Assembly (NCBI GenBank): GCA_026874595.1
Contig: CM049310.1
Location: 84,605,056 to 84,669,055, forward strand
Reading direction: 5' to 3'
Length of the DNA: 64,000 bases
Origin: Sipunculus nudus
Lineage: Eukaryota; Annelida; Sipuncula; Golfingiida; Sipunculidae
A program made the translations under genes and the position numbers. Position 1 is the stretch's first letter; every line of letters begins with the position of its first letter. Positions 1 through 64,000 of the stretch are shown piece by piece. The notes beneath the pieces are model-generated. The model worked only from the letters and a program-made list of their open reading frames with translations, was not told where the DNA came from and made no database searches.

Positions 1-2020
1 TAATTTATGAATATTAATAAAACAAACCTCTTTTAACATATTTGGAGATATTTTGTTGTATGCAAGACCGTGCACTATTCAGCCTACTCCTGGTTTGGAA
101 CTTAAACTGCATTATTTTACCTGTTAATTACACCTGTAATATATAACCATACTGAATATCCTCTCAAATTTGTAAACATGTTTATATTTTATATGGGGCG
201 GTTGATAATGACGTGAACTGACTTTTCCAAAAATAAATGTTATTGTTACTAATATTTTTTACCTTTCTCTATAAAATCAATGAACCTGAATATTATTCAA
301 CGTCTATTGACATATAAATAACAATCAGTGATGAAAATATTAGCTTATTTTAATTCTTATGTGTCACAATTACAGACCTATCTTATTTTATTTTAATGCG
401 CAAGTCAAAATTTTGCTCTTATACACGGGCCAGACTTGCACTTAGCGCAGAATCATACATAGAATCAATTCTGCATAGAAACGACCTGAAGCGAGTGGTA
501 ACAAACAGGATCTGCTCCGAGAACCCTGGCACTAAATAAACATGAAACCATGTAATTCTTATCTTGTTGGTCATTTAACCTTATGATTATGAACACGTCC
601 TAGACTTCGTCAGTGCCAGGATCAATATTAAATTATACTTTATATGCCCAATTTTACTCAGGGCCTTATGGTCTTGGTTGAAAAATTAGTTTCATGAACA
701 CCGTGAGCTTTTTCTGAACAGCGTGACACGTAAGCAGATTCTTACTATGAATATCTGATTGGCTCTCTGGCTACTGGGAGTCGTCACTTAGCCAATCACA
801 GGAACGTAGGCATGGCAAATCACCAGTCAGTCACCAAGGTCTGTCTGGGTGTCAAAATAGAATCTGACATCTCTGGTTGACAAATATGGATAACTAAAAG
901 AACACCGTTTATGCTGAAAGGCGATGAACATTCACATTATATATGAGCAAATGAAAAGGATTTCCTCTCGTTTATGTTTAACCGCTACTTGCTTAATTTT
1001 TCGTGCAATGTGCGCCTATTATTATATCTAATTTCATCAAACCAGCGGGAAAACTTCTGGTTTTGCAGTGTTTTGCCCGCGTGGCGAAATTGTGAAAATC
1101 TTGTGAATTGTTTGGGAACCGAATTGTCTGGTCTTGACACCTCTGGTTAATATGCCACCACGAATATTGCCAAACAATTAATTGTTGATGATAACAACAA
1201 TTAGTGTGATTCTCGGCTAATTTGTCTTTACAGAGATATCGTAACTGCACTTGTGTATCAAGACTATTTTATTCTGTGCCCGTCTGCTGATCAAGTGCAA
1301 CGAGAAACACGAAAACGCATGTGGGAGTGTTTACGCAGAGATTTTTACAGTTGCTTTATCATAATCTAAATAAATAGGTCTCTGAATCAAACGATATTGT
1401 TGGAAAAAGGCCAGTGGACCCAGTTGTGCAAAACCAAAAATTTTTCCCAGGCCGACAATAGGTCCGACTGAATTAGAGATCCTATCAGACCCTCATATAT
1501 CTAGCCGGTCAGGTCCGCAGGACTGACAGATTTCGCATACTCTGGTAATGGTTCACTAGATTCAATACTAAAATCCTGTTTTAGGTGTTCATTTATTTGC
1601 ATACAGCCACTTTCTTACAGTCACATTGGATAATCTAATGTCAGATCATGGGTGGAATTTACCTGCCAATCTAGCGTCATATCGACCCTCTGGCATTACG
1701 ACCAGATTACTAGAGCCAGAGTGTCATGACATCTATGTCTGAGGAACGCATTAATGAAGATGCAAATATTTTCTTCATGGCCTACAGGTAAACTGTCAAT
1801 CAACATAAACCAGACCAATCGTTAGCATTTTTTGTGTACTTTCTAATAATACCAAACATGAGCGAGGAAAGTTCCATTTTAACCCAGCACATTGGTAAAC
1901 CCTTTGGCATGTTTGTTGAATTTATGACCGCATGCATGAAAACAAGCATGGCTCGCACGGGTTACAGGAAGAAGGCAGCTTGGAGGCAATACAGGAAATG
2001 ACCTTGGAGACGGTGTTTCA
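1..2020. other. AT-rich non-coding stretch
   Basis: I see no exon, known repeat end or array here. The only motif that stands out is a pair of CCAAT boxes in opposite orientation, TGATTGGCT at 756-764 and AGCCAATCA at 790-798. They form a perfect 9-bp inverted repeat and lie about 140 bp before a TATATA stretch near 940. No open frame follows that I would defend. Confidence 0.5.
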
Positions 2021-2060
2021 GTTTGGGTTGTGAGCTCACAGTTTGGGTTGTGAGCTCACA
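2021..2060. repeat. Exact 20-bp tandem duplication
   Basis: The 20-mer GTTTGGGTTGTGAGCTCACA occurs twice back to back with no mismatch. It contains the palindrome TGAGCTCA. Perfect identity suggests a recent slippage event. Confidence 0.95.
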
Positions 2061-2720
2061 TGTATACTATTGTGTAGATTCATTATTTTTAGCATAATAT
2101 TGAGATTATGGGCCGTTTACCATGACATGAATGCAAACCTGATGCAAGACCACTGCGATACATTCCTAGATATAACTTTTATTACAACTCGAGTAGGGTT
2201 ACCAGCCCGATTACCCGATTGCCTACTGAGTCGGGTTGTCAAAGCTACTGTCAAGCTAGAAGACTAGATCACAGAGTTCACTGTGGTACAAAATTTGAGT
2301 TATTTGGCGATCCCTCTTATTTCTCGACCCCAAAAAATATTTTGAAAGCATAATTTCTAAAATGACTCTAATTTCTCGACTGCTGACGATGTTTTCTGTC
2401 GACGATGTTAAGGTGAAATGTCTCCGTCTCTCACGGGCAACGCAGTTTGTATCTGACTAGATTCTTATTACACTGGGAATCCACATCAAACTTGCTTCCA
2501 ATAAAATTTATGAAGATACAAAGATGCATTTTTCATAATATATAAACTTGATAAAGCGTTCAAGATCCAAATGGGTGTCCGTGACGAAGCAAACTCGTGT
2601 ACCGTTCCTGGTACGCACGTGCCTCGTGTGCAATTCACGTGGGATCTTCAGCAATAATATTTACCAAATACTGCAAAACTCGCGTAATGGAACAACTGTG
2701 ACACAGGTGGAACTGTCATC

Positions 2721-2774
2721 TTAGTTAAGTTTAAACGACCCCGGTTAGTTTTTGGATGGGTGACCGCGCGTACC
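2721..2774 (+). pseudogene. 5S rRNA-like fragment (internal promoter half)
   Basis: The block AGTTAAG...CCCCGGTTAGTTTTTGGATGGGTGACCGC follows the central part of animal 5S rRNA, from the A-box region to the C box. The C-box core GGATGGGTGACCGC is intact, while the A-box side is diverged. The 5' third and the usual 3' end are missing, so this is not a functional 5S gene. It may be a 5S pseudogene or the head of a 5S-derived SINE. Directly downstream CGCGTACC (2767-2774) and GGTACGCG (2793-2800) can pair. Confidence 0.55.
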
Positions 2775-2800
2775 AAATGGGGCCCGATCGAGGGTACGCG

Positions 2801-4160
2801 AGCTAGGACCATTTCCGGTCATATATATTTTAAAGCGCCTTTACTTTCCTATATTTATTAAGTATTATGCAAATAAAAGTTATCTGATAATAGGCAGTTA
2901 TTTTTTATAAAGTCTTCTTCCAACTTGATGCAGCTGCTTGTCCCTTTTCGGCCCGCCGGTATTGCCGCCTTGCGGGTTAACTTGAAACAACTGGTGGTTA
3001 CATGAGTTGCCGTCTATGTCAAGTGATTGTACCTATACGCGAAGTAGTGATCATTTTGTATATATTTGCGTATAATTCATGTGACAGCTGGAAGCCCGTT
3101 TGTAGAAAATACTGTTAAGATAACAAAACAAACTTATATACGACCAAATTATCACCCAATTCATATGACCGCTCAAGTGTCAGAGCGGCTCGATCTGCGT
3201 CTCTACGGAAGGTTATCAAACCGCATGCCTCTAATATCTCGACCACCGCAAATTCTGCATGAAGATAATTTTCAAATATCCTCCATTATCTCGACCTCTG
3301 AGAAAATTAATTATTTTTAAGTGGTCGCCAAATTAGAATAAATACGGTATTACCATGTGACTGATGTTTCCCTTTAGTTAAATCACACTGAACTGATAAC
3401 ATTTCTAAAAAAAGATTACAATATTAATTCTACAAAGACAAAGCCAGAGGTCAGTCACTAAGTTGAAAGCACACAGCTCTTTGAGACTTAGTCAATAATG
3501 GGTCAATCAGTAATGCATACAAGGCTCAATGTAAAGAGCAATGACAGACGAAGACCTATCAATAAGATATGATTACTTCTCGTCAGCTGAGCCAACAGAC
3601 AGACAATACCCGTAGGCCCCACAGATGATTTGCAATTTTGTTTCCTGGATTTAAGTATCCACATATAAGGGATGGGAAATGATCCTGAAGTCACTGAACA
3701 GTTGCAGACTTTCAGCAGACATCAGTCAATATCACCTCCACATGCCATTAACTGAATAGAAACCTAGGATCTTCAGCTTGTTAATTAGCTATGTTGTCTG
3801 TCTGAAAACAATAAACTACCAATGTCTATACAAGAAACATTATAAAAACTGTGCAATTAAATAACAGAACTAAAAAAGAATTGATATCTATGAAATTTGA
3901 AAAAGATCCTGCAATATTCATGCCACTGAAACATGCATGTCTGCTGCAAGCTCTCAGAATCTTGAGATAATCTAGAAGACAGATATTTCTGCAGCTATTT
4001 CTACACAAGCCTCCAAATAGTGTATAAAATTTAACAAGGTTAAAACAAAGATCATTCACTCATTGCAGACCACATGATGTATGTTGAAATTTTTTCTTTT
4101 AATAAAGTTTTTTGTTGGAGGTAACTGCCCCAATTTTTTAATGCTAGCTTAACTTGGTTT
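2801..4160. other. Non-coding stretch, nothing recognised
   Basis: AT-rich sequence without splice-flanked open frames or repeats that recur elsewhere in the window. The short open frames at 3,066-3,320 (plus) and 3,826-4,059 (minus) have no recognisable domain and no splice context. Confidence 0.4.
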
Positions 4161-4487
4161 ATTTACATCTGCAAATTTCCATTCTGGTTTCAGACTATGT
4201 GACAGGGCAGCACATGGTTCCTCTCATTTTATATCCTGGTGTTAACCATGCCCAGTGACTACTGCACCTGCAGGCTCTGGGTGTATTATGGGTCATACCA
4301 CCGAGGAAACCCTATAAGGTGATCTCAATTTTGAGTTAAATATGGCCAAGGAGCACAACCTTCCCAGAAAGCTTGAAGAGCGCTCATCCTTGGTGGGACC
4401 GATGAGAAAATCTCTCCGCCTCAGCTGAGATTCAGACTCACGACCTCCCAGCTCCGAGTCCTGTTCTCTACCCCTAGACCACAGAAG
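4161..4487 (-). mobile_element. tRNA-derived SINE, copy S1
   Basis: Read on the minus strand, the head has a Pol III A-box-like TGGTCTAGGGG and, about 40 nt later, a B-box-like GAGTCTGAATC, the spacing seen in tRNA-derived SINEs. The body shares several blocks with the copy at 54,679-54,995, including CCTGCAGGTGCAGTAG, GGATATAAAAT and a distal GCAGATGTAAATA. Length is about 330 bp. The head side (high coordinates) runs into a 109-bp tandem array that repeats the A-box end. Confidence 0.65.
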
Positions 4488-4787
4488 CTGGGTCCTGATG
4501 TTGCAAGTTATATACCTCATATACCAGTATTTTTTCATCTTTTTTTTTTCTGTTTGAATCTGAAGAGTAGGACTCTCTGCCCCTAGACCACAGAAGCTGG
4601 GTCCTGATGTTGCAAGTTATATACCTCATATACCGGTATTTTTTCATCTTTTTTTTTTCTGTTTGAATCTGAAGAGTAGGACTCTCTACCCCTAGACCAC
4701 AGAAGCTGGGTCCTGATGTTGCAAGTTATATACCTCATATACCAGTATTTTTTCATCTTTTTTTTTTCTGTTTGAATCTGAAGAGTA
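4471..4787. repeat. 109-bp tandem repeat, about 2.9 copies
   Basis: The anchor CCCCTAGACCACAGAAG recurs at 4471, 4580 and 4689, giving an exact period of 109 bp. Each unit holds the outer A-box end of SINE S1 plus a T-rich tract, so the array is an expansion of the SINE head with its flank. Copies differ by only a few bases. Confidence 0.9.
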
Positions 4788-4849
4788 TCTCTGTTGAAAA
4801 AGATGTGAAGGTTATTAAAGATTACAATGCAAGATCCCCTAAAATAACA

Positions 4850-5345
4850 AGAGCACCCCAAGTGGTGCATAATATACCTGTTGCATATTTTGTAACCTCT
4901 GAACCCTTTAAATATGTGTGAATTTGCTGAATATGTAATCCAGGCGAGAAACTGTATTGGTTAATACTCATCATGAGTTATTTGAAATGCATCAGATTTC
5001 TGGTATGTCAGGGTGATGTCACAAAAGTGTGGTGACCTTTGACCATTTTAAATATGCTTGGATTTTGCTGGAAAGCAAACCTAGGGAGATATTCCATTGA
5101 TTAACATTTCTGTTGAGTTCCATTAAAATACATCATATTCCTTGTAAATTTTCGCGGCAATACCACAAAGTAGCCTAGTGACCTCTGACCTTACTAAATA
5201 TGTGTGGATTTTGCCCATTATAAAAAATCAGGCAAGATTATCTATTGGTAAGAAGTTTCATGAAAACCTATCAAAACCCGGTAAGTTATTGGGGCGACAC
5301 TTAAAGTTAACAGAAGGACGATGTATGGACAACCGCACGGTGTGT
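4850..5345 (+). repeat. Family M dispersed repeat, copy 1
   Basis: Diverged units of about 150-170 bp share a block beginning CACAAAGTAGCCTAGTGACC, then TCTGACC and TAAATATGTGTGGATTTTG. The same block occurs at 63,590-63,920 and, amplified as a 48-bp array, at 36.7-37.3 kb. The right end has a short ACGG-like stretch (GAAGGACGATGTATGGAC), as at the other copies. No coding potential. Confidence 0.6.
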
Positions 5346-5617
5346 ATTCAGTATAAGTCCTATCATACACAATCGTATAAAAATATGCAAAGCTTCAACC
5401 GCAATCACATTCACTAAATATCCCACAGAAGATGACAACTACTAATAATGATGAGTTTTGAGAACAATATCAATTAATTAAATAATTTTAAGTAGTAAGG
5501 CCTCACTAATTCCAACAAATTTATATTCTTCTCCCGGCTTAAAACATATTTGTGCCAGCCTCTAGTACTAAAAACTGACCATCACACTTTCATTTAGTTG
5601 AATAACAATAATAATAA
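5346..5617. other. Non-repeat spacer
   Basis: AT-rich spacer between the family M repeat and the left end of composite element D1. Nothing recognised. Confidence 0.4.
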
Positions 5618-5764
5618 CAAGGCCTACAGGCCTAATGCGAACCTGTGCAAAGTTTGGGAGTATGAATGGAGGTTTATTTAAGTCCTGCATATCTACCTTA
5701 GTCATTATGATTTCAGCAAAATGGACATTTCAGACCTGCAAGTTTCAGACTAGGACATTTAAAA

Positions 5765-8122
5765 CTAGAATATGGGTAGTCGACAAGCGACTATGTGTAT
5801 CCACAGTAATCAGAGTGGGACGGGTGAAGATTAAGAGGCAAGGGGAATAGAGTAAGGTGTGTTGCATATGAGCAAGGATGTCTGCAGCGTAAACGTAAAT
5901 GTAGGTGGTGCCAACTGTCATAAAAACGAGAAAATTGTCCAGGATGTATAAACCTGCAAAATTTCAGGTGGATAAGTCAAACCACTGCTGAGATATGAGT
6001 GATTTTATCCCAAGGCAGATGAATAGATTGACGCTGTGCATAAGTGGTTGCAGGTGGCGCCACCAGTTTTGCCTATGATGAAGAGCTATGTGAGATCTAT
6101 ACACCTGCAAAATTTTGGCCCAATCGGTCAAACAGTTCATGAGATATGAGCTTGGCTGTCTGCAGGGACGTGAATGTAGGTGGCGCCACCTGTCATAAAA
6201 TCGAGAAAGCTGTCCAGGATGTATAAACCTGCAAAATTTCAGGTGGATAAGTCAAACCACTGCTGAGATATGAGTGATTTTATCCCAAGATAGATGAAAA
6301 GATGGACGCTGTGCATAAGTGGTTGCAGGTGGCACCACCAGTTTCGCCTATGATGAAGAGCTATGTGAGATCTATACACATGCAAAATTTTGGCCCAATC
6401 AGTCAAACGGTTCCTGAGATATATGCTTGGATGTCTGCAGAGTGAATGTGAATGTAGGTGGCACCACCTGTCATAAAATCAAGAAAGCTGTCCAGGATGT
6501 ATAAACCTGCAAAATTTCAGGTGGATAAGTCAAACCACTGCTGAGATATGAGTGATTTTATCCCAAGGTAGATGAAAAGATGGATGCTGTGCAAAAATGG
6601 TTGCAGGTGGCACCACCAGTTTTGCCAATAATGAAGAGCTATGTGATATTTTTACACATGCAAAATTTTGGCCCAATCGGTCAAACAGTTCATGAGATAT
6701 GAGCTTGAAAGTCTGAAGAGTAAACGTGAATGAAGGTGGCACCACCAGTCAAAATCGAGAAAGCTGTCCAGGATGTATAAACCTGCAAAATTTCAGGTGG
6801 ATAAGTCAAAAAACTGCTGAGATATGAGTGATTTAATCCCAAGGCAGATGAACAGATGGACGCTGTGCATAAGTGGTTGCAGGTGGCGCCACCAGTTTTG
6901 CCAATGATGAAGAGCTATGTGAGATCTATACACACCATGGTGCACCATTTTTAGTGTATGTTATAAAGCTATCAAAGGGCTACATTTGTGCAAAATTTTT
7001 AGCCTGATCAGTCAAACAGTTCCTGAGATATGCAGGTTTATGTGTGGAAACAGACGCACATATTGACGCTGGGCAGCGAGGAAAGGTCAGAGGTCAACCA
7101 AAAATGACGGTGCAGCAGTTCACATGTGACCTGATGATAAACCCAATTTGCTTAAAATGCAAACCAAGTTTTTTCAAACAGCTGAAAGATATAGTTCCAA
7201 TAATCTGGGAATTCTGCATCTGAACATTGTGTCTAGACGTCTAGACGCCGTGTCTAGACATCTAGACCCATTGTGATTTTAGTCTAGAAATGAGTGATTT
7301 TAGGCCACGGCAGACCAACAGACAGACGCTGTGCAAAATGTGCAAAAATGGTTGAAGGTGGCCCCTCCAGTTTTGTGTATGATAAAGACCTATGTGAGAT
7401 CTATATGCAAAATTTTGGCCCAATCGTTCAAACGGTTCCTGAGATATGAGCTTGGATGTCTGCAGCATAAACTAGAATAAAGGTGGCGCCACCTGTCATA
7501 AAATCAAGAAAGCTATCCAGGATGTATAAAACTGCAAAATTTTAGGCAGATATGTCAAACCACTGCCAAGATGTGAGTGACTTTATTGCAAGGCAGACAA
7601 ACAGACAGACGCTGTGCAAAAATGGTTGCAGGTGGTGCCACCAGTTTTGTGTATGATAAAGAGCTATGTTAGATCTATACACATGCAAAATTTTGGCCCG
7701 ATCGGTCAAACGGTTCCCGAGATATGAGCTTGGATGTCATCAGCGTGAACGTGAATGTAGGTGGTGCCACCTGTCATAAAATCAAGAAAGCTATCCAGGA
7801 TGTATAAAACTGCAAAATTTTAGGCAGATATGTCAAACCACTGCCGAGATATGAGTGACATTATTGCACGGCAGACAAACAGACAAACGCTGTGCAAAAA
7901 TGGTTGCAGGTGGCGCCACCATTTTTTGTGTATGTTATAGAGCTATCCAAGGGCTACATTAGTATAAATTTTATTTCCTGATCAGTCAAACGGTTCCCGA
8001 GATATGAGCTTGGAAAGCTGATAAAATCAAGTCCCAGAGGAGCTCTCTGGAAACGAACGCGGCAACGGCAGAGGAACCCGGTCAAAAACATAGTATCCAC
8101 AAAACTTTGTTTTGGCGGGTAC
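5765..8122 (-). mobile_element. Family A element A1 (Helitron-like, non-autonomous)
   Basis: The left end is CTAG followed by the hairpin GTAGTCG/CGACTAC. The right end is a hairpin with outer arms GTATCCAC/GGGTAC (diverged here) before AAAAA. Internal cores of about 280 bp each hold two palindromes of the GGTGGCGCCACC type (exact at 6052, 6179, 6881, 7482, 7909; variants between). Each palindrome is followed after 86-88 bp by GAGATAT. A run of TCTAGA palindromes lies at 7,228-7,268. Translated fragments look protein-like but belong to the tandem unit. No Rep or helicase coding sequence is present. Confidence 0.7.
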
Positions 8123-10947
8123 AAAAATACAGGTGGCTCCACCAGTCTGCAGAAACTAATAAAAACACTTACAAACATCAATATCCATGCAAAGAATCAT
8201 GATGATCTCCCCATTAGTTGTTCAGATACTTCAGCTTTTGTATCAAATTGTCCATTATTCTGAGGGATACTTCGGAGTCCTATAGCTTGAAGGATATGGG
8301 TAACAGAGACCTAATTTTAAGTTTCCACAGGCACTTTTCATGGGCCTTCTTGCATGACAAGAATGAAGATTCTAGGTCCAGTTGTTGCGATTTGTACCCT
8401 GTTGACAGATAACCACATCTTTAAAGGTATCAAAAAAAGAGAAAAAAATATCGTAAAAATTTGAAAAAAAATAGAGGTGGCACACCCAGTCTGCAGAAAC
8501 TGATGGAACAGGTCATGATCAATATGTATGCCAAAAATGAAGACCATCAGGGATGTAGTTATTGAGATATTGAAGTTTTTGTATGAAATTTTTTACTATT
8601 CTGGGGGGTACTTTGGGGCCCGATAGCTCAAAGGATATGGGTAACAGAGACCTAATTTCTGGTTTCCAAGGAGATTTTTCATGGACCTCTCAGTGTGTCA
8701 AGAATTAAGATTCTAAGTCCAGTCTTTATGATTTGTGCCTTGTTAACAGATGTTCACATTTTTAAAGGTCTCAAAAATAGAGAAAAAAATTTGTAAAAAA
8801 TCGAAAAATACAGGTGGCACCACCAGTCTGCAGGAAGTGATGTAACATCTCATGATCAATATGTATGCCAAAAATCATGACCATCAGTCAAGTAGTTAAT
8901 GAGATATTGAAGTTATTGTATGAAATTTTTGACTTTTCTGGGGGGTACTTTGGGGCCACATAGCTCGAAGGATATGGGTAACAGAGACCTAATTTCTGGT
9001 TTCCAAGGAGATTTTTTATGGACCTCTCAGAATCCCAAGTTACAAGGTTCTAGGTCCAGCGGTTACGATTTGTGCCTGGTTAACGGACGGACAGATGGAC
9101 AGACAGACAGACGGACGACGGACAAAGAGTGATCGCTATAGCTCAGATGACTTTCAGTCAGCTGAGCTAAAAATTGTAAAAAAATCGAAAAATACAGGTG
9201 GCGCCACCAGTCTGCAGGAACTTATGGAACATCTCATGATCAATATGTATGCCAAAAATCATGACCATCAGTGTTGTAATTATTGAGATATTGAAGTTTT
9301 TGTATGAAATTTTTTACTATTCTGGGGGGGGGTACTTTGGGGCCCCATAGCTCGAAGGATATGGGTAACAGAGACCTAATTTCTGGTTTCCAAGGAGATT
9401 TTTCATGGACCTCTCAGTGTATCAAGAATTAAGATTCTAGGTCTAGGCTTTACGATTTGTGCCTTGTTAACAGATGTTCACATTTTTAAAGGTCTCAAAA
9501 ATAGAGAAAAAAAATTTGTAAAAAATCGAAAAATACAGGTGGCGCCACCAGTCTGCTGGAAGTGATGGAACATCTCATGATCAATATGTATGCCAAAAAT
9601 CATGACCATCAGTCAAGTAGTTAATGAGATATTGAAGTTTTTGTATGAAATTTTTTACTATTCTGGGGGGTACTTTGGGGCCCGATAGCTCAAAGGATAT
9701 GGGTAACAGAGACCTAATTTCTGGTTTCCAAGGAGATTTTTCATGGACCTCTCAGTGTGTCAAGAATTAAGATTCTAAGTCCAGTCTTTATGATTTGTGC
9801 CTTGTTAACAGATGTTCACATTTTTAAAGGTCTCAAAAATAGAGAAAAAAATTTGTAAAAAATCGAAAAATACAGGTGGCACCACCAGTCTGCAGGAAGT
9901 GATGTAACATCTCATGATCAATATGTATGCCAAAAATCATGACCATCAGTCAAGTAGTTAATGAGATATTGAAGTTATTGTATGAAATTTTTTACTTTTC
10001 TGGGGGGTACTTTGGGGCCACATAGCTCGAAGGATATGGGTAACAGAGACCTAATTTCTGGTTTCCAAGGAGATTTTTTATGGACCTCTCAGAATCCCAA
10101 GTTACAAGGTTCTAGGTCCAGCGGTTACGATTTGTGCCTGGTTAACGGACGGACAGACGGACAGACAGACAGACAGACAGACGGACGACGGACAAAGAGT
10201 GATCGCTATAGCTCAGATGACTTTCAGTCAGCTGAGCTAAAAATTGTAAAAAAATCGAAAAATACAGGTGGCGCCACCAGTCTGCAGGAACTTATGGAAC
10301 ATCTCATGATCAATATGTATGCCAAAAATCATGACCATCAGTGTTGTAATTATTGAGATATTGAAGTTTTTGTATGAAATTTTTTACTATTCTGGGGGGG
10401 GTACTTTGGGGCCCCATAGCTCGAAGGATATGGGTAACAGAGACCTAATTTCTGGTTTCCAAGGAGATTTTTCATGGACCTCTCAGTGTATCAAGAATTA
10501 AGATTCTAGGTCTAGGCTTTACGATTTGTGCCTTGTTAACAGATGTTCACATTTTTAAAGGTCTCAAAAATAGAGAAAAAAAATTTGTAAAAAATCGAAA
10601 AATACAGGTGGCGCCACCAGTCTGCTGGAAGTGATGGAACATCTCATGATCAATATGTATGCCAAAAATCATGACCATCAGTCAAGTAGTTAATGAGATA
10701 TTGAAGTTTTTGTATGAAATTTTTGACTTTTCTGGGGGGTACTTTGGGGCCCCATAGCTCAAAGGATATGGGTAACAGAGACCTAATTTCTGGTTTCCAA
10801 GGAGATTTTTCATGGACCTCTCAGAATCCCAAGTTACAAGGTTCTAGGTTCAGCGGTTACGATTTGTGCCTGGTTAACTGACGGACAGACGGACGACGGA
10901 CAAAGAGTAATCGCTATAGCTCAGATGACTTTCAGTCAGCTGAGCTA
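8123..10947 (-). mobile_element. Family C tandem core array with tails (C1)
   Basis: Tandem units of about 340-356 bp each begin with a GGTGGCGCCACC-type palindrome and CAGTCTGCAG, then GAGATATTGAAG at +88, a G-run (GGGGGGTACTTTGGGGCC), GGATATGGGTAACAGAGACC and an A-rich linker. Three copies of the family tail occur, ending at 9169, 10240 and 10947. Each is an (ACGG/ACAG)n tract, then CAAAGAGT, then a hairpin with outer arms TAGCTCAG/CTGAGCTA and inner arms TGACT/AGTCA. No family C left end is present here. The junction with A1 is the same as at 56,270. Confidence 0.75.
8575..10711. repeat. 1,068-bp higher-order tandem duplication inside C1
   Basis: 8,575-9,642 and 9,643-10,711 are nearly identical, including an internal tail hairpin and the ACGG tract. 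They differ mainly by the lengths of the ACAG microsatellite and a G-run. Each copy spans three family C monomers, so the array grew by a trimer and not by single units. The near-identity indicates a recent event. Confidence 0.85.
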
Positions 10948-11464
10948 AAAAACACATCAATGTAGGTGGCGCCACCAATACCTCAAAATCAGATATGACA
11001 TATGTGACAAACATTGGTATAAAATTTGGTGATTATAGCTCTACCCGTTTCTGAATTTTGATTTTAGTGTGCTTTTTCGGACAGATTACTAAGTTCAACC
11101 TCCTGTAACTCGGCCAAAAATCTGCGAACTGGAACCATTCGAACAAACTTGAGAGAGATTGTTCAAGGGATCATTTCTGTGAAATATTGGACAATTTGGC
11201 TGGACAGTTTCAGAGAAGATATTTTTTTTAAAAGTTTTTAAGCTTTTTCTCTATAAAATCTAATTTAATGCAGATACCCAATAATAAGCTCTAGGGCACC
11301 AAGTTTCACATGTGACTAATTCTTACATGTAATTTGGAGCTGCTAGCTCCGACAGTTTCTGACTTACAGCCATGGGCGGCGGAAAGCCAGCCCTGGATGG
11401 CGGAGGGCGGACAGTGACGATGACGGACGATGCTGCGCCATCGCATAAGCTCACAGGTTCACTA
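10948..11464 (-). mobile_element. Family D core and right end (part of D1)
   Basis: A single core with the exact palindrome at 10,965 and GAATTTT (GAGATTTT in D2) at 11,053, an 88-bp spacing. It continues through CTGTAACTCGGCCAAAAATC and CATGTGAC blocks to a GGACGG-rich tract and the D tail. It matches 52,665-53,177 almost throughout. An (ATA)n run follows directly. Confidence 0.75.
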
Positions 11465-12388
11465 ATAATAATAATAATAATAAAATTGTTTTCTATATTG
11501 TGAAATACATTTACACTTAATGCTTTATATAAATAGATTATAACAAAATGGCATGATGACATTAATGGTGGGGGAGCCCCTGCCAGGAACAGCCTACTTG
11601 ACAGTCAGCTAAAGATATCTCATCCATCACTGAATCAATGGTAAAACAACAGTCAGATTGTTTGAGAATACATGTGGCTTCATCTACAGCAAAACTTGCC
11701 TAAATTAAAAAAATCAAATGAGAAACTTAATCCCATAACATGGTGATGATCCCTTCAATAATTACCTGTCAGATCACTTTTATTACCTGCTGGATCAATC
11801 AATTACCTGATGTATAATATGTCATGTTACCCTATAAATCTTGAGTTTAATTATTATAAATATAACCTGGTAAAAATTAAAGGGATTAATTCTGATGCTT
11901 CTACATTATAATGAAAAGCATCTGCTCACAAAATTGAGTAAAATTAGCTGTATATGATACAAAGGAATTTGTTCTGGAAATGTCAAGCAATACTGGCAAT
12001 GGGGTTTAGTTCTACTGATGGCTATAAACTTTCTGAACAGTTAAGGTAATTTCTACTATGTGTTCATGTACAACAAACACACTCCCGGATGGTCCATAAC
12101 TGATTCCTCCAGAAAATGAAATTTCACAATTGTAATTCCATGAACATTCTACCTAACATTTGAGCACCACAACAGATTAACTCACAAAAATTAATGGTCC
12201 ACAAGAATATGGAATTTCATCTATAAAATTCCATAATATTACTTTTTATTAGAAACAATAAATCTGGATTTCAATGACGATTGTTAATTCCCTTCACAAG
12301 GATGGGTGTTTTTTTTTATAGGTTTGATTCAATGAAATATGAGGTAAAAAATTAAATATGTATATATACATTATAAAAGTGGACTTAC
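11465..12388. other. Non-coding; probable intron of the EGF-like gene
   Basis: AT-rich sequence downstream, on the minus strand, of the EGF/transmembrane exon. No continuation exon for the cytoplasmic tail is recognised. Unique sequence apart from an (ATA)n run at the left edge. Confidence 0.45.
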
Positions 12389-12556
12389 CTCTTGTGTTGA
12401 CAAATATAAAGCAGAACGACAGTTCCGATGACAACAAGAACAACAAGTCCGACCAGACCTCCGACCCAAGCGTAACTGTTCCGACTCAGTACTTCATAAT
12501 CCAGCACAAGTCCTGTCCGGTTCTGGCAACGTTCACCGCTGTAACCCTCAACACAG
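12389..12556 (-). CDS. EGF-like/transmembrane exon, EGF-receptor ligand-like (partial gene)
   Basis: This is an internal exon of 168 nt: acceptor ...TTTGTTGCAG, donor AAGAG|GTAAGT, phase 2 at both ends. It encodes CVEGYSGERCQNR, a cysteine, eight residues and a cysteine (C5-x8-C6 of an EGF domain with the G-Y-x-G-x-R-C signature). A stalk of about 18 residues follows, then a hydrophobic helix (VGGLVGLVVLVVIGTVVLLYI) and the start of a basic cytoplasmic tail (CQHKR). One exon holding the third EGF loop plus the transmembrane segment, with an intron between C4 and C5, is to my knowledge typical of vertebrate EGF-receptor ligand genes. I infer a membrane-anchored ligand precursor shed near the stalk. 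The exon with C1-C4 was not found in the 930 bp upstream, and the cytoplasmic exons were not found. A neuregulin-like or other single-EGF membrane protein is possible. Confidence 0.75.
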
Positions 12557-13496
12557 CTGCAACAAATAATTCGTCCATAGAAACTAGTGAAGTGGCGAAC
12601 ATAGTGACTGATACCTTCGGCCATGATGGTTGTGGCCGACTGTCTTTATGACGATCACAGACAAGAGTATATATATATTGTATAGCACAGAGCCTCTGCA
12701 ACTGAAGTCAATCTGTTACATCCCAAACTTACGTGCCCCTATGGTTCAATTACCTGAGGGATCGCTAAACTACCTCAGGACTATACATAAAACAAAAACA
12801 GCCTTCCCTACCTCTTAAACTGGATCACTGACATCGCTATTTGTCTGCAAGCAGTACCGGCTCACTTATCATAGCGGTGCTTAACGGACACTTAGTGTGA
12901 ATGAAGTTATGACTCTGCCAATAGTTAAAACTCCTCAGTCACAAGTTACAATACATCTTCTGTCACTGGCAGAATATATTCATAATTCTAACATGAAATG
13001 TATTTGGCGAGTTTATCTGCCCTTCCCTCTGGATAATCCATATGCATGTAGCAAGTTTGTTGTATTCCCACACTGGTGGCTATTTATGCCGACGTTCTCC
13101 TAATGAGCTCATATAATCTACTGAAACTCCACTGCCATGATCCCGCGGACACTTTGGCTTGCAATCAATTACTGGTACACCCTAATGCCCCTATATCTTC
13201 CTAATAAAGGGTAATAGAAGTCTATGGTCATTAAAATTTCTCCGCATGCTAGGCAAAGCAACTTGTTGAAAGGACTACAGAGATACAAATGACACAGCAT
13301 ACACATAGAGACATCAGTGGCCTGGCCCTGTTAACAATTTCCATTGTGCTCCGTGATCTCCTTCGCTTTGATGAGCAACAGATGAAGACTTGAACAGACT
13401 GGTGAACACAGACTGCGTACATCAACCGACCACGCAAGAGATGAAACTGCAGCTTTGATTTAGCATCCCTCCCAGCATCATGGAGTTCATGCTTAC
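12557..13496 (-). other. Candidate intron upstream of the EGF/TM exon
   Basis: I searched the minus strand for a cysteine codon, two bases and a GT donor, the form the missing C1-C4 exon must end in. I found only weak donors without the upstream cysteines. A hydrophobic methionine-started stretch at 13,344-13,249 resembles a signal peptide but ends in a stop without a good donor. So either the C1-C4 exon lies farther upstream or the 13.5-kb exon serves another transcript. Confidence 0.4.
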
Positions 13497-13600
13497 CTAA
13501 CAGGGGCACGACAACAGTCATTCAACCCAAAAATCAATAAAATGATGTCTAAAGTAACTATCAGTAAAACCATGCTAGTTTTCAGCTCAACCCTAGCCAT
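13497..13600 (-). CDS. Candidate first coding exon with signal peptide
   Basis: Starting at ATG 13,600, 34 codons read into a strong donor (TTAG|GTAAGC) and stop only inside the intron. The peptide begins MARVELKTS, continues with a long hydrophobic run (MVLLIVTLDIILLIFGL) and then NDCCRAPV, a classic signal-peptide layout. It ends in phase 2, matching the phase of the EGF/TM exon 0.9 kb downstream on the same strand, which suggests one gene. Direct splicing to that exon would skip the first four EGF cysteines, so another exon or an alternative promoter is needed. The start context is only moderate (G at +4, T at -3). An ATG-started 104-nt frame could arise by chance. Confidence 0.35.
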
Positions 13601-15063
13601 TGATCTCAATCCATCATTTTTCGTGGCCTGTTCATGCCACGTAACGTATTTGCTCGCTGACTTTGTTGACACTTGCCTGATGCATGGGGGAGTTTAACAT
13701 CAGATTAATCATTTAAAATCACACCTGTTAATAGATCTAGACACACAAATACACCTGTTCAAAGGGTCTTTTAAACATTACCTGGGAAAACTACAAACAG
13801 AAGACAAAACTTTAAGATTCACAATAAACATTTCAGCACCTTAATAGCAATTTACTATGACAACTACACACAAAAAAAAACAATGTTAAAATGTCAATCT
13901 AAATTATTCAAAAACCAAAAAGCATTTATCTAGAAACAAATATTTATAATAATTACAAATTTAGAATAATTATTTTTGTATTATGGACCATGTAATTAGG
14001 CCCCTAATAGGCCCTAAGTCAAAGATAACCAAACCTGTCATATGCTATTTGTAAAAGATAAAACTTCTAAAAGGCTATTAGTAAAAGATTGTCAAACCTC
14101 CAATAGGCGTACAAACTATGCTGGTACTCCATGTCAAGAGATGACAGCCGTTTTACTCCGTTTACACCTGACACTCTTGGAAAATCATGTTTCTTCAGAA
14201 GCCAGCAGGCTTTCTATATAAAGAGTTTGGCATCAAGCACTCTGAATGAGGAGCCCCATGGAGACCCGAGGGTGATCACTGGAACTTAATTTGTGCCACT
14301 GGCGTCAAACTGCTTGCTCCTGACCTCAGCCCTGCACTCTGAGGACCATTGTTTATCATGAGAGGCAATATGTTGGCATGGCTGCTGCAAGGGCGTAGAA
14401 CAACTCCACGTCCACTCTCATATGCTCTGCTTATCACACGGCAACTTTACACAGCTGGTCTTTTAACAAATAATGAAAATGTGCAACACTGCTGAAGGCG
14501 TGATCTCAGGTTTTTTAGGGTGGTGCTATCTGGACTGTTGATGTATCGGGACCGGTACCTTGGGTTGACTGATACAGTTCTGAAGAACTGACAGTCATCT
14601 CAAATCCCCCCTTGTGCTTCACAATGTCACTGCGGCCATGTGTCTCTTTTCAACCACTGAAATTCTTCAGGCTTTTCTCCATAAAGCATTATGAATAGCG
14701 ATCAAATGATTCAATGCCAAGTCTGTGAGGGGCCAGACCTTTATTGGTCTGTCTTTCAACAGAACAGCTTGCTGGTCAATATCACTGGGTCTCATGCCCA
14801 TAACATCAAATACAGCCATTTGAAAAGTCTCTGTTTCTGACTTTTTCTTCCGGTAATTTTTATATCCAAAGCACAATTACTGGATATAAATAGGAGGAAA
14901 CCCCAAGTATAAAACAATTTAATTTTTACCTAGACTCCATTAACCAAAGAAACACTTGTCATGTATTTTTTAATTAAAAGACCATTTTAATTGAAATTCT
15001 GAATGATTCTAACAGTGTTCAATGTGTCCACATGACCCCTGTCATGACATTTATCAATCATAA
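13601..15063. other. Non-coding stretch upstream of the candidate first exon
   Basis: Contains a small hairpin (CGTGGC/GCCACG, 13,622-13,641) next to the candidate start exon, which on the minus strand would be 5' flank. A minus-strand open frame at 14,667-14,876 is discussed among rejected items. A well-formed acceptor (AG at 14,881-14,880) sits just before it, but the frame opens with a stop. No repeats recognised. Confidence 0.35.
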
Positions 15064-15350
15064 CTAGAAAACTGTATTCTAAGGAATGCAAGCCTCCACC
15101 ATGGGGGGGGGGGGGGGTGGGGGTCTATTATGGGATGCTCCCAAAACCATGTTTGCATTCACTTATCTGGCCTATATTCCAAGTATCATTCATGCATAAG
15201 TGACATTTGTGAATATCCCTTTATGACATTCCTGAATCCAAATAATATGCCATATCCACACTTAAATTTAACAGATTTTTCGGTGGCACATTTCAAGAAT
15301 GCCCTGAAAATTTCATGAGACTCCATTCATGATGGCATATGTCATCTTGT
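15064..15350 (-). mobile_element. Family L element, copy L1 (Helitron-like end)
   Basis: Begins CTAGAAAACTG, then a hairpin-like TGTATTC/GAATGCA, then AAGCCTCC. It matches L2 at 32,793 along about 280 bp (TTATGGGATGCT, CATTCACTTAT, TTCATTCATGCATAAGTGAC, AATGCCCTGAAA). A G15 run at 15,103-15,117 is absent from L2. On the minus strand it ends hairpin-CTAG-TT. The right end is undefined. Confidence 0.5.
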
Positions 15351-15550
15351 GAACAAACACACAAACACACAAACAAATGGGGATGAATGTAAATCCTCCT
15401 GGTGGAAGCAATTAAATCCGTCAGATTTCATGTCGCAAATGCTGAACCTTATAGTTGGTTGCTGCCTTAATAAGATAACAGATAATGATGGTCTTCTGCT
15501 TCATCATCATCATTCACTTCAATCATCTGATACTAAATCATTGTAAAAAT

Positions 15551-15583
15551 AAAAGTGACCAATGGGACATGATGCTCAGCTGA
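15551..15583 (-). mobile_element. Orphan family C left end
   Basis: AAAAGTGACCAATGGGACAT and then GATGCTCAGCTG is a diverged copy of the C/F left end (CAAGTGACCCATGGGTCATG, then CGCTCAGCTG). No matching core or tail follows. It points the same way as the other copies. Confidence 0.5.
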
Positions 15584-15849
15584 TTATCACAGCCTGTGAC
15601 GATCTATCAACTCAGAAAACTCAATCCAAGAGAAAAAGAATGAACACATTACACGTACTGAGAAATACAGTACAAACTGATTACAACAGAGAATCAAAAA
15701 CATGTAAAAATATTCATAAAGCATGTACTAAAAGGTCTGTTCTGGAAAAAAAATTGATACATAGTGAATTTTTTGTAGTAAAATCAGCAACATTTTCCCA
15801 TTTTTGTTTATCACAGACCAAATAAGATGTGCTTTGCATACTCTGTATG

Positions 15850-16015
15850 TATACATCCACTGAAACCTGTGGAATAAGACCACCTGTGGGACTGTACAAA
15901 AAAAAGTGTCATAATTCACAGGTGCAGGGTCTTATTAAACAGGTCAGTTTTAACCATTGTAAATACTTTCTGTTCACTCAAAGGTGGTCTCATAACACAG
16001 GTTTCACTGTATATA
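15850..16015. mobile_element. Family K short inverted-repeat element, copy K1
   Basis: About 165 bp bounded by inverted ends: CACTGAAACCTGTGGAATAA on the left and ATAACACAGGTTTCACTGTA on the right, with GACCACC/GGTGGTC just inside. It is flanked by TATA-like sequence. Short, non-coding and MITE-like. Related copies are at 53.6 and 60.9 kb. I do not assign a superfamily. Confidence 0.6.
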
Positions 16016-17389
16016 TGCATGCTTCTTGGATGTGGCAAACAAGCCAGAATGAAGGGTGAGCTGTGACTTTGATATATATCAACTGAGGGTCACCTGACAA
16101 GCACTTTCCAGACAAAAAAAAATCCACTAGATGCATCCACAGGGTACCAAGACATATACTAATTAAGCTTAGGAGTTGAACACCCTCCCACTTTTATTTC
16201 CCAAAAGGCTTTGATAATACATGTACATGCATTTGGGTGCTTTCTTAACTTGCACCATCCTCCTATGTTGTTTCCTTTACAGCAAGATGCAAATATATCA
16301 GTCTCAACATTAGTTTTAAAAGTACATAAACATTTACAATAATATATTACCTCATACCATTAGTTCATTTTGGCTGAATATAAAGGTTTCCTAGCAAAAC
16401 CATCCCAGCACATAGGCTTACTCTCCACAGTTCACCTGTTTTTAATATTGTTATGGTTCTGTGTGTGAGTAAACTCAGTCAATCTCCCATCTTTTTACCA
16501 TAACAAGACTGAATGACTGAGGGTTGATCTTGCAATAAGGAGAAGTAACATGAAAGATGGAATGTAGAAGGAACACCTGTTAGAAGCTAGCTAGGTGGTG
16601 TGCCATGTTTATAACTGTACCACTGATAGCTCCAAGTGCCAGCTTTATTCCACTTGCGTCCAAGGGCAAGCCTATGGTTGCAGAGGGAAATACTGGCAGA
16701 CGCAGAATAATATTTTAAGAAGAAAACACTATATATGGTGTATATTAACATATCTTGTTTTGAGAATAGGTCCCTTTAAGTTTACTGGGGGAAAAGGAGA
16801 AAAATAAAGACTTGGCAACACTAGTCTCACATGAAGTTATATAAAATCATAATGCATAGCCATTTTAAATCTAGAAACACCACTCAACAACTTTTAGAGC
16901 ACCCTATAAATGTTATTTTAAAAATGACATCCATAATCTAATTTCAGCTACAGCGTCTTGCTAAAAGGATTTCAAGTTATGGCATGATCTATTGTACTGA
17001 AAATATATCTATTAAGTTATAAAGGAGAATACAAACAGCCTACAGCTCAAGGTTTTGCATAAAGTTCTACTGAACCCATTAGTCCTGTGAAACCAAGTTC
17101 TTTCTAGAGCTCCCTATATATTGTTTCCCAGGTAATATAACACTGGGAACACAACAAATTCTAGGTATCACCCATTCAGGAAAATGATGCAGAACTAATG
17201 GTAGTGGAGGAAAATCAAAATCAAATGGCTCGCTTTCCAGTGCTGATCTATGGCATGAACAAAGAAAATGCATGTTTATATACAGAACTTAAAATGAATC
17301 ACAAACTGAAGAAAGACTGGTCTAATGACCCTCATTACCAAGCCCAATACGAGCATCTTTTTTAACCAGCCATTCAACTACTATCTTAT
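16016..17389. other. Non-coding stretch, nothing recognised
   Basis: Short plus-strand frames such as 16,595-16,807 are cysteine-containing but lack splice sites and any EGF spacing. No repeats shared with the rest of the window. Confidence 0.4.
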
Positions 17390-17725
17390 CCGCAGAATTT
17401 ATGTGATTTTTGGCTTACTCTGTGTATATATTAATGAACTGAAGGTAATTCCTGTCAAAATGTTCTTACAACAACTCAGTTATGGATGTATATGAGCTTG
17501 TTTCTATACAAGCTTTTAGTAAACACAGTGCATGCACCGATATTTACTTACAGAAAACCAATGTAACCTGAGGTGGATGGTTGCATATATATGTAGAAGT
17601 TGAAAGGTCACTAGTTACAAAGGGCCCTTAACAAAACTCTGGTTCACTGACTTGCCGACAGATGTTCTGGTTGAACGTATTTTTATTATTTCAAGTTTGT
17701 GGCCCTACACAAAAAAATCAAATAA
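17390..17725. repeat. Family J dispersed repeat, copy J1 (empty-site copy)
   Basis: Shares with 23,845-24,480 a run of blocks (ATGTGATTT.TGGCTT, CTGTGTATATATT, GTAACCT.AGGTGG, TCACT.GTT, GACTTGCCG.CAGATG). At 17,573-17,587 it reads GTAACCTGAGGTGG without insertion, which marks exactly where element I1 entered J2. Function unknown. Confidence 0.65.
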
Positions 17726-19257
17726 AGCAAAACAAAACAAAACAATAAATGTCATATCCATAAAATGAAGATGAATCGTCAGCTTGCATGTTTCAGATTA
17801 CTGAAAGGATTTGTTATGAACAGCAGAAATTGATCATTTTCGGACCTGTCAACTGGTTATAATAAAAAAAAATTAAAGAAAAATTCTGGTGGAAATGTAA
17901 AACTGACAGTAATTATAAAGATTACAACAAAAAATTTCTGCAAATTTTCTCTCTTTTTTTGCATTATATATTCAGGTGTGACCTGGTGAGATGTCTCTTA
18001 TTACAGACCAGATTTTGACGGCTTCAACCTTGATAAAATATTGAATCAGAATTAATGTACCCATTTCACCCTGCTAAAATCTATAAACAAAACCTTGCAA
18101 GTTAAGAATTTACTGCTTCTTAATTACTACATTTTTTAAAACCCCCAAGAGAACTGCTACATTCACTGTTTATTACTGACCAGAAATTAAGATTCTGGAC
18201 AACAATTCAAATTGCTTCTTTTATCAAGAGAGGACAAAAACTCAAAGAAACAGAGCATGACATCTTTCAAAACCCAGCTCTCATGTGCATTGGTGGCAAA
18301 ATTCTCAGGAACTGCTGGGCATCAGGGATTCCATACACACAACCACCTAAGACAAGACTTTTTAAATTTTCAGGATCTCCTTTCAGATGATGCTCTGTTC
18401 CGACTGCCGAGAAGGTCTGAAGTCTCCTGGCGTTTTGAACCGCTCCAATTCTTTACCCATTTATCAAATCATGTCCTCCCAATCTGTTATTGCCAATGAG
18501 AATAAAATCACCTCCGTTAGTCCAGGTTTCACCCAAGTCGCTTCAGAACACAAAAGAGCTTTACAAGTATTTTATCATCCTACTTCTTCTTGCACTTTAA
18601 GGCCCCACTTGGCAACCTGTTCTTTTTATGGATTAGTGTCAGTGCGCTAAAATTTGTAAGCAGCTGTGATATTAGTTTTCTAAGAAGAGAGGGCACCAAG
18701 GGGACAGGAATGAAGCCAGTGACTGAAACTTTGTGGTCTTTTCTTTCATTTCAAATTTTCTACAGGATTCCTCTGGTTGCTGTGGGAACAATGCTTGTTC
18801 ACCAGTCTTGTAATATAAACATCTCACCAGTTTTGGAGTCAACGTTGCTTTATCTAGAGGTAATTCAGTCATACCCTATAAGGAACAGTAGCCTAATAGG
18901 GGGTGCAGGAGTTTAATTCTTTATTGATTTTTGAGTCTCAATATTTCTTCTGCTCTCTGTGCCATGTACAACCTTAACTAGAATGGCTTTGTTTTGGAAT
19001 TCACAATAAAATCAAATAAAGTTAAAACATGCAAATGTCTCCCCATCTGATCCTCCAGCCTCAAACAAGGAAAAGTATTCAGTACTTCAAAAAGTCATAT
19101 TTTTTTAAATTCTATTTTTCAAAAGATTTTTACCTTGAAAACAAGGTCAAGGTGTCCAGCTTTGGAACTTATCCAAGAACTTCATTGAAACATACAATTT
19201 TTGTATCAAATTTGAAGATAAAGTATGCAATAATTCAAAAGATTTGGGTATTTATAA
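17726..19257. other. Non-coding stretch with several overlapping open frames
   Basis: 18,212-18,916 is open in more than one plus-strand frame at once, and none has a recognisable domain or splice sites. I treat this as chance in a stop-poor patch. No repeat recognised. Confidence 0.35.
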
Positions 19258-21135
19258 CAAGGGACCCATGGGTCACTGTGCCCAGCTATAGTTGAAATAT
19301 TTTTTGAGGATCCGGAGTTAACTACACCTTTTTTTTTTTTTTTACCAGATATTAGCATATGTGAGGTTTATGTCATATTGCATACCTGTACTCCATTCAT
19401 TCCTTGCCTCGATACAGATCAACAAGGGATCTCTGAATAGATTTTGTGTTTATTAAAGGCTTAAAATCCTGTACTTGGGTTCAAAATGCTTTGTACATGT
19501 CAAACATTCACGTATTTGAAAAGTTTTCAAGTGCTTTTCCAATAATGGTCAAGCATTTTATCATGGAAGCATTAAAACTGATGTATACCCCATTGCACAG
19601 GTCCACATTAGGCCGGTAAGCCTTGTTCTGGATCTCACTTGAATTTGCAGGCAATTTTTTTTTGGTGTTGTATGCGAGTGCCTGAATTGTATGAATGAGT
19701 GCAGTTTGAGATTTCCTTTGCAAGTGAATAGGAATAATTAAGAGGGTGGGTAAAAAATGAACTCTTTAGTAATAGCCAATGCCATATACAGTAGTAGAAA
19801 ATATAAAATGTTTATATAAATACGTATATATACAGGCACAACCTGACTAATTTTTAAGGCTCAAATTAAAAAGATCGGCAACATCGGGTAATACCTTTCA
19901 TTATGGCAATTAAGAACATCTAAAAATATGAAAATAGTGCTATTTTTCTAGCACATGAAGGCAGATTTTTAAGGGCCCAGGTGCGCTTACAGCAGATCAT
20001 AAAAAAAATATTTATTTGCAGAAATGACAACAACAAAAAATTCCAGCCGCAGCCAAAAATCTCGACCAGCCGGGTTAGCCCCAACACAGAATTTTTTAAA
20101 GATGGCCTTATTGGATGGCTTTTTGATAAGCTGTTGACAGTTCAGCAGTTTTTCACAGATCTGTAGGGGGAATGGGGCCTGGGAACATTTCTCCCCACTT
20201 TCCAAATTCCAGCCGGGGAATTTAAGTTAAATTCTACAATTCAACTTGAGCACAACAGGGAATGAATTAAGCAAAGTTCTGTACATCATAAATTGTAAAA
20301 AAGGCTTCAATATGAAGTGTCATTTTGAGTTGTCTGTGGTCACAGCAAAAATGCAAAACAATGGGATATTACTTGTCCATATTCATACAGGTAATATCAG
20401 CCAGAAACCATAATTCTTTATATTTAGAAAAAAATGGTAATATTGAAATAATTATTTTAAATTCCTTACCAATTTCTTTTTAATGTCATTTATTATCTAG
20501 ACCCTGTCAATATGAGACATATGACACGAATAACTGCACAACTGTGACAGCAGGGGTGCTCAACCAGTGCTGCATCACTAATAAGGTTACCCAGGCAGGG
20601 CGGTAGCTTAATTTTTTAGACTATTTTCAAATTTCAGAATTCAACAGATTAAATCCTTATGTGTAACTGCTGTGAAAATTAAATCAAATGTTCTTGACGT
20701 GCCAAGGTCAAAGTTGGGCAAAATTTAAGGTATTCATTTGGTATCTAATTTCAGGTATAAATTATCATGTTGAGTGAGTAAATATCATTCCTGTTTTTTA
20801 AAAAAGTCATTATGTTCCGGCCCATAAATTTTTAAATTATTTAACACTGACCTAATTTTTGGCCAGTACATAGCAACTATATAGGGAAATATTTATGGTA
20901 AATATGAAGGTAAACAGATGAGTGGTTCTGATATTAGGCAGTCCTGAAGTGTGATAACAGGGTTTTAATGAAAAAATTGAATTTCTCCTTAATATCTCAA
21001 AGGAAGGAAGTCACAGTGACCCAGTTTTCAGTTCTGTAACAGATCTAGGGGACATCTAACAGTATGCCGGATTTTGGATTTGTAGGTCTAACAGTTAAAA
21101 AACATGCCAGTTTAACAGACGGATAGATTAATTTA
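19258..21135 (-). mobile_element. Old family F/G element (F/G3)
   Basis: The left end CAAGGGACCCATGGGTCACT is at 19,258. At 20,600-21,130 lies a diverged G core (GGTCAAAGTTGGGCAAAATT, GATATTAGGCAGTCCTGAAG, TTAATATCTCAAAGGAAGG) that ends in TTTAACAGACGGATAG, the remains of the usual ACGG tract. The terminal hairpin is lost. The middle (19.3-20.6 kb) is not shared with other copies, so the two parts could be separate. Confidence 0.45.
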
Positions 21136-22284
21136 GCAACAATATAAAATAATAGTCCGCATGACTGTAAATTACAATGATGAAAGAACAGACGTAAATG
21201 AATTGATGGAGTTTAACTCAGACTGCACTGAAGGATATCAACAACAATAAAACTAAATAACAGCCGTGTCATTTTGCTTACAGGGCCAGATATATATATA
21301 ATAAAAAAAGAAACCATCCCACTGCTGCAGCCAGATTACAGTCTGTAATCTGACATAAACTGAAGGTTTTATAAGCACTGGGTCATGATAATAGTCAGTT
21401 AAACAGCAAGATGTTTCATCATGAAGGAAATGGCAAGGTAAACATGGATCATTTCCAAAAGCAATTTCCAGAGCTCCGGTAAAACAGGCCCTTATCTCAG
21501 CAGCATGCCAAGGTCAGATATATATTAACGGATGCAGCAACCTGTGATGCTGATAGGGTAAAAGATACCAACCAAAATGGAAACTGCATCTTCTGGGATA
21601 ATAACCAGCAAGGCGTCAAAACATTATATTACAAAGGAACATCAATTTTACTCTTATTCTTTCCTTTAAGACTGGTAGAACACCATTAGAATAAGAGAGC
21701 ATTTTCAATTTAATTAGTCCGAAGAAAACCGTATGATAACATTAATATTTATCTTTCTGGATTACAAGTTTCCACAACTGGGTATTGGAATAACCCAAAT
21801 ATCAATAATCTCTTAATTTCTATGATATAATAAGTCCTTAAGCACAACAGCCAAACAAGTCAATAGCCGAGCTCCATGTACAAAGACCAGGGATCAACAT
21901 TTACCATGGCCTATCTGCCAGATGGAGATTTGAGGTTTACTGGGCAGGTGAAAACCCCAGTTGCATAGGGCATGAAGGGTGTCCAATCAATCACTGACTT
22001 TGATTAAAGGGAAATTATTCATGTATGTGACCAGTGTCAAATATGTCAACTTAAGATGAAATCAACTCTTCTGACATATAATAAACTGTTTTACTAAAAT
22101 TTTCAGCGTTATAGTGATATTGGTTTCTTTTGTATTTTTTGCCAGAGTATCTAATTCATTCACTCTAAAGGAATTATCAAATTGATGTGAAATATGGTAA
22201 AAATTTATATATCTATCAACATCCTAGGTTTGAATTGACATAAATGTCATAGAACAAGTTATGAAATTAACACATGTTAATGAA
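21136..22284. other. Non-coding stretch with a GGGCAGGTG fragment
   Basis: No exon recognised. 21,930-21,960 carries a TTTACTGGGCAGGTGAAAA motif related to fragments at 23,665-23,755 and 50,555-50,625 (ACTAGCTGCC..ACTTGGCAGGT), apparently another old dispersed repeat. Confidence 0.35.
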
Positions 22285-23641
22285 CTAGATATTTCTTGGC
22301 ACCGCAGGTGCCATAGTATCCCCAGACAATTAACCCCCCCCCCCCTCCTCCCGGCCTTGAAGAATAGGATCCCATCTTGAATTCAGATGCAGAGACTGAC
22401 ATTTGGCAAGACACCATGGTTTCTTATAAGTATGGGTATATTTAAGGTAAAGGTCACTCTCTTAGGAGAGGTCATGATCCAAATTGAAATATATCTCATT
22501 CCATAACCCATATCTATATATTTGATATGAAAGAAATCTGTCCATTAGTTTTCAACTTATCATGCTCACAGTGCTGTGAAGTGGCAATGGTGGGGTAAAA
22601 GCAAGAAAACGACACAAGGTGGTGCCACCTGTATTCTGCAGAAGAGAAAAAAAAAAATCCAATATAATTTTTTTTTTAACTTTAAAATACATATATGCAT
22701 GATTTATATGATATGCATAGTTTTCAATTTATCATGCTAACAGTGCTGTCAAGTGGCAATGGTGGAGTATTAACATGTGCAAAAGCAAGAAAACGACACA
22801 AGGTGGAGCCACCTGTATTAGCATAATCGCTGCTGTGACCTTGAAAAAATGCATCAAGGTCATCCTTGTTGGAACTTGAGCTAGCCGTTGATAAGATGCA
22901 TCAAACCTGTGGGTTTGGTGACTGTACCTCAATTTCTTACAAAGTTATTACGTTAACATTTTAACAAGAAAACAACACAAGGTGGTGCCACCTGTCTTCA
23001 GCAAGAGACAAAGCTATCTGAGATCTTCGGTCAATTTGATTTTTGGATCGTTCCATGTAGCCCTTACTGAGATATTAAAGATTTTGTGTGAATTTCACCA
23101 ATTATGGGAATATTCAAGGTCAAGGCCACTCTCATAGGAAAGGTCATGACCCCAATTTAAATAAACATCATTCCATAACCCATATCTATGTATATGCATA
23201 ATATAAAAGAAATCTGTCCATTAGTTTTTGACTTATAATGCTCACAGTACTGTCAAGTGGCAATTTTGGGGGTATTAAACGGCACACAAACAAGTAAAGA
23301 ATAATAGGTGGCGCCACCAGTTTCTGGAACATGACAACCCTAGCCATGATCTTCCATCAGCTTGATTTTGGGATCAATCCATGCAAGATTTCTTGAGATA
23401 TTTAAGAATTTGTGTGATTTTCCCCAAATTTGGACCTATTCAAGGTCAAGGACACTCTCCTAGTCAAGATCATGACCTCATTTTAAATAGGCGTCGTCCT
23501 CTCACCCATATCTATACATATATCAAGTTTGGTAAAGATCCGTGAAATATTTTTTGTGTTATCGCGCCAACAAGATTTATATGCGGTGGCAGCAGCGGGA
23601 CCAGTATGAAAACATAGTATCCCCTGACTTTGTCTGGGGAC
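22285..23641 (-). mobile_element. Family B element B1 (Helitron-like, non-autonomous)
   Basis: The left end is CTAGATATTTCT, then the hairpin TGGCACC-GCA-GGTGCCA, then ATAGTATCCCCAGACAATTA and a C-run. The right end is ATAGTATCCCC, TGAC, TTT, GTC, TGGGGAC, a hairpin sharing CCCCAGACA with the left end in inverted orientation. Four core units carry palindromes at 22,619, 22,802, 22,981 and 23,307 (the last exact). 22,981 and 23,307 are followed by GAGATAT at +88. On the minus strand the end is hairpin-8 nt-CTAG-TT, the classic Helitron 3' terminus. No coding capacity. Confidence 0.75.
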
Positions 23642-23844
23642 AAATTAATACTCTTATAAACAAGAATATGGGCAGGTGACAGACACATTTGGGCAGGTGA
23701 AGTTTATCAACTAGCTGCCCAACTTGGCAGGTGAGAATAAAAGTCAATGTCTAACCCTGAAGACTCCTGCATCTCTGGCAATTAAGAAAGAAAAGGATCT
23801 TAACATAGCAGGCTTCTGACTTTAAAGTGGCCTATTCACTTACC
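23642..23844. repeat. GGGCAGGTG-type repeat fragment
   Basis: 23,665-23,755 (GGGCAGGTGACAG, ATCAACTAGCTGCCCAACTT, GGCAGGTGAGAATAA, TGTCTAACCCT) matches 50,555-50,625 closely. The palindromic part AGCTGCC..GGCAGGT suggests an element end. Full extent unknown. Confidence 0.45.
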
Positions 23845-24480
23845 TATTGAAAAAGATTTAATGTGATTTCTGGCTTCTTCTCTGTATATATTTATGATCT
23901 AAGGGTTTTTTTTGGTTCTGAAAAGCTCTTATAACACCTTTGTGACTTCAGGATGTATGAACTTGTTTAACATTCGAGTATTTGTAAACACAGCAATGTT
24001 GACAAATGGGAAAAATGTAACCTAAGGCCAAAAAAAATAAAAGGTATGGTTCTCAGGCACTGCCCTTATCAATTTTAAATGCCCGCATCAACAATTTTTT
24101 TTTATTTGCAATAGAAACTTACCAATTTTGAGCTGCATCCGCTTGGAAATTTCTTTCAAGAAGATAAAATCATACAATTTCCTTTGTTATGTAGTGCTTT
24201 AACTTGTTTAGCAAAATAAATCTGTTATTATCATTTGACATTTTTATCAAAACATACAAAAATATTAAAAATTAAAATCCGCCCGCCCACATTGATTTAT
24301 GAAAAACAGTGCCTGAGAACCATACTTTTTTTTTTATTTTAGCCTAAGGTGGTAGGTATGCAGATGTAGAAAGATCACTTGTTGCATAAAGTCATTTGTA
24401 AAGCTCTGGCTCATCTGACTTGCCGCCAGATGCCCCTGTTTTTATATTTTGGCAGGCCCTCACATTTTATAAACATGTTG
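23845..24480. repeat. Family J dispersed repeat, copy J2 (interrupted by I1)
   Basis: The left part 23,845-24,025 and right part 24,345-24,480 together align with J1 (17,390-17,725). The break falls exactly at the 3-bp duplication flanking element I1. Confidence 0.65.
24026..24344. mobile_element. Family I MITE, copy I1 (TAA target duplication)
   Basis: 319 bp with terminal inverted repeats of about 35 bp: left GGCCAAAAAAAATAAAAGG then TATGGTTCTCAGGCACTG, right CAGTGCCTGAGAACCATA then a T-rich stretch ending TTTTAGCC. It is flanked by TAA on both sides, while the unoccupied J1 copy has a single TGA there. A 3-bp TWA duplication with such ends fits PIF/Harbinger-type MITEs; the superfamily is inferred. 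No transposase is encoded. Confidence 0.8.
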
Positions 24481-25745
24481 ATATAATCAAAACAAGCAGC
24501 CTGCATGAGATGATATGCACGTTTTCTGGCCTAATTTTATTATGACAAATCCGGGACCAGCCCAATTTTCTCCCCTGAGCAAATTGTTTCCGTAACAATA
24601 ATCTTTAAATATTTGTTGTAATATTCTGTTAGAAGTTCATCCATGTACCATCTGTATATAGTAAGTTCACAGTTTGTTTTTTTCGCTGGACCTGAGATTT
24701 CTCGAATCCTTACATCTGAGCCTTAGAGCCAGGCCCTGGAGTCCAAGTCCTAAAAAAGGCTGACCCATGTACAGACTTAAATCCTGCATCACTGACAACT
24801 GTGCACTGTTAGTGGACATGCACATATTCTAGCCTCCAAATACCCTTACTCTATGGTAAAACCAAAGGTTCCAGTTTGAAGTCATAGGCTGGCCTTATAA
24901 TTATAATAACTAGGCCCAACAACACGTTGAGGCTGCAGTGACCAACTTTTACATGAACTCTCTCTTCAATAAATATTGCCAAATGAACAAGAACCATGCA
25001 AATACCTATATGTGTTTAAGTGATTAAATTCACTGAGGTAGGAAATGAATTTTGAATTTTCAATGTGTCACAAAATAAGGCATTAAGAAGATAATCAATA
25101 AAAGGTGGTTCTATACCTGTTAAAGCAATTATTGCTGGTTTCATTCTGGTAGGTTTTGTCCTAATAAAAAATGAGCCTTAAAAATTCAACTTCTTGTATG
25201 TTCTCAATTACGTCAAACTGAATTTCAATGAAGAATCTTGAAGGAAAATTGAAAATGGTGTTCTGAAAGCAACTACAGCTCCATGGTTGAATATGCTCAA
25301 ACTAGCAGACTGGTAAACTGCACAAAAACATAAATAAAAATAAATCAATATAGAAGATTCTTGACAACACAAAGAAACCAAAGTACATGCTCCCCCAGAC
25401 ACCCAAACATCCTTTGCCCCGGTGAAAAGCACACAATTGTGGCAGAATAATTTCTAGAGTTAATAAAGCAAGTCTCTCTGAGGAGTCCAGAGTAACAGGG
25501 CTTCCTCTGTTGAGGTCTTTCCATGAAATGAAACCAAGAAAATGCCATCTCTTTCATGCACAAGCAATGGTGAAACTAAAGCTGGACATTTTTTTTTATG
25601 TTAATTACATCTGCTCCGTTGTAACAAAAATTTGTGTCAAAAATAATTTGCATTAGCAGACAAACATGAATCCTTAAGGACCGTCATAAAATGTGCTAAT
25701 TATTAATATTCTGCAAAAAAAAAAAATGATAAAAAAACTGAAAAA
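24481..25745. other. Non-coding stretch, nothing recognised
   Basis: No splice-flanked open frame. CTAGGCCCAACAACACGTTG at 24,908 could be another diverged CTAG-type element end, but no partner was seen. Minus-strand frames at 25,208-25,563 overlap one another and lack domains. Confidence 0.35.
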
Positions 25746-26966
25746 CAAGTGGCCCATGGGCCATGCTGCTCAGCTGAAATCAAGGAACCTTGAACAATGG
25801 GTACATCATGCCAATAAACCTTAGATATCGGTTACAGTGACCTTATTAGACATCCAGCAGCTACCATCTGTGCCCATCTGACTATAAGAGTGTTAAAATA
25901 ATGTTCTTACACACAGCTTGCAGAACATTATTTCAGGTTTCAAAGAAATTTTTACCGGAACCTCCCTCATTCTTGCTCAAAGTAGAAGTTTCTGGGTCCA
26001 ACTGTGATCAAACATGCAAATCTGTCCTATAGGGTGCTCAAATCATGTCCTTTCATATATCTTGCAGAATATAGGAATTTTGACCTAGTTTCAGGTTTCC
26101 AAGGAGATTTGCCTAGGACCTCCCTGGGTGTACAGGTGGCAGATTTTAGGTCTAACTGTTACAGTTTGTGCCCTATAATCAGCCAGGCTGCTTCATTTGA
26201 AGGTCTCGATTTTTTAAAGCTCTTTGGCTTTTTCCCTATAAAATTTCAGAAAATGCAGTTAAAAAAAATAAACAAGATCCGATAGTTTTTCAGATGACTG
26301 TTTATTTGCAAAAAATTTGGTGATGCTAGCTCCTGCCGTTTTTGAGATAGCCATGGTTAACGTACAGACGACGCACACCGCAGGACCCACAACGCTGCAC
26401 CATTGCATAAGCTCACAGGTTCGCTAAAAAATGTATACAAAAAGTTACAAGATACAGGTGGCGCCACTAGTCGGAAGGAACTACTTAAACACTAGATCCA
26501 AATGCATGCAAAGAATCATGGCCACCAATGCAAAGTTATTCAGATACTGGAGCTTTTGTATCAAATTTTTAATTATTATTTTTTTTGGGGGGGGGGGGTT
26601 ACAAGCCCCTTTACATGGAGGATATAGACCTAATTTCAGGTGTCCAAGGAGATTTTTCATGGATCTCCCTGGATGTCAAGTAAGAAGATTCTAGGTCCAA
26701 CAGTTACTATTTGTGCCCTGTAAATGGATGACCGCTTCATTTGTCTCAAAAATAAGAGAAAACTGTGTAAAAAAAATTAGCAAAATACAGCTAGGCTACC
26801 AGTCTGCACAAGCCAATGACACACTCCATGATCAATATGCATGCAAAGAATCAAGTTAGAAGTTTCTAGGTCTAACAGTTAGGAATTGTGCACTGTTAAT
26901 AGGCAAATGGACAGCTGGCCTGACAAAGAGTGATCGCTATAGCTAAGATGACTTTCAGTCGAGCTA
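25746..26966 (-). mobile_element. Family C element C3, with a D-type tail inside
   Basis: The left end is CAAGTGGCCCATGGGCCATG then CTGCTCAGCTG. The right end is the C tail ATCGCTATAGCTAAGATGAC...GAGCTA, with several bases lost from the hairpin. Diverged C units lie inside, one with GGTGGCGCCACT at 26,457 and CAGATAC at 26,541. At 26,300-26,430 it holds a D-type segment ending GCATAAGCTCACAGGTTCGC. A G12 run sits at 26,587-26,598. An old, internally rearranged copy. Confidence 0.6.
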
Positions 26967-28097
26967 AAAACAATTCTCTCAAAGAATTAAAATCAAAACA
27001 AGAGAACATATGCTAAATGTGTGTGTGTATTCTTCATTTAAACTAGATCAGTAGATGTGTCGGAACGACACGAATGCCCCCGCCTGGGGCAAATTAGAAA
27101 CATTTGTAAAATTTTGAAAAATTGTTTAAGTTCAGGAGGTGTCGTATGGTCAAAAGTAGGTCAACAAGGCCAAAATGCAAACTCCATCTGTAACGGGCCA
27201 TTATCAAGCAACACACCAAAAATCATGCCAGTATATGCAAGCATTGTAAAAAAAAGTCCATACATGTGCATTTTCCATAAAAATTTCTGTCTTTCATGAA
27301 ATTTTCTATGTTTAGGAGCCGTAAAACAAAAGTAGGTCAACCGAGACGAAACGCGAACTCGATCTGTAACTGTCATTATCTGCCCACACATAAAAAATCA
27401 GGGTGGTATCTGCAGGCAATGAGGAAAAAAAGTCAGTACATATGCATTTGTTATGAAAATGTCTATTTTTCATGAAACTTTCTATGTTCAGGAGCAGTCA
27501 AATGTTCAAAAGTAGGTCAACTGGGACAAAACAAGAACTCGATCTGTGATTGGTCATTATCTGCCTACATACCAAAAATCAGGCCCGTATCTGCAGGCAC
27601 TGCGAAAAAAAGTCCATACATGTGCACTTTTTTATGAAATTTTCTATGTTAGAGCACCGTTTAACGGTCAAAAGTAGGTCAACTGGGACAAAACGTGAAC
27701 TCGATCTGTAACTGGTCATTATCTGCCCACACACCAAAAATCAGGCCAATATCTGCAGGTATTGCGAAGAAAAGTCTGTACAAGTGTATTTGTCATGAAA
27801 ATTTATATTTTACATGACATTTTCTATGTTCAGGAGCCGTTAAACAGTCAAAAGTAGGTCAACTGGGACGAAACACGAACTCGATCTGTAACTGGTCAAT
27901 ATCTGCCCACACACCAAAAATCAGGCCAATATCTGCAGGCACTGCGAAAAAAAGTCTGTACATGTGTATTTGTCTTGAAATTTCATATTTTTCATGAAAT
28001 TTTCTATGTTCAGGAGCCATAAAACGGTCAAAAGTAGGTCAACTGAGATGAAACGCAAACTCGATCTGTAACTGGTCTATATCTGCCCACACACCAA

Positions 28098-31000
28098 CAA
28101 GGGACCTATGGGTCACGGCGCTCAGCTGTTATATAAGATAAAAAAATATGATTTTGAAATGAGGCACATGCTGGTTTTGTGTGGAAACTAGATATTTCTT
28201 GGCACCGCAGGTGCCATAGTATCCCCAGACAATTAATCCCCCCCCCTTTAAGAATAGGCCCCCAATCTTCAGCAACAATTAATATCAGACCACACTCATA
28301 GAAAAGGTCATTCTCATAGAAAAGGTCATGATCCAAATTTCAATATACATCATCCCCTAACCCATGTCTATGTATATGCAAGAAATCTGTCCATTAGTTT
28401 TTTACTTATAATGCTCACAATACTGTTAAGTGGCAATGATGGGGTATTAAACGGCACGAAAACAAGTAAAAGAATAACAGGTGGCACCACCTGTTTCCCG
28501 TACATGACAACACTATCCAAGATCTTCGTTCAAGTTGATTTTTGGACCAATCAATGCATCCCTTATTGAGAAATTAATGATTTTGTGTGATTTTCACCAT
28601 ATATGGCAATATTCAAGGTCAAGGCCACTCATTGGAAAGGTCATGACCCCTATTCAAATAAACATTATCCTATATCCCATATCCATGTATATGCATAATA
28701 TGAAAGAAATTTGTCCATTAGTTTTTGACTTATAATGCTCACAGTACTGATAAATGGCAATGATGGGGTATTAAACGGCACAAAACAAGTAAAAGAATAA
28801 CAGGTGGCGCCACCTGTTTCCGGTACATGACAATACTTTCCAAGATCTTCGAACATGATGATTTTTGGACCAATGCATGCATCCCTTATTAAGATATTAA
28901 TGATTTTGTGTAATTTTCACCATATATGGCAATTTTTCAAGGTCAAGGCCACTCTAATAGGAAAGGTCATGACCCCAATTTATATATACATCATCCCATA
29001 ACCCATGTCTATGTATATGCATAATATGAAAGAAATCTGTCCATTAGTTTTTGACTTATAATGCTCACAGGTTATAAATGTACTGTTAAGTGGCAATGAT
29101 GGGGTAATAAACGGCACGAAAACAAGTAAAAGAATAACAGGTGGCGCCACCTGTTTCCGGTACATGACATTACTATCCAAGATCTTCGGTCAAGTTTATT
29201 TTTGGACCAATGCATGCATCCCTTATTGAGAAATTAATGATTTTGTGTGATTTTCACCCTATATGGCAATATTCAAGGTCAAGGCCACTCTCATAGGAAA
29301 GGTCATGACCCCAATTTAAATAAACATCATCCCATAACCCATATCTATGTATTTGCATAATATGAAAGAAATCTGTCCATTAGTTTTTGACTTATAATGC
29401 TCACAGTACTGTCAAGTAGCAATTTTGGGGATGTTAAACGGCATGAAAACAAGTAAAGAATAATAGGTGGCGCCACCAGTTTCTGGAACATGACAACCCT
29501 ATCCATGATCTTCGATCAACTTGATTTTGGGATCAATCCATGCAAGTTTTCTTAAGATATTTAAGAAATTGTGTGATTTTCCCCAAAATTGAAACTATTC
29601 AAGGTCAAGGTCACTCTCTTAGTTGAGGTCATGACCTCATTTTAAATAGGCGTCGTCCTCTCACCCATATCTATACATATACCAAGTTTGGTAAGGATCT
29701 GTGAAATATTTTTTGAGTTATTGTGTCCAAAAGAAATCTCTGCGGCGGCGGCGCGACCGTGCCTAAACCATAGTATCTCCAGACTATGTCTGGCGATACA
29801 ATAAATATAAGCTGTATTATGAGTTGTTAGTGTTAAGCTTATGTATGATTTTGATAGTTTCTTTGGAGACAGGGAAGAGATTGATTTCATTTATTTTATT
29901 AACAAATGGAGTGCCACTGTCATACAGATTTTGACTTGGCCATATAACTGATAAGCAGCACATATGAGATAAAAGTTTAACTATTTATTAAAATTTAATA
30001 ACAAATATTGTGCCAAATATAATTTTTATTAAAAATAATAAGAGAATCATATGATTTTTTTAATAAAATATAAATGAAATGATTATTAAAATAATATTAT
30101 AGAATATATTCATGAATGCATTCATGAATACATTTTGAAAGTATTTGCACTGGTATTCAAATACTTTCACTTTTACCTGAATTCCCATTCTTATGCAAGA
30201 AATTTTATAATGGCATGTCTGGTATTTATTCAGTTTTAGCCAAACAATGATGTTGAGAATCCAGAATATAAACAAAGGACCCATGGGTCACGACAACCAG
30301 CTTAAGTTTGAAATTTTTGCAAATGCAAAATATGAAAAATATTCTATTGTAATGTTTTTTATTTATATAAGCATATGAGAAGCTAAGAGGAAAGGGCCCT
30401 CCTACTTGTTTATAGTAAAGTTCTCAATATATGATTGCAAACTAATACTCTGACAAGACTGTCATGAAGAAAAACAGTAAAAGTTTTGAGATACTGTGAT
30501 GCATATGAAAAATTTGCAGATGGACAGGCAAGTGGACTGAATGGACTAATACCTTCATTTCACTTTCAAGGGAATAATGCATTTAAGTTTATATATAACA
30601 ACATGGCATCTACAAAATTATTCCTTGAATCCCTATTAAAACGTTTTGCACATTGGAGTTTTCAGTACATGCTTAATTTTATTCACCGAAATAAAATTAA
30701 AGATTCAGTACATTTGATAAAATAAAAACATCTTTTCAAATAAAGTATACACACTGTTGGTTGAATGAGGGACAAACAATATAATTATGCTAATTACAAT
30801 CTCAGCTAAAATTAATTACTGGAATTAATAGTCAATTTCACACCTGGTGAAGTTTTACTCTTCTGAAATAAAGCATTATTTATCTGATGAACATCCACAC
30901 TTTCATAGCAATACATCACTTTGTGGACACAATTAAATGTGCACTTTAATCATTGTAACCCTGGTGGTACAATACAAAATCTAAAATGTAGCATGTCCAA

Positions 31001-31654
31001 GAATAAAATAAAATACAGAAAATTATAACATTCATCTAGTTTATGCACCAGCTGGGGGGGGGGGGGGGGGGGAGGTGCAGGGCAGAGGTGCCAAAGTTGG
31101 ACAAAATTTAAGGTATTGATTTTTTATTTATGCTAATAACTTGAACAATTTGCAAAATTCAGATCTAATTTTGGGTAAACAATTGAATCTTGATTAAATA
31201 AAGTTATATTCCTGAAAAAAAAGTCTCCAGCTTTAGCAATTCTCATGTTAAGTGAGCAAATATATTTCCTGATTTTTTAAAAATTGCATTATATTTGGGC
31301 CTATAACTTCAAAATAATACCCAATACTGACCTAATTTTTGGTATGTGCACAGAAAATGTATGGAAGAATGTGAATCTGATCAAAAACAGATCAGTGGTT
31401 TTGATATTAGGCAGCCTTGAAGTGTAACAATGGCTTTTTTAAGGAAAACAGAGGTTTTTCCTTAATATCTCAAAGGAACGAAGTTCTAATGACCCAATTT
31501 TTGGTATGGTAGGAGATTTTGGGGACATCTAATGGTATGCAGAATTTTGGATTCGTAGGTCCAACAGTTTTAAAACGTGCCCTGTTAACGGACGGACGGA
31601 CGACGGACAAAGGACCACGACTATAGCTCAGATGACTTATAGTCAGCTGAGCTA
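28098..31654 (-). mobile_element. Family F/G element F/G1, inserted in E and itself interrupted by B2
   Basis: The left end is CAAGGGACCTATGGGTCACG then GCGCTCAGCTG. The right end is an ACGG tract and the C-type hairpin (outer TAGCTCAG/CTGAGCTA, inner TGACT/AGTCA, loop TAT). The left kilobase, with B2 removed, is collinear with 38,104-38,665. At 30,273 a second left end (CAAAGGACCCATGGGTCACG) begins, so a second copy entered and supplied the G core (31,080-31,590) and the tail. A 24-bp perfect palindrome (half-site TATTCATGAATG) is at 30,107-30,130, and GAAAGTATTTG/CAAATACTTTC arms follow. A G19 run is at 31,054-31,072. Confidence 0.75.
28188..29799 (-). mobile_element. Family B element B2, inserted in F/G1
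   Basis: Same ends as B1: CTAGATATTTCT, hairpin TGGCACC/GGTGCCA and a C-run on the left; ATAGTATC, CCAGAC, GTCTGG, CGATAC on the right. Core units carry palindromes at 28,803, 29,140 and 29,466 (exact) and 28,481 (variant). GAGATAT-like words follow 88 bp after 28,803 and 29,140. Flanks compared with the uninterrupted copy at 38,190 show insertion at AA/TAAATAT with at most 2 bp duplicated, consistent with Helitron A-T insertion. GC-rich CGGCGGCGGCG lies before the right end. Confidence 0.85.
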
Positions 31655-32610
31655 AAAATCAGGCCAATATCTGCAGGCATTGCGAAAAAAAGTCCGTACA
31701 TGTGTATTTGTCATGAAAATTTCTATTTTTCATGAAATTTTCTAAGTTTAGGAGCCGTTTAACGGTCAAAAGTAGGTCAACCAGGACAAAACGTGAACTC
31801 GATCTGTAATTGGACTATATCTGCCCACACACCAAAAATCAGGCCAATATCTGCAGGCATTGCGAAAAAAAATCCGTACATGTGTATCTGTCATGAAAAT
31901 TTCTATTTTTCATGAAATTTTCTAAGTTAAGGAGGCGTAAAACGTTCAAAAGTAGGTCAACCAGGACAAACGCGAACTCGATCTGTAACTAGTCATTATC
32001 TGCCCACACACCAAAATTCAGGCCAATATCTGCAGGAATTGCGAAAAAAAGTCTGTACATGTGTATTTGTCATGATAATTCTTATTTTTCATGAAATTTT
32101 CTAAGTTTAGGAGCCGTAAAACGGTCAAAAGTAGGTCAACCGGGACGAAACGCGAACTCGATCTGTAACTGGTCTATATCTGCCCACACACCAAAAATCA
32201 GGCCAATATCTGCAGGCATTGCGAACAAAAGTTCGTACATGTGTATTTGTCATGAAAATTTCTATTTTTCATGAAATTTTCTAAGTTTAGGAGCCGTTAA
32301 ACGGTCAAAAGTAGGTCAACCAGGACAAAACGTGAACTCGATCTGTAATTGGACTATATCTGCCAACACACCAAAAATCAAGCCAATATCTGCAGGCTTG
32401 AGAAAAAAAGTCCGTACATGTGTATTTGTCATGAAAATTTCTATTTTTCATGAAATTTTCTAAGTTTAGGAGCCGTAAAATGGTCAAAAGAAGGTCAACC
32501 GGGACGAAACGTGAACTAGATCTGAAACTGGTCTATATCTGCCAACACACCAAAAATCAGGCCAATATCTGCAGGCATTGCGAAAAAAAGTCCGTACAAC
32601 TGTTTGATTT

Positions 32611-32740
32611 CGGAAGGACGGAAGGACAGAATGACGGACATGGGTAAAACTATATGCCCCAGCCACTTTGTGGCCCGGAAGGACGGAAGGACGGAATGAC
32701 GGACATGGGTAAAACTATATGCCCCAGCCACTTTGTGGCG
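32611..32740. repeat. 65-bp tandem duplication at the right end of E
   Basis: The segment starting CGGAAGGACGGAAGGAC and ending CAGCCACTTTGTGGC occurs twice with period 65 (32,611 and 32,676). Only the second copy carries the closing GGGGGCATA. It duplicates the ACGG-type tract together with half of the terminal hairpin. Confidence 0.9.
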
Positions 32741-32792
32741 GGGGCATAAAAAACTCAAATCTGTCAAAGTGCTGCAAACAATTGCTTATACA

Positions 32793-33080
32793 ACTAGAAA
32801 TCTGCATTCTTAGGATTGCAAGCCTCCATCCTATTGTGGGATGCTTCCAAAAGTAAACCACTGTGCATTCACTTATTCAGCCAATATTACAAGGTTCATT
32901 CATGCATAAGTGACTATACTTTGTCAATATTCATTGATGACATCCCTGAAACCAGATCATGTGCCAAATCCACACCAAAATCTAATTGTTTCTTCATTGG
33001 CCCATCCTCAAAATGCCCTGAAATTTCATGAGATTTCATTCATGATTGGGTAAGTTATGTTGTGAATAAACCCACTAAGG
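32793..33080 (-). mobile_element. Family L element, copy L2
   Basis: Begins CTAGAAATCTGCATTCTTAG and stays alignable with L1 (15,064) for about 280 bp, without the G-run of L1. On the minus strand it ends in CTAG followed by TTG. The right boundary is not defined. Short plus-strand frames in it are repeat-derived. Confidence 0.5.
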
Positions 33081-33578
33081 CGGATGAACACATCACTTAA
33101 CCACTAGAAGTGAAAGCTTTCTCATTTATTACACAACCAAAAAGAAAGTTCTGATATGGAACCTCCAGGCTATATAAGAAAGTTAAATTTGTGCAACTGT
33201 TTTTTATTCTCTCACAAATTACTTGTAGAGGAGTTACCAACTTAATGACCATGTGTCTGGCTTTTACAAATCTAGCAGCTTCATATCAGATCCAGTAAAT
33301 CGCGGACTGCAGTAGCCAGCAAACATTTACTTCTTATTAGTCAAGTCTCGATTTAAAGAGGACTTCTGTACCACACAGAAAACAAGCCTAGCTCTCTTAT
33401 CATGAATAGGAAATTATATTATCAAGCCAGGAGTCATGAATAACCCTCTGTGACATTTGAAAACTTGAGATGACCAGACGTCAGGATGCTGAACAAAGAC
33501 ACACACCTATAAATAACTGAAAGCTGAGCTAAAAGATTAAAGATGTGGTCAAAGACCTCTACCAGGTCTGATCATTAA
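33081..33578. other. Non-coding stretch, nothing recognised
   Basis: No repeat or exon. GCTGAGCTAAAA at 33,523-33,534 resembles a C tail but has no hairpin partner. Confidence 0.4.
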
Positions 33579-33914
33579 GGCCAAAAAAAAAAAATAAAAG
33601 GTATGCTTCTCAGGCACCGACCGCGTCAATTTTAATCCCCTGCATCAAAAATTTTTATTTTGATTTTCAATAGAAACTTTCCAATTTTGAGCTCCAGTCG
33701 CTCGATTTCTTTACAGAAGATAAATCATACAATTTTGATCAAATTTATTTTGTTATGCAGTGCTTTTACTTGTTCAGCAAAATAAATCTGTTATTTTCAT
33801 GATTTTCCTTATCATTTGACATTTTTATCGAAACACACATAAAAATTAAAAATAAAAAACGCCCGTATAGATTTCTGAAAAATGTGCCTGAGAACCAAAC
33901 CTTGTTTTAAAGCC
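33579..33914. mobile_element. Family I MITE, copy I2
   Basis: Left GGCCAAAAAAAAAAAATAAA then GGTATGCTTCTCAGGCACCG, right GTGCCTGAGAACCAAACCTT then GTTTTAAAGCC, with the interior alignable to I1 (TAGAAACTTTCCAATTTTGA, TATTTTGTTATGCAGTGCTT). Length 336 bp. The left flank is TAA and the right is ATA, so the duplication is no longer exact. Confidence 0.75.
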
Positions 33915-36690
33915 ATAATATCAAACACACACATGGTTCAGTCTTCAACCAAGCACTGTGAGACAAAAATGTTGTTCAGCCTACAAGCACAAACTGTGAT
34001 TCAGTACCATCACACAAAGTTGTTTTGTAATGAAAACATCAAGTGACAGAGACAGCAAAACAAGCCGGTAATACCTGTTAACAGAACACCATCTATATAA
34101 ATCTTGTATAATTAAGATTCAATAAACCACACTGTGGGGAAACCAGCCTGCCTGGATGTATCATTCATATTCATTCATTTTGTTTTCATTGTAGAGTAAA
34201 ATTACAACTTTTTTATTGTAAGCAGTAAATGATTGTGCAGACTTCTTACAGCTCCGGCAAGTGTGGTATAAATATTCTGAAGAACTGCATCGTATCACGT
34301 CCCACTATCTTGAAAAAGTTCCTCTAAAAGCTGCAAATGGATTTAAAACTGGAAATCAAAGAAGATTCAAGTCACAGGTTTTCAACAATATTCAAAGCGC
34401 AAAATAACGTCTGGCTCCAGGGAGCCATGGATAAAACACTTCTTTAATTTATGTAACCGGAGCATTTAAAATCTTACCTTTTAATGCACAGTACATCCAG
34501 TTCCATACACATGTCTGACGACCAGCTCACATCCCAGGACAGAAGTTGTTAAGATCAGACAATAACGGTGTGAGAATTGAAATACAGACTCCAAGAGTCT
34601 AACATTCCTTTTGCTGAGCTAAGTTAATCATTCTTGCGGGTGTTCTAATCAACTGAAGCATTTATGATTGTAGCAACTGGCTGGTTTATAATTCCACCAT
34701 GCCAACCAGTGAGGCAAGAACAAGATCGTGATGTCTGCCCCATAAAGAAAATGGAGCTGAAGGATGATACATCACATATTGTCAGACAGATTACTTTCCG
34801 TTTATTAATACTCTCTACTGCAGAAGAAATTGTGAATAAAAAAACGCAATATCCTGTAGGAGTCCTTTCATGCACGTTTTGTTAAAAGCCAATATAATAC
34901 AAATTTCTTTGGTGGCACTACTCTGATCACCAGAAAAACTGAAGAGATGAATTATCAATAACAAGTTCCTTACAGGCTTCACTGCGAAAGAAGAAAATAA
35001 ACCTATTTGACTCCTGCAAGGAGCACTGAACCAGAATTTACATATGTCATATCCCACAGGAGCACAATTCTTGATCAAAATATACTAAGTAATACCGGTA
35101 CTAATGAATTCCAAAAAACAATTCAAGATGCAAACCAACTGTAACCAATGGTAACAATGGTTCATTTAAAAGCTCTCCACGGCAACAAGAAACTGAGCAA
35201 GATGTCTTAATTAATTGGATTTGCTCTTCACCAAAAATGTTATTCAAAATACAAAGAAGCCTATTAACAAGATGTACATTAATTTCAGTTGAAGAAAACT
35301 GAATGATTGACCAAATGACTGAAGTCTTTGTTAAACATAAATTGTTCTCTCATTTATTCTAGCCATGAGAAAAAAAAACATGTTCAAATTAATGAAAGCA
35401 ATTACAGATTTTATTACAATCTTTTTAAGAGTAATACTTAAATTTAAATTGTAACACACAACAAAGGAGAAAATGTCAGTGCTTTTTATCTATTCCCAGA
35501 TCAGTTTATTTCAGTGGGTAATTTTACTTATATTGGTGCGCCTTTTGTTCACCTGGGTTTCAAATAATCACAAAACACAGTTGTAGAGTAATAGCCTCAA
35601 TGTCATCTCACGTATATTGGGCCGGCAGCATCAATAATAATTCTAAAATTGATAATTTAAATATCATGAATACATTTGTATATCTGCCACTATTACATTA
35701 AAATTTTCAATGTGTTCGTTGTTCCCTCAGCTCCTCATGCAATTGCTGAGGTTTTGTGTGCATATCAGGTAAATGATGTGTTAGGTATATTGTGTAAGTA
35801 AATGTATGATAAATCGTGAAAAATGAAACCCTTGTGAAATACTGAAGAAGTGAAAATCGCGAATATCTAACCTCACAAATATTAAGTCAACCACAGACCC
35901 ACAGCATCTGCACTGATACAGAGTACCTCCCTTAAGCATCATAAATATAAGAGAAAGCCAGCCCAATGTTGTAATGTAATCATCTAAATAAGAAGATTAA
36001 CTCTGCAACTATTCAGCTTCATGGCTGGGTTATTTCATTTCCAATAGTTAATTAAAATGTATCTGTAGTTCAGTAATGCGTGCATTAATAAATGTCACTG
36101 ATCACTGTTTTCACTGAATGTAGTGATGCAGTAGTTTTCATAGGTACCTTTATTGCTTTATATCTGCTTTTCAGCAATCACTGCTTCTCTTCTAAATGCA
36201 CTATTATGCATTTTACATACATTTCAGTAATAGTTTCTATACTTGTATATCCTGTTTTATGAGGTCCATTAAGGCGAACAACGTATTTGTGGTTTAATTA
36301 TTGAACTGGAAGGCACCTTGGTCATACAATGCTCCAGCTGTCTGTATCAAATCTAAAGTCTATATTAAATGTCTTCAGATGTTTTACTGGTCCCTTATGA
36401 TATCAAGGCCATCATGAACTTACATAAACCATGAGATAATTAAATTAAACAGAGGCAGATAACCTGAGACCATACAACAAGTCAATCAATTTTGTGTTTT
36501 GTACCTTGCACCAGATGGTCTAAGCAGACTTGATTGCTTTCATACACAGAATATTTCTGAGTTTTTTTATCCACTATAAATGGCATGCATGACCACATGT
36601 AGATAGGAATACTTTCAAACTTACTACTGAAAGGGATATATAGATGAAAAGCAAAATATTTCAAAGACATTTCACTCTGGTAAGATTACT
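33915..36690. other. Long non-repeat, non-coding stretch
   Basis: Unique AT-rich sequence. A good minus-strand donor (AAAAG|GTAAGA at 34,486-34,478) follows a short ATG-started frame (MCMELDVLCIK, phase 2), which could be an alternative first exon but is too short to support. No other signal. Confidence 0.35.
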
Positions 36691-36698
36691 AGAATTAC

Positions 36699-37310
36699 AC
36701 CACAAAGAAGCCTGGTGCCCTCTGACCTTATTAAATATGCTTGAATTTTACAAAGAAGCCTGTTGCCCTCTGACCTCATTCAATATGCCTAAATATTACA
36801 AAGAAGCCTGGTGCCCTCTGACCTCATTAATTATGCCTGAATTTTACAAAGAAGCCTGGTGCCCTCTGACCTCATTACATATGCCTGAATTTTACAAAGA
36901 AGCCTGGTGCCCTCTGACCTCATTAAATATGCCTGAATTTTACAAAGAAGCCTGGTGCCCTCTGACCTCATTACATATGCCTGAATTTTACAAAGAAACC
37001 TGGTGCCCTCTGACCTCATTAAATATGCCTGAATTTTACAAAGAAGCCTGGTGCCCTCTGACCTCATTAAATATGCCTGAATTTTACAAAGAAGCCTGGT
37101 GCCCTCTGACCTTATTAAATATGCCTGAATTTTACAAAGAAGCCTGGTGCCCTCTGACCTTATTAAATATGCCTGAATTTTACAAAGAAGCCTGGTGCCC
37201 TCTGACCTCATTAAATATGCCCGAATTTTACAAAGAAGCCTGGTGCCCTCTGACCTTATAAAATATGCCTGAATTTTACAAAGAAGCCTGGTGCCCTCTG
37301 ACCTTATTGG
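36699..37310. repeat. 48-bp tandem array (about 13 copies), open on both strands
   Basis: The unit TTTTACAAAGAAGCCTGGTG, CCCTCTGACCT, CATTAAATATGCCTGAA repeats every 48 bp with few changes. It is the family M block (CACAAAGTAGCCTAGTGACC, TCTGACC) in amplified form, and the array runs on the right into M-like tail sequence (GGAAGGACAGACAGA, GGTATACCAT). Because 48 is a multiple of 3, a plus frame from 36,644 to 37,261 repeats EFYKEAWCPLTSLNMP and a minus frame stays open for 126 codons. I regard both as consequences of the period and not as genes. Confidence 0.9.
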
Positions 37311-38103
37311 GAAGGACAGACAGATTTGAAGGACTTTGGTATACCATGATATGTACTGTCTAAGACATGCATATAAAAATTAAAATATTTAAATATATTC
37401 AAAATATTGTATGCAACAGAACTTTAACAGGACGAAAATGTGTAAGATCTAGTATGTTTTGATACAAGCAGGTTATTTCACTGTTAAAATGACACTTGGG
37501 CAAAAGACACCATCAAGGACTATCTAAGGTCAGGAGATCTTAATTCGGTCTCAGCATGGTGTAATATTCACACGACCTGTTGTATTATCCCGCAAATGAA
37601 CTAACAAATCTTGTTGATATTAAAGATGGATGGGTCAAATTAGCGCTGCCATGAAAAGGTTATGTGAAACTCAATCTTAATGAGATATTCTCAAGGAAAG
37701 TGAAAGCGATGGAAAACGGAAAATTAATACAAAGGAGCAATTAATTTATTCAAGAATGTTACGGTAAAGGGTAAAAAGGTTGAATTTAAGGACAATTAGG
37801 TGGAATTACTGAAACCTGATGCTTATTGTTATGATGATGTTATTTGAGATTTATACATGGTAAAATTAACGGCTAAAACTTAATTGATAATTTATCAACA
37901 TGTGGTATGGAATGAAAATTTTTTTTTTCAAATGTTGATTAATTAAAATCTAAGTGCTATAGCAGATCATAATCAATTTTGATAATTGTCTGAAAAAATC
38001 AAATACCCATCCTGTTATTACAGATTCACGTAAAGTAAACCTTGAAAAGTCTGCTATATAGTTTTACTTTGTAATGTAAAGCTCTGTTGAAGGCACATAA
38101 AAA
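37311..38103. other. Non-coding stretch, nothing recognised
   Basis: AT-rich and unique within the window apart from the family M tail at its left edge. Confidence 0.4.
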
Positions 38104-40660
38104 CAAGGGACCCATTGGTCAGGGTGCTCAGCTGTTATATATGATAAAAAAATATAATTTAGAAATGAGGCACATGACGGTTTTGTGTGGTAATAAATAT
38201 AAGCTGTATTATGAGTTGTTGGTGTTTAGCTTATGTATGATTTTGGTAGTATCTTTGGAGACAGGGAAGAGGATTGATTTTATTTATTTTATTAACAAAT
38301 GGAGTGGTATTGTCACACAGATTTTGACTTGTTATAATAAGCAGAACATATAATATAAGAGTTTAACTATTTATTAAAAATAATTACAAATATTGTCCCA
38401 AATATAATTTTTATTAAAAATAATAAGAGAATCGTATAATTTTTAAAAATAAAATATAACCGAAATGATTATTAAAATAATATCAAAGAATATTTTCATG
38501 AATGCATTCATGAATACATTTTGAAAGTATTTTCACTGGTATTCATATACTTTCATTTTTACCTGAATTCCCATTCTTATTATTCGTATTCAAATACATT
38601 TGCAAAGTATTCGCACCATGTCTTGTATTTATTCAGTTTTCACAAAACAATGATGTTGAGAATCCAGAATATACAAATTCACACATTTAAATAATGATCA
38701 TAAGTATCTGGTTTTATGGCTTTTATTTATATTAAAAAATAAATGTAATATATTCATTTTTGACTAATTTCACATCAATGTACACACTAGACACAGTAGG
38801 AATCTAGATTAATATTATCAACTGCATCTTTGTCTATCATTAATTTCCTTCATATGATCCCTAATGATTAGTTATGAATAATATGATTTATTTTTTTATC
38901 ATTAAATTGAACTGAAAAATACCATAAGTGACTGCATGGTGTTATTTAGAATACGTGACATTCTATCCATCGATACAAGATTCTTATATCATCAGTAACT
39001 GCAAGTTAATTTCCTGTTATTATCAACTAACAAATTCCTTTTCTATTTTTCATTAATTTGTTATTAAAAACTAATAAAAATTTATTAATGTATTGTTTAT
39101 TGTTATGTTGTTGGTTAAAACTACTAGATGAGTTCGGTTGGACACCTGGATCAACTGTGGCTGTCCATAAGCTGCCTGACTGCCCCTGTGTATGCCTAGC
39201 CTCAAGTGTGCATAATTTGCTGAAAGGTCAATAAGGTCAACATGCAGGTGACTCAAGAGGGGCTGGGGAGAGCCAAGATCTGACATGGTCTCATAAAAAC
39301 ATTAATAAAAGCTACAATTTTTGGCCAATTTCTTCAGCTTTCTAAATTAAACAGCTGAAATCCTTATGTGTGCATGAGATGAAAATTATATCAACAGTGC
39401 TCACAGGAAACAAACGTGACATGGTCAAAGTTTGGCAAAATTTAAGGTACTAATTTTTTACTGATACTAATAACTTATAAAATTTGAAAAATTCAGAGCT
39501 AATTTTGGGTATTCAATTGAATTTTGATTAAATAATGTTACATCCCTGACAAAAAAATCTGTAGCTTCAGCAATCCTTTTGTTAAGGGAGTAAATATATT
39601 TCTTGATTTTTTACAAAGTGCATCATGTTTGGGCCCATAACTTAAAACAATTATGCAATACTGACATCATTTCTGGCAAGTGCATAGAGAATGTATAGAA
39701 AAATATGTATATTATATATGACTAAAGTCAGATCAGTGGTTTTGATATTAGGCAGTCTTGAAGTGTAACAATTAGTTTTAAATGGAAAAATGAAGTTTTT
39801 TATTAATATCTCAAAGGTATTAAGTCCTTGGCATGGTAGGGGATTTTGGAGACATCTAATTGTATGCCAAATTTTAGGAACTGAGAGCTGAAGCTGGGGT
39901 CAGCTGAGCTCTTGCAAAATGCATAACACTAGCTTGATGTAAACAATATGTTACATGGTGCTTGAAAACTTGAATAAAATCTACAGTTTTTGATCAACTG
40001 GTTTCAAATTTTTGGTGTTAACAGTTGAAATGCTTACAAAAACATGCTGTGAAAATTAAATCCACAGTACTTACAGGAAAAAAAGTGCCATGGTCAAAGT
40101 TAGGCAAAATTTAAGGTACCAATTTTTTATTTTTGTTGATATTTTAAAAAATTTAAAGATTTTGATCTAATTTTGGGTATACAATTTAATTTTGATTAAT
40201 TAAAGTTATATTCTGGAAAAAAGTCCATAGCATGTTTCATGTTAAGTGATCAAATATCTTTCCTGATTTTTTACAACATGCATTATGTTTGGGCCCATAA
40301 CTTTTTTAAAATTATATAATACAGACCTAATTTCTGGCATGTACATAGGAACTATATAGAGGAATATTTATGGTAAATATGAGGAAAAACAGATGAGTGG
40401 TTTTGATATTAGGCAGTCCTGAAGTGTAAAAATAGGTTTTTAATAAAAAATTGAGGTTTTTCCTTTATTTCTCAAAGGAACGAAGTCGCAAAGACCCAGT
40501 TTTCAGCTTGATAGGAGATCTTGGGGACATCTAACATTATGCCAAATTTTGGATTCCTAGGTCTAATGGTTTCAAAACATGCCACATCTACGGACAGACG
40601 GACGGACGGCAGACAATGGACCACGACTATAGCTCAGATGACTTATAGTCAGCTGAGCTA
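38104..40660 (-). mobile_element. Family F/G element F/G2 (most complete copy)
   Basis: The left end is CAAGGGACCCATTGGTCAGG then GTGCTCAGCTG. The right end is an ACGG tract and a hairpin with outer TAGCTCAG/CTGAGCTA, inner TGACT/AGTCA, loop TAT, then A5. Two G cores (about 39,370-39,900 and 39,960-40,560, offset about 0.67 kb) share GGCAAAATTTAAGGTA, TTTGGGCCCATAACTT, GATATTAGGCAGTC and ATCTCAAAGG. The left kilobase holds the same CATGAATGCATTCATG palindrome as F/G1. GTGTGGTAATAAAT at 38,185 is the empty site for B2. No coding capacity. Confidence 0.8.
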
Positions 40661-42387
40661 AAAAACAAAAAGTATTTCCCATGAAAAAATGTGTTAAACA
40701 GATGCATTATTAAAAGAAAAGCAGTAAATATTTCCAATACTCACAAAAAGTGGTACCGTAGTGTCTTAAACTGGGTACCTGGATGTAAGTAGTGCCATTT
40801 ATTTATTTATTAAATGGATACTTCTATATCATTATTCCTTCAAATATGTTCTATTTTCTTCTGAACATTATCAGTTAGTAATACTTCTGAGGATACTGTT
40901 AACTTAAAGACAAAATACACCACTATGTATAAGAGGCCTTAACAATATTTAGGCGTCAGTGTAACAATGACACATCCAGGTAAACACACCTACCAAAAGA
41001 GATAATGACAGTGAATGGTGTAAATTTACGCTGATGCAGGAAATTGACTTAAAGCTTAAGATGAAAGTGAACATACTGCAAAGGAATCAAATAATGGCAG
41101 TAATGGATGTGAATGCCTCCGGGTAAAAGTAGCATTCCATGTCCATGCTGAATTCACAAGACTCTAAGCCATTTTTATTGTTTGACCATTAGCTGCTTGC
41201 ACGTTTTTTATTTTTATTTTCAAAGTCAAATTTTGTGAAATGTCAATTCATGAAATAACATTCTGCCACATTTAAAGTGTTATGGGCTGTATTGTTTGAT
41301 CAAGAAAGCATATGTATACCACTAGGTGGTTTAATTTAGTTCCCCAGGATATAAACGAACCCCCTGATCACATGTCCTAACAGGAACCGAGTCTTTGAGA
41401 TGCACATCCGTGAAATGTCAAGTAGTGATCCCCAATTACTTCACCTGCCGTGGTTAGATCCATACCAGACCACTAATTGATATATCCCCAGTAAATCTGT
41501 TCAACGGCAACTGCATGGCTGACAAGTAGCATTTACACACTCCTTTTAATGTCAAAACAATTGGCAACCTTTTTATTTATGATTCAGGTCCATCAAATCT
41601 TCTTGCGTGAGATTATTATTGCGGTGATATATCAGTCATACTGCAGTCAGACGAGTGTGAAATGACTAGAAATAAAACAAGCTGTAACTATCAGAGCTTG
41701 ATTTCCGGAAATTAGGGCTCTAATAGCCCACTGTCACCTCTACTCTGGCAATGATAAACCCAGATTATGCGGCCATCTTGTGCATAGCAAAAATTAAGGT
41801 ATCCGTGATATTTTTTTTGGCTGCAGTATGAACTAAAATTGGTTGGGACCAAAAGGTCCTGAATTAGGGCCCACAATGCCTTGTTCCTCAATAAGGGCAC
41901 ACAATGCCCTGTTCCTCAAAGTGGCAGCAATGTGGCCATACTGGTTGGGATATTGGTTTGAAATTTATCACCACGAACAATATAAATTGGACTGGTCTTT
42001 AAGAATAACATGGCAACATCTAAAAGGAATACTGAGATAATATTAATGCATGTGAAAAGATTCAGAGATCACGGACTGGTGGCCATTTTATATTTTTCGC
42101 TGGGTCAAAATTTTGTAAGGGATCTTTTCATGGTTGTCAATTTTTCTTTAAAACCTTCACAGCAATTGTGTTAACAGTTCTTGAATGCATGCAAAAGGAG
42201 TTCCCAGATCCTTGCCTGGTTTGTTCAAGATATTTTATTGATACTGAATATGGAAGTACAATGTGATGTGAAATATAGCATCAAAATATCACATACTACA
42301 AACATCAAAGGGATTGAGTGCCAGCTACTCATCTTGACTCTCTCCCTGTTATTTTTTTAAAGTAATATGGTAGTGTTCAACAGTCAA
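40661..42387. other. Non-coding stretch, nothing recognised
   Basis: Unique sequence. Small frames at 41,712-42,040 overlap on opposite strands and lack splice sites or domains. Confidence 0.4.
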
Positions 42388-44376
42388 CTAGAATACGGGT
42401 AGTCGACAAGCAACTACGTGTATCCGCCTAAATCAGAGTGGAACGGGCGAAGTGAGGCATGGATTGAGTGGCAAGGGGAAATAGAGTGAAGTGTTGCATA
42501 TTAGCATGGATGTCTGCAGCCAAATGGTGCATGTAGGTTGCGCCTCCTACCACAAAATCCAGAAAGCCGTCCAAGTTGTATACATATGCAAACTTTGTGG
42601 CAGATAAATCAAACCACTATATGTTTATGAGTGATTTTAGCCCGTGGCAGACAAACAGTTGGACGCTATGCAAAAATGGTTGAAGGTGGCGCCACCAGTT
42701 TTGCAAAACTTTGCCCCAATCGGTCAAACGGTTCCCAAGATATGAGCTTGGATGTCTGCTGCATAAACTAGAATGCAGGTGGCGCCACCTGTCATAAAAT
42801 CAAGAGAGCTGTCGGGGATGTATAAACCTGCAAAATTTTAGGCAGATATGTCAAACCACTGCCGAGATATGAGTGATTTTATCCCATGGCAGACAAACAG
42901 ACGGGAGCTGTGCAAAAATGGCTGCAGGTGGCGCCACCAGTTTTGCGTATGATAGAGAGCTATGTGAGATCTATACACATGCAAAATTTTGGCCCAATCG
43001 GTCAAACGGTTCCCGAGATATGAGCTTGGATGTCTGCAGCATAAACGTGAATGTAGGTGGCGCCACCTGTCATAAAATCAGAAAAGCTATCCAGGATGTA
43101 TACGCATGCCAAATTTCAGAGGAATTAGTCAAATCACTGCAGAGATATGAATGATTTTAACCCAAGGCAGAGGAACAGATGGACACTGTGCAAACATGGT
43201 TGCAGGTGGCGCCACCATTTTTTGTGTATGTTATAAAGCTCTCCAAGGGCTACATTTGTGCAAAAAAAATTTTCCTGATCGGTCAAACGGTTCCTGAGAT
43301 ACGAGCTTGGATGTCTGCAGCGTGAACGTGAATGTAGGTGGCGCCACCTGTCATAAAATCAGAAAAGCTATCCAGGATGTATACGCATGCCAAATTTCAG
43401 GTGAATTAGTCAAGTCACTGCAGAGATATGAGTGATTTTAACCCAATGCAGAAGAACAGATGGACACTGTGCAAACATGGTTGCAGGTAGCGCCACCATT
43501 TTTGGTGTATGTTATAAAGCTCTCCAAGGGCTACATTTGTGCAAAAGAATTTTCCTGATCGGTCAAACGGTTCCCGAGATATGAGCTTGGATGTCTGCAG
43601 CGTGAACGTGAATGTAGGTGGCGCCACCTGTCATAAAATCAGAAAAGCTATCCAGGATGTATACGCATGCCAAAATTTCAGGTGAATTAGTCAAGTCACT
43701 GCAGAGATATGAGTGATTTTAACCCAAGGCAGATGAACAGATGGACACTGTGCAAACATGGTTGCAGGTGGCGCCACCATTTTTGGTGTATGTTATAAAG
43801 CTCTCCAAGGGCTACATTTGTGCAAAAGAATTTTCCTGATCGGTCAAATAGTTCCCGAGATATGAGCTTGGATGTCTGCAGCGTAAACGTGAATGTAGGT
43901 GGCGCAACCTGTCATAAAATCAGAAAAGCTATCCAGGATGTTTAAGCATGCCGAATTTCAGGTGAATTAGTCAAGTCACTGCAGAGATATGAATGATTTT
44001 AACCCAATGCAGACGAACAGATGGACACTGTGCAAACATGGTTGCAGGTGGCGCCACCATTTTTGATGTATGTTATAAAGCTCTCAGAGGGCTACATTTA
44101 TGCAAAAAAATTTTCCTGATGGGTCAAACGGTTCCCGAGATATGTGGGTTTATGTGTGGAAACAGACGCACAAACGGACGCAGAGCGCAGAGGAAAGGTC
44201 AGAGGTCAAAACAAAATCGGGGCGCAGCAGTTCACATGTGACCCGAACATAATCCAGGGTTTCGGAAAATTACGCCCAGCGGTTACAGAGGAGTTCTCCG
44301 GACACCTACGCGGCGGCGGCCGCGGCGGCGTGCAGCTGAAAACATAGTATCCGCAAAACTCTGCTTTGGCGGATAC
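42388..44376 (-). mobile_element. Family A element A3 (best-ordered copy)
   Basis: The left end is CTAGAATACGG, then the hairpin GTAGTCG-ACAAG-CAACTAC, then GTGTATCCGCC. The right end is GTATCCGC-AAAAC-TCT-GCTTT-G-GCGGATAC. Palindromes recur at 42,686, 42,778, 42,927, 43,056, 43,207, 43,337, 43,488 (one change), 43,618, 43,769, 43,899 (one change) and 44,049, so spacings alternate between about 150 and 131 bp (unit about 281 bp). GAGATAT follows at +88 or +86. CGGCGGCGGCC-type GC-rich sequence precedes the right hairpin. No coding capacity. Confidence 0.85.
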
Positions 44377-45170
44377 AACTAGAGATAGATTCAGGTAAAT
44401 AAATCTTATGGCAAAACAAGAAATGATTAAAACCACAAAGGTCCTCAAATATAGCCCACTGTGCTCAGATATCTTATATGGCTGCCTGGTGGCCATATTA
44501 GTTTACTGACCTCTCACAGGGACATATCATTTGTAAAAATTTCATGTAATGACTTTTCTCTAGTTAAGTCAACATTGCTTGAACCAGTGCATGCCAAAGC
44601 AAATTCAGGACCCCTGGATGGTGGCCATATTACATTGCTGATGTGTCCAAAATCTGAGGGTACATCTTTTCATGCACAGCCACTGCTTGAACTGTTCTTG
44701 AGATAATGCTTGCAAAAGTCCAAGATTGCTTGCCGGATTTTACAATGGATTTCTTATAGATCTGAAATTCAACAGTGTATATCCTCTCACTGAGGCCATT
44801 CTTAAGAAAATATCTAACATCAAACGCTGGAACAGTGCCAGAAATAATTCATATGAAAAGAGATCCTAAGTCAGGTACCCACATGAGCAGGGGCATTGAA
44901 GTGTTAATGTTGATAAGTGAAGGAAAAGGAGACAATAGAAGATCTATGATAACAGCACCAAAGCCAAGGACATGTTTATGTTTAGTATAAACATAAACCA
45001 GTATATATGTTTAGAAGCTACATAAAATCTAAAAGAGAATCTTATATATTACAGAGAAGTATATATTAAAAAATCACGAAGGTAAGGTTAACTATCATTA
45101 CCTGGAAAGCAGCATCAAACATAAATTCTGGCTAAGTAAATCAATATAAGAAACTTTTACCGCATCATGT
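44377..45170. other. Non-coding stretch with one perfect hairpin
   Basis: CTAGAGATAGATTC starts directly after A3 and may be another element end. At 44,974-44,998 an 11-bp perfect inverted repeat (GTTTATGTTTA, loop GTA) stands out. A possible 30-nt minus-strand exon-like segment ending CAG|GTAATG at 45,106 is not supported. Confidence 0.35.
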
Positions 45171-45590
45171 GAGGATTTACCGAGAAATACTGTATCATAT
45201 CAAGAATTACCAAGAAATACATTCACAAGAAGAATTGCCAAGAAATACCATATCATAGGAAGATTTACCAAGAAATACCCAATTATATGAAGACTTACCA
45301 AGAAACACTGCATCATATGAGAATTACCAAAAAAAAAAAAAAACTGATATGAAGACAAACTTAGAAATCCCACATTATATGAAGGCTTAGCAGGAAATAC
45401 TGCATCATATGAAGACAAGCCAAGAAATACTGCATCATATGAAAAACAAACCATAAAATACTACATCATATGAAGACACACCAAGAAATACCTAATCATA
45501 TGGAGACAAGCTAAGAAATATGGCATCATTTGAAGACAAGTCCATCATATAAAGACAAGCCAAGAAATACCCCATCATATGCAAGTTAAT
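45171..45590. repeat. Degenerate ~36-bp tandem array
   Basis: The words AAGAAATACTGCATCATATG and AAGACAAGCC recur about a dozen times with spacing near 36 bp and many indels. An old minisatellite. An A14 run interrupts it near 45,330. Confidence 0.75.
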
Positions 45591-46109
45591 TAAGAATTGT
45601 CGAGACTTGTGAGTAAAACCATCAGGCAAAGACTTCACAAAAGAAAATCTGACCACACAATGTGAAGGTACTGATGGCAGGATGTTGGTTACTAACTCCA
45701 GAGATCCAGAAGAGCAGCTGAACTGATACACATAATGATCTGTCGAGAGGTTTCTGGGTCCAGCTGTAAAATCTCTGCTCTGTATGGTCTGTTAACAGAA
45801 ACTCAAGTATATGACCAAAGAGGTCTCAAAACAGACAACATCATTTATTATTAGAGTAGATCTCACAACAGCAGGATAACACTAAACAGAAAGCTTAGGA
45901 TAACAAGGGGTTTCACCCTTTCGGGCCATTATTATCAGACAACCAAACTGACCAGGTAACAGATATATTAGCACAGGACAGATCATACCTCCCACCCAGT
46001 GGGATTCAATGGAACTAGCAAACTGCAAATGTATTTCAAGGATTAATGTTCCATAACAAGAGTTGCAAAGATTTCTGGAAGATCAAGATAAGCCATAATA
46101 AAGAGCTTA
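45591..46109. other. Non-coding, with a family C-like fragment
   Basis: 45,745-45,835 (TTTCTGGGTCCAGCTGTAAA, CTGTTAACAG, GAGGTCTCAAAA) resembles the linker part of a family C monomer. The remainder is unique. Confidence 0.4.
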
Positions 46110-46880
46110 GGAAGAGCAATATTCATACTGAGGGTATCCTCCTACAGAGTAACAGATGTCTCCTACTGAGTTGAGGGTATCCTCCTACAGAGTTACAGCT
46201 GTCCTCCTACTAAGTGGAGGATATCCTCCTACAGTTACAGCTGTCCTCCTACTAAGTGGAGGATATCCTCCTACAGTTACAGCTGTCCTCCTACTAAGTG
46301 GAGGATATCCTCCTACAGTTACAGCTGTCCTCCTACTAAGTGGAGGATATCCTCCTACAGAGTTACAGCTGTCCTCTTAATGTGTGTAGGGTGTCCTTCT
46401 ACAGAGTTACAGGTGTCTCCTACTGAGTGGAGGGTGTCCTCATAAGGAGTAACAGTTGTCCTACTGAGTGGATGGTATCCTCCTTCAGAGTAACAGGTGT
46501 CTCTTACTAAGTGGAGGATATCCTCCTACAGAGTTACAGCTGTCCCCCTACTAAGTGGAGGATATCCTCCTACTAAGTGGAGGATATCATCCTACAGAGT
46601 AACAGGTGTCCTCTTCTGAGTGTAGGGTGTCCTCTTCTGAGTGGAGTGTGTCCTCCTACAGAGTAACAGGTGTCTCTTACTGAATTGAGGGTATCCTCCT
46701 ACAGAGTAACAGGTGTCTCCTACTGTGTGGAGTGTGTCCTACAGATTAACAGGTGTCTCCTACCGAGTGGAGGGTGTCTTCCTACACTACAGATTAACAG
46801 GTGTCTTTTACTGAGTGGAGGATGTCCTCCTACGCAGTAACAAGTGTCTTAAACTGATGGTGTCCTCCTACTGGGAATAA
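46110..46880. repeat. 42-bp minisatellite array (GGAGGATATCCTCC type)
   Basis: The unit GTTACAGCTGTCCTCCTACT, AAGTGGAGGATATCCTCCTACA repeats with period 42 in the central part (46,190-46,360) and drifts to 40-46 elsewhere; about 17 copies. Each unit contains the imperfect palindrome GGAGGATATCCTCC. The period of 42 keeps a 74-codon plus frame open (repeat VTAVLLLSGGYPPT), which I regard as fortuitous. Confidence 0.85.
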
Positions 46881-47547
46881 ATTCTCAATGAAAATTTACA
46901 TACTGATAAGCATGTGAAAGGTTCTACACATATAAAAACATCTCTGAAAGTGCAAGTCTTGTTCAAGCCATCTCCAAATTGTTTTTATCTAAATAACACC
47001 GCAGCACCTGATTTACAAGACTTCAGTATTCATACCTGAACTATGGACTGAAAACATCTGGATATCACATCTTTTTCAAGCTTTTAGGTTTTGCATCTCT
47101 GGATTACCAATTGCAAAACTTAAGAAATACAAACAAAAGGTCATGAATTAATAACTGGGTCAGTAAAAACTGCCGAGGGAATGAAAACCAAATGTCAATA
47201 ATTCAGTATTATCTCTCGTCTTCATCTTTTTTCAGGCAGGTGTCCATGAACCAACAAAATAGGGATAAAATAGGGATAATTCTGGTCTAGACCAGGAGCA
47301 TACTGCTGGCAAAACAGCACTAGCAGAAACAAAAAGACCACTACCACCTGCCAGCCAGCCTGGTGCTGTATTACACAGCCTGGTGGTAATAATACAGGCT
47401 CAGACTGATTGAGTATCTATATATTCTTTACATCTACATGTTCAAGATAAGATATACTTTATTGCTAGGAAATTACATAGTGCCCACAAAAAAGTTAAGG
47501 GGTAAAAGTGAAAATAGTAAGAGAAATAAAAGTAATAAAAAATTTGA
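46881..47547. other. Non-coding stretch, nothing recognised
   Basis: Unique AT-rich sequence. ACTTTATTGC at 47,457 gives a minus-strand AATAAA, possibly an older polyadenylation remnant. Confidence 0.35.
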
Positions 47548-48370
47548 TTTTTTTTTTTTTTAAAAATGAGCATATACATTTATTATTATAATAAATGCAA
47601 AACAGCATAAGAATTAATCAAGTACAAATATACATGCATTAAACAACATGTACAATTAACTAAAAAGAAGCTCCATCACATTAAAGACATCAAGGTTATC
47701 ATTATTATGTCTCCCTTCCCTCCTCCACATTACATATAACATATAAACAATACAACATAATGTTGCAAAATTGAGACAAAAAGGCAATCAGCAGTTTAAT
47801 TCTTTGCATATAGATATGGCATACTGAATGCAAAAGCTCCTTGAAGCTGTGGTCCCACACTTGCAAGTGTGTGCTGTCTACTTGCAAAAACGTGGACAAA
47901 ACTTGGGGATCCGTACGTGGTGAGTACCGCCTAAGTACGGAATTGGGAGCACGCAGACACACTGTAGCACTTTTAGTGCATGAGGATCTTTTGCTGCCTT
48001 CAGGCTACGGTTTCACCACCTACATCGGGCGGAAAAACTCAGGTTCATCGTACTTGCACGCACTTACAACATGCGAGTGAGTAAGGGCACCGTACGTAAG
48101 CAGCACGTGTAAGCACTGCCTCCGTACGACAACGTGGCAATCGCACGGAGATCATACGTTACAAGCACGTTGTAAGTACGTACAACTCACTTACCACGTA
48201 TGTGCACATCGTACAATGCACGCTAATGCTCACGGGCCACACACATACACCTTGCGCTACCTTGCGTTGACACACTCCCTCCCTACTCTTGCCACTCCCT
48301 CCCCACGTTTTCAGAAAAATGTGGCGGCCGTGGCCTCCCCCAAAAATTTACGGACTAAAAACATGCACGG
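47548..48370 (-). mobile_element. Probable poly(A)-tailed retroposed sequence with CpG-rich 5' part
   Basis: On the minus strand AATAAA (47,584-47,579) is followed 18 nt later by a run of 14 A (47,561-47,548), the signature of reverse-transcribed mRNA or a non-LTR element. Upstream on that strand lies 47,880-48,340, the most CpG-dense part of the window, with recurring CGTACGT, CACGTG and CTTAC/GTAAG words. The minus frame at 47,962-47,705 shows no known domain. The 5' boundary and target duplication are not resolved. It could be a truncated LINE or a retrocopy of a non-coding transcript. Confidence 0.45.
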
Positions 48371-48443
48371 TTGGTTGTGACCAGGGCTTTAGTTAGGTAA
48401 TGGCTGTGACTTTAAATGATAGTTTCTGAAATGACAGTTGGAT

Positions 48444-50095
48444 CATCTCCAATCATAGGCAGGTAGGGATAATACAATCATGGGCAAATGAGGATTATAC
48501 TGGTCTCCAATCATAAGCAAATAGGGATAATACTAGTCTCCAATCTTGGGCAGGTAGGGATAATACTTATCTCCGATCATGGGCAAATAAGGATTATACT
48601 GGTCTCCAATCATAAGCAAATAAGGATTATACTGGTCTCCAATCATGGGCAAATAGGGATAATACTATCACCGATCATGGGCAAATAAGGATTATACTGT
48701 TCTCCAATCATGGGCATGTAGGGATAACACTGATCTCTGATCATGGGCAAATAAGGATTATACAGGTCTCCAATCATGGGCAAATAAGGATTATACTTGT
48801 CTCCAATCATGGGCAAATAAGGATTATACAGGTCTCCAATCATGGGCAAATGAGGATTATACTGGTCTCCAATCATAAGCAAATAGGGATAATACTAGTC
48901 TCCAATCTTGGGCAGGTAGGGATAATACTTATCTCCGATCATGGGCAAATAAGGATTATACTGGTCTCCAATCATAAGCAAATAAGGATTATACTGGTCT
49001 CCAATCATGGGCAAATAGGGATAATACTATCACCGATCATGGGCAAATAAGGATTATACTGTTCTCCAATCATGGGCATGTAGGGATAACACTGATCTCT
49101 GATCATGGGCAAATAAGGATTATACAGGTCTCCAATCATGGGCAAATAAGGATTATACTTGTCTCCAATCATGGGCAAATAAGGATTATACAGGTCTCCA
49201 ATCATGGGCAAATAAGGATTATACTGGTCTCCAATCATAGGCAGGTGGGATAATACTGGTTTCCAATCATGGGCAAATAGGGATAAAACTGATCTCCAAT
49301 CATGGGCAAATAAGGATTATACAGGTCTCCAATCATAGACAAATAAGGATTAAACTGGTCTCCAATCATGGGCAAATAGGTATAATACTGGTTTTCCAAT
49401 CATGGGCAAATAGGGATAATACTGATCTCCGATCATGGGCAAATAAGGATTATACTGGTCTCCAATCATGAGCAAATAAGGATTATACTGGTCTCCAATC
49501 ATGGGCAAATAGGTATAATACTGGTTTTCCAATCATGGGCAAATAGGGATAATACTGGTCTCCAATCTTAGGCAGGTAGGGATATTACTGATCTCTGATC
49601 ATGGGCAAATAAGGATTATATTGGTCTCCAATCATGGGCAAATAAGGATTATACTGGTCTCCAATCATAAGCATATAGGGATAATACTGGTCTCCAATCT
49701 TGGGCAGGTAGGGATAATACTGATCTCTGATCATGGGCGAATAAGGATTATATTGGTCTCCAATCATGGGCAAATAAGGATTATACTGGTCTCCAATCAT
49801 GGGCAAATAAGGATTATACTGGTCTCCAATCATGGGCAAATAGGGATAATACTGATCTCCAATCATGGGCAAATAAGGATTATACAGGTCTCCAATCATG
49901 GGCAAATATGGATTATACAGGTCTCCAATCATAGGCAAATAAGGACTATACTGGTCTCCAATCATGGGCAAATAGGGATAATATTGCATGGTCTCCAATC
50001 ATGGGCAAATAGGGATAATATTGCATGGTCTCCAATCATGGGCAAATAGGGATAATATTGCATGGTCTCCAATCATGGGCAAATAAGAAATATAC
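48444..50095. repeat. 33-bp minisatellite, about 50 copies, with a 362-bp higher-order duplication
   Basis: The unit TCATGGGCAAATAAGGATTA, TACTGGTCTCCAA recurs every 33 bp. 48,482-48,843 and 48,844-49,205 are identical or nearly so at an offset of 362 bp (eleven units minus one base). The multiple-of-three period leaves long frames open on both strands (minus repeat MIGDQYNPYLP, plus repeat LVSNHGQIRII). With no start context or flanking exons I do not call genes. Confidence 0.95.
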
Positions 50096-51017
50096 TGTAT
50101 CTACTATCTACAAAGAGCAATTGTCAATGACCACTGCCTGACTGCCTGGGGAAGGTGAAGGATACTTTCTGGCAGGTGCAAACCTTATAATTAGTTCAGG
50201 TGACAACAGCTTTATGTCCAGCAGTGTCCAGCTTATCCTCTTACACTGAGGAACAGTTGTTCATCCACATGACTGGTTTCACTTATATATATATATGTAT
50301 ATCAACCTGACAAGCAAAAAAATAGGTGTTTTCTCTCTTGTTATAAATTAATTATTTTACTCAAGTCTTTTAGTTTCCTTCTCAATTATTGCGGGACTGG
50401 CGGGTTCATTCACGTGAAAGTCAATTTAATTCTAAAGATTATGTGAAAAACAGTTTCTCCTAATGCCTATTGGCACCCCTTGGTGAGAAGGACTATAAAT
50501 GTAAGGGAACAACTTTTAACAATTACACATTCAAGCACATCACAAATAAATTTATGCAGGTGTATTATATCAACTAGCTGCCTGACTTGGCAGGTCAGAA
50601 TAATAGTGTGTGTCTAACCCTACCAAAATTTAATATAAAAAGACCAAAGCACATTTTACACACCCGATGTATCATGTGGAAATTCAATAATAGAACATTT
50701 TTATTTCTATACCAAATATGGAACACACATTTTATGAATATGACATTTAAAGGAAAAGTGAATTTATTATTTTTCCTGTATCCAGAAAACTGAATATGAA
50801 TGATGAACTTTTTTCTGTGGTCTATGAAATGTTGTGGCATGAACCTTAAAACCTATGACATGGCATCATTCAAGATCACTACCATCAGCAGTTTTTACTC
50901 AAGTTCACGCCATCTACATTATAAAATCGCTGCCACCCTGTCTGGATAACTATAGCTTGATTCCAAAACCATCTACTTTATGATTTTGTCCAGCATCTAA
51001 AATCACAATTTTATAAA
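50096..51017. other. Non-coding, with a GGCAGGT-type fragment
   Basis: 50,555-50,625 matches the repeat at 23,665-23,755 (ATCAACTAGCTGCC, ACTTGGCAGGT, GTCTAACCCTA). The rest is unique. Confidence 0.35.
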
Positions 51018-53177
51018 AACAAGGCCTACAGGCCTAATGCGAACCTGTGCAAAGTTTGGGAGTATGAATGGAGGTTTACTTTTTAAATTTAATATTGATC
51101 CTTTTAAGTCCTGCATATCTACCTTAGTCAATATGATTTCAGCAAAAATGGATGTATCGGACCTGCAATTTTCAGACAAGGACATTTTAAAACTAGAATA
51201 CGGGTAGTCAACAAGCGACTGTGTATTCACGGAAATCAGAGTGGGATGGGTGAAGTGAGGCATGGATTAGGTTGCAAGGGGAATAGAGTGAGATGTGTTG
51301 CATATTAGCATGAATGTCTGCAGCGTAAACGTGAATGTAGGTGGTGCCACCAATCATAAAATCGAGAAAATTGTCCAGGATGTGTAAACCTGCGAAATTT
51401 AAGGTAGATAAGTCAAACCACTGCTGAGATATGAGTGATTTTATCCCAAGGCAGATGAACAGATGGACGGTGTTCATAAGTGGTTGCAGGTGGTGCCCCC
51501 AGTTTTGCTTATGATGAAGAGCTATGTGAGATCTATACACAAGCAAATATTTGGCCCAATCGGTCAAACGGTTCCTGACATATGAGCCTGGATGTCTGCA
51601 GAGTAAACCTGAATTTAGGTTGCGCCACCTTCATAAATCGAGAAAGCTGTCCAGGATGTATAAACCTGCAAAATTTCAAGTGGATAAGTCAAACCACTGC
51701 TGAGATATAAGTGATTTTATCCCAAGGCAGATGAACAGATGGACGGTGTCCATAAGTGGTTGCAGGTGGCGCCCCCAGTTTTGCTTATGATGAAGAGCTA
51801 TGTGAGATCTATACACAAGCAAAATTTGGCCCAATCGGTCAAACGGTTTCTGACATATGAGCTTGGATGTCTGCAGAGTAAATCTGAATGTAGGTGGTGC
51901 CACCTGTCATAAAATTGAGAAAGCTGTCCAGGATGTATAAACCTGCAAAATTTCAGGTGGATAAGTCAATCCACTGCTGAGATATGATCGAGTGCTATTT
52001 TCCAAAGGCAGATGAACAGATGGACATTGTGCAAAAATGGTAACAGGTGGCGCCACCATTTTTAGTGTATGTTATAAAGCTATCAAAGGGCTACATATGT
52101 GCAAAATTTTTAGCCTGACTGGTCAAACGGTTCTGGAGATATGCGGGTTTATGTGTGGAAACAGATGCACAAATGGACGCTGGGCAGCGAGGAAAGGTCA
52201 GAGGTCAACCAAAAATGAGGGCGCAGCAGTTCACATGTGACCTGATGATAAACCCGATTTGGTTAAAATGCAAACCAAGTTTTTTCAAACAGTTGAAAAA
52301 TATAGTTCCAATAATCTGGGAATTCTGCATCTAAACACTGCGTCTAGACGTCTAGACACATTGTCTAGACACCCCACAGAGCCAGGTCAGTTGCCATGGT
52401 GATGTCTGGACCCCACCTGATTGTACTGAGTGACCTCTTTACTTGGCTAAAACTCAGCATGATGTCAAATCTGTTTTCAAATACAGAAAGCCTTTTTCAA
52501 TTGGCTACAATGCTTTTTTAAAACTGTATTTACCCAATCTATTCTTATAAAACTGGCAGAACCCTACCATAGAATAATTCTTGTAAAGTTTAAACAATTC
52601 AGCTTAACAGTTTCATCATAAATCAGTGTATAAGCTAGGGTTTAAAATTACATTTGCGCTTGTAAAAAACACATCAATGTAGGATGCGCCACCAATACCT
52701 CAAAATCAAATATGACATATGTGACAAACATTGGTATAAAATTAAGTGATTATAGCTCTAGTCGTTTCTGAGATTTTAATTTGAGTGTGCTTTTTTGGAC
52801 AGACGACTAAGTTCAACCTCCTGTAACTCGGCCAAAAATCTCCGAACTGGAACCATTCGAACAAACTTGAGAGAGATTGTTCCAGGGATAATTTCTGTGA
52901 AAAATTGGACAATTTGGCTGGACAGTTTCAGAGAAGAAGATTTTTAAAGGTTTTTAAGCTTTTTCTCTATAAAATCTAAATTAATGCAGATACCTAATAA
53001 TAAGCTGCAGGGCACCAAATTTCACATGTGACTATTTCTTTCATGTAATTTGGAGCTGCTAGCTCCAACATTTTCTGACCTACAGCCATGGACGGCGGAA
53101 AGCCAGCCCTGGACGGCAGACGGTGGAAGATGGACGGACGACGCTGCGCCATCGCATAAGCTCACAGGTTCGCTAAA
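51018..53177 (-). mobile_element. Family D element D2 (contains A2)
   Basis: The left end is CAAGGCCTACAGGCCTAATG, then CGAACCTGTGC; the right end is GCATAAGCTCACAGGTTCGC then TAAAAA. The subterminal inverted repeat GCGAACCTGTG is perfect at both ends. The D core at 52,665-53,177 has a diverged palindrome (GGATGCGCCACC, 52,682) with GAGATTTT at 52,770, again 88 bp. A2 occupies the left half, at the same D position as A1 in D1. 52,375-52,664 is not shared with D1. Confidence 0.7.
51193..52374 (-). mobile_element. Family A element A2, right end missing
   Basis: Left end CTAGAATACGGGTAGTCAAC then AAGCGACTG. Diverged A cores carry palindromes at 51,340, 51,489, 51,767 and 51,894 (changed) and 52,047 (exact). 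It ends in a TCTAGACGTCTAGAC-type stretch also found in A1 at 7,230. The terminal hairpin GTATCCGC/GCGGATAC is absent. Confidence 0.65.
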
Positions 53178-54678
53178 AATAAAATGTCAAACTAAGACGA
53201 TGCTGATGATTAGCTTGCTTCCACTGAACTTATATTTTTTTGGATTAAAAAGTTTACTTACTATGCTACTAATATTAAATAGTGGCCTCGTTTCTGTTGT
53301 GGTTTCAAGTTCATTGAACCAGGGCTATCCATTTTTTTGTTTTCTTTTTATATTTTTGTTTTGCTTCATGCACCAATCTTTTCCCTGAGACATGAGCAAG
53401 ATATTCCTTTACTGAGATTATCTTTCACCACTAGAGAGTCTTAAAATCAATGTGTGTGTCATCTCACGTGACAACTTGCCAAAGGGTTTTCATCAAGAGT
53501 TAATTTGGTTTTCAAGGTTCCTGCTGACAGCCACAGGGGTGCATAACTATGAGGATGTGGGGTGACTGGACTCGGCTGGATCAGTGAAAATAGCAGCAGC
53601 TGAAAGATGACATGCACAGTGGAACCTGTCTTATAGGAACAACTGTTTATTGAGACCACACTTGGGTGTACAAAAGCATTGGTTATAACTAACCTGTCTC
53701 ATAAGATGACCTATGAATTAAGACCACTTATGGCCAGTCCAAGGAAACACCTGTTTACATTTCACATGCTCATGCTAACAAAAACAAAATATCTTTTATT
53801 CCATAAAGTCATTACCACAAAACACCCATGTTTATGTAATTTACCTTAAAACAATTCTCATCTAACAGTCACTTGAACTGACTACATTGTCCTCTTCACT
53901 ACATTTATACCTACAGTGCTGGTGTATTTAAAGCCCTGGTGCATTGTGGGAGTCAGATTTTGACTCCAACAATCCCTAAACAGCAGTCATACTCCTGCGA
54001 CTGTTTCTATGCAGTGTGGGAGCACTCCACAATCGTGGTTAACAGAATAACTTTGAACAAACATATATTCAAGGTTGCTTGTTTACTTAGTTTAGATGGC
54101 TGTGTTGTAAGCATGCATTGCTCACAAGCAGAGTTCTACTAAAGAGATGAATGGTTTCAATAACAGTAGGTCTGGATAACAACAACTGATATCCAATAAC
54201 TTTAGACACTTTGCACAGGTGAATAATACAGAAAATATAGGACAGAATGCTGAGAAAAAATGTAGGAAATTCTAGGAGACCATTTTTTCATAGGAAAATA
54301 TTGGAGTCAGCAGGACCTCTGTCACTGCCAGAGAATTCATTTATATAATATATGCCATGGATACTCAAGATGTTTCTTGAAACATTTATGAATACTCATA
54401 AACATCATGCAGAGGCTGACTGTATTCATTTCAACCTAAGCTGAATGGAAATCACTTCTCAGATTGAGTTAATATAACAAGATAAACCAATGGATAAACC
54501 ACCAAAACATAATCTGAATGAAGGCCCAAAATCATCAACACACCTGACCCAGACATGGTTTTGATGAAAAATGTGAATGTATGCTCCCACATCAGACACT
54601 TGGGATTTATATTGTGTGAATGTGGAGATATCATCCTTCATTTTTTCAATGCCGACTTATCTAATTCTTAAGCTCAGT
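53178..54678. other. Non-coding, with a family K fragment
   Basis: 53,618-53,745 (CAGTGGAACCTGTCTTATAG, GAGACCACACTTGGGTGTAC, ACCTGTCTCATAAGATGACC, AGACCACTTATGG) is a diverged family K copy. The remainder shows no exon or repeat. Confidence 0.45.
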
Positions 54679-54995
54679 ATTTACATCTGCAAAGTACTTT
54701 TTTGGTTTAGGCACTGGCATCCTGTCATTTTATTTTATATCCTGATGTCACCCAGGCCCATTGTCTACTGCACCTGCAGGTCCTGGGGGTGTCATCCCCA
54801 TTATGGAGTCATAACACCGAAGAACCTCTCAATGATGCACTCATTTGTGAGTGATACAAGGCTGTGGGATACAGCCTTCACATTAAGTCTGCTTGAGATG
54901 GGGCCGACCATGAAAATCTCACCACTCCTGGGCCGAGATTTGAAATCAAGACCTCCCGGCTTTGCATCCTGTGCTCTTCCTGTGAGCCACAGAAG
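54679..54995 (-). mobile_element. tRNA-derived SINE, copy S2
   Basis: On the minus strand it starts CTTCTGTGGCTCACAGGAAG, with a degenerate A box, and has a B-box-like GATTTCAAATCTC 40-50 nt later. It then shares with S1 TGAGATTTTC, GTGTTATGAC, CCTGCAGGTGCAGTAG, ATCAGGATATAAAAT and the terminal GCAGATGTAAATA. About 317 bp. Confidence 0.65.
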
Positions 54996-55197
54996 ACACT
55001 GTATACAGTAACTGTATTATATTTTTTTTTACGAATTTTGTTTACGAATTGTGAATAAGACGCCTCATCTTCATAACTGAACTGTCCTTTATAATAAAGC
55101 CTCATTTGCATTTTATGTAAATTATCCATGCAAAGATAACTGCAAATTATAACGTTTCCTGTTACTTAAAAATGAAAGACAGACATCATAAATTATA

Positions 55198-58100
55198 CAA
55201 GTGACCCATGGGTCATGACGCTCAGCTGACTGGGAAGAGATTTGCAAAAGGAAATTTTATCATCAGAATGGTAGTATATACCCATTCAACTGAAGCATCA
55301 AACAGATTAACCAACAGGCCAAGATTTAGTCTGTATTTATATATCTCAAAAATAGAGAAAAATGTGTAAACTTTTAAAACTAGAATACGGGTAACCGACA
55401 AGTGACTACATGTATCTGCCAAAATCGGATAGTGAGGCATGGATTGAGTGGCAAGGGGAAATAGAGTGAGGTATGTTGCATATTAGCATGGATGTCTGCA
55501 GCCTAAATGTGTATGTAGGTTGTGCCACCTACCACAAATCCAGAAAGCTGTCCAAGTTGTATACACCTACAAAATTTTAGGCAGAAAAGTCAAACCACTA
55601 CATGTATATGAGCGATTTTTGCCCATGGCAGACAAACAGACAAACACTGTGCAAAAATCTTTGCAGGTAACCCCTCCAGTTTTGTGTATGATAAAGACCT
55701 ATGTGAGATCTAAACACATGCACAATTTTGGCCCAATCGGTCAAATGGTTCCTGAGATATAAGCTTGGATGTGTCCAGCGTTAACTAGAATGTAGGTGGC
55801 GCCACCTGTCATAAAATCAAGAAAGCTATCCTGGATGTATACACATGACGAATTTCAGGTGAATTAGTCAATTCACTGCAGAGATATGAGTGATTTTAAC
55901 CCAAGGCAGATGAACAGATGGACACTGTGCAAACATGGTTACAGGTGGCGCCACCATTTTTTGTGTATGTTATAAAGCAATCCAAGGGCTACATTTTTAT
56001 CAATTTTATTTCCTGATCGGTCAAACGGTTCCCGAGATATAAGGTTTTATGAGTGGAAACAGACCCACAAATGGACACTGGATAGAGAGGAAAGGTCAGA
56101 GGTCAATGCAAATTGGTTAGGCACCAGTTCACATGTGACCTGATAATAGGTGTAAGTTTGGGAAAAATCGGTCCATTAGTCTCCGAGGAGCTCTCTGGAA
56201 ACGAACGCCGCCGCCGCGGAGGAACTCGGTCAAAAACATAGTATCCGCAAAACTTCGTTTTGGCGGATACAAAAATACAGGTGGCTCCACCAGTCTGCAG
56301 AAACTAATAAAAACACTTAATGGTCAATATCCATGCAAAAAATCATGGTGATCTCTGCATTAGTTGTTCAGATACTTCAGTTTTTGTATCAAATTGTCCA
56401 TTATTCTGAGGGATACTTCGGAGTCCTATAGCTTGAAGGATATGGGTAACAGAGACCTAATTTCAAGTTTCCACAGGCACCTTTCATGGGCCTCCTTGCA
56501 TGACAAGAATGAAGATTCTAGGTCCAGTTGTTGCGATTTGTACCCTGTTGACAGATAACCACATCTTTAAAGGTCTCAAAAAAAAGAAAAAAATTCGAAA
56601 AATTTGAAAAAAAAATAGAGGTGGCACACCCAGTCTGCAGAAACTGATGGAACAGCTCATGATCAATATGTATGTCGAAAATCATGACCATCAGTGTTGT
56701 AGTTATTGAAATACTGCAGTTTTTGTATCAAATTTTCCATTATTCTGGGGGGGGGGGGGTATTTTGGACCCATACAGCTTAAAGAATATGGGTAACAGAG
56801 ACCTAATTTTAAGTTTCCATGGAGACTTTTCATGGGTCTCCCTGTGTGTCAAGAATGAAGATTCTTGGTCCAGTTTTTATGATTTGTGCCCTGTTAACAG
56901 ATGTTCATATCTTTAAAGGTCTCAAAAATACAGAAAAATTTCGTAAAAAAAACCGAACAAATACAGGTGGTGCCACCAGTCTGCAGAAACTTATGAAACA
57001 CTCCATGATCAATATCCATGCAAACAATTATGGTTATCTCTGCATTAGTTGTTCAGATACTTTAGCTTTTGTATCAAATTTTCCATTATTCTGAGCTGTA
57101 CTTTGGAGTGCCATAGCTCAAAGGATATGGGTAACAGAGACCAAATTTCAGGTTTCCATGGAGACTTTTCATGGGTCTCCCTGTGTGTCAAGAACAAAGA
57201 TTCTAGGTCCAGTCGTTACGATTTGTACCCTGTTGACAGATAACTACATCCTTAAAGGTCTCAAAAATGGAGAAAACAATTCGTGAACATTGAAAAATAC
57301 AGGTGGCGCCACCAGTCTGCACAAACTGATGAAACATCTCATGATCAATATGTATGTCGAAAATCATGACCATCAGTGATGTAGTTAATGAGATATTGAA
57401 GTTTTTGTATGAAATTTTTGACTATTCTGGGGGGTAATTTTGGGCCCCATAGCTCGAAGGATATGGGTAACAGAGACCTAATTTCTGGTTTCCATGGAGA
57501 CTTTTCATAGGTCTCTCAGTGTGTCGAAAATGAAGATTCTAGGTTAAGTCGTTACGATTTGTGCCACGCTAACAGATGACAGCATCCTCAAAGGTCTCAA
57601 AAATAGAGGAAAAAATCGTAAAAAATCAAACAGTACAGGTGGCGCCACCAGTCTGCAGGAACTGATCGAACATCTCATGATCAATATGTATGCCAAAAAT
57701 GAAGACCATCAGTGATGTAGTTATTGAGATATTGAAGTTTTTGTATGAAATTTTTTACTATTCTGGGGGTACTTTGGGGCCCCATAGCTCAAAGGATATG
57801 GGTAACAGAGACCTAATTTCTGGTTTCCAAGGAGATTTTTCATGGACCTCTCAGTGTGTCAAGAATTAAGATTCTAAGTCCAGTATTTATGATTTGTGCC
57901 CTGTTAACAGATGTTCATATCTTTAAAGGTCTCAAAAATACAGAAAAAAATTTCGTAAAAAAAAACGAACAAATACAGGTGGTGCCACCAGTCTGCAGAA
58001 ACTTATGAAACACTCCATGATCAATATCCATGCAAACAATTATGGTTATCTCTGCATTAGTTGTTCAGATACTTTAGCTTTTGTATCAAATTTTCCATTA

Positions 58101-58662
58101 TTCTGAGCTGTACTTTGGAGTGCCATAGCTCAAAGGATATGGGTAACAGAGACCAAATTTCAGGTTTCCATGGAGACTTATCATGGGTCTCCCTGTGTGT
58201 CAAGAACGAAGATTCTAGGTCCAGTCGTTACGATTTGTACCCTGTTGACAGATAACTACATCCTTAAAGGTCTCAAAAATGGAGAAAACAATTCGTGAAC
58301 ATTGAAAAATACAGGTGGCGCCACCAGTCTGCAGGAAGTGATGTAACATCTCATGATCAATATGTATGCCAAAAATCATGACCATCAGTCAAGTAGTTAA
58401 TGAGATATTGAAGTTTTTGTATGAAATTTTTGACTTTTCTGGTGGGTACTTTGGGGCCACATAGCTCGAAGGATATGGGTAACAGAGACCTAATTTCTGG
58501 TTTCCAAGATAATTTTTAATGGACCTCTCAGAATCCCAAATTACAAGGTTCTAGGTCCAGCGGTTACGATTTGTGCCTGGTTAACGGACGGACAGACGGA
58601 CAGACGGACGACGGACAAAGAGTGATCGCTATAGCTCAGATGACTTTCAGTCAGCTGAGCTA
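55198..58662 (-). mobile_element. Family C element C2 (complete ends, contains A4)
   Basis: The left end is CAAGTGACCCATGGGTCATG then ACGCTCAGCTGACT. The right end is an ACGG/ACAG tract, CAAAGAGTGATCGC and a hairpin with outer TAGCTCAG/CTGAGCTA, inner TGACT/AGTCA, loop TTC. GCTCAGCTGACT/AGTCAGCTGAGC is a perfect 12-bp subterminal inverted repeat. Units of about 340 bp have exact palindromes at 57,302, 57,640 and 58,315; GAGATAT follows 57,302 by 88 bp. A trimer-scale duplication (offset 1,012 bp, e.g. 56,957 and 57,969) is visible. A G13 run is at 56,747-56,759. Confidence 0.8.
55380..56270 (-). mobile_element. Family A element A4, inserted in C2
   Basis: Left end CTAGAATACGGGTAACCGAC, right end GTATCCGC-AAAAC-TTC-GTTTT-G-GCGGATAC. 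Palindromes at 55,796 and 55,945. It splits the A-rich linker of a family C monomer: CTCAAAAATAGAGAAA lies on the left and AAATACAGGTGGCTCC on the right. GCCGCCGCCGCGG precedes the right hairpin. Confidence 0.8.
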
Positions 58663-58727
58663 ATAAAACCTTTCATATTATATGCCTGAAGTCTTCATTA
58701 AATTGTTAAGATTGAAAGCACATCAAA

Positions 58728-59624
58728 CTAGAATACAGGTAGTTGACAAGTGACTACGTGTATCCGCCAAAACCAGAGTGGGACGGGTGAAGTGAGGCAT
58801 GGATTGAGTGGCAAGGTGAAATAGAGAGATGTGTTGCATATTAGCATGGATGTCTGCAGCTGAAATGTGTATGTAGGTGGTGCCACCTGCCACAAAATCA
58901 AGAATGCTTTCAAAGATGTATTTACATGCAAAATTTAAGGCAGACATGTCAAACCACTGCCAAGATATGAGTGATTTTATCCCACAGCAGACAAACAGAA
59001 GGACGCTGTGCAGAAATGGTTGCAGGTGGTGCCACCAGTTTTGTGTATGATAAAGTGCTATGTGAGATCTAAACACATGCAAAATTTCAGAAGGATATGT
59101 CAAACCAGTCCTGAGATATAAGCTTGCATGTCTGCAGCCCGAACGGGAAAGTAGGTGGCGCCACCTGCCACAAAATCGAGAAACCTTTCCAGGATGAATA
59201 CACATGCAGCATTTCAGATGGATAAATCCATTCATTTCAGAGATATGAGTGATTTTATCCCAAGACAGATGAACAGATGGCCACTATGCAAAAATGGTTG
59301 CAGGTGGTGCCACTATTTTTTATGTATGTTATAAAGCTATCCAAGGGCTACATTTATGTGAAATTTTTTTCCTGATTGGTCAAACGAGTCCGAAGATATG
59401 TGGGTTAATGTGTCAAAACAGATGAACAGATGGACGCACTGGAGAGAGGAAAGGTCAGAGGTCAACACCAAATATTTAAGCACCAGTTCACATGTGACCC
59501 GATAATCGTGTAAAGTTTTGAAAAAATCTGTCGAGTGGTGTCAGAGTTATTCCAGAAACGAACGCCACGGTGGCTGAACTCAGTCAAAAACATAGTATCC
59601 GCAAAAGTTTGTTTTGGCGGATAC
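58728..59624 (-). mobile_element. Family A element A5
   Basis: Left end CTAGAATACAGGTAGTTGAC, then GTGACTACGTGTATCCGCCA. Right end GTATCCGC-AAAAG-TTT-GTTTT-G-GCGGATAC. TGTATCCGCCAAAAC occurs in inverted orientation at both ends. Palindromes at 58,878 and 59,027 (variants) and 59,154 (exact, GAGATAT at 59,240). A 170-codon minus frame across it is repeat-derived. Confidence 0.8.
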
Positions 59625-60914
59625 AATTATCAATTTGAAAATAGATATACTAAAACTATGTGTTAATTATTGCATGGTTAGATTGCGAAAATGGAACCCT
59701 CATGAAAAAAAGAAAACTTGCGAATTGAGAAATATCAGTCTAGTGAAAATGAAGGCAACCACAGTATCAGTCAATTTGTACACAATATTTACCTTCTTTG
59801 GCTGAACAGACAGAAAAATATTTAGTAATCACACTATATGTTTATTCTAAACCAGACTATTTAGTAATAGTCATTTCCATATAATTAGCAGTTTATAGTG
59901 ATCACCAAAGCTTATAGTGACAACAGATTTTAATAAAGTTTTTAATGATCACAGACTGTAACAAGTAAGGTTGCTTCAATAAAGGTAACAACTCTGTTAT
60001 TTTTAACCTAATTTTCAGTGCCAGTCAAAATATTTTTGTGTTAATTTAATTTAAAAATATTTTCTGATGGTGGAAGCCTGCACAAGTAGAGAATAATTAA
60101 ACCACTGACAGCCAGCTAGCTAAATAGGCCTTAAATATTAATTAACAACATCCCAACTGATAATGACTGTGAATGGTATTTCAATTAATCTTAATCTTTC
60201 ACAAGTCCTTTTTTATTAAAGTCAAAGAATATTAATGAATAGGAATTGCTTAATTAAATCCTGATCATCTGGGGATCAACACAATGTAATTTATTAAACA
60301 GAATAAAAAAAGTACAATAGTAAGTTTTCTTCTGTGTCCCTCTTAGTGCTTGCAGCCAATTATGGCAAGCATCAGTCAAACTGACGTCATCATAAAGACC
60401 CTCTGGTACCGCAAAAGACCGCAATAAATTGTCTGCAGACAGAACACGCATCGCCATGGAAATATTAAGTTCCCCAATCAGAAACTCCTTATGAATGATT
60501 TGGGCATCAAATGTCCAGATGAACATTCGTAAAGACATATATCAGGTTCCGCCGATTGCTGTTACAGTAATTTGGGGCCTATTATGGCGTGATGAACAGA
60601 ACATCTCGAGACATCTGTGTTAACCGCAGCATCAGGAACGCAAGGCAGATATTAATATTTAAATAACCAGAGATGATAACTGATAAGAATAAACCAGATC
60701 TTCCCTAAATGCTTCTACTTCTATTTTTTTTACAAAAAAAATGGACATCTGCAACAGCTGAATGCAGCATGGGACTCAAACGACCCTCGGGAGGATGTGG
60801 CTGACAGGAAGATGATGCAACTAACTTCACATTATGCATCTGACTCTGTAAGGACAATCAAAATCCATGACACTGTCCCAGGCAGGGCTCAAAATTAATA
60901 CCAGACCACTGGCA
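59625..60914. other. Non-repeat stretch with a CRE palindrome
   Basis: No repeat recognised. A minus frame of 94 codons (60,538-60,254) has no domain or splice sites. TGACGTCA at 60,382-60,389 is a perfect CRE/ATF site in a patch with GCCA-TAAT-TGGC nearby and lower AT content than its surroundings, so a regulatory element is possible. Confidence 0.35.
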
Positions 60915-61330
60915 TGTACAGTGAAACCTTGTTATGAGATCACCTGTGGGACTGGCCAAAAGCAGTTTTACTTCACAGGTGGTCTTATTAAGCCAAAAAA
61001 AATAAGGTTCTCAGGTACCTTTCTTCAGAAATCAGTGCAGGCTGGGCACTTTTTTTTTTTACCTTTTTTTTTATGTTTTGATAAAGATGACATATGATCA
61101 AGAAAAGCATGAATATATCAGAAATGCATGTTTTGCTAAAGCAATCTTATCAAAATTGTATTATTTTATCATCCTGTAAGATGAAAATCAAAATAAAAAT
61201 TTGTTGATGCAGGGGTTAAAGTTGACGCGGGCGGTGCCTGAGAAGCATATCTTTATTTATTTTGGCCTCAAAAGGTCAGTTATAAACCAGTGTGTTGCTT
61301 TCTGTTTACCTGAGGGTGGTCATAAGTCAA
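60915..61330. mobile_element. Family K element, copy K3, interrupted by I3
   Basis: TACAGTGAAACCTTGTTATG then AGATCACCTGTGGGACTG matches the K ends; CACAGGTGGTCTTATTA is cut by I3 and resumes AAAGGTCAGTTATAAACCAG, against the intact GGTCTTATTAAACAGGTCAG in K1. The right end is degraded. Confidence 0.6.
60991..61267. mobile_element. Family I MITE, copy I3
   Basis: Left AGCCAAAAAAAATAAGGTTC then TCAGGTACC, right GGTGCCTGAGAAGCATAT then a T/A-rich stretch ending TTTTGGCC. Flanked by TTA on the left and TCA on the right, where the empty K1 site has TTA. This agrees with a TWA duplication. The interior is diverged from I1 and I2. Confidence 0.7.
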
Positions 61331-61957
61331 CTATGATGCTTTTTAAACATCCCAGAAAGCCATTACATAAACCAGATTATCTAATGATAATACAGATCAA
61401 AATGCAGAAAGTAGGACAAAAGTATGAAAGAATTCACACAACATTATTTGTTCAAGTAATCTTTAGAATTTCTTCCCTGTATCTCTGGTATTTTAGCCAA
61501 TTAATAAGTACCGTCCCATACTGATCCTTGCAGACTAAAATTCATGCAGGGATAAGCATGCAGGATAGTTCTAAACAATACCCTCAGGGAAGAGCCCTTT
61601 TTTCTTGTTTTTTTTTTTTCAAGACCATATTTGTTCCAGACTGTATGTAATAGGAAATATTACTTATATTAAGACAAACACGTCAACAATAATTCACAGC
61701 ATTTTAAAAATAATTGTTATTATGCAAAAAAAAAAAATATGGGAAAAAGAGTGATTTCAAGTTTGATTGCAATTAAGGCAGCCTGTCTCCGAGTATGTAA
61801 TATCCACAACGTCACATGCAAATCAGATGTAGATGCAGTAATACATATGCTTGATAATATATATCTGAAATATATTATCTGCAGTCAGGTACCAAGATAG
61901 ATTTACGTGATGATTTCAATGATAATGTAGGTGGGTTTTTAAATCAACTTTTATAAG

Positions 61958-62065
61958 CCTGGCTGAGAGTGCAAAGCCATTACAGGATGATCTACTTCAC
62001 ACCGCAGTTGTAAACTGGCCAGATAACAAGATTCCATTCAATACTGCAAATCTCGGAATCTCACC
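61958..62065 (+). other. Weak candidate coding exon
   Basis: A possible acceptor (ACTTTTATAAG) and a strong donor (TCACC|GTAAGT) enclose 108 nt with one frame fully open, phase 2 on both sides. It reads LAESAKPLQDDLLHTAVVNW then PDNKIPFNTANLGIS. The other two frames have stops. The peptide is not recognised, and a random 108-nt open frame is not rare, so this rests mainly on the donor. Confidence 0.2.
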
Positions 62066-63151
62066 GTAAGTGAAGATTGGGTTTCCGGTGCTTTGACTCC
62101 GCACAGACTCCTACATTCAATAAGTTGGAATTACTGCAAGCCACCGCCAGGAGTAAATTGCAATCAAATGTATTGATGCCGACCCTCAGAGGCTCTTTAG
62201 CCCCTGGAATCGCACGGGAATCTGTCATAATTCAAAACAACATGTTATGGTTCTAGCCATGTTCCAGGTTGGATTTATTGATGGTGCTCTCGTCACTTAC
62301 GTTGCTTTTGGCCCCCGATGTATTTATATTGCCTGCTCCATTCACACCGGGTTTAAAAATGCTGAATCCATCACATTTAAGCTTGTCAATCTAAAGAGCA
62401 TCAGCCCCCTAACCATCACAATATTTCGTATTAAAAGCAAATAAATGCCTTTATTGAGTTAACAATGACCTGGTTGATATCAAGGCTGGGTCATAACTAA
62501 AATGATTCTGAAGGTGCACAGTCCTGTGTTCATTTAGTCAACCGGGCCACAAATGTAAAAACATAAAAGTAATAAAAAAGAGGCCAATCTGGTCTTCATT
62601 CCAGGCATGAATAGTTCCATCAAAGCAATATATATATTGTAGAGATACGATTGCATTTCACAGGGTTCATACACTTCACAAATCAATATTACAGGAGTGA
62701 CAATCACATTGTGCAGGCTTCATACGCTAAAACAATCAATTTTAAGGATGTTTTATGCCATTTTCAGAACCTAGCTTGATTAGATTTTTATACTGTCTTA
62801 TTATTCTTGACAGCTTCATTTTTTATGGTCTTGCAGCAGCAGACAGAACTGGCAGAAAAATTATTTACATTGAAGTGATCCTACATTGTGGATCTGTATC
62901 AATATGGTTACAATTATAATTTATCTCTTCATTTATAAAAAATATTTAAGAGAAATTTCTAAACCATCAGAAAATGTCATGACTCTTCCAGCGATCTTCC
63001 TTTACCCTTTCTAATTAAAAAATATTAAAATATCATTTTCAAATTTCAAGACCTGAGTAACAAGGTCTCTTCATGGAAGTGGTTATTATGCGATTATAGT
63101 TATTATGCTACAAAGGTGACACTAGGGAGCAAAATGACTTATAAAATTGCT

Positions 63152-63176
63152 GGGGTGGGGGGGGGTGGGGGGTAGG
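63152..63176 (+). other. Potential G-quadruplex tract
   Basis: Four or more G-runs separated by single T or TA within 25 bases (G4 T G9 T G6 TA G3). Comparable pure G-runs occur at 15,103 and 31,054. Confidence 0.5.
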
Positions 63177-63589
63177 GCTTACACTATGTGAGTAGATGTT
63201 AGCGGCTGCGGTGCATAAGTACAGAATCAACAAGCAATCTAGACACGACAGATATTTATTCATTGGTCTCCATTTACATTAATCATCATATCACTTGGCA
63301 TTTGTCAAGGGTTCCTGTGGCCATCTACAAGGAGCTGACTGTTGTCCAGTATAGCTATAGACAGGCCTGATTGCCAATCACTCTGACAGACATCAAGTCA
63401 CTGCAATCAAGAATGGGTGTACTGACCTTTACCTGAAATAATGCATTAGATCTGTAAGTAACATTTGCCCAGGGGAAACAACAGCTCTGGAACCAGTACA
63501 TTCAGGGATCAATATTAGTAACTAACTCCCTTTGGGAAGTCTATTAAAGTAAACAGGAGCACTGCAAGACAGCTTAATACGCCCATCAT

Positions 63590-63920
63590 AGTCTTGTCAC
63601 CTCTGATCTCATTAAATGAGTGGATTTTGTCAAAACACAGGTAAGAAAGTGTATTGGCAAATATTTACAATTAGTTAAATAAAAATCCACCAGATTTTTA
63701 TTAAGTCACCATGGTGCCAACACAAAAGCCTAGTGATCTCTGACCTCAATGAATATAAGTGGATTTAACCTAGAATCGAACTCTGGCAGTATAATGTATT
63801 GGTAAGTAGCTATAGTTAGTTTCATGAAAATCAAAGGCCTGGGAAGGGCCTTGCAGTGACACTAAAAGTTAGCGGATGGACGGAGGAACAGATGGACCAT
63901 CCGTATACCATAATAGGTCT
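63590..63920 (+). repeat. Family M dispersed repeat, copy 2
   Basis: Two units with CTTGTCACCTCTGATCTCAT and CCTAGTGATCTCTGACCTCA, each followed by GTGGATTT, then GACACTAAAAGTTAGCGGAT and a short GGACGGAGG tract with GTATACCATAATAG. It matches 4,850-5,345 and the tail of the 48-bp array. Confidence 0.6.
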
Positions 63921-64000
63921 CATCTAAGACAGGCTAATATCAAAGATGGCAGAACAAACAGGTCACCTCTTTCTTGCCACACTGGAAGCGAGATCAACAA

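Follow-up and report, generated by a model that had tools for sequence, protein, structure and literature searches.

The locus examined here, a stretch of 64,000 nucleotides from the genome of Sipunculus nudus (the window), raises the question of why a short palindrome is followed by the word GAGATAT at an almost constant distance in four repeat families, A to D. With one mismatch allowed in either word, 55 palindrome sites are present in the window, and 44 of them have GAGATAT 82–92 bp on the 3' side (88 bp, n=21; 86 bp, n=12; 90 bp, n=6; 84, 87 or 91 bp, n=5), leaving 11 of the 55 unpaired; when the window is read on the minus strand, only 3 of the 55 sites are paired, each at 86 bp. The palindrome, again with up to one mismatch, is found in none of ten first-order Markov windows and the reversed pattern gives no match in a search of the whole genome, so chance is excluded for the word pair. 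The preliminary description, which held that the words stand at a fixed 88 or 86 bp, proves correct at nearly all of its coordinates. Thus, GAGATAT is intact 88 bp from the palindrome at 22,981, 23,307, 9,197, 57,302 and 42,927, carries a one-letter change at the same distance at 28,803 (AAGATAT), 29,140 (GAGAAAT) and 52,682 (GAGATTT), and lies at 86 bp at 42,778, 43,056 and 59,154. However, the D copy at 10,965 has three of seven letters changed and is no match to the word, although it can be aligned by eye to the copy at 52,682. Moreover, the window holds more copies than first listed, including the 90-bp class and those at 84, 87 and 91 bp, and a single fixed length does not hold.

The same picture emerges from the genome as a whole, where exact 88-bp pairs number 22,422 (11,287 and 11,135 on the two strands) and pairs at any distance of 73–103 bp number 64,814 (32,154 and 32,660). 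Among the 100 matches listed from the forward strand at the start of contig 1, spacings of 86 bp (42), 90 bp (23) and 88 bp (21) prevail, with 89 bp (5), 87 bp (4), 85 bp (3), 76 bp (1) and 73 bp (1) being rarer. In 14 random 9.5-kb stretches, 11 palindromes with at most one mismatch are confined to two stretches, and 8 of the 11 are paired, all at 88 bp, while the ten Markov controls of this survey contain none. The distances have several modes (86, 88 and 90 bp), which rules out one fixed module length: the spacing of the module is a family-specific ladder rather than a single value. The exact 88-bp pattern is found in no viral contig. In the running text of the articles searched, GGTGGCGCCACC appears only in a chitinase context and the 11-letter forms AGGTGGCGCCA and GGTGGCGCCAC only in chitinase, USP24 and CD38 contexts.

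The modules of the window are located in elements and arrays with recognizable ends (Table 1), whose unit lengths are 276–281, 326 and 336–337 bp.

Table 1. Elements, arrays and partial modules in the window
Feature	Position	Strand	Details
A-family element	5764..8123	+	5' end motif; dimeric 278-bp array, 88/86-bp modules alternating; 90-bp module at 7909; 3' hairpin end 8089
C-family 337-bp array, directly behind A 3' end	8126..10948	+	ACGG-type microsatellites; C 3' hairpin end three times (9131, 10201, 10909)
D unit	10965..11465	+	Palindrome; degenerate GAGATAT (GAATTTT, 11053); D-type 3' end 11433
B-family element	22284..23643	+	5' end with TCCCCAGACAA; modules 22981, 23307; 3' hairpin end 23613
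Module 3' part (profile positions 45-82), D-type right flank	26312..26349	+	Without preceding palindrome
B-family element	28187..29799	+	5' end motif 28198; modules 28480, 28803, 29140, 29466; 3' hairpin end 29769
Module 3' part (profile positions 31-79), B right flank	29669..29717	+	Without preceding palindrome
A-family element, 281-bp array	42387..44377	+	Modules at 86, 87, 88, 90, 91 bp
A-type 5' end and array (51340-52142), then D unit (52682)	51192..53176	+	D 3' end 53144; no A 3' end found by scan
A-family element	55379..56271	+	Modules 55795 (86), 55944 (90); 3' hairpin end 56237
C-family array, directly behind A 3' end	56272..58663	+	Modules 57302, 57638, 58314 (88); ACGG-type microsatellite; 3' hairpin end 58624
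A-family element	58727..59625	+	Perfect 15-bp subterminal inverted repeat; 3' hairpin; modules 58876, 59025, 59154, 59303

These elements seem to be HINEs, that is, non-autonomous Helentrons, a class assigned from subterminal inverted repeats (subTIRs), 3' hairpins, central arrays and the microsatellites of C. In the best copy of each family, the subTIRs reach 15 bp in A, 11 bp in B and 13 bp in C (maxima of 500 shuffles 12, 10 and 9 bp, respectively). In second copies, they measure 10 bp in A (shuffle maximum 9 bp) and 7 and 6 bp in B and C, both lengths reached by shuffles, so that two of the six end pairs have subTIRs no longer than those of shuffles. The tested C end pair has an A element in between, the C-type 5' end for the array at 56272..58663 being found at 55197, across that element. 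All six folded A, B and C ends form 3' hairpins with z of −3.0 to −6.8, matched by one of 200 shuffles for one B end and by none for the other five ends. The C ends also carry GACGGACA repeats (ACGG-type microsatellites), at positions assigned partly by eye, and the three stop-to-stop frames that overlap the elements and reach 120 aa or more (127, 140 and 186 aa) have no Pfam match, in keeping with a lack of coding capacity. Taken together, the module is, with a probability of about 0.8, the conserved core of the central tandem-repeat monomers in several HINE families.

The genome encodes Rep–helicase–endonuclease Helentron proteins: there are 143 Helitron_like_N matches, and the three Helentron frames tested all combine Helitron_like_N, PIF1 helicase and Exo_endo_phos, the last falling below the Pfam cut-off in one frame. 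Around these three of the 143 loci, no autonomous element with ends of the A to D types was found, and a hairpin scan returned no qualifying stem; the exceptions, a C 5' motif at locus L025 and an A element at L026, run antiparallel to the Helentron frame.

Comparable arrangements have been described in other invertebrates. In Crassostrea gigas, where satellite-like arrays were clustered, the 13 largest clusters are reported to represent the central repeats of 11 HINEs (PMC7492417). According to the descriptions in that source, on which the comparison rests, the oyster elements also have short satellite-like arrays as their central part together with subTIRs and a 3' palindrome, several carry GTCY/GTCC-type microsatellites, the orientation of the array is constant relative to the flanks, and dissimilar monomers (group 1 clusters and CL4) have two relatively conserved segments in common. 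However, oyster monomers are mostly 140–180 bp long, as against 129/149 bp (the 278-bp dimer), 326 and 337 bp here, and the oyster microsatellite is in the left flank (PMC7492417), whereas in the C units it lies, by eye, to the right. The BIV160/Cg170 and Pearl repeats likewise comprise divergent monomers with two well-conserved motifs, and DTC84 has a conserved palindrome near the repeat junction (PMC5139131). By analogy, the module is best read as comparable to the two conserved boxes of the bivalve BIV160/Cg170 repeats. The BIV160 sequence compared, two published primers, does not match the window above the level of eight Markov shuffles (18/25 and 16/21 positions, against 17–18 and 15–16). 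DINE-1 and the mite HINEs are also non-autonomous Helentrons with subTIRs, a 3' stem-loop and microsatellite or tandem repeats, but the palindrome and GAGATAT module is not mentioned in the consulted parts of their description (PMC4067079).

The preliminary description had contrasted a conserved length with an unconserved sequence, which overstated the case, since a low level of sequence conservation exists and the length has family-specific modes. Among the four groups with an 88-bp mode, ungapped spacer identity is 42–54% against about 27% in shuffles (z 3.2–5.2; 7 of 124 modules were dropped, as their two clusters were taken for look-alikes that are GC-rich or from the opposite strand). The B and C modules form one group (mean identity 0.75), and their similarity extends, by eye, beyond GAGATAT. 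All of this supports the very old common core that had been suggested as one option. Furthermore, a profile of the spacer and GAGATAT from which the palindrome was omitted gives 152 matches at E<1e-3 starting in profile positions 1–12 (60 in the window, 79 in loci L001–L026 and 13 in random stretches), 148 of which are accompanied by the palindrome with at most three mismatches, whereas the best score in Markov sequence is E 0.66. Not counted among the 152 are 104 of 266 matches that start after profile position 12, including 18 with E<0.01. Some matches to the 3' part of the module sit in right flanks that lack the palindrome, as would be expected if the repeats arose out of sequence belonging to the element itself. 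Plain recent descent from one satellite, which might be suggested by single linkage at 74% uniting 113 of the 124 A, B and C modules, is improbable, as the 88-bp groups share only about half of their spacer positions and the elements differ in their ends and unit lengths. The spacers are thus homologous but too divergent for recent descent, and their low identity, together with the differing ends and unit lengths, indicates that the common origin is old. The two words look like an old shared core of the central-repeat monomers of several HINE families, with an even spacing that is mostly inherited.

An alternative to mere inheritance is a cis-acting signal under selection, in which a dimer would bind the 12–18 bp palindrome and a second factor GAGATAT within a window of about 86–90 bp, in replication, recombination or chromatin. 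This reading is possible, though the odds are against it. Of 17 subfamily consensuses, 12 show the palindrome unaltered, among them those of all eight subfamilies with at least four copies, and 14 retain its CpG, whereas main-group spacers differ at about half of their sites; in single copies, the palindrome changes seen most often are C6>T (19 cases) and G7>A (20 cases), a pattern expected from CpG decay. However, five small subfamilies have one or two palindrome changes, and mismatches per site within families are 0.064 for the palindrome and 0.063 for GAGATAT (142 copies, after 6 of 148 were dropped as 5'-incomplete or at a locus end), compared with 0.033–0.123 for spacers (rates computed on the training copies instead of the 142), so that the words are not clearly better preserved than the spacer within families. 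Moreover, both words served to gather the copies behind the profiles and subfamilies, and they were sought at several offsets; word conservation is therefore overstated to some degree. Regarding length, the pooled within-family indel/substitution ratio of 0.035 makes 2 length-changed lineages out of 10 fewer than expected (0.0016 if p = 0.7), but without the homopolymer-rich variant of A the ratio falls to about 0.019 and p to about 0.4–0.55 (chance of 2/10, 0.17–0.03), and with the 86-bp subfamilies I and J taken as separate lineages the count becomes 4/12 (0.44–0.11; 0.009 at p = 0.7); the lineages are, in addition, non-independent and the copies were collected only at 82–92 bp. Most of the constancy of spacing seems due to descent with few indels, and the even spacing is no proof of a new machine. 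As for the proposed physical constraint of two proteins on one DNA face, distances of 86, 88 and 90 bp do not place the two words at one helical phase, even if a constraint on phasing may still operate.

Two further readings find less room. TE-borne insulator sites might be suspected from the half-site AGGTGGCGCC, which resembles the core of the CTCF motif; of 26 aligned modules, 17 have this half-site unchanged on the plus strand and 5 on the minus strand. However, the flanks of the longer CTCF motif are unconserved between families by eye and GAGATAT is left unexplained, making this explanation unlikely. A structured RNA encoded by each monomer, as also suggested earlier, is the least probable of all. 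The palindrome is predicted to be able to form a 4-bp hairpin, but this is no better than in shuffles (z −0.19, one copy), and the four pairs obtained by RNAalifold from 26 sequences all lie inside the palindrome, with compensatory change in 0/4, a covariation term of +0.19 and no covarying pair. The absence of covariation, the shuffle-level hairpin and the lack of any Rfam family at the gathering threshold in the window lead to its rejection.

In a separate observation, 52 clusters across the first 4.7 Mb of contig 1 switch strand 8 times, where 22.9 switches would be expected (0 of 20,000 permutations), which suggested orientation domains on the Mb scale tied to replication forks. Two element ends followed over longer distances did not confirm such domains: the C 3' end gives 42 switches against 45.4 expected (p 0.27), and the B 5' end gives 31 (expected 30.7) and 14 (expected 15.6); same-strand hits within 15 kb were merged for these element-end counts, and all hits within 12 kb in another analysis. 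A separate clue to target choice comes from the orientation that HINEs share locally.

Under the HINE-core reading, the elements would move via rolling-circle replication, for which autonomous Helentrons would provide the proteins, and their arrays would grow or shrink as homologous monomers are copied or recombine. In the source copies that seeded the larger families, both the palindrome and the module's GAGATAT end may have been kept, while inserted copies would decay at nearly the same rate as their surroundings; the constant spacing would derive mainly from one ancestral monomer, with small family-specific shifts (86 and 90 bp). Candidate reasons for keeping the words include a replication or recombination signal, a host factor site or chance of descent. 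That the words are better preserved between families than the spacers may also reflect selection acting on source elements. More tentatively still, the palindrome and GAGATAT could be a cis-acting signal for the amplification of Helentron source elements, for example, an array-building site of replication or template switching. If so, only a few source copies would be selected, and the words would be near-fixed between large families with different ends, with inserted copies free to decay. One old monomer core is common to HINE families with different ends, in tens of thousands of copies within one genome, and this set of modules offers natural data for asking whether satellite-like repeats within rolling-circle elements are functional signals or passive cargo.

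The module formed by the palindrome GGTGGCGCCACC and a GAGATAT word some 86–90 bp downstream is, judged from its sequence, a single old sequence rather than two words flanking unrelated DNA. Single linkage at 74% put 113 of 124 modules into one group; these modules had been collected with both words, in the window and in 26 fetched loci. Average linkage of 117 modules gave five groups and 17 subfamilies. The preliminary description had held that the spacers between the words lack conserved sequence; however, across the four groups whose mode is 88 bp, spacers compared position by position are 42–54% identical, against about 27% in shuffles, and an alignment of 26 representatives, in which gaps are nearly confined to the 86- and 90-bp forms, leaves a legible consensus between the words (CTATCCA.GATCTATA..CATGC.AAATTT). 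By eye, the likeness between families B and C extends past GAGATAT. Divergent monomers with two conserved segments in common are likewise described for the BIV160/Cg170 repeats of bivalves (PMC5139131) and for the central repeats of oyster HINEs (non-autonomous Helentrons; PMC7492417); further Helitron/Helentron-associated repeats of oysters are described in PMC11136912. A full-text literature search for the exact palindrome word found no paper on repeats.

The window contains 55 sites that match the palindrome at up to one mismatch, and 44 of them are followed on the plus strand by GAGATAT (up to one mismatch) 82–92 bp downstream, at distances of 88 bp (21 pairs), 86 bp (12), 90 bp (6), 84 bp (2), 87 bp (2) and 91 bp (1). 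On a minus-strand reading, 3 of the 55 sites have such a partner, and ten Markov control windows hold zero palindromes at up to one mismatch. Over the whole genome (1.43 Gb, 153 contigs), there are 22,422 exact pairs 88 bp apart and 64,814 pairs at any spacing of 73–103 bp, and a search with the reversed pattern returned zero matches. Among 100 genome matches listed, all on the forward strand and from the start of contig 1, distances peak at 86 bp (42), 90 bp (23) and 88 bp (21). The pairing first described at 88 or 86 bp is real in the window and in the genome, but 90 bp is also a mode.

A physical constraint on module length had also been proposed. Within families, pairwise counts give 0.035 indel events per substitution (352 versus 10,075), at which about 1–1.5 indels per lineage are expected since the common core, so that a tally of eight lineages at 88 bp and two changed ones (86 and 90 bp) falls short of the number of changes predicted (0.0016 for p = 0.7). 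However, a homopolymer-rich A variant contributes 196 of the 352 events, and without it the ratio drops to about 0.019; when two further 86-bp subfamilies are counted apart, changed lineages are 4 of 12 (0.44–0.11 for p = 0.4–0.55). On that reckoning the deficit of length changes is weak or absent; these counts do not establish the proposed constraint.

In 12 of the 17 subfamilies, including all eight with at least four copies, the consensus carries the palindrome unaltered; in the other five, each of one or two copies, the palindrome is changed at one or two sites. Family spacer profiles alone found 148 copies, and in the 142 used the mismatch per site is 0.064 for the palindrome and 0.063 for GAGATAT, compared with 0.033–0.123 for spacers measured within training families. 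Among changes to the palindrome, C6>T (19) and G7>A (20) are the most frequent, a pattern that resembles CpG decay. With the palindrome left out, a profile across families has 152 matches (E<1e-3) that start no later than its position 12; position 80 is reached by 144, and 148 carry the palindrome at up to three mismatches, the remaining four having 4–7. All these figures on word conservation are inflated, since both words served to choose the training copies and each was looked for at several offsets. Another set of 18 matches (E<0.01) covers just a 3' part of the profile, some of them in right flanks with no palindrome in front, which suggests that the monomers arose out of the element's own right part; to go from there to a function of the two words would be a further, inferential step.

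Element ends, recognised by eye and by scan, have features listed for HINEs in PMC4067079 and PMC7492417. A carries TGTATCCGCCAAAAC near its 5' end and the exact reverse complement within its 3' hairpin; the subterminal inverted repeats of B and C are TCCCCAGACAA and GCTCAGCTGACTG, with an A element lying between the two C ends. In second copies of A, B and C the inverted repeat measures 10, 7 and 6 bp, the latter two lengths not being above shuffles. Hairpins fold at 6 of 6 3' ends. The 3'-end motif CATAGTATCC is common to A and B, which are therefore related in their ends too; the C end is unlike both, and ACGG-type microsatellites terminate C units. Where a C array adjoins an A hairpin, the element may be a composite one, or the junction a favoured one. 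The 180-bp arrays are probably another HINE family, and the regular module steps on contig 1 look like tandem segmental duplications. The left end of the GGTATGNTTCTCAGGCAC element has 4,949 genome-wide pattern matches at up to three mismatches.

Features in the window and on contig 1 (C1) of the genome (G000)
Location	Position	Feature
Window	8089-8132; 56237-56280	C array starting directly behind an A 3' hairpin
Window	26,312-26,349; 29,669-29,717	3'-part profile matches in right flanks, no palindrome in front
Window	27130-28097; 31654-32598	180-bp tandem arrays without palindrome, near C-type end motifs
Window	36606-37421	Tandem array, 48-bp unit, open frames on both strands
Window	48438-50108	Tandem array, 33-bp unit, ~49 copies
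Window	24023-24350; 33576-33908; 60995-61268	Inverted-end element (GGTATGNTTCTCAGGCAC), mixed orientation
G000	C1:3700497-3752385	Modules every ~10.4 kb, six places
G000	C1:1405070-1418890	Modules every ~2.8 kb, six places

HINE-like DNA was found in 23 of 41 stretches examined for orientation, namely the window and, among 40 fetched loci, L001-L015, L025, L026, L028, L035, L036, L038 and L040. It lies on one strand in all 23, three of which show exceptions of 51, 32 and 35 bases; the count includes many short stretches that may contain just one element, and a module hit was the reason for choosing 15 of the loci; in the window, 22.6 kb with six query labels lie on one strand. On contigs 1 and 2, neighbouring hit clusters share a strand in 32/36 cases at 12–50 kb, 34/53 at 50–150 kb, 35/64 at 150–500 kb and 43/86 beyond 500 kb (sums over four partly overlapping lists), compared with 3 of 9 listed pairs below 150 kb for a TIR element. 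This local bias could result from polar insertion near earlier HINEs or insertion into them, from elements moving together, or from insertion directed by replication forks.

Three frames of 120 aa or more (127, 140 and 186 aa) lie over the elements, and a Pfam search with them matched no family. The genome has 143 Helitron_like_N matches, and three open frames of 1,590–1,626 residues (in L021, L023 and L025) combine Helitron_like_N, PIF1 and Exo_endo_phos, although in the third frame the Exo_endo_phos match does not reach the curated cut-off; this Rep-like, PIF1 helicase and endonuclease set is the make-up of Helentrons. Around these loci, no A–D ends attributable to the three frames themselves were found. 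Most likely, the elements would be copied via rolling-circle replication with proteins from autonomous Helentrons, and their arrays would be built from homologous monomers, with exchange between them.
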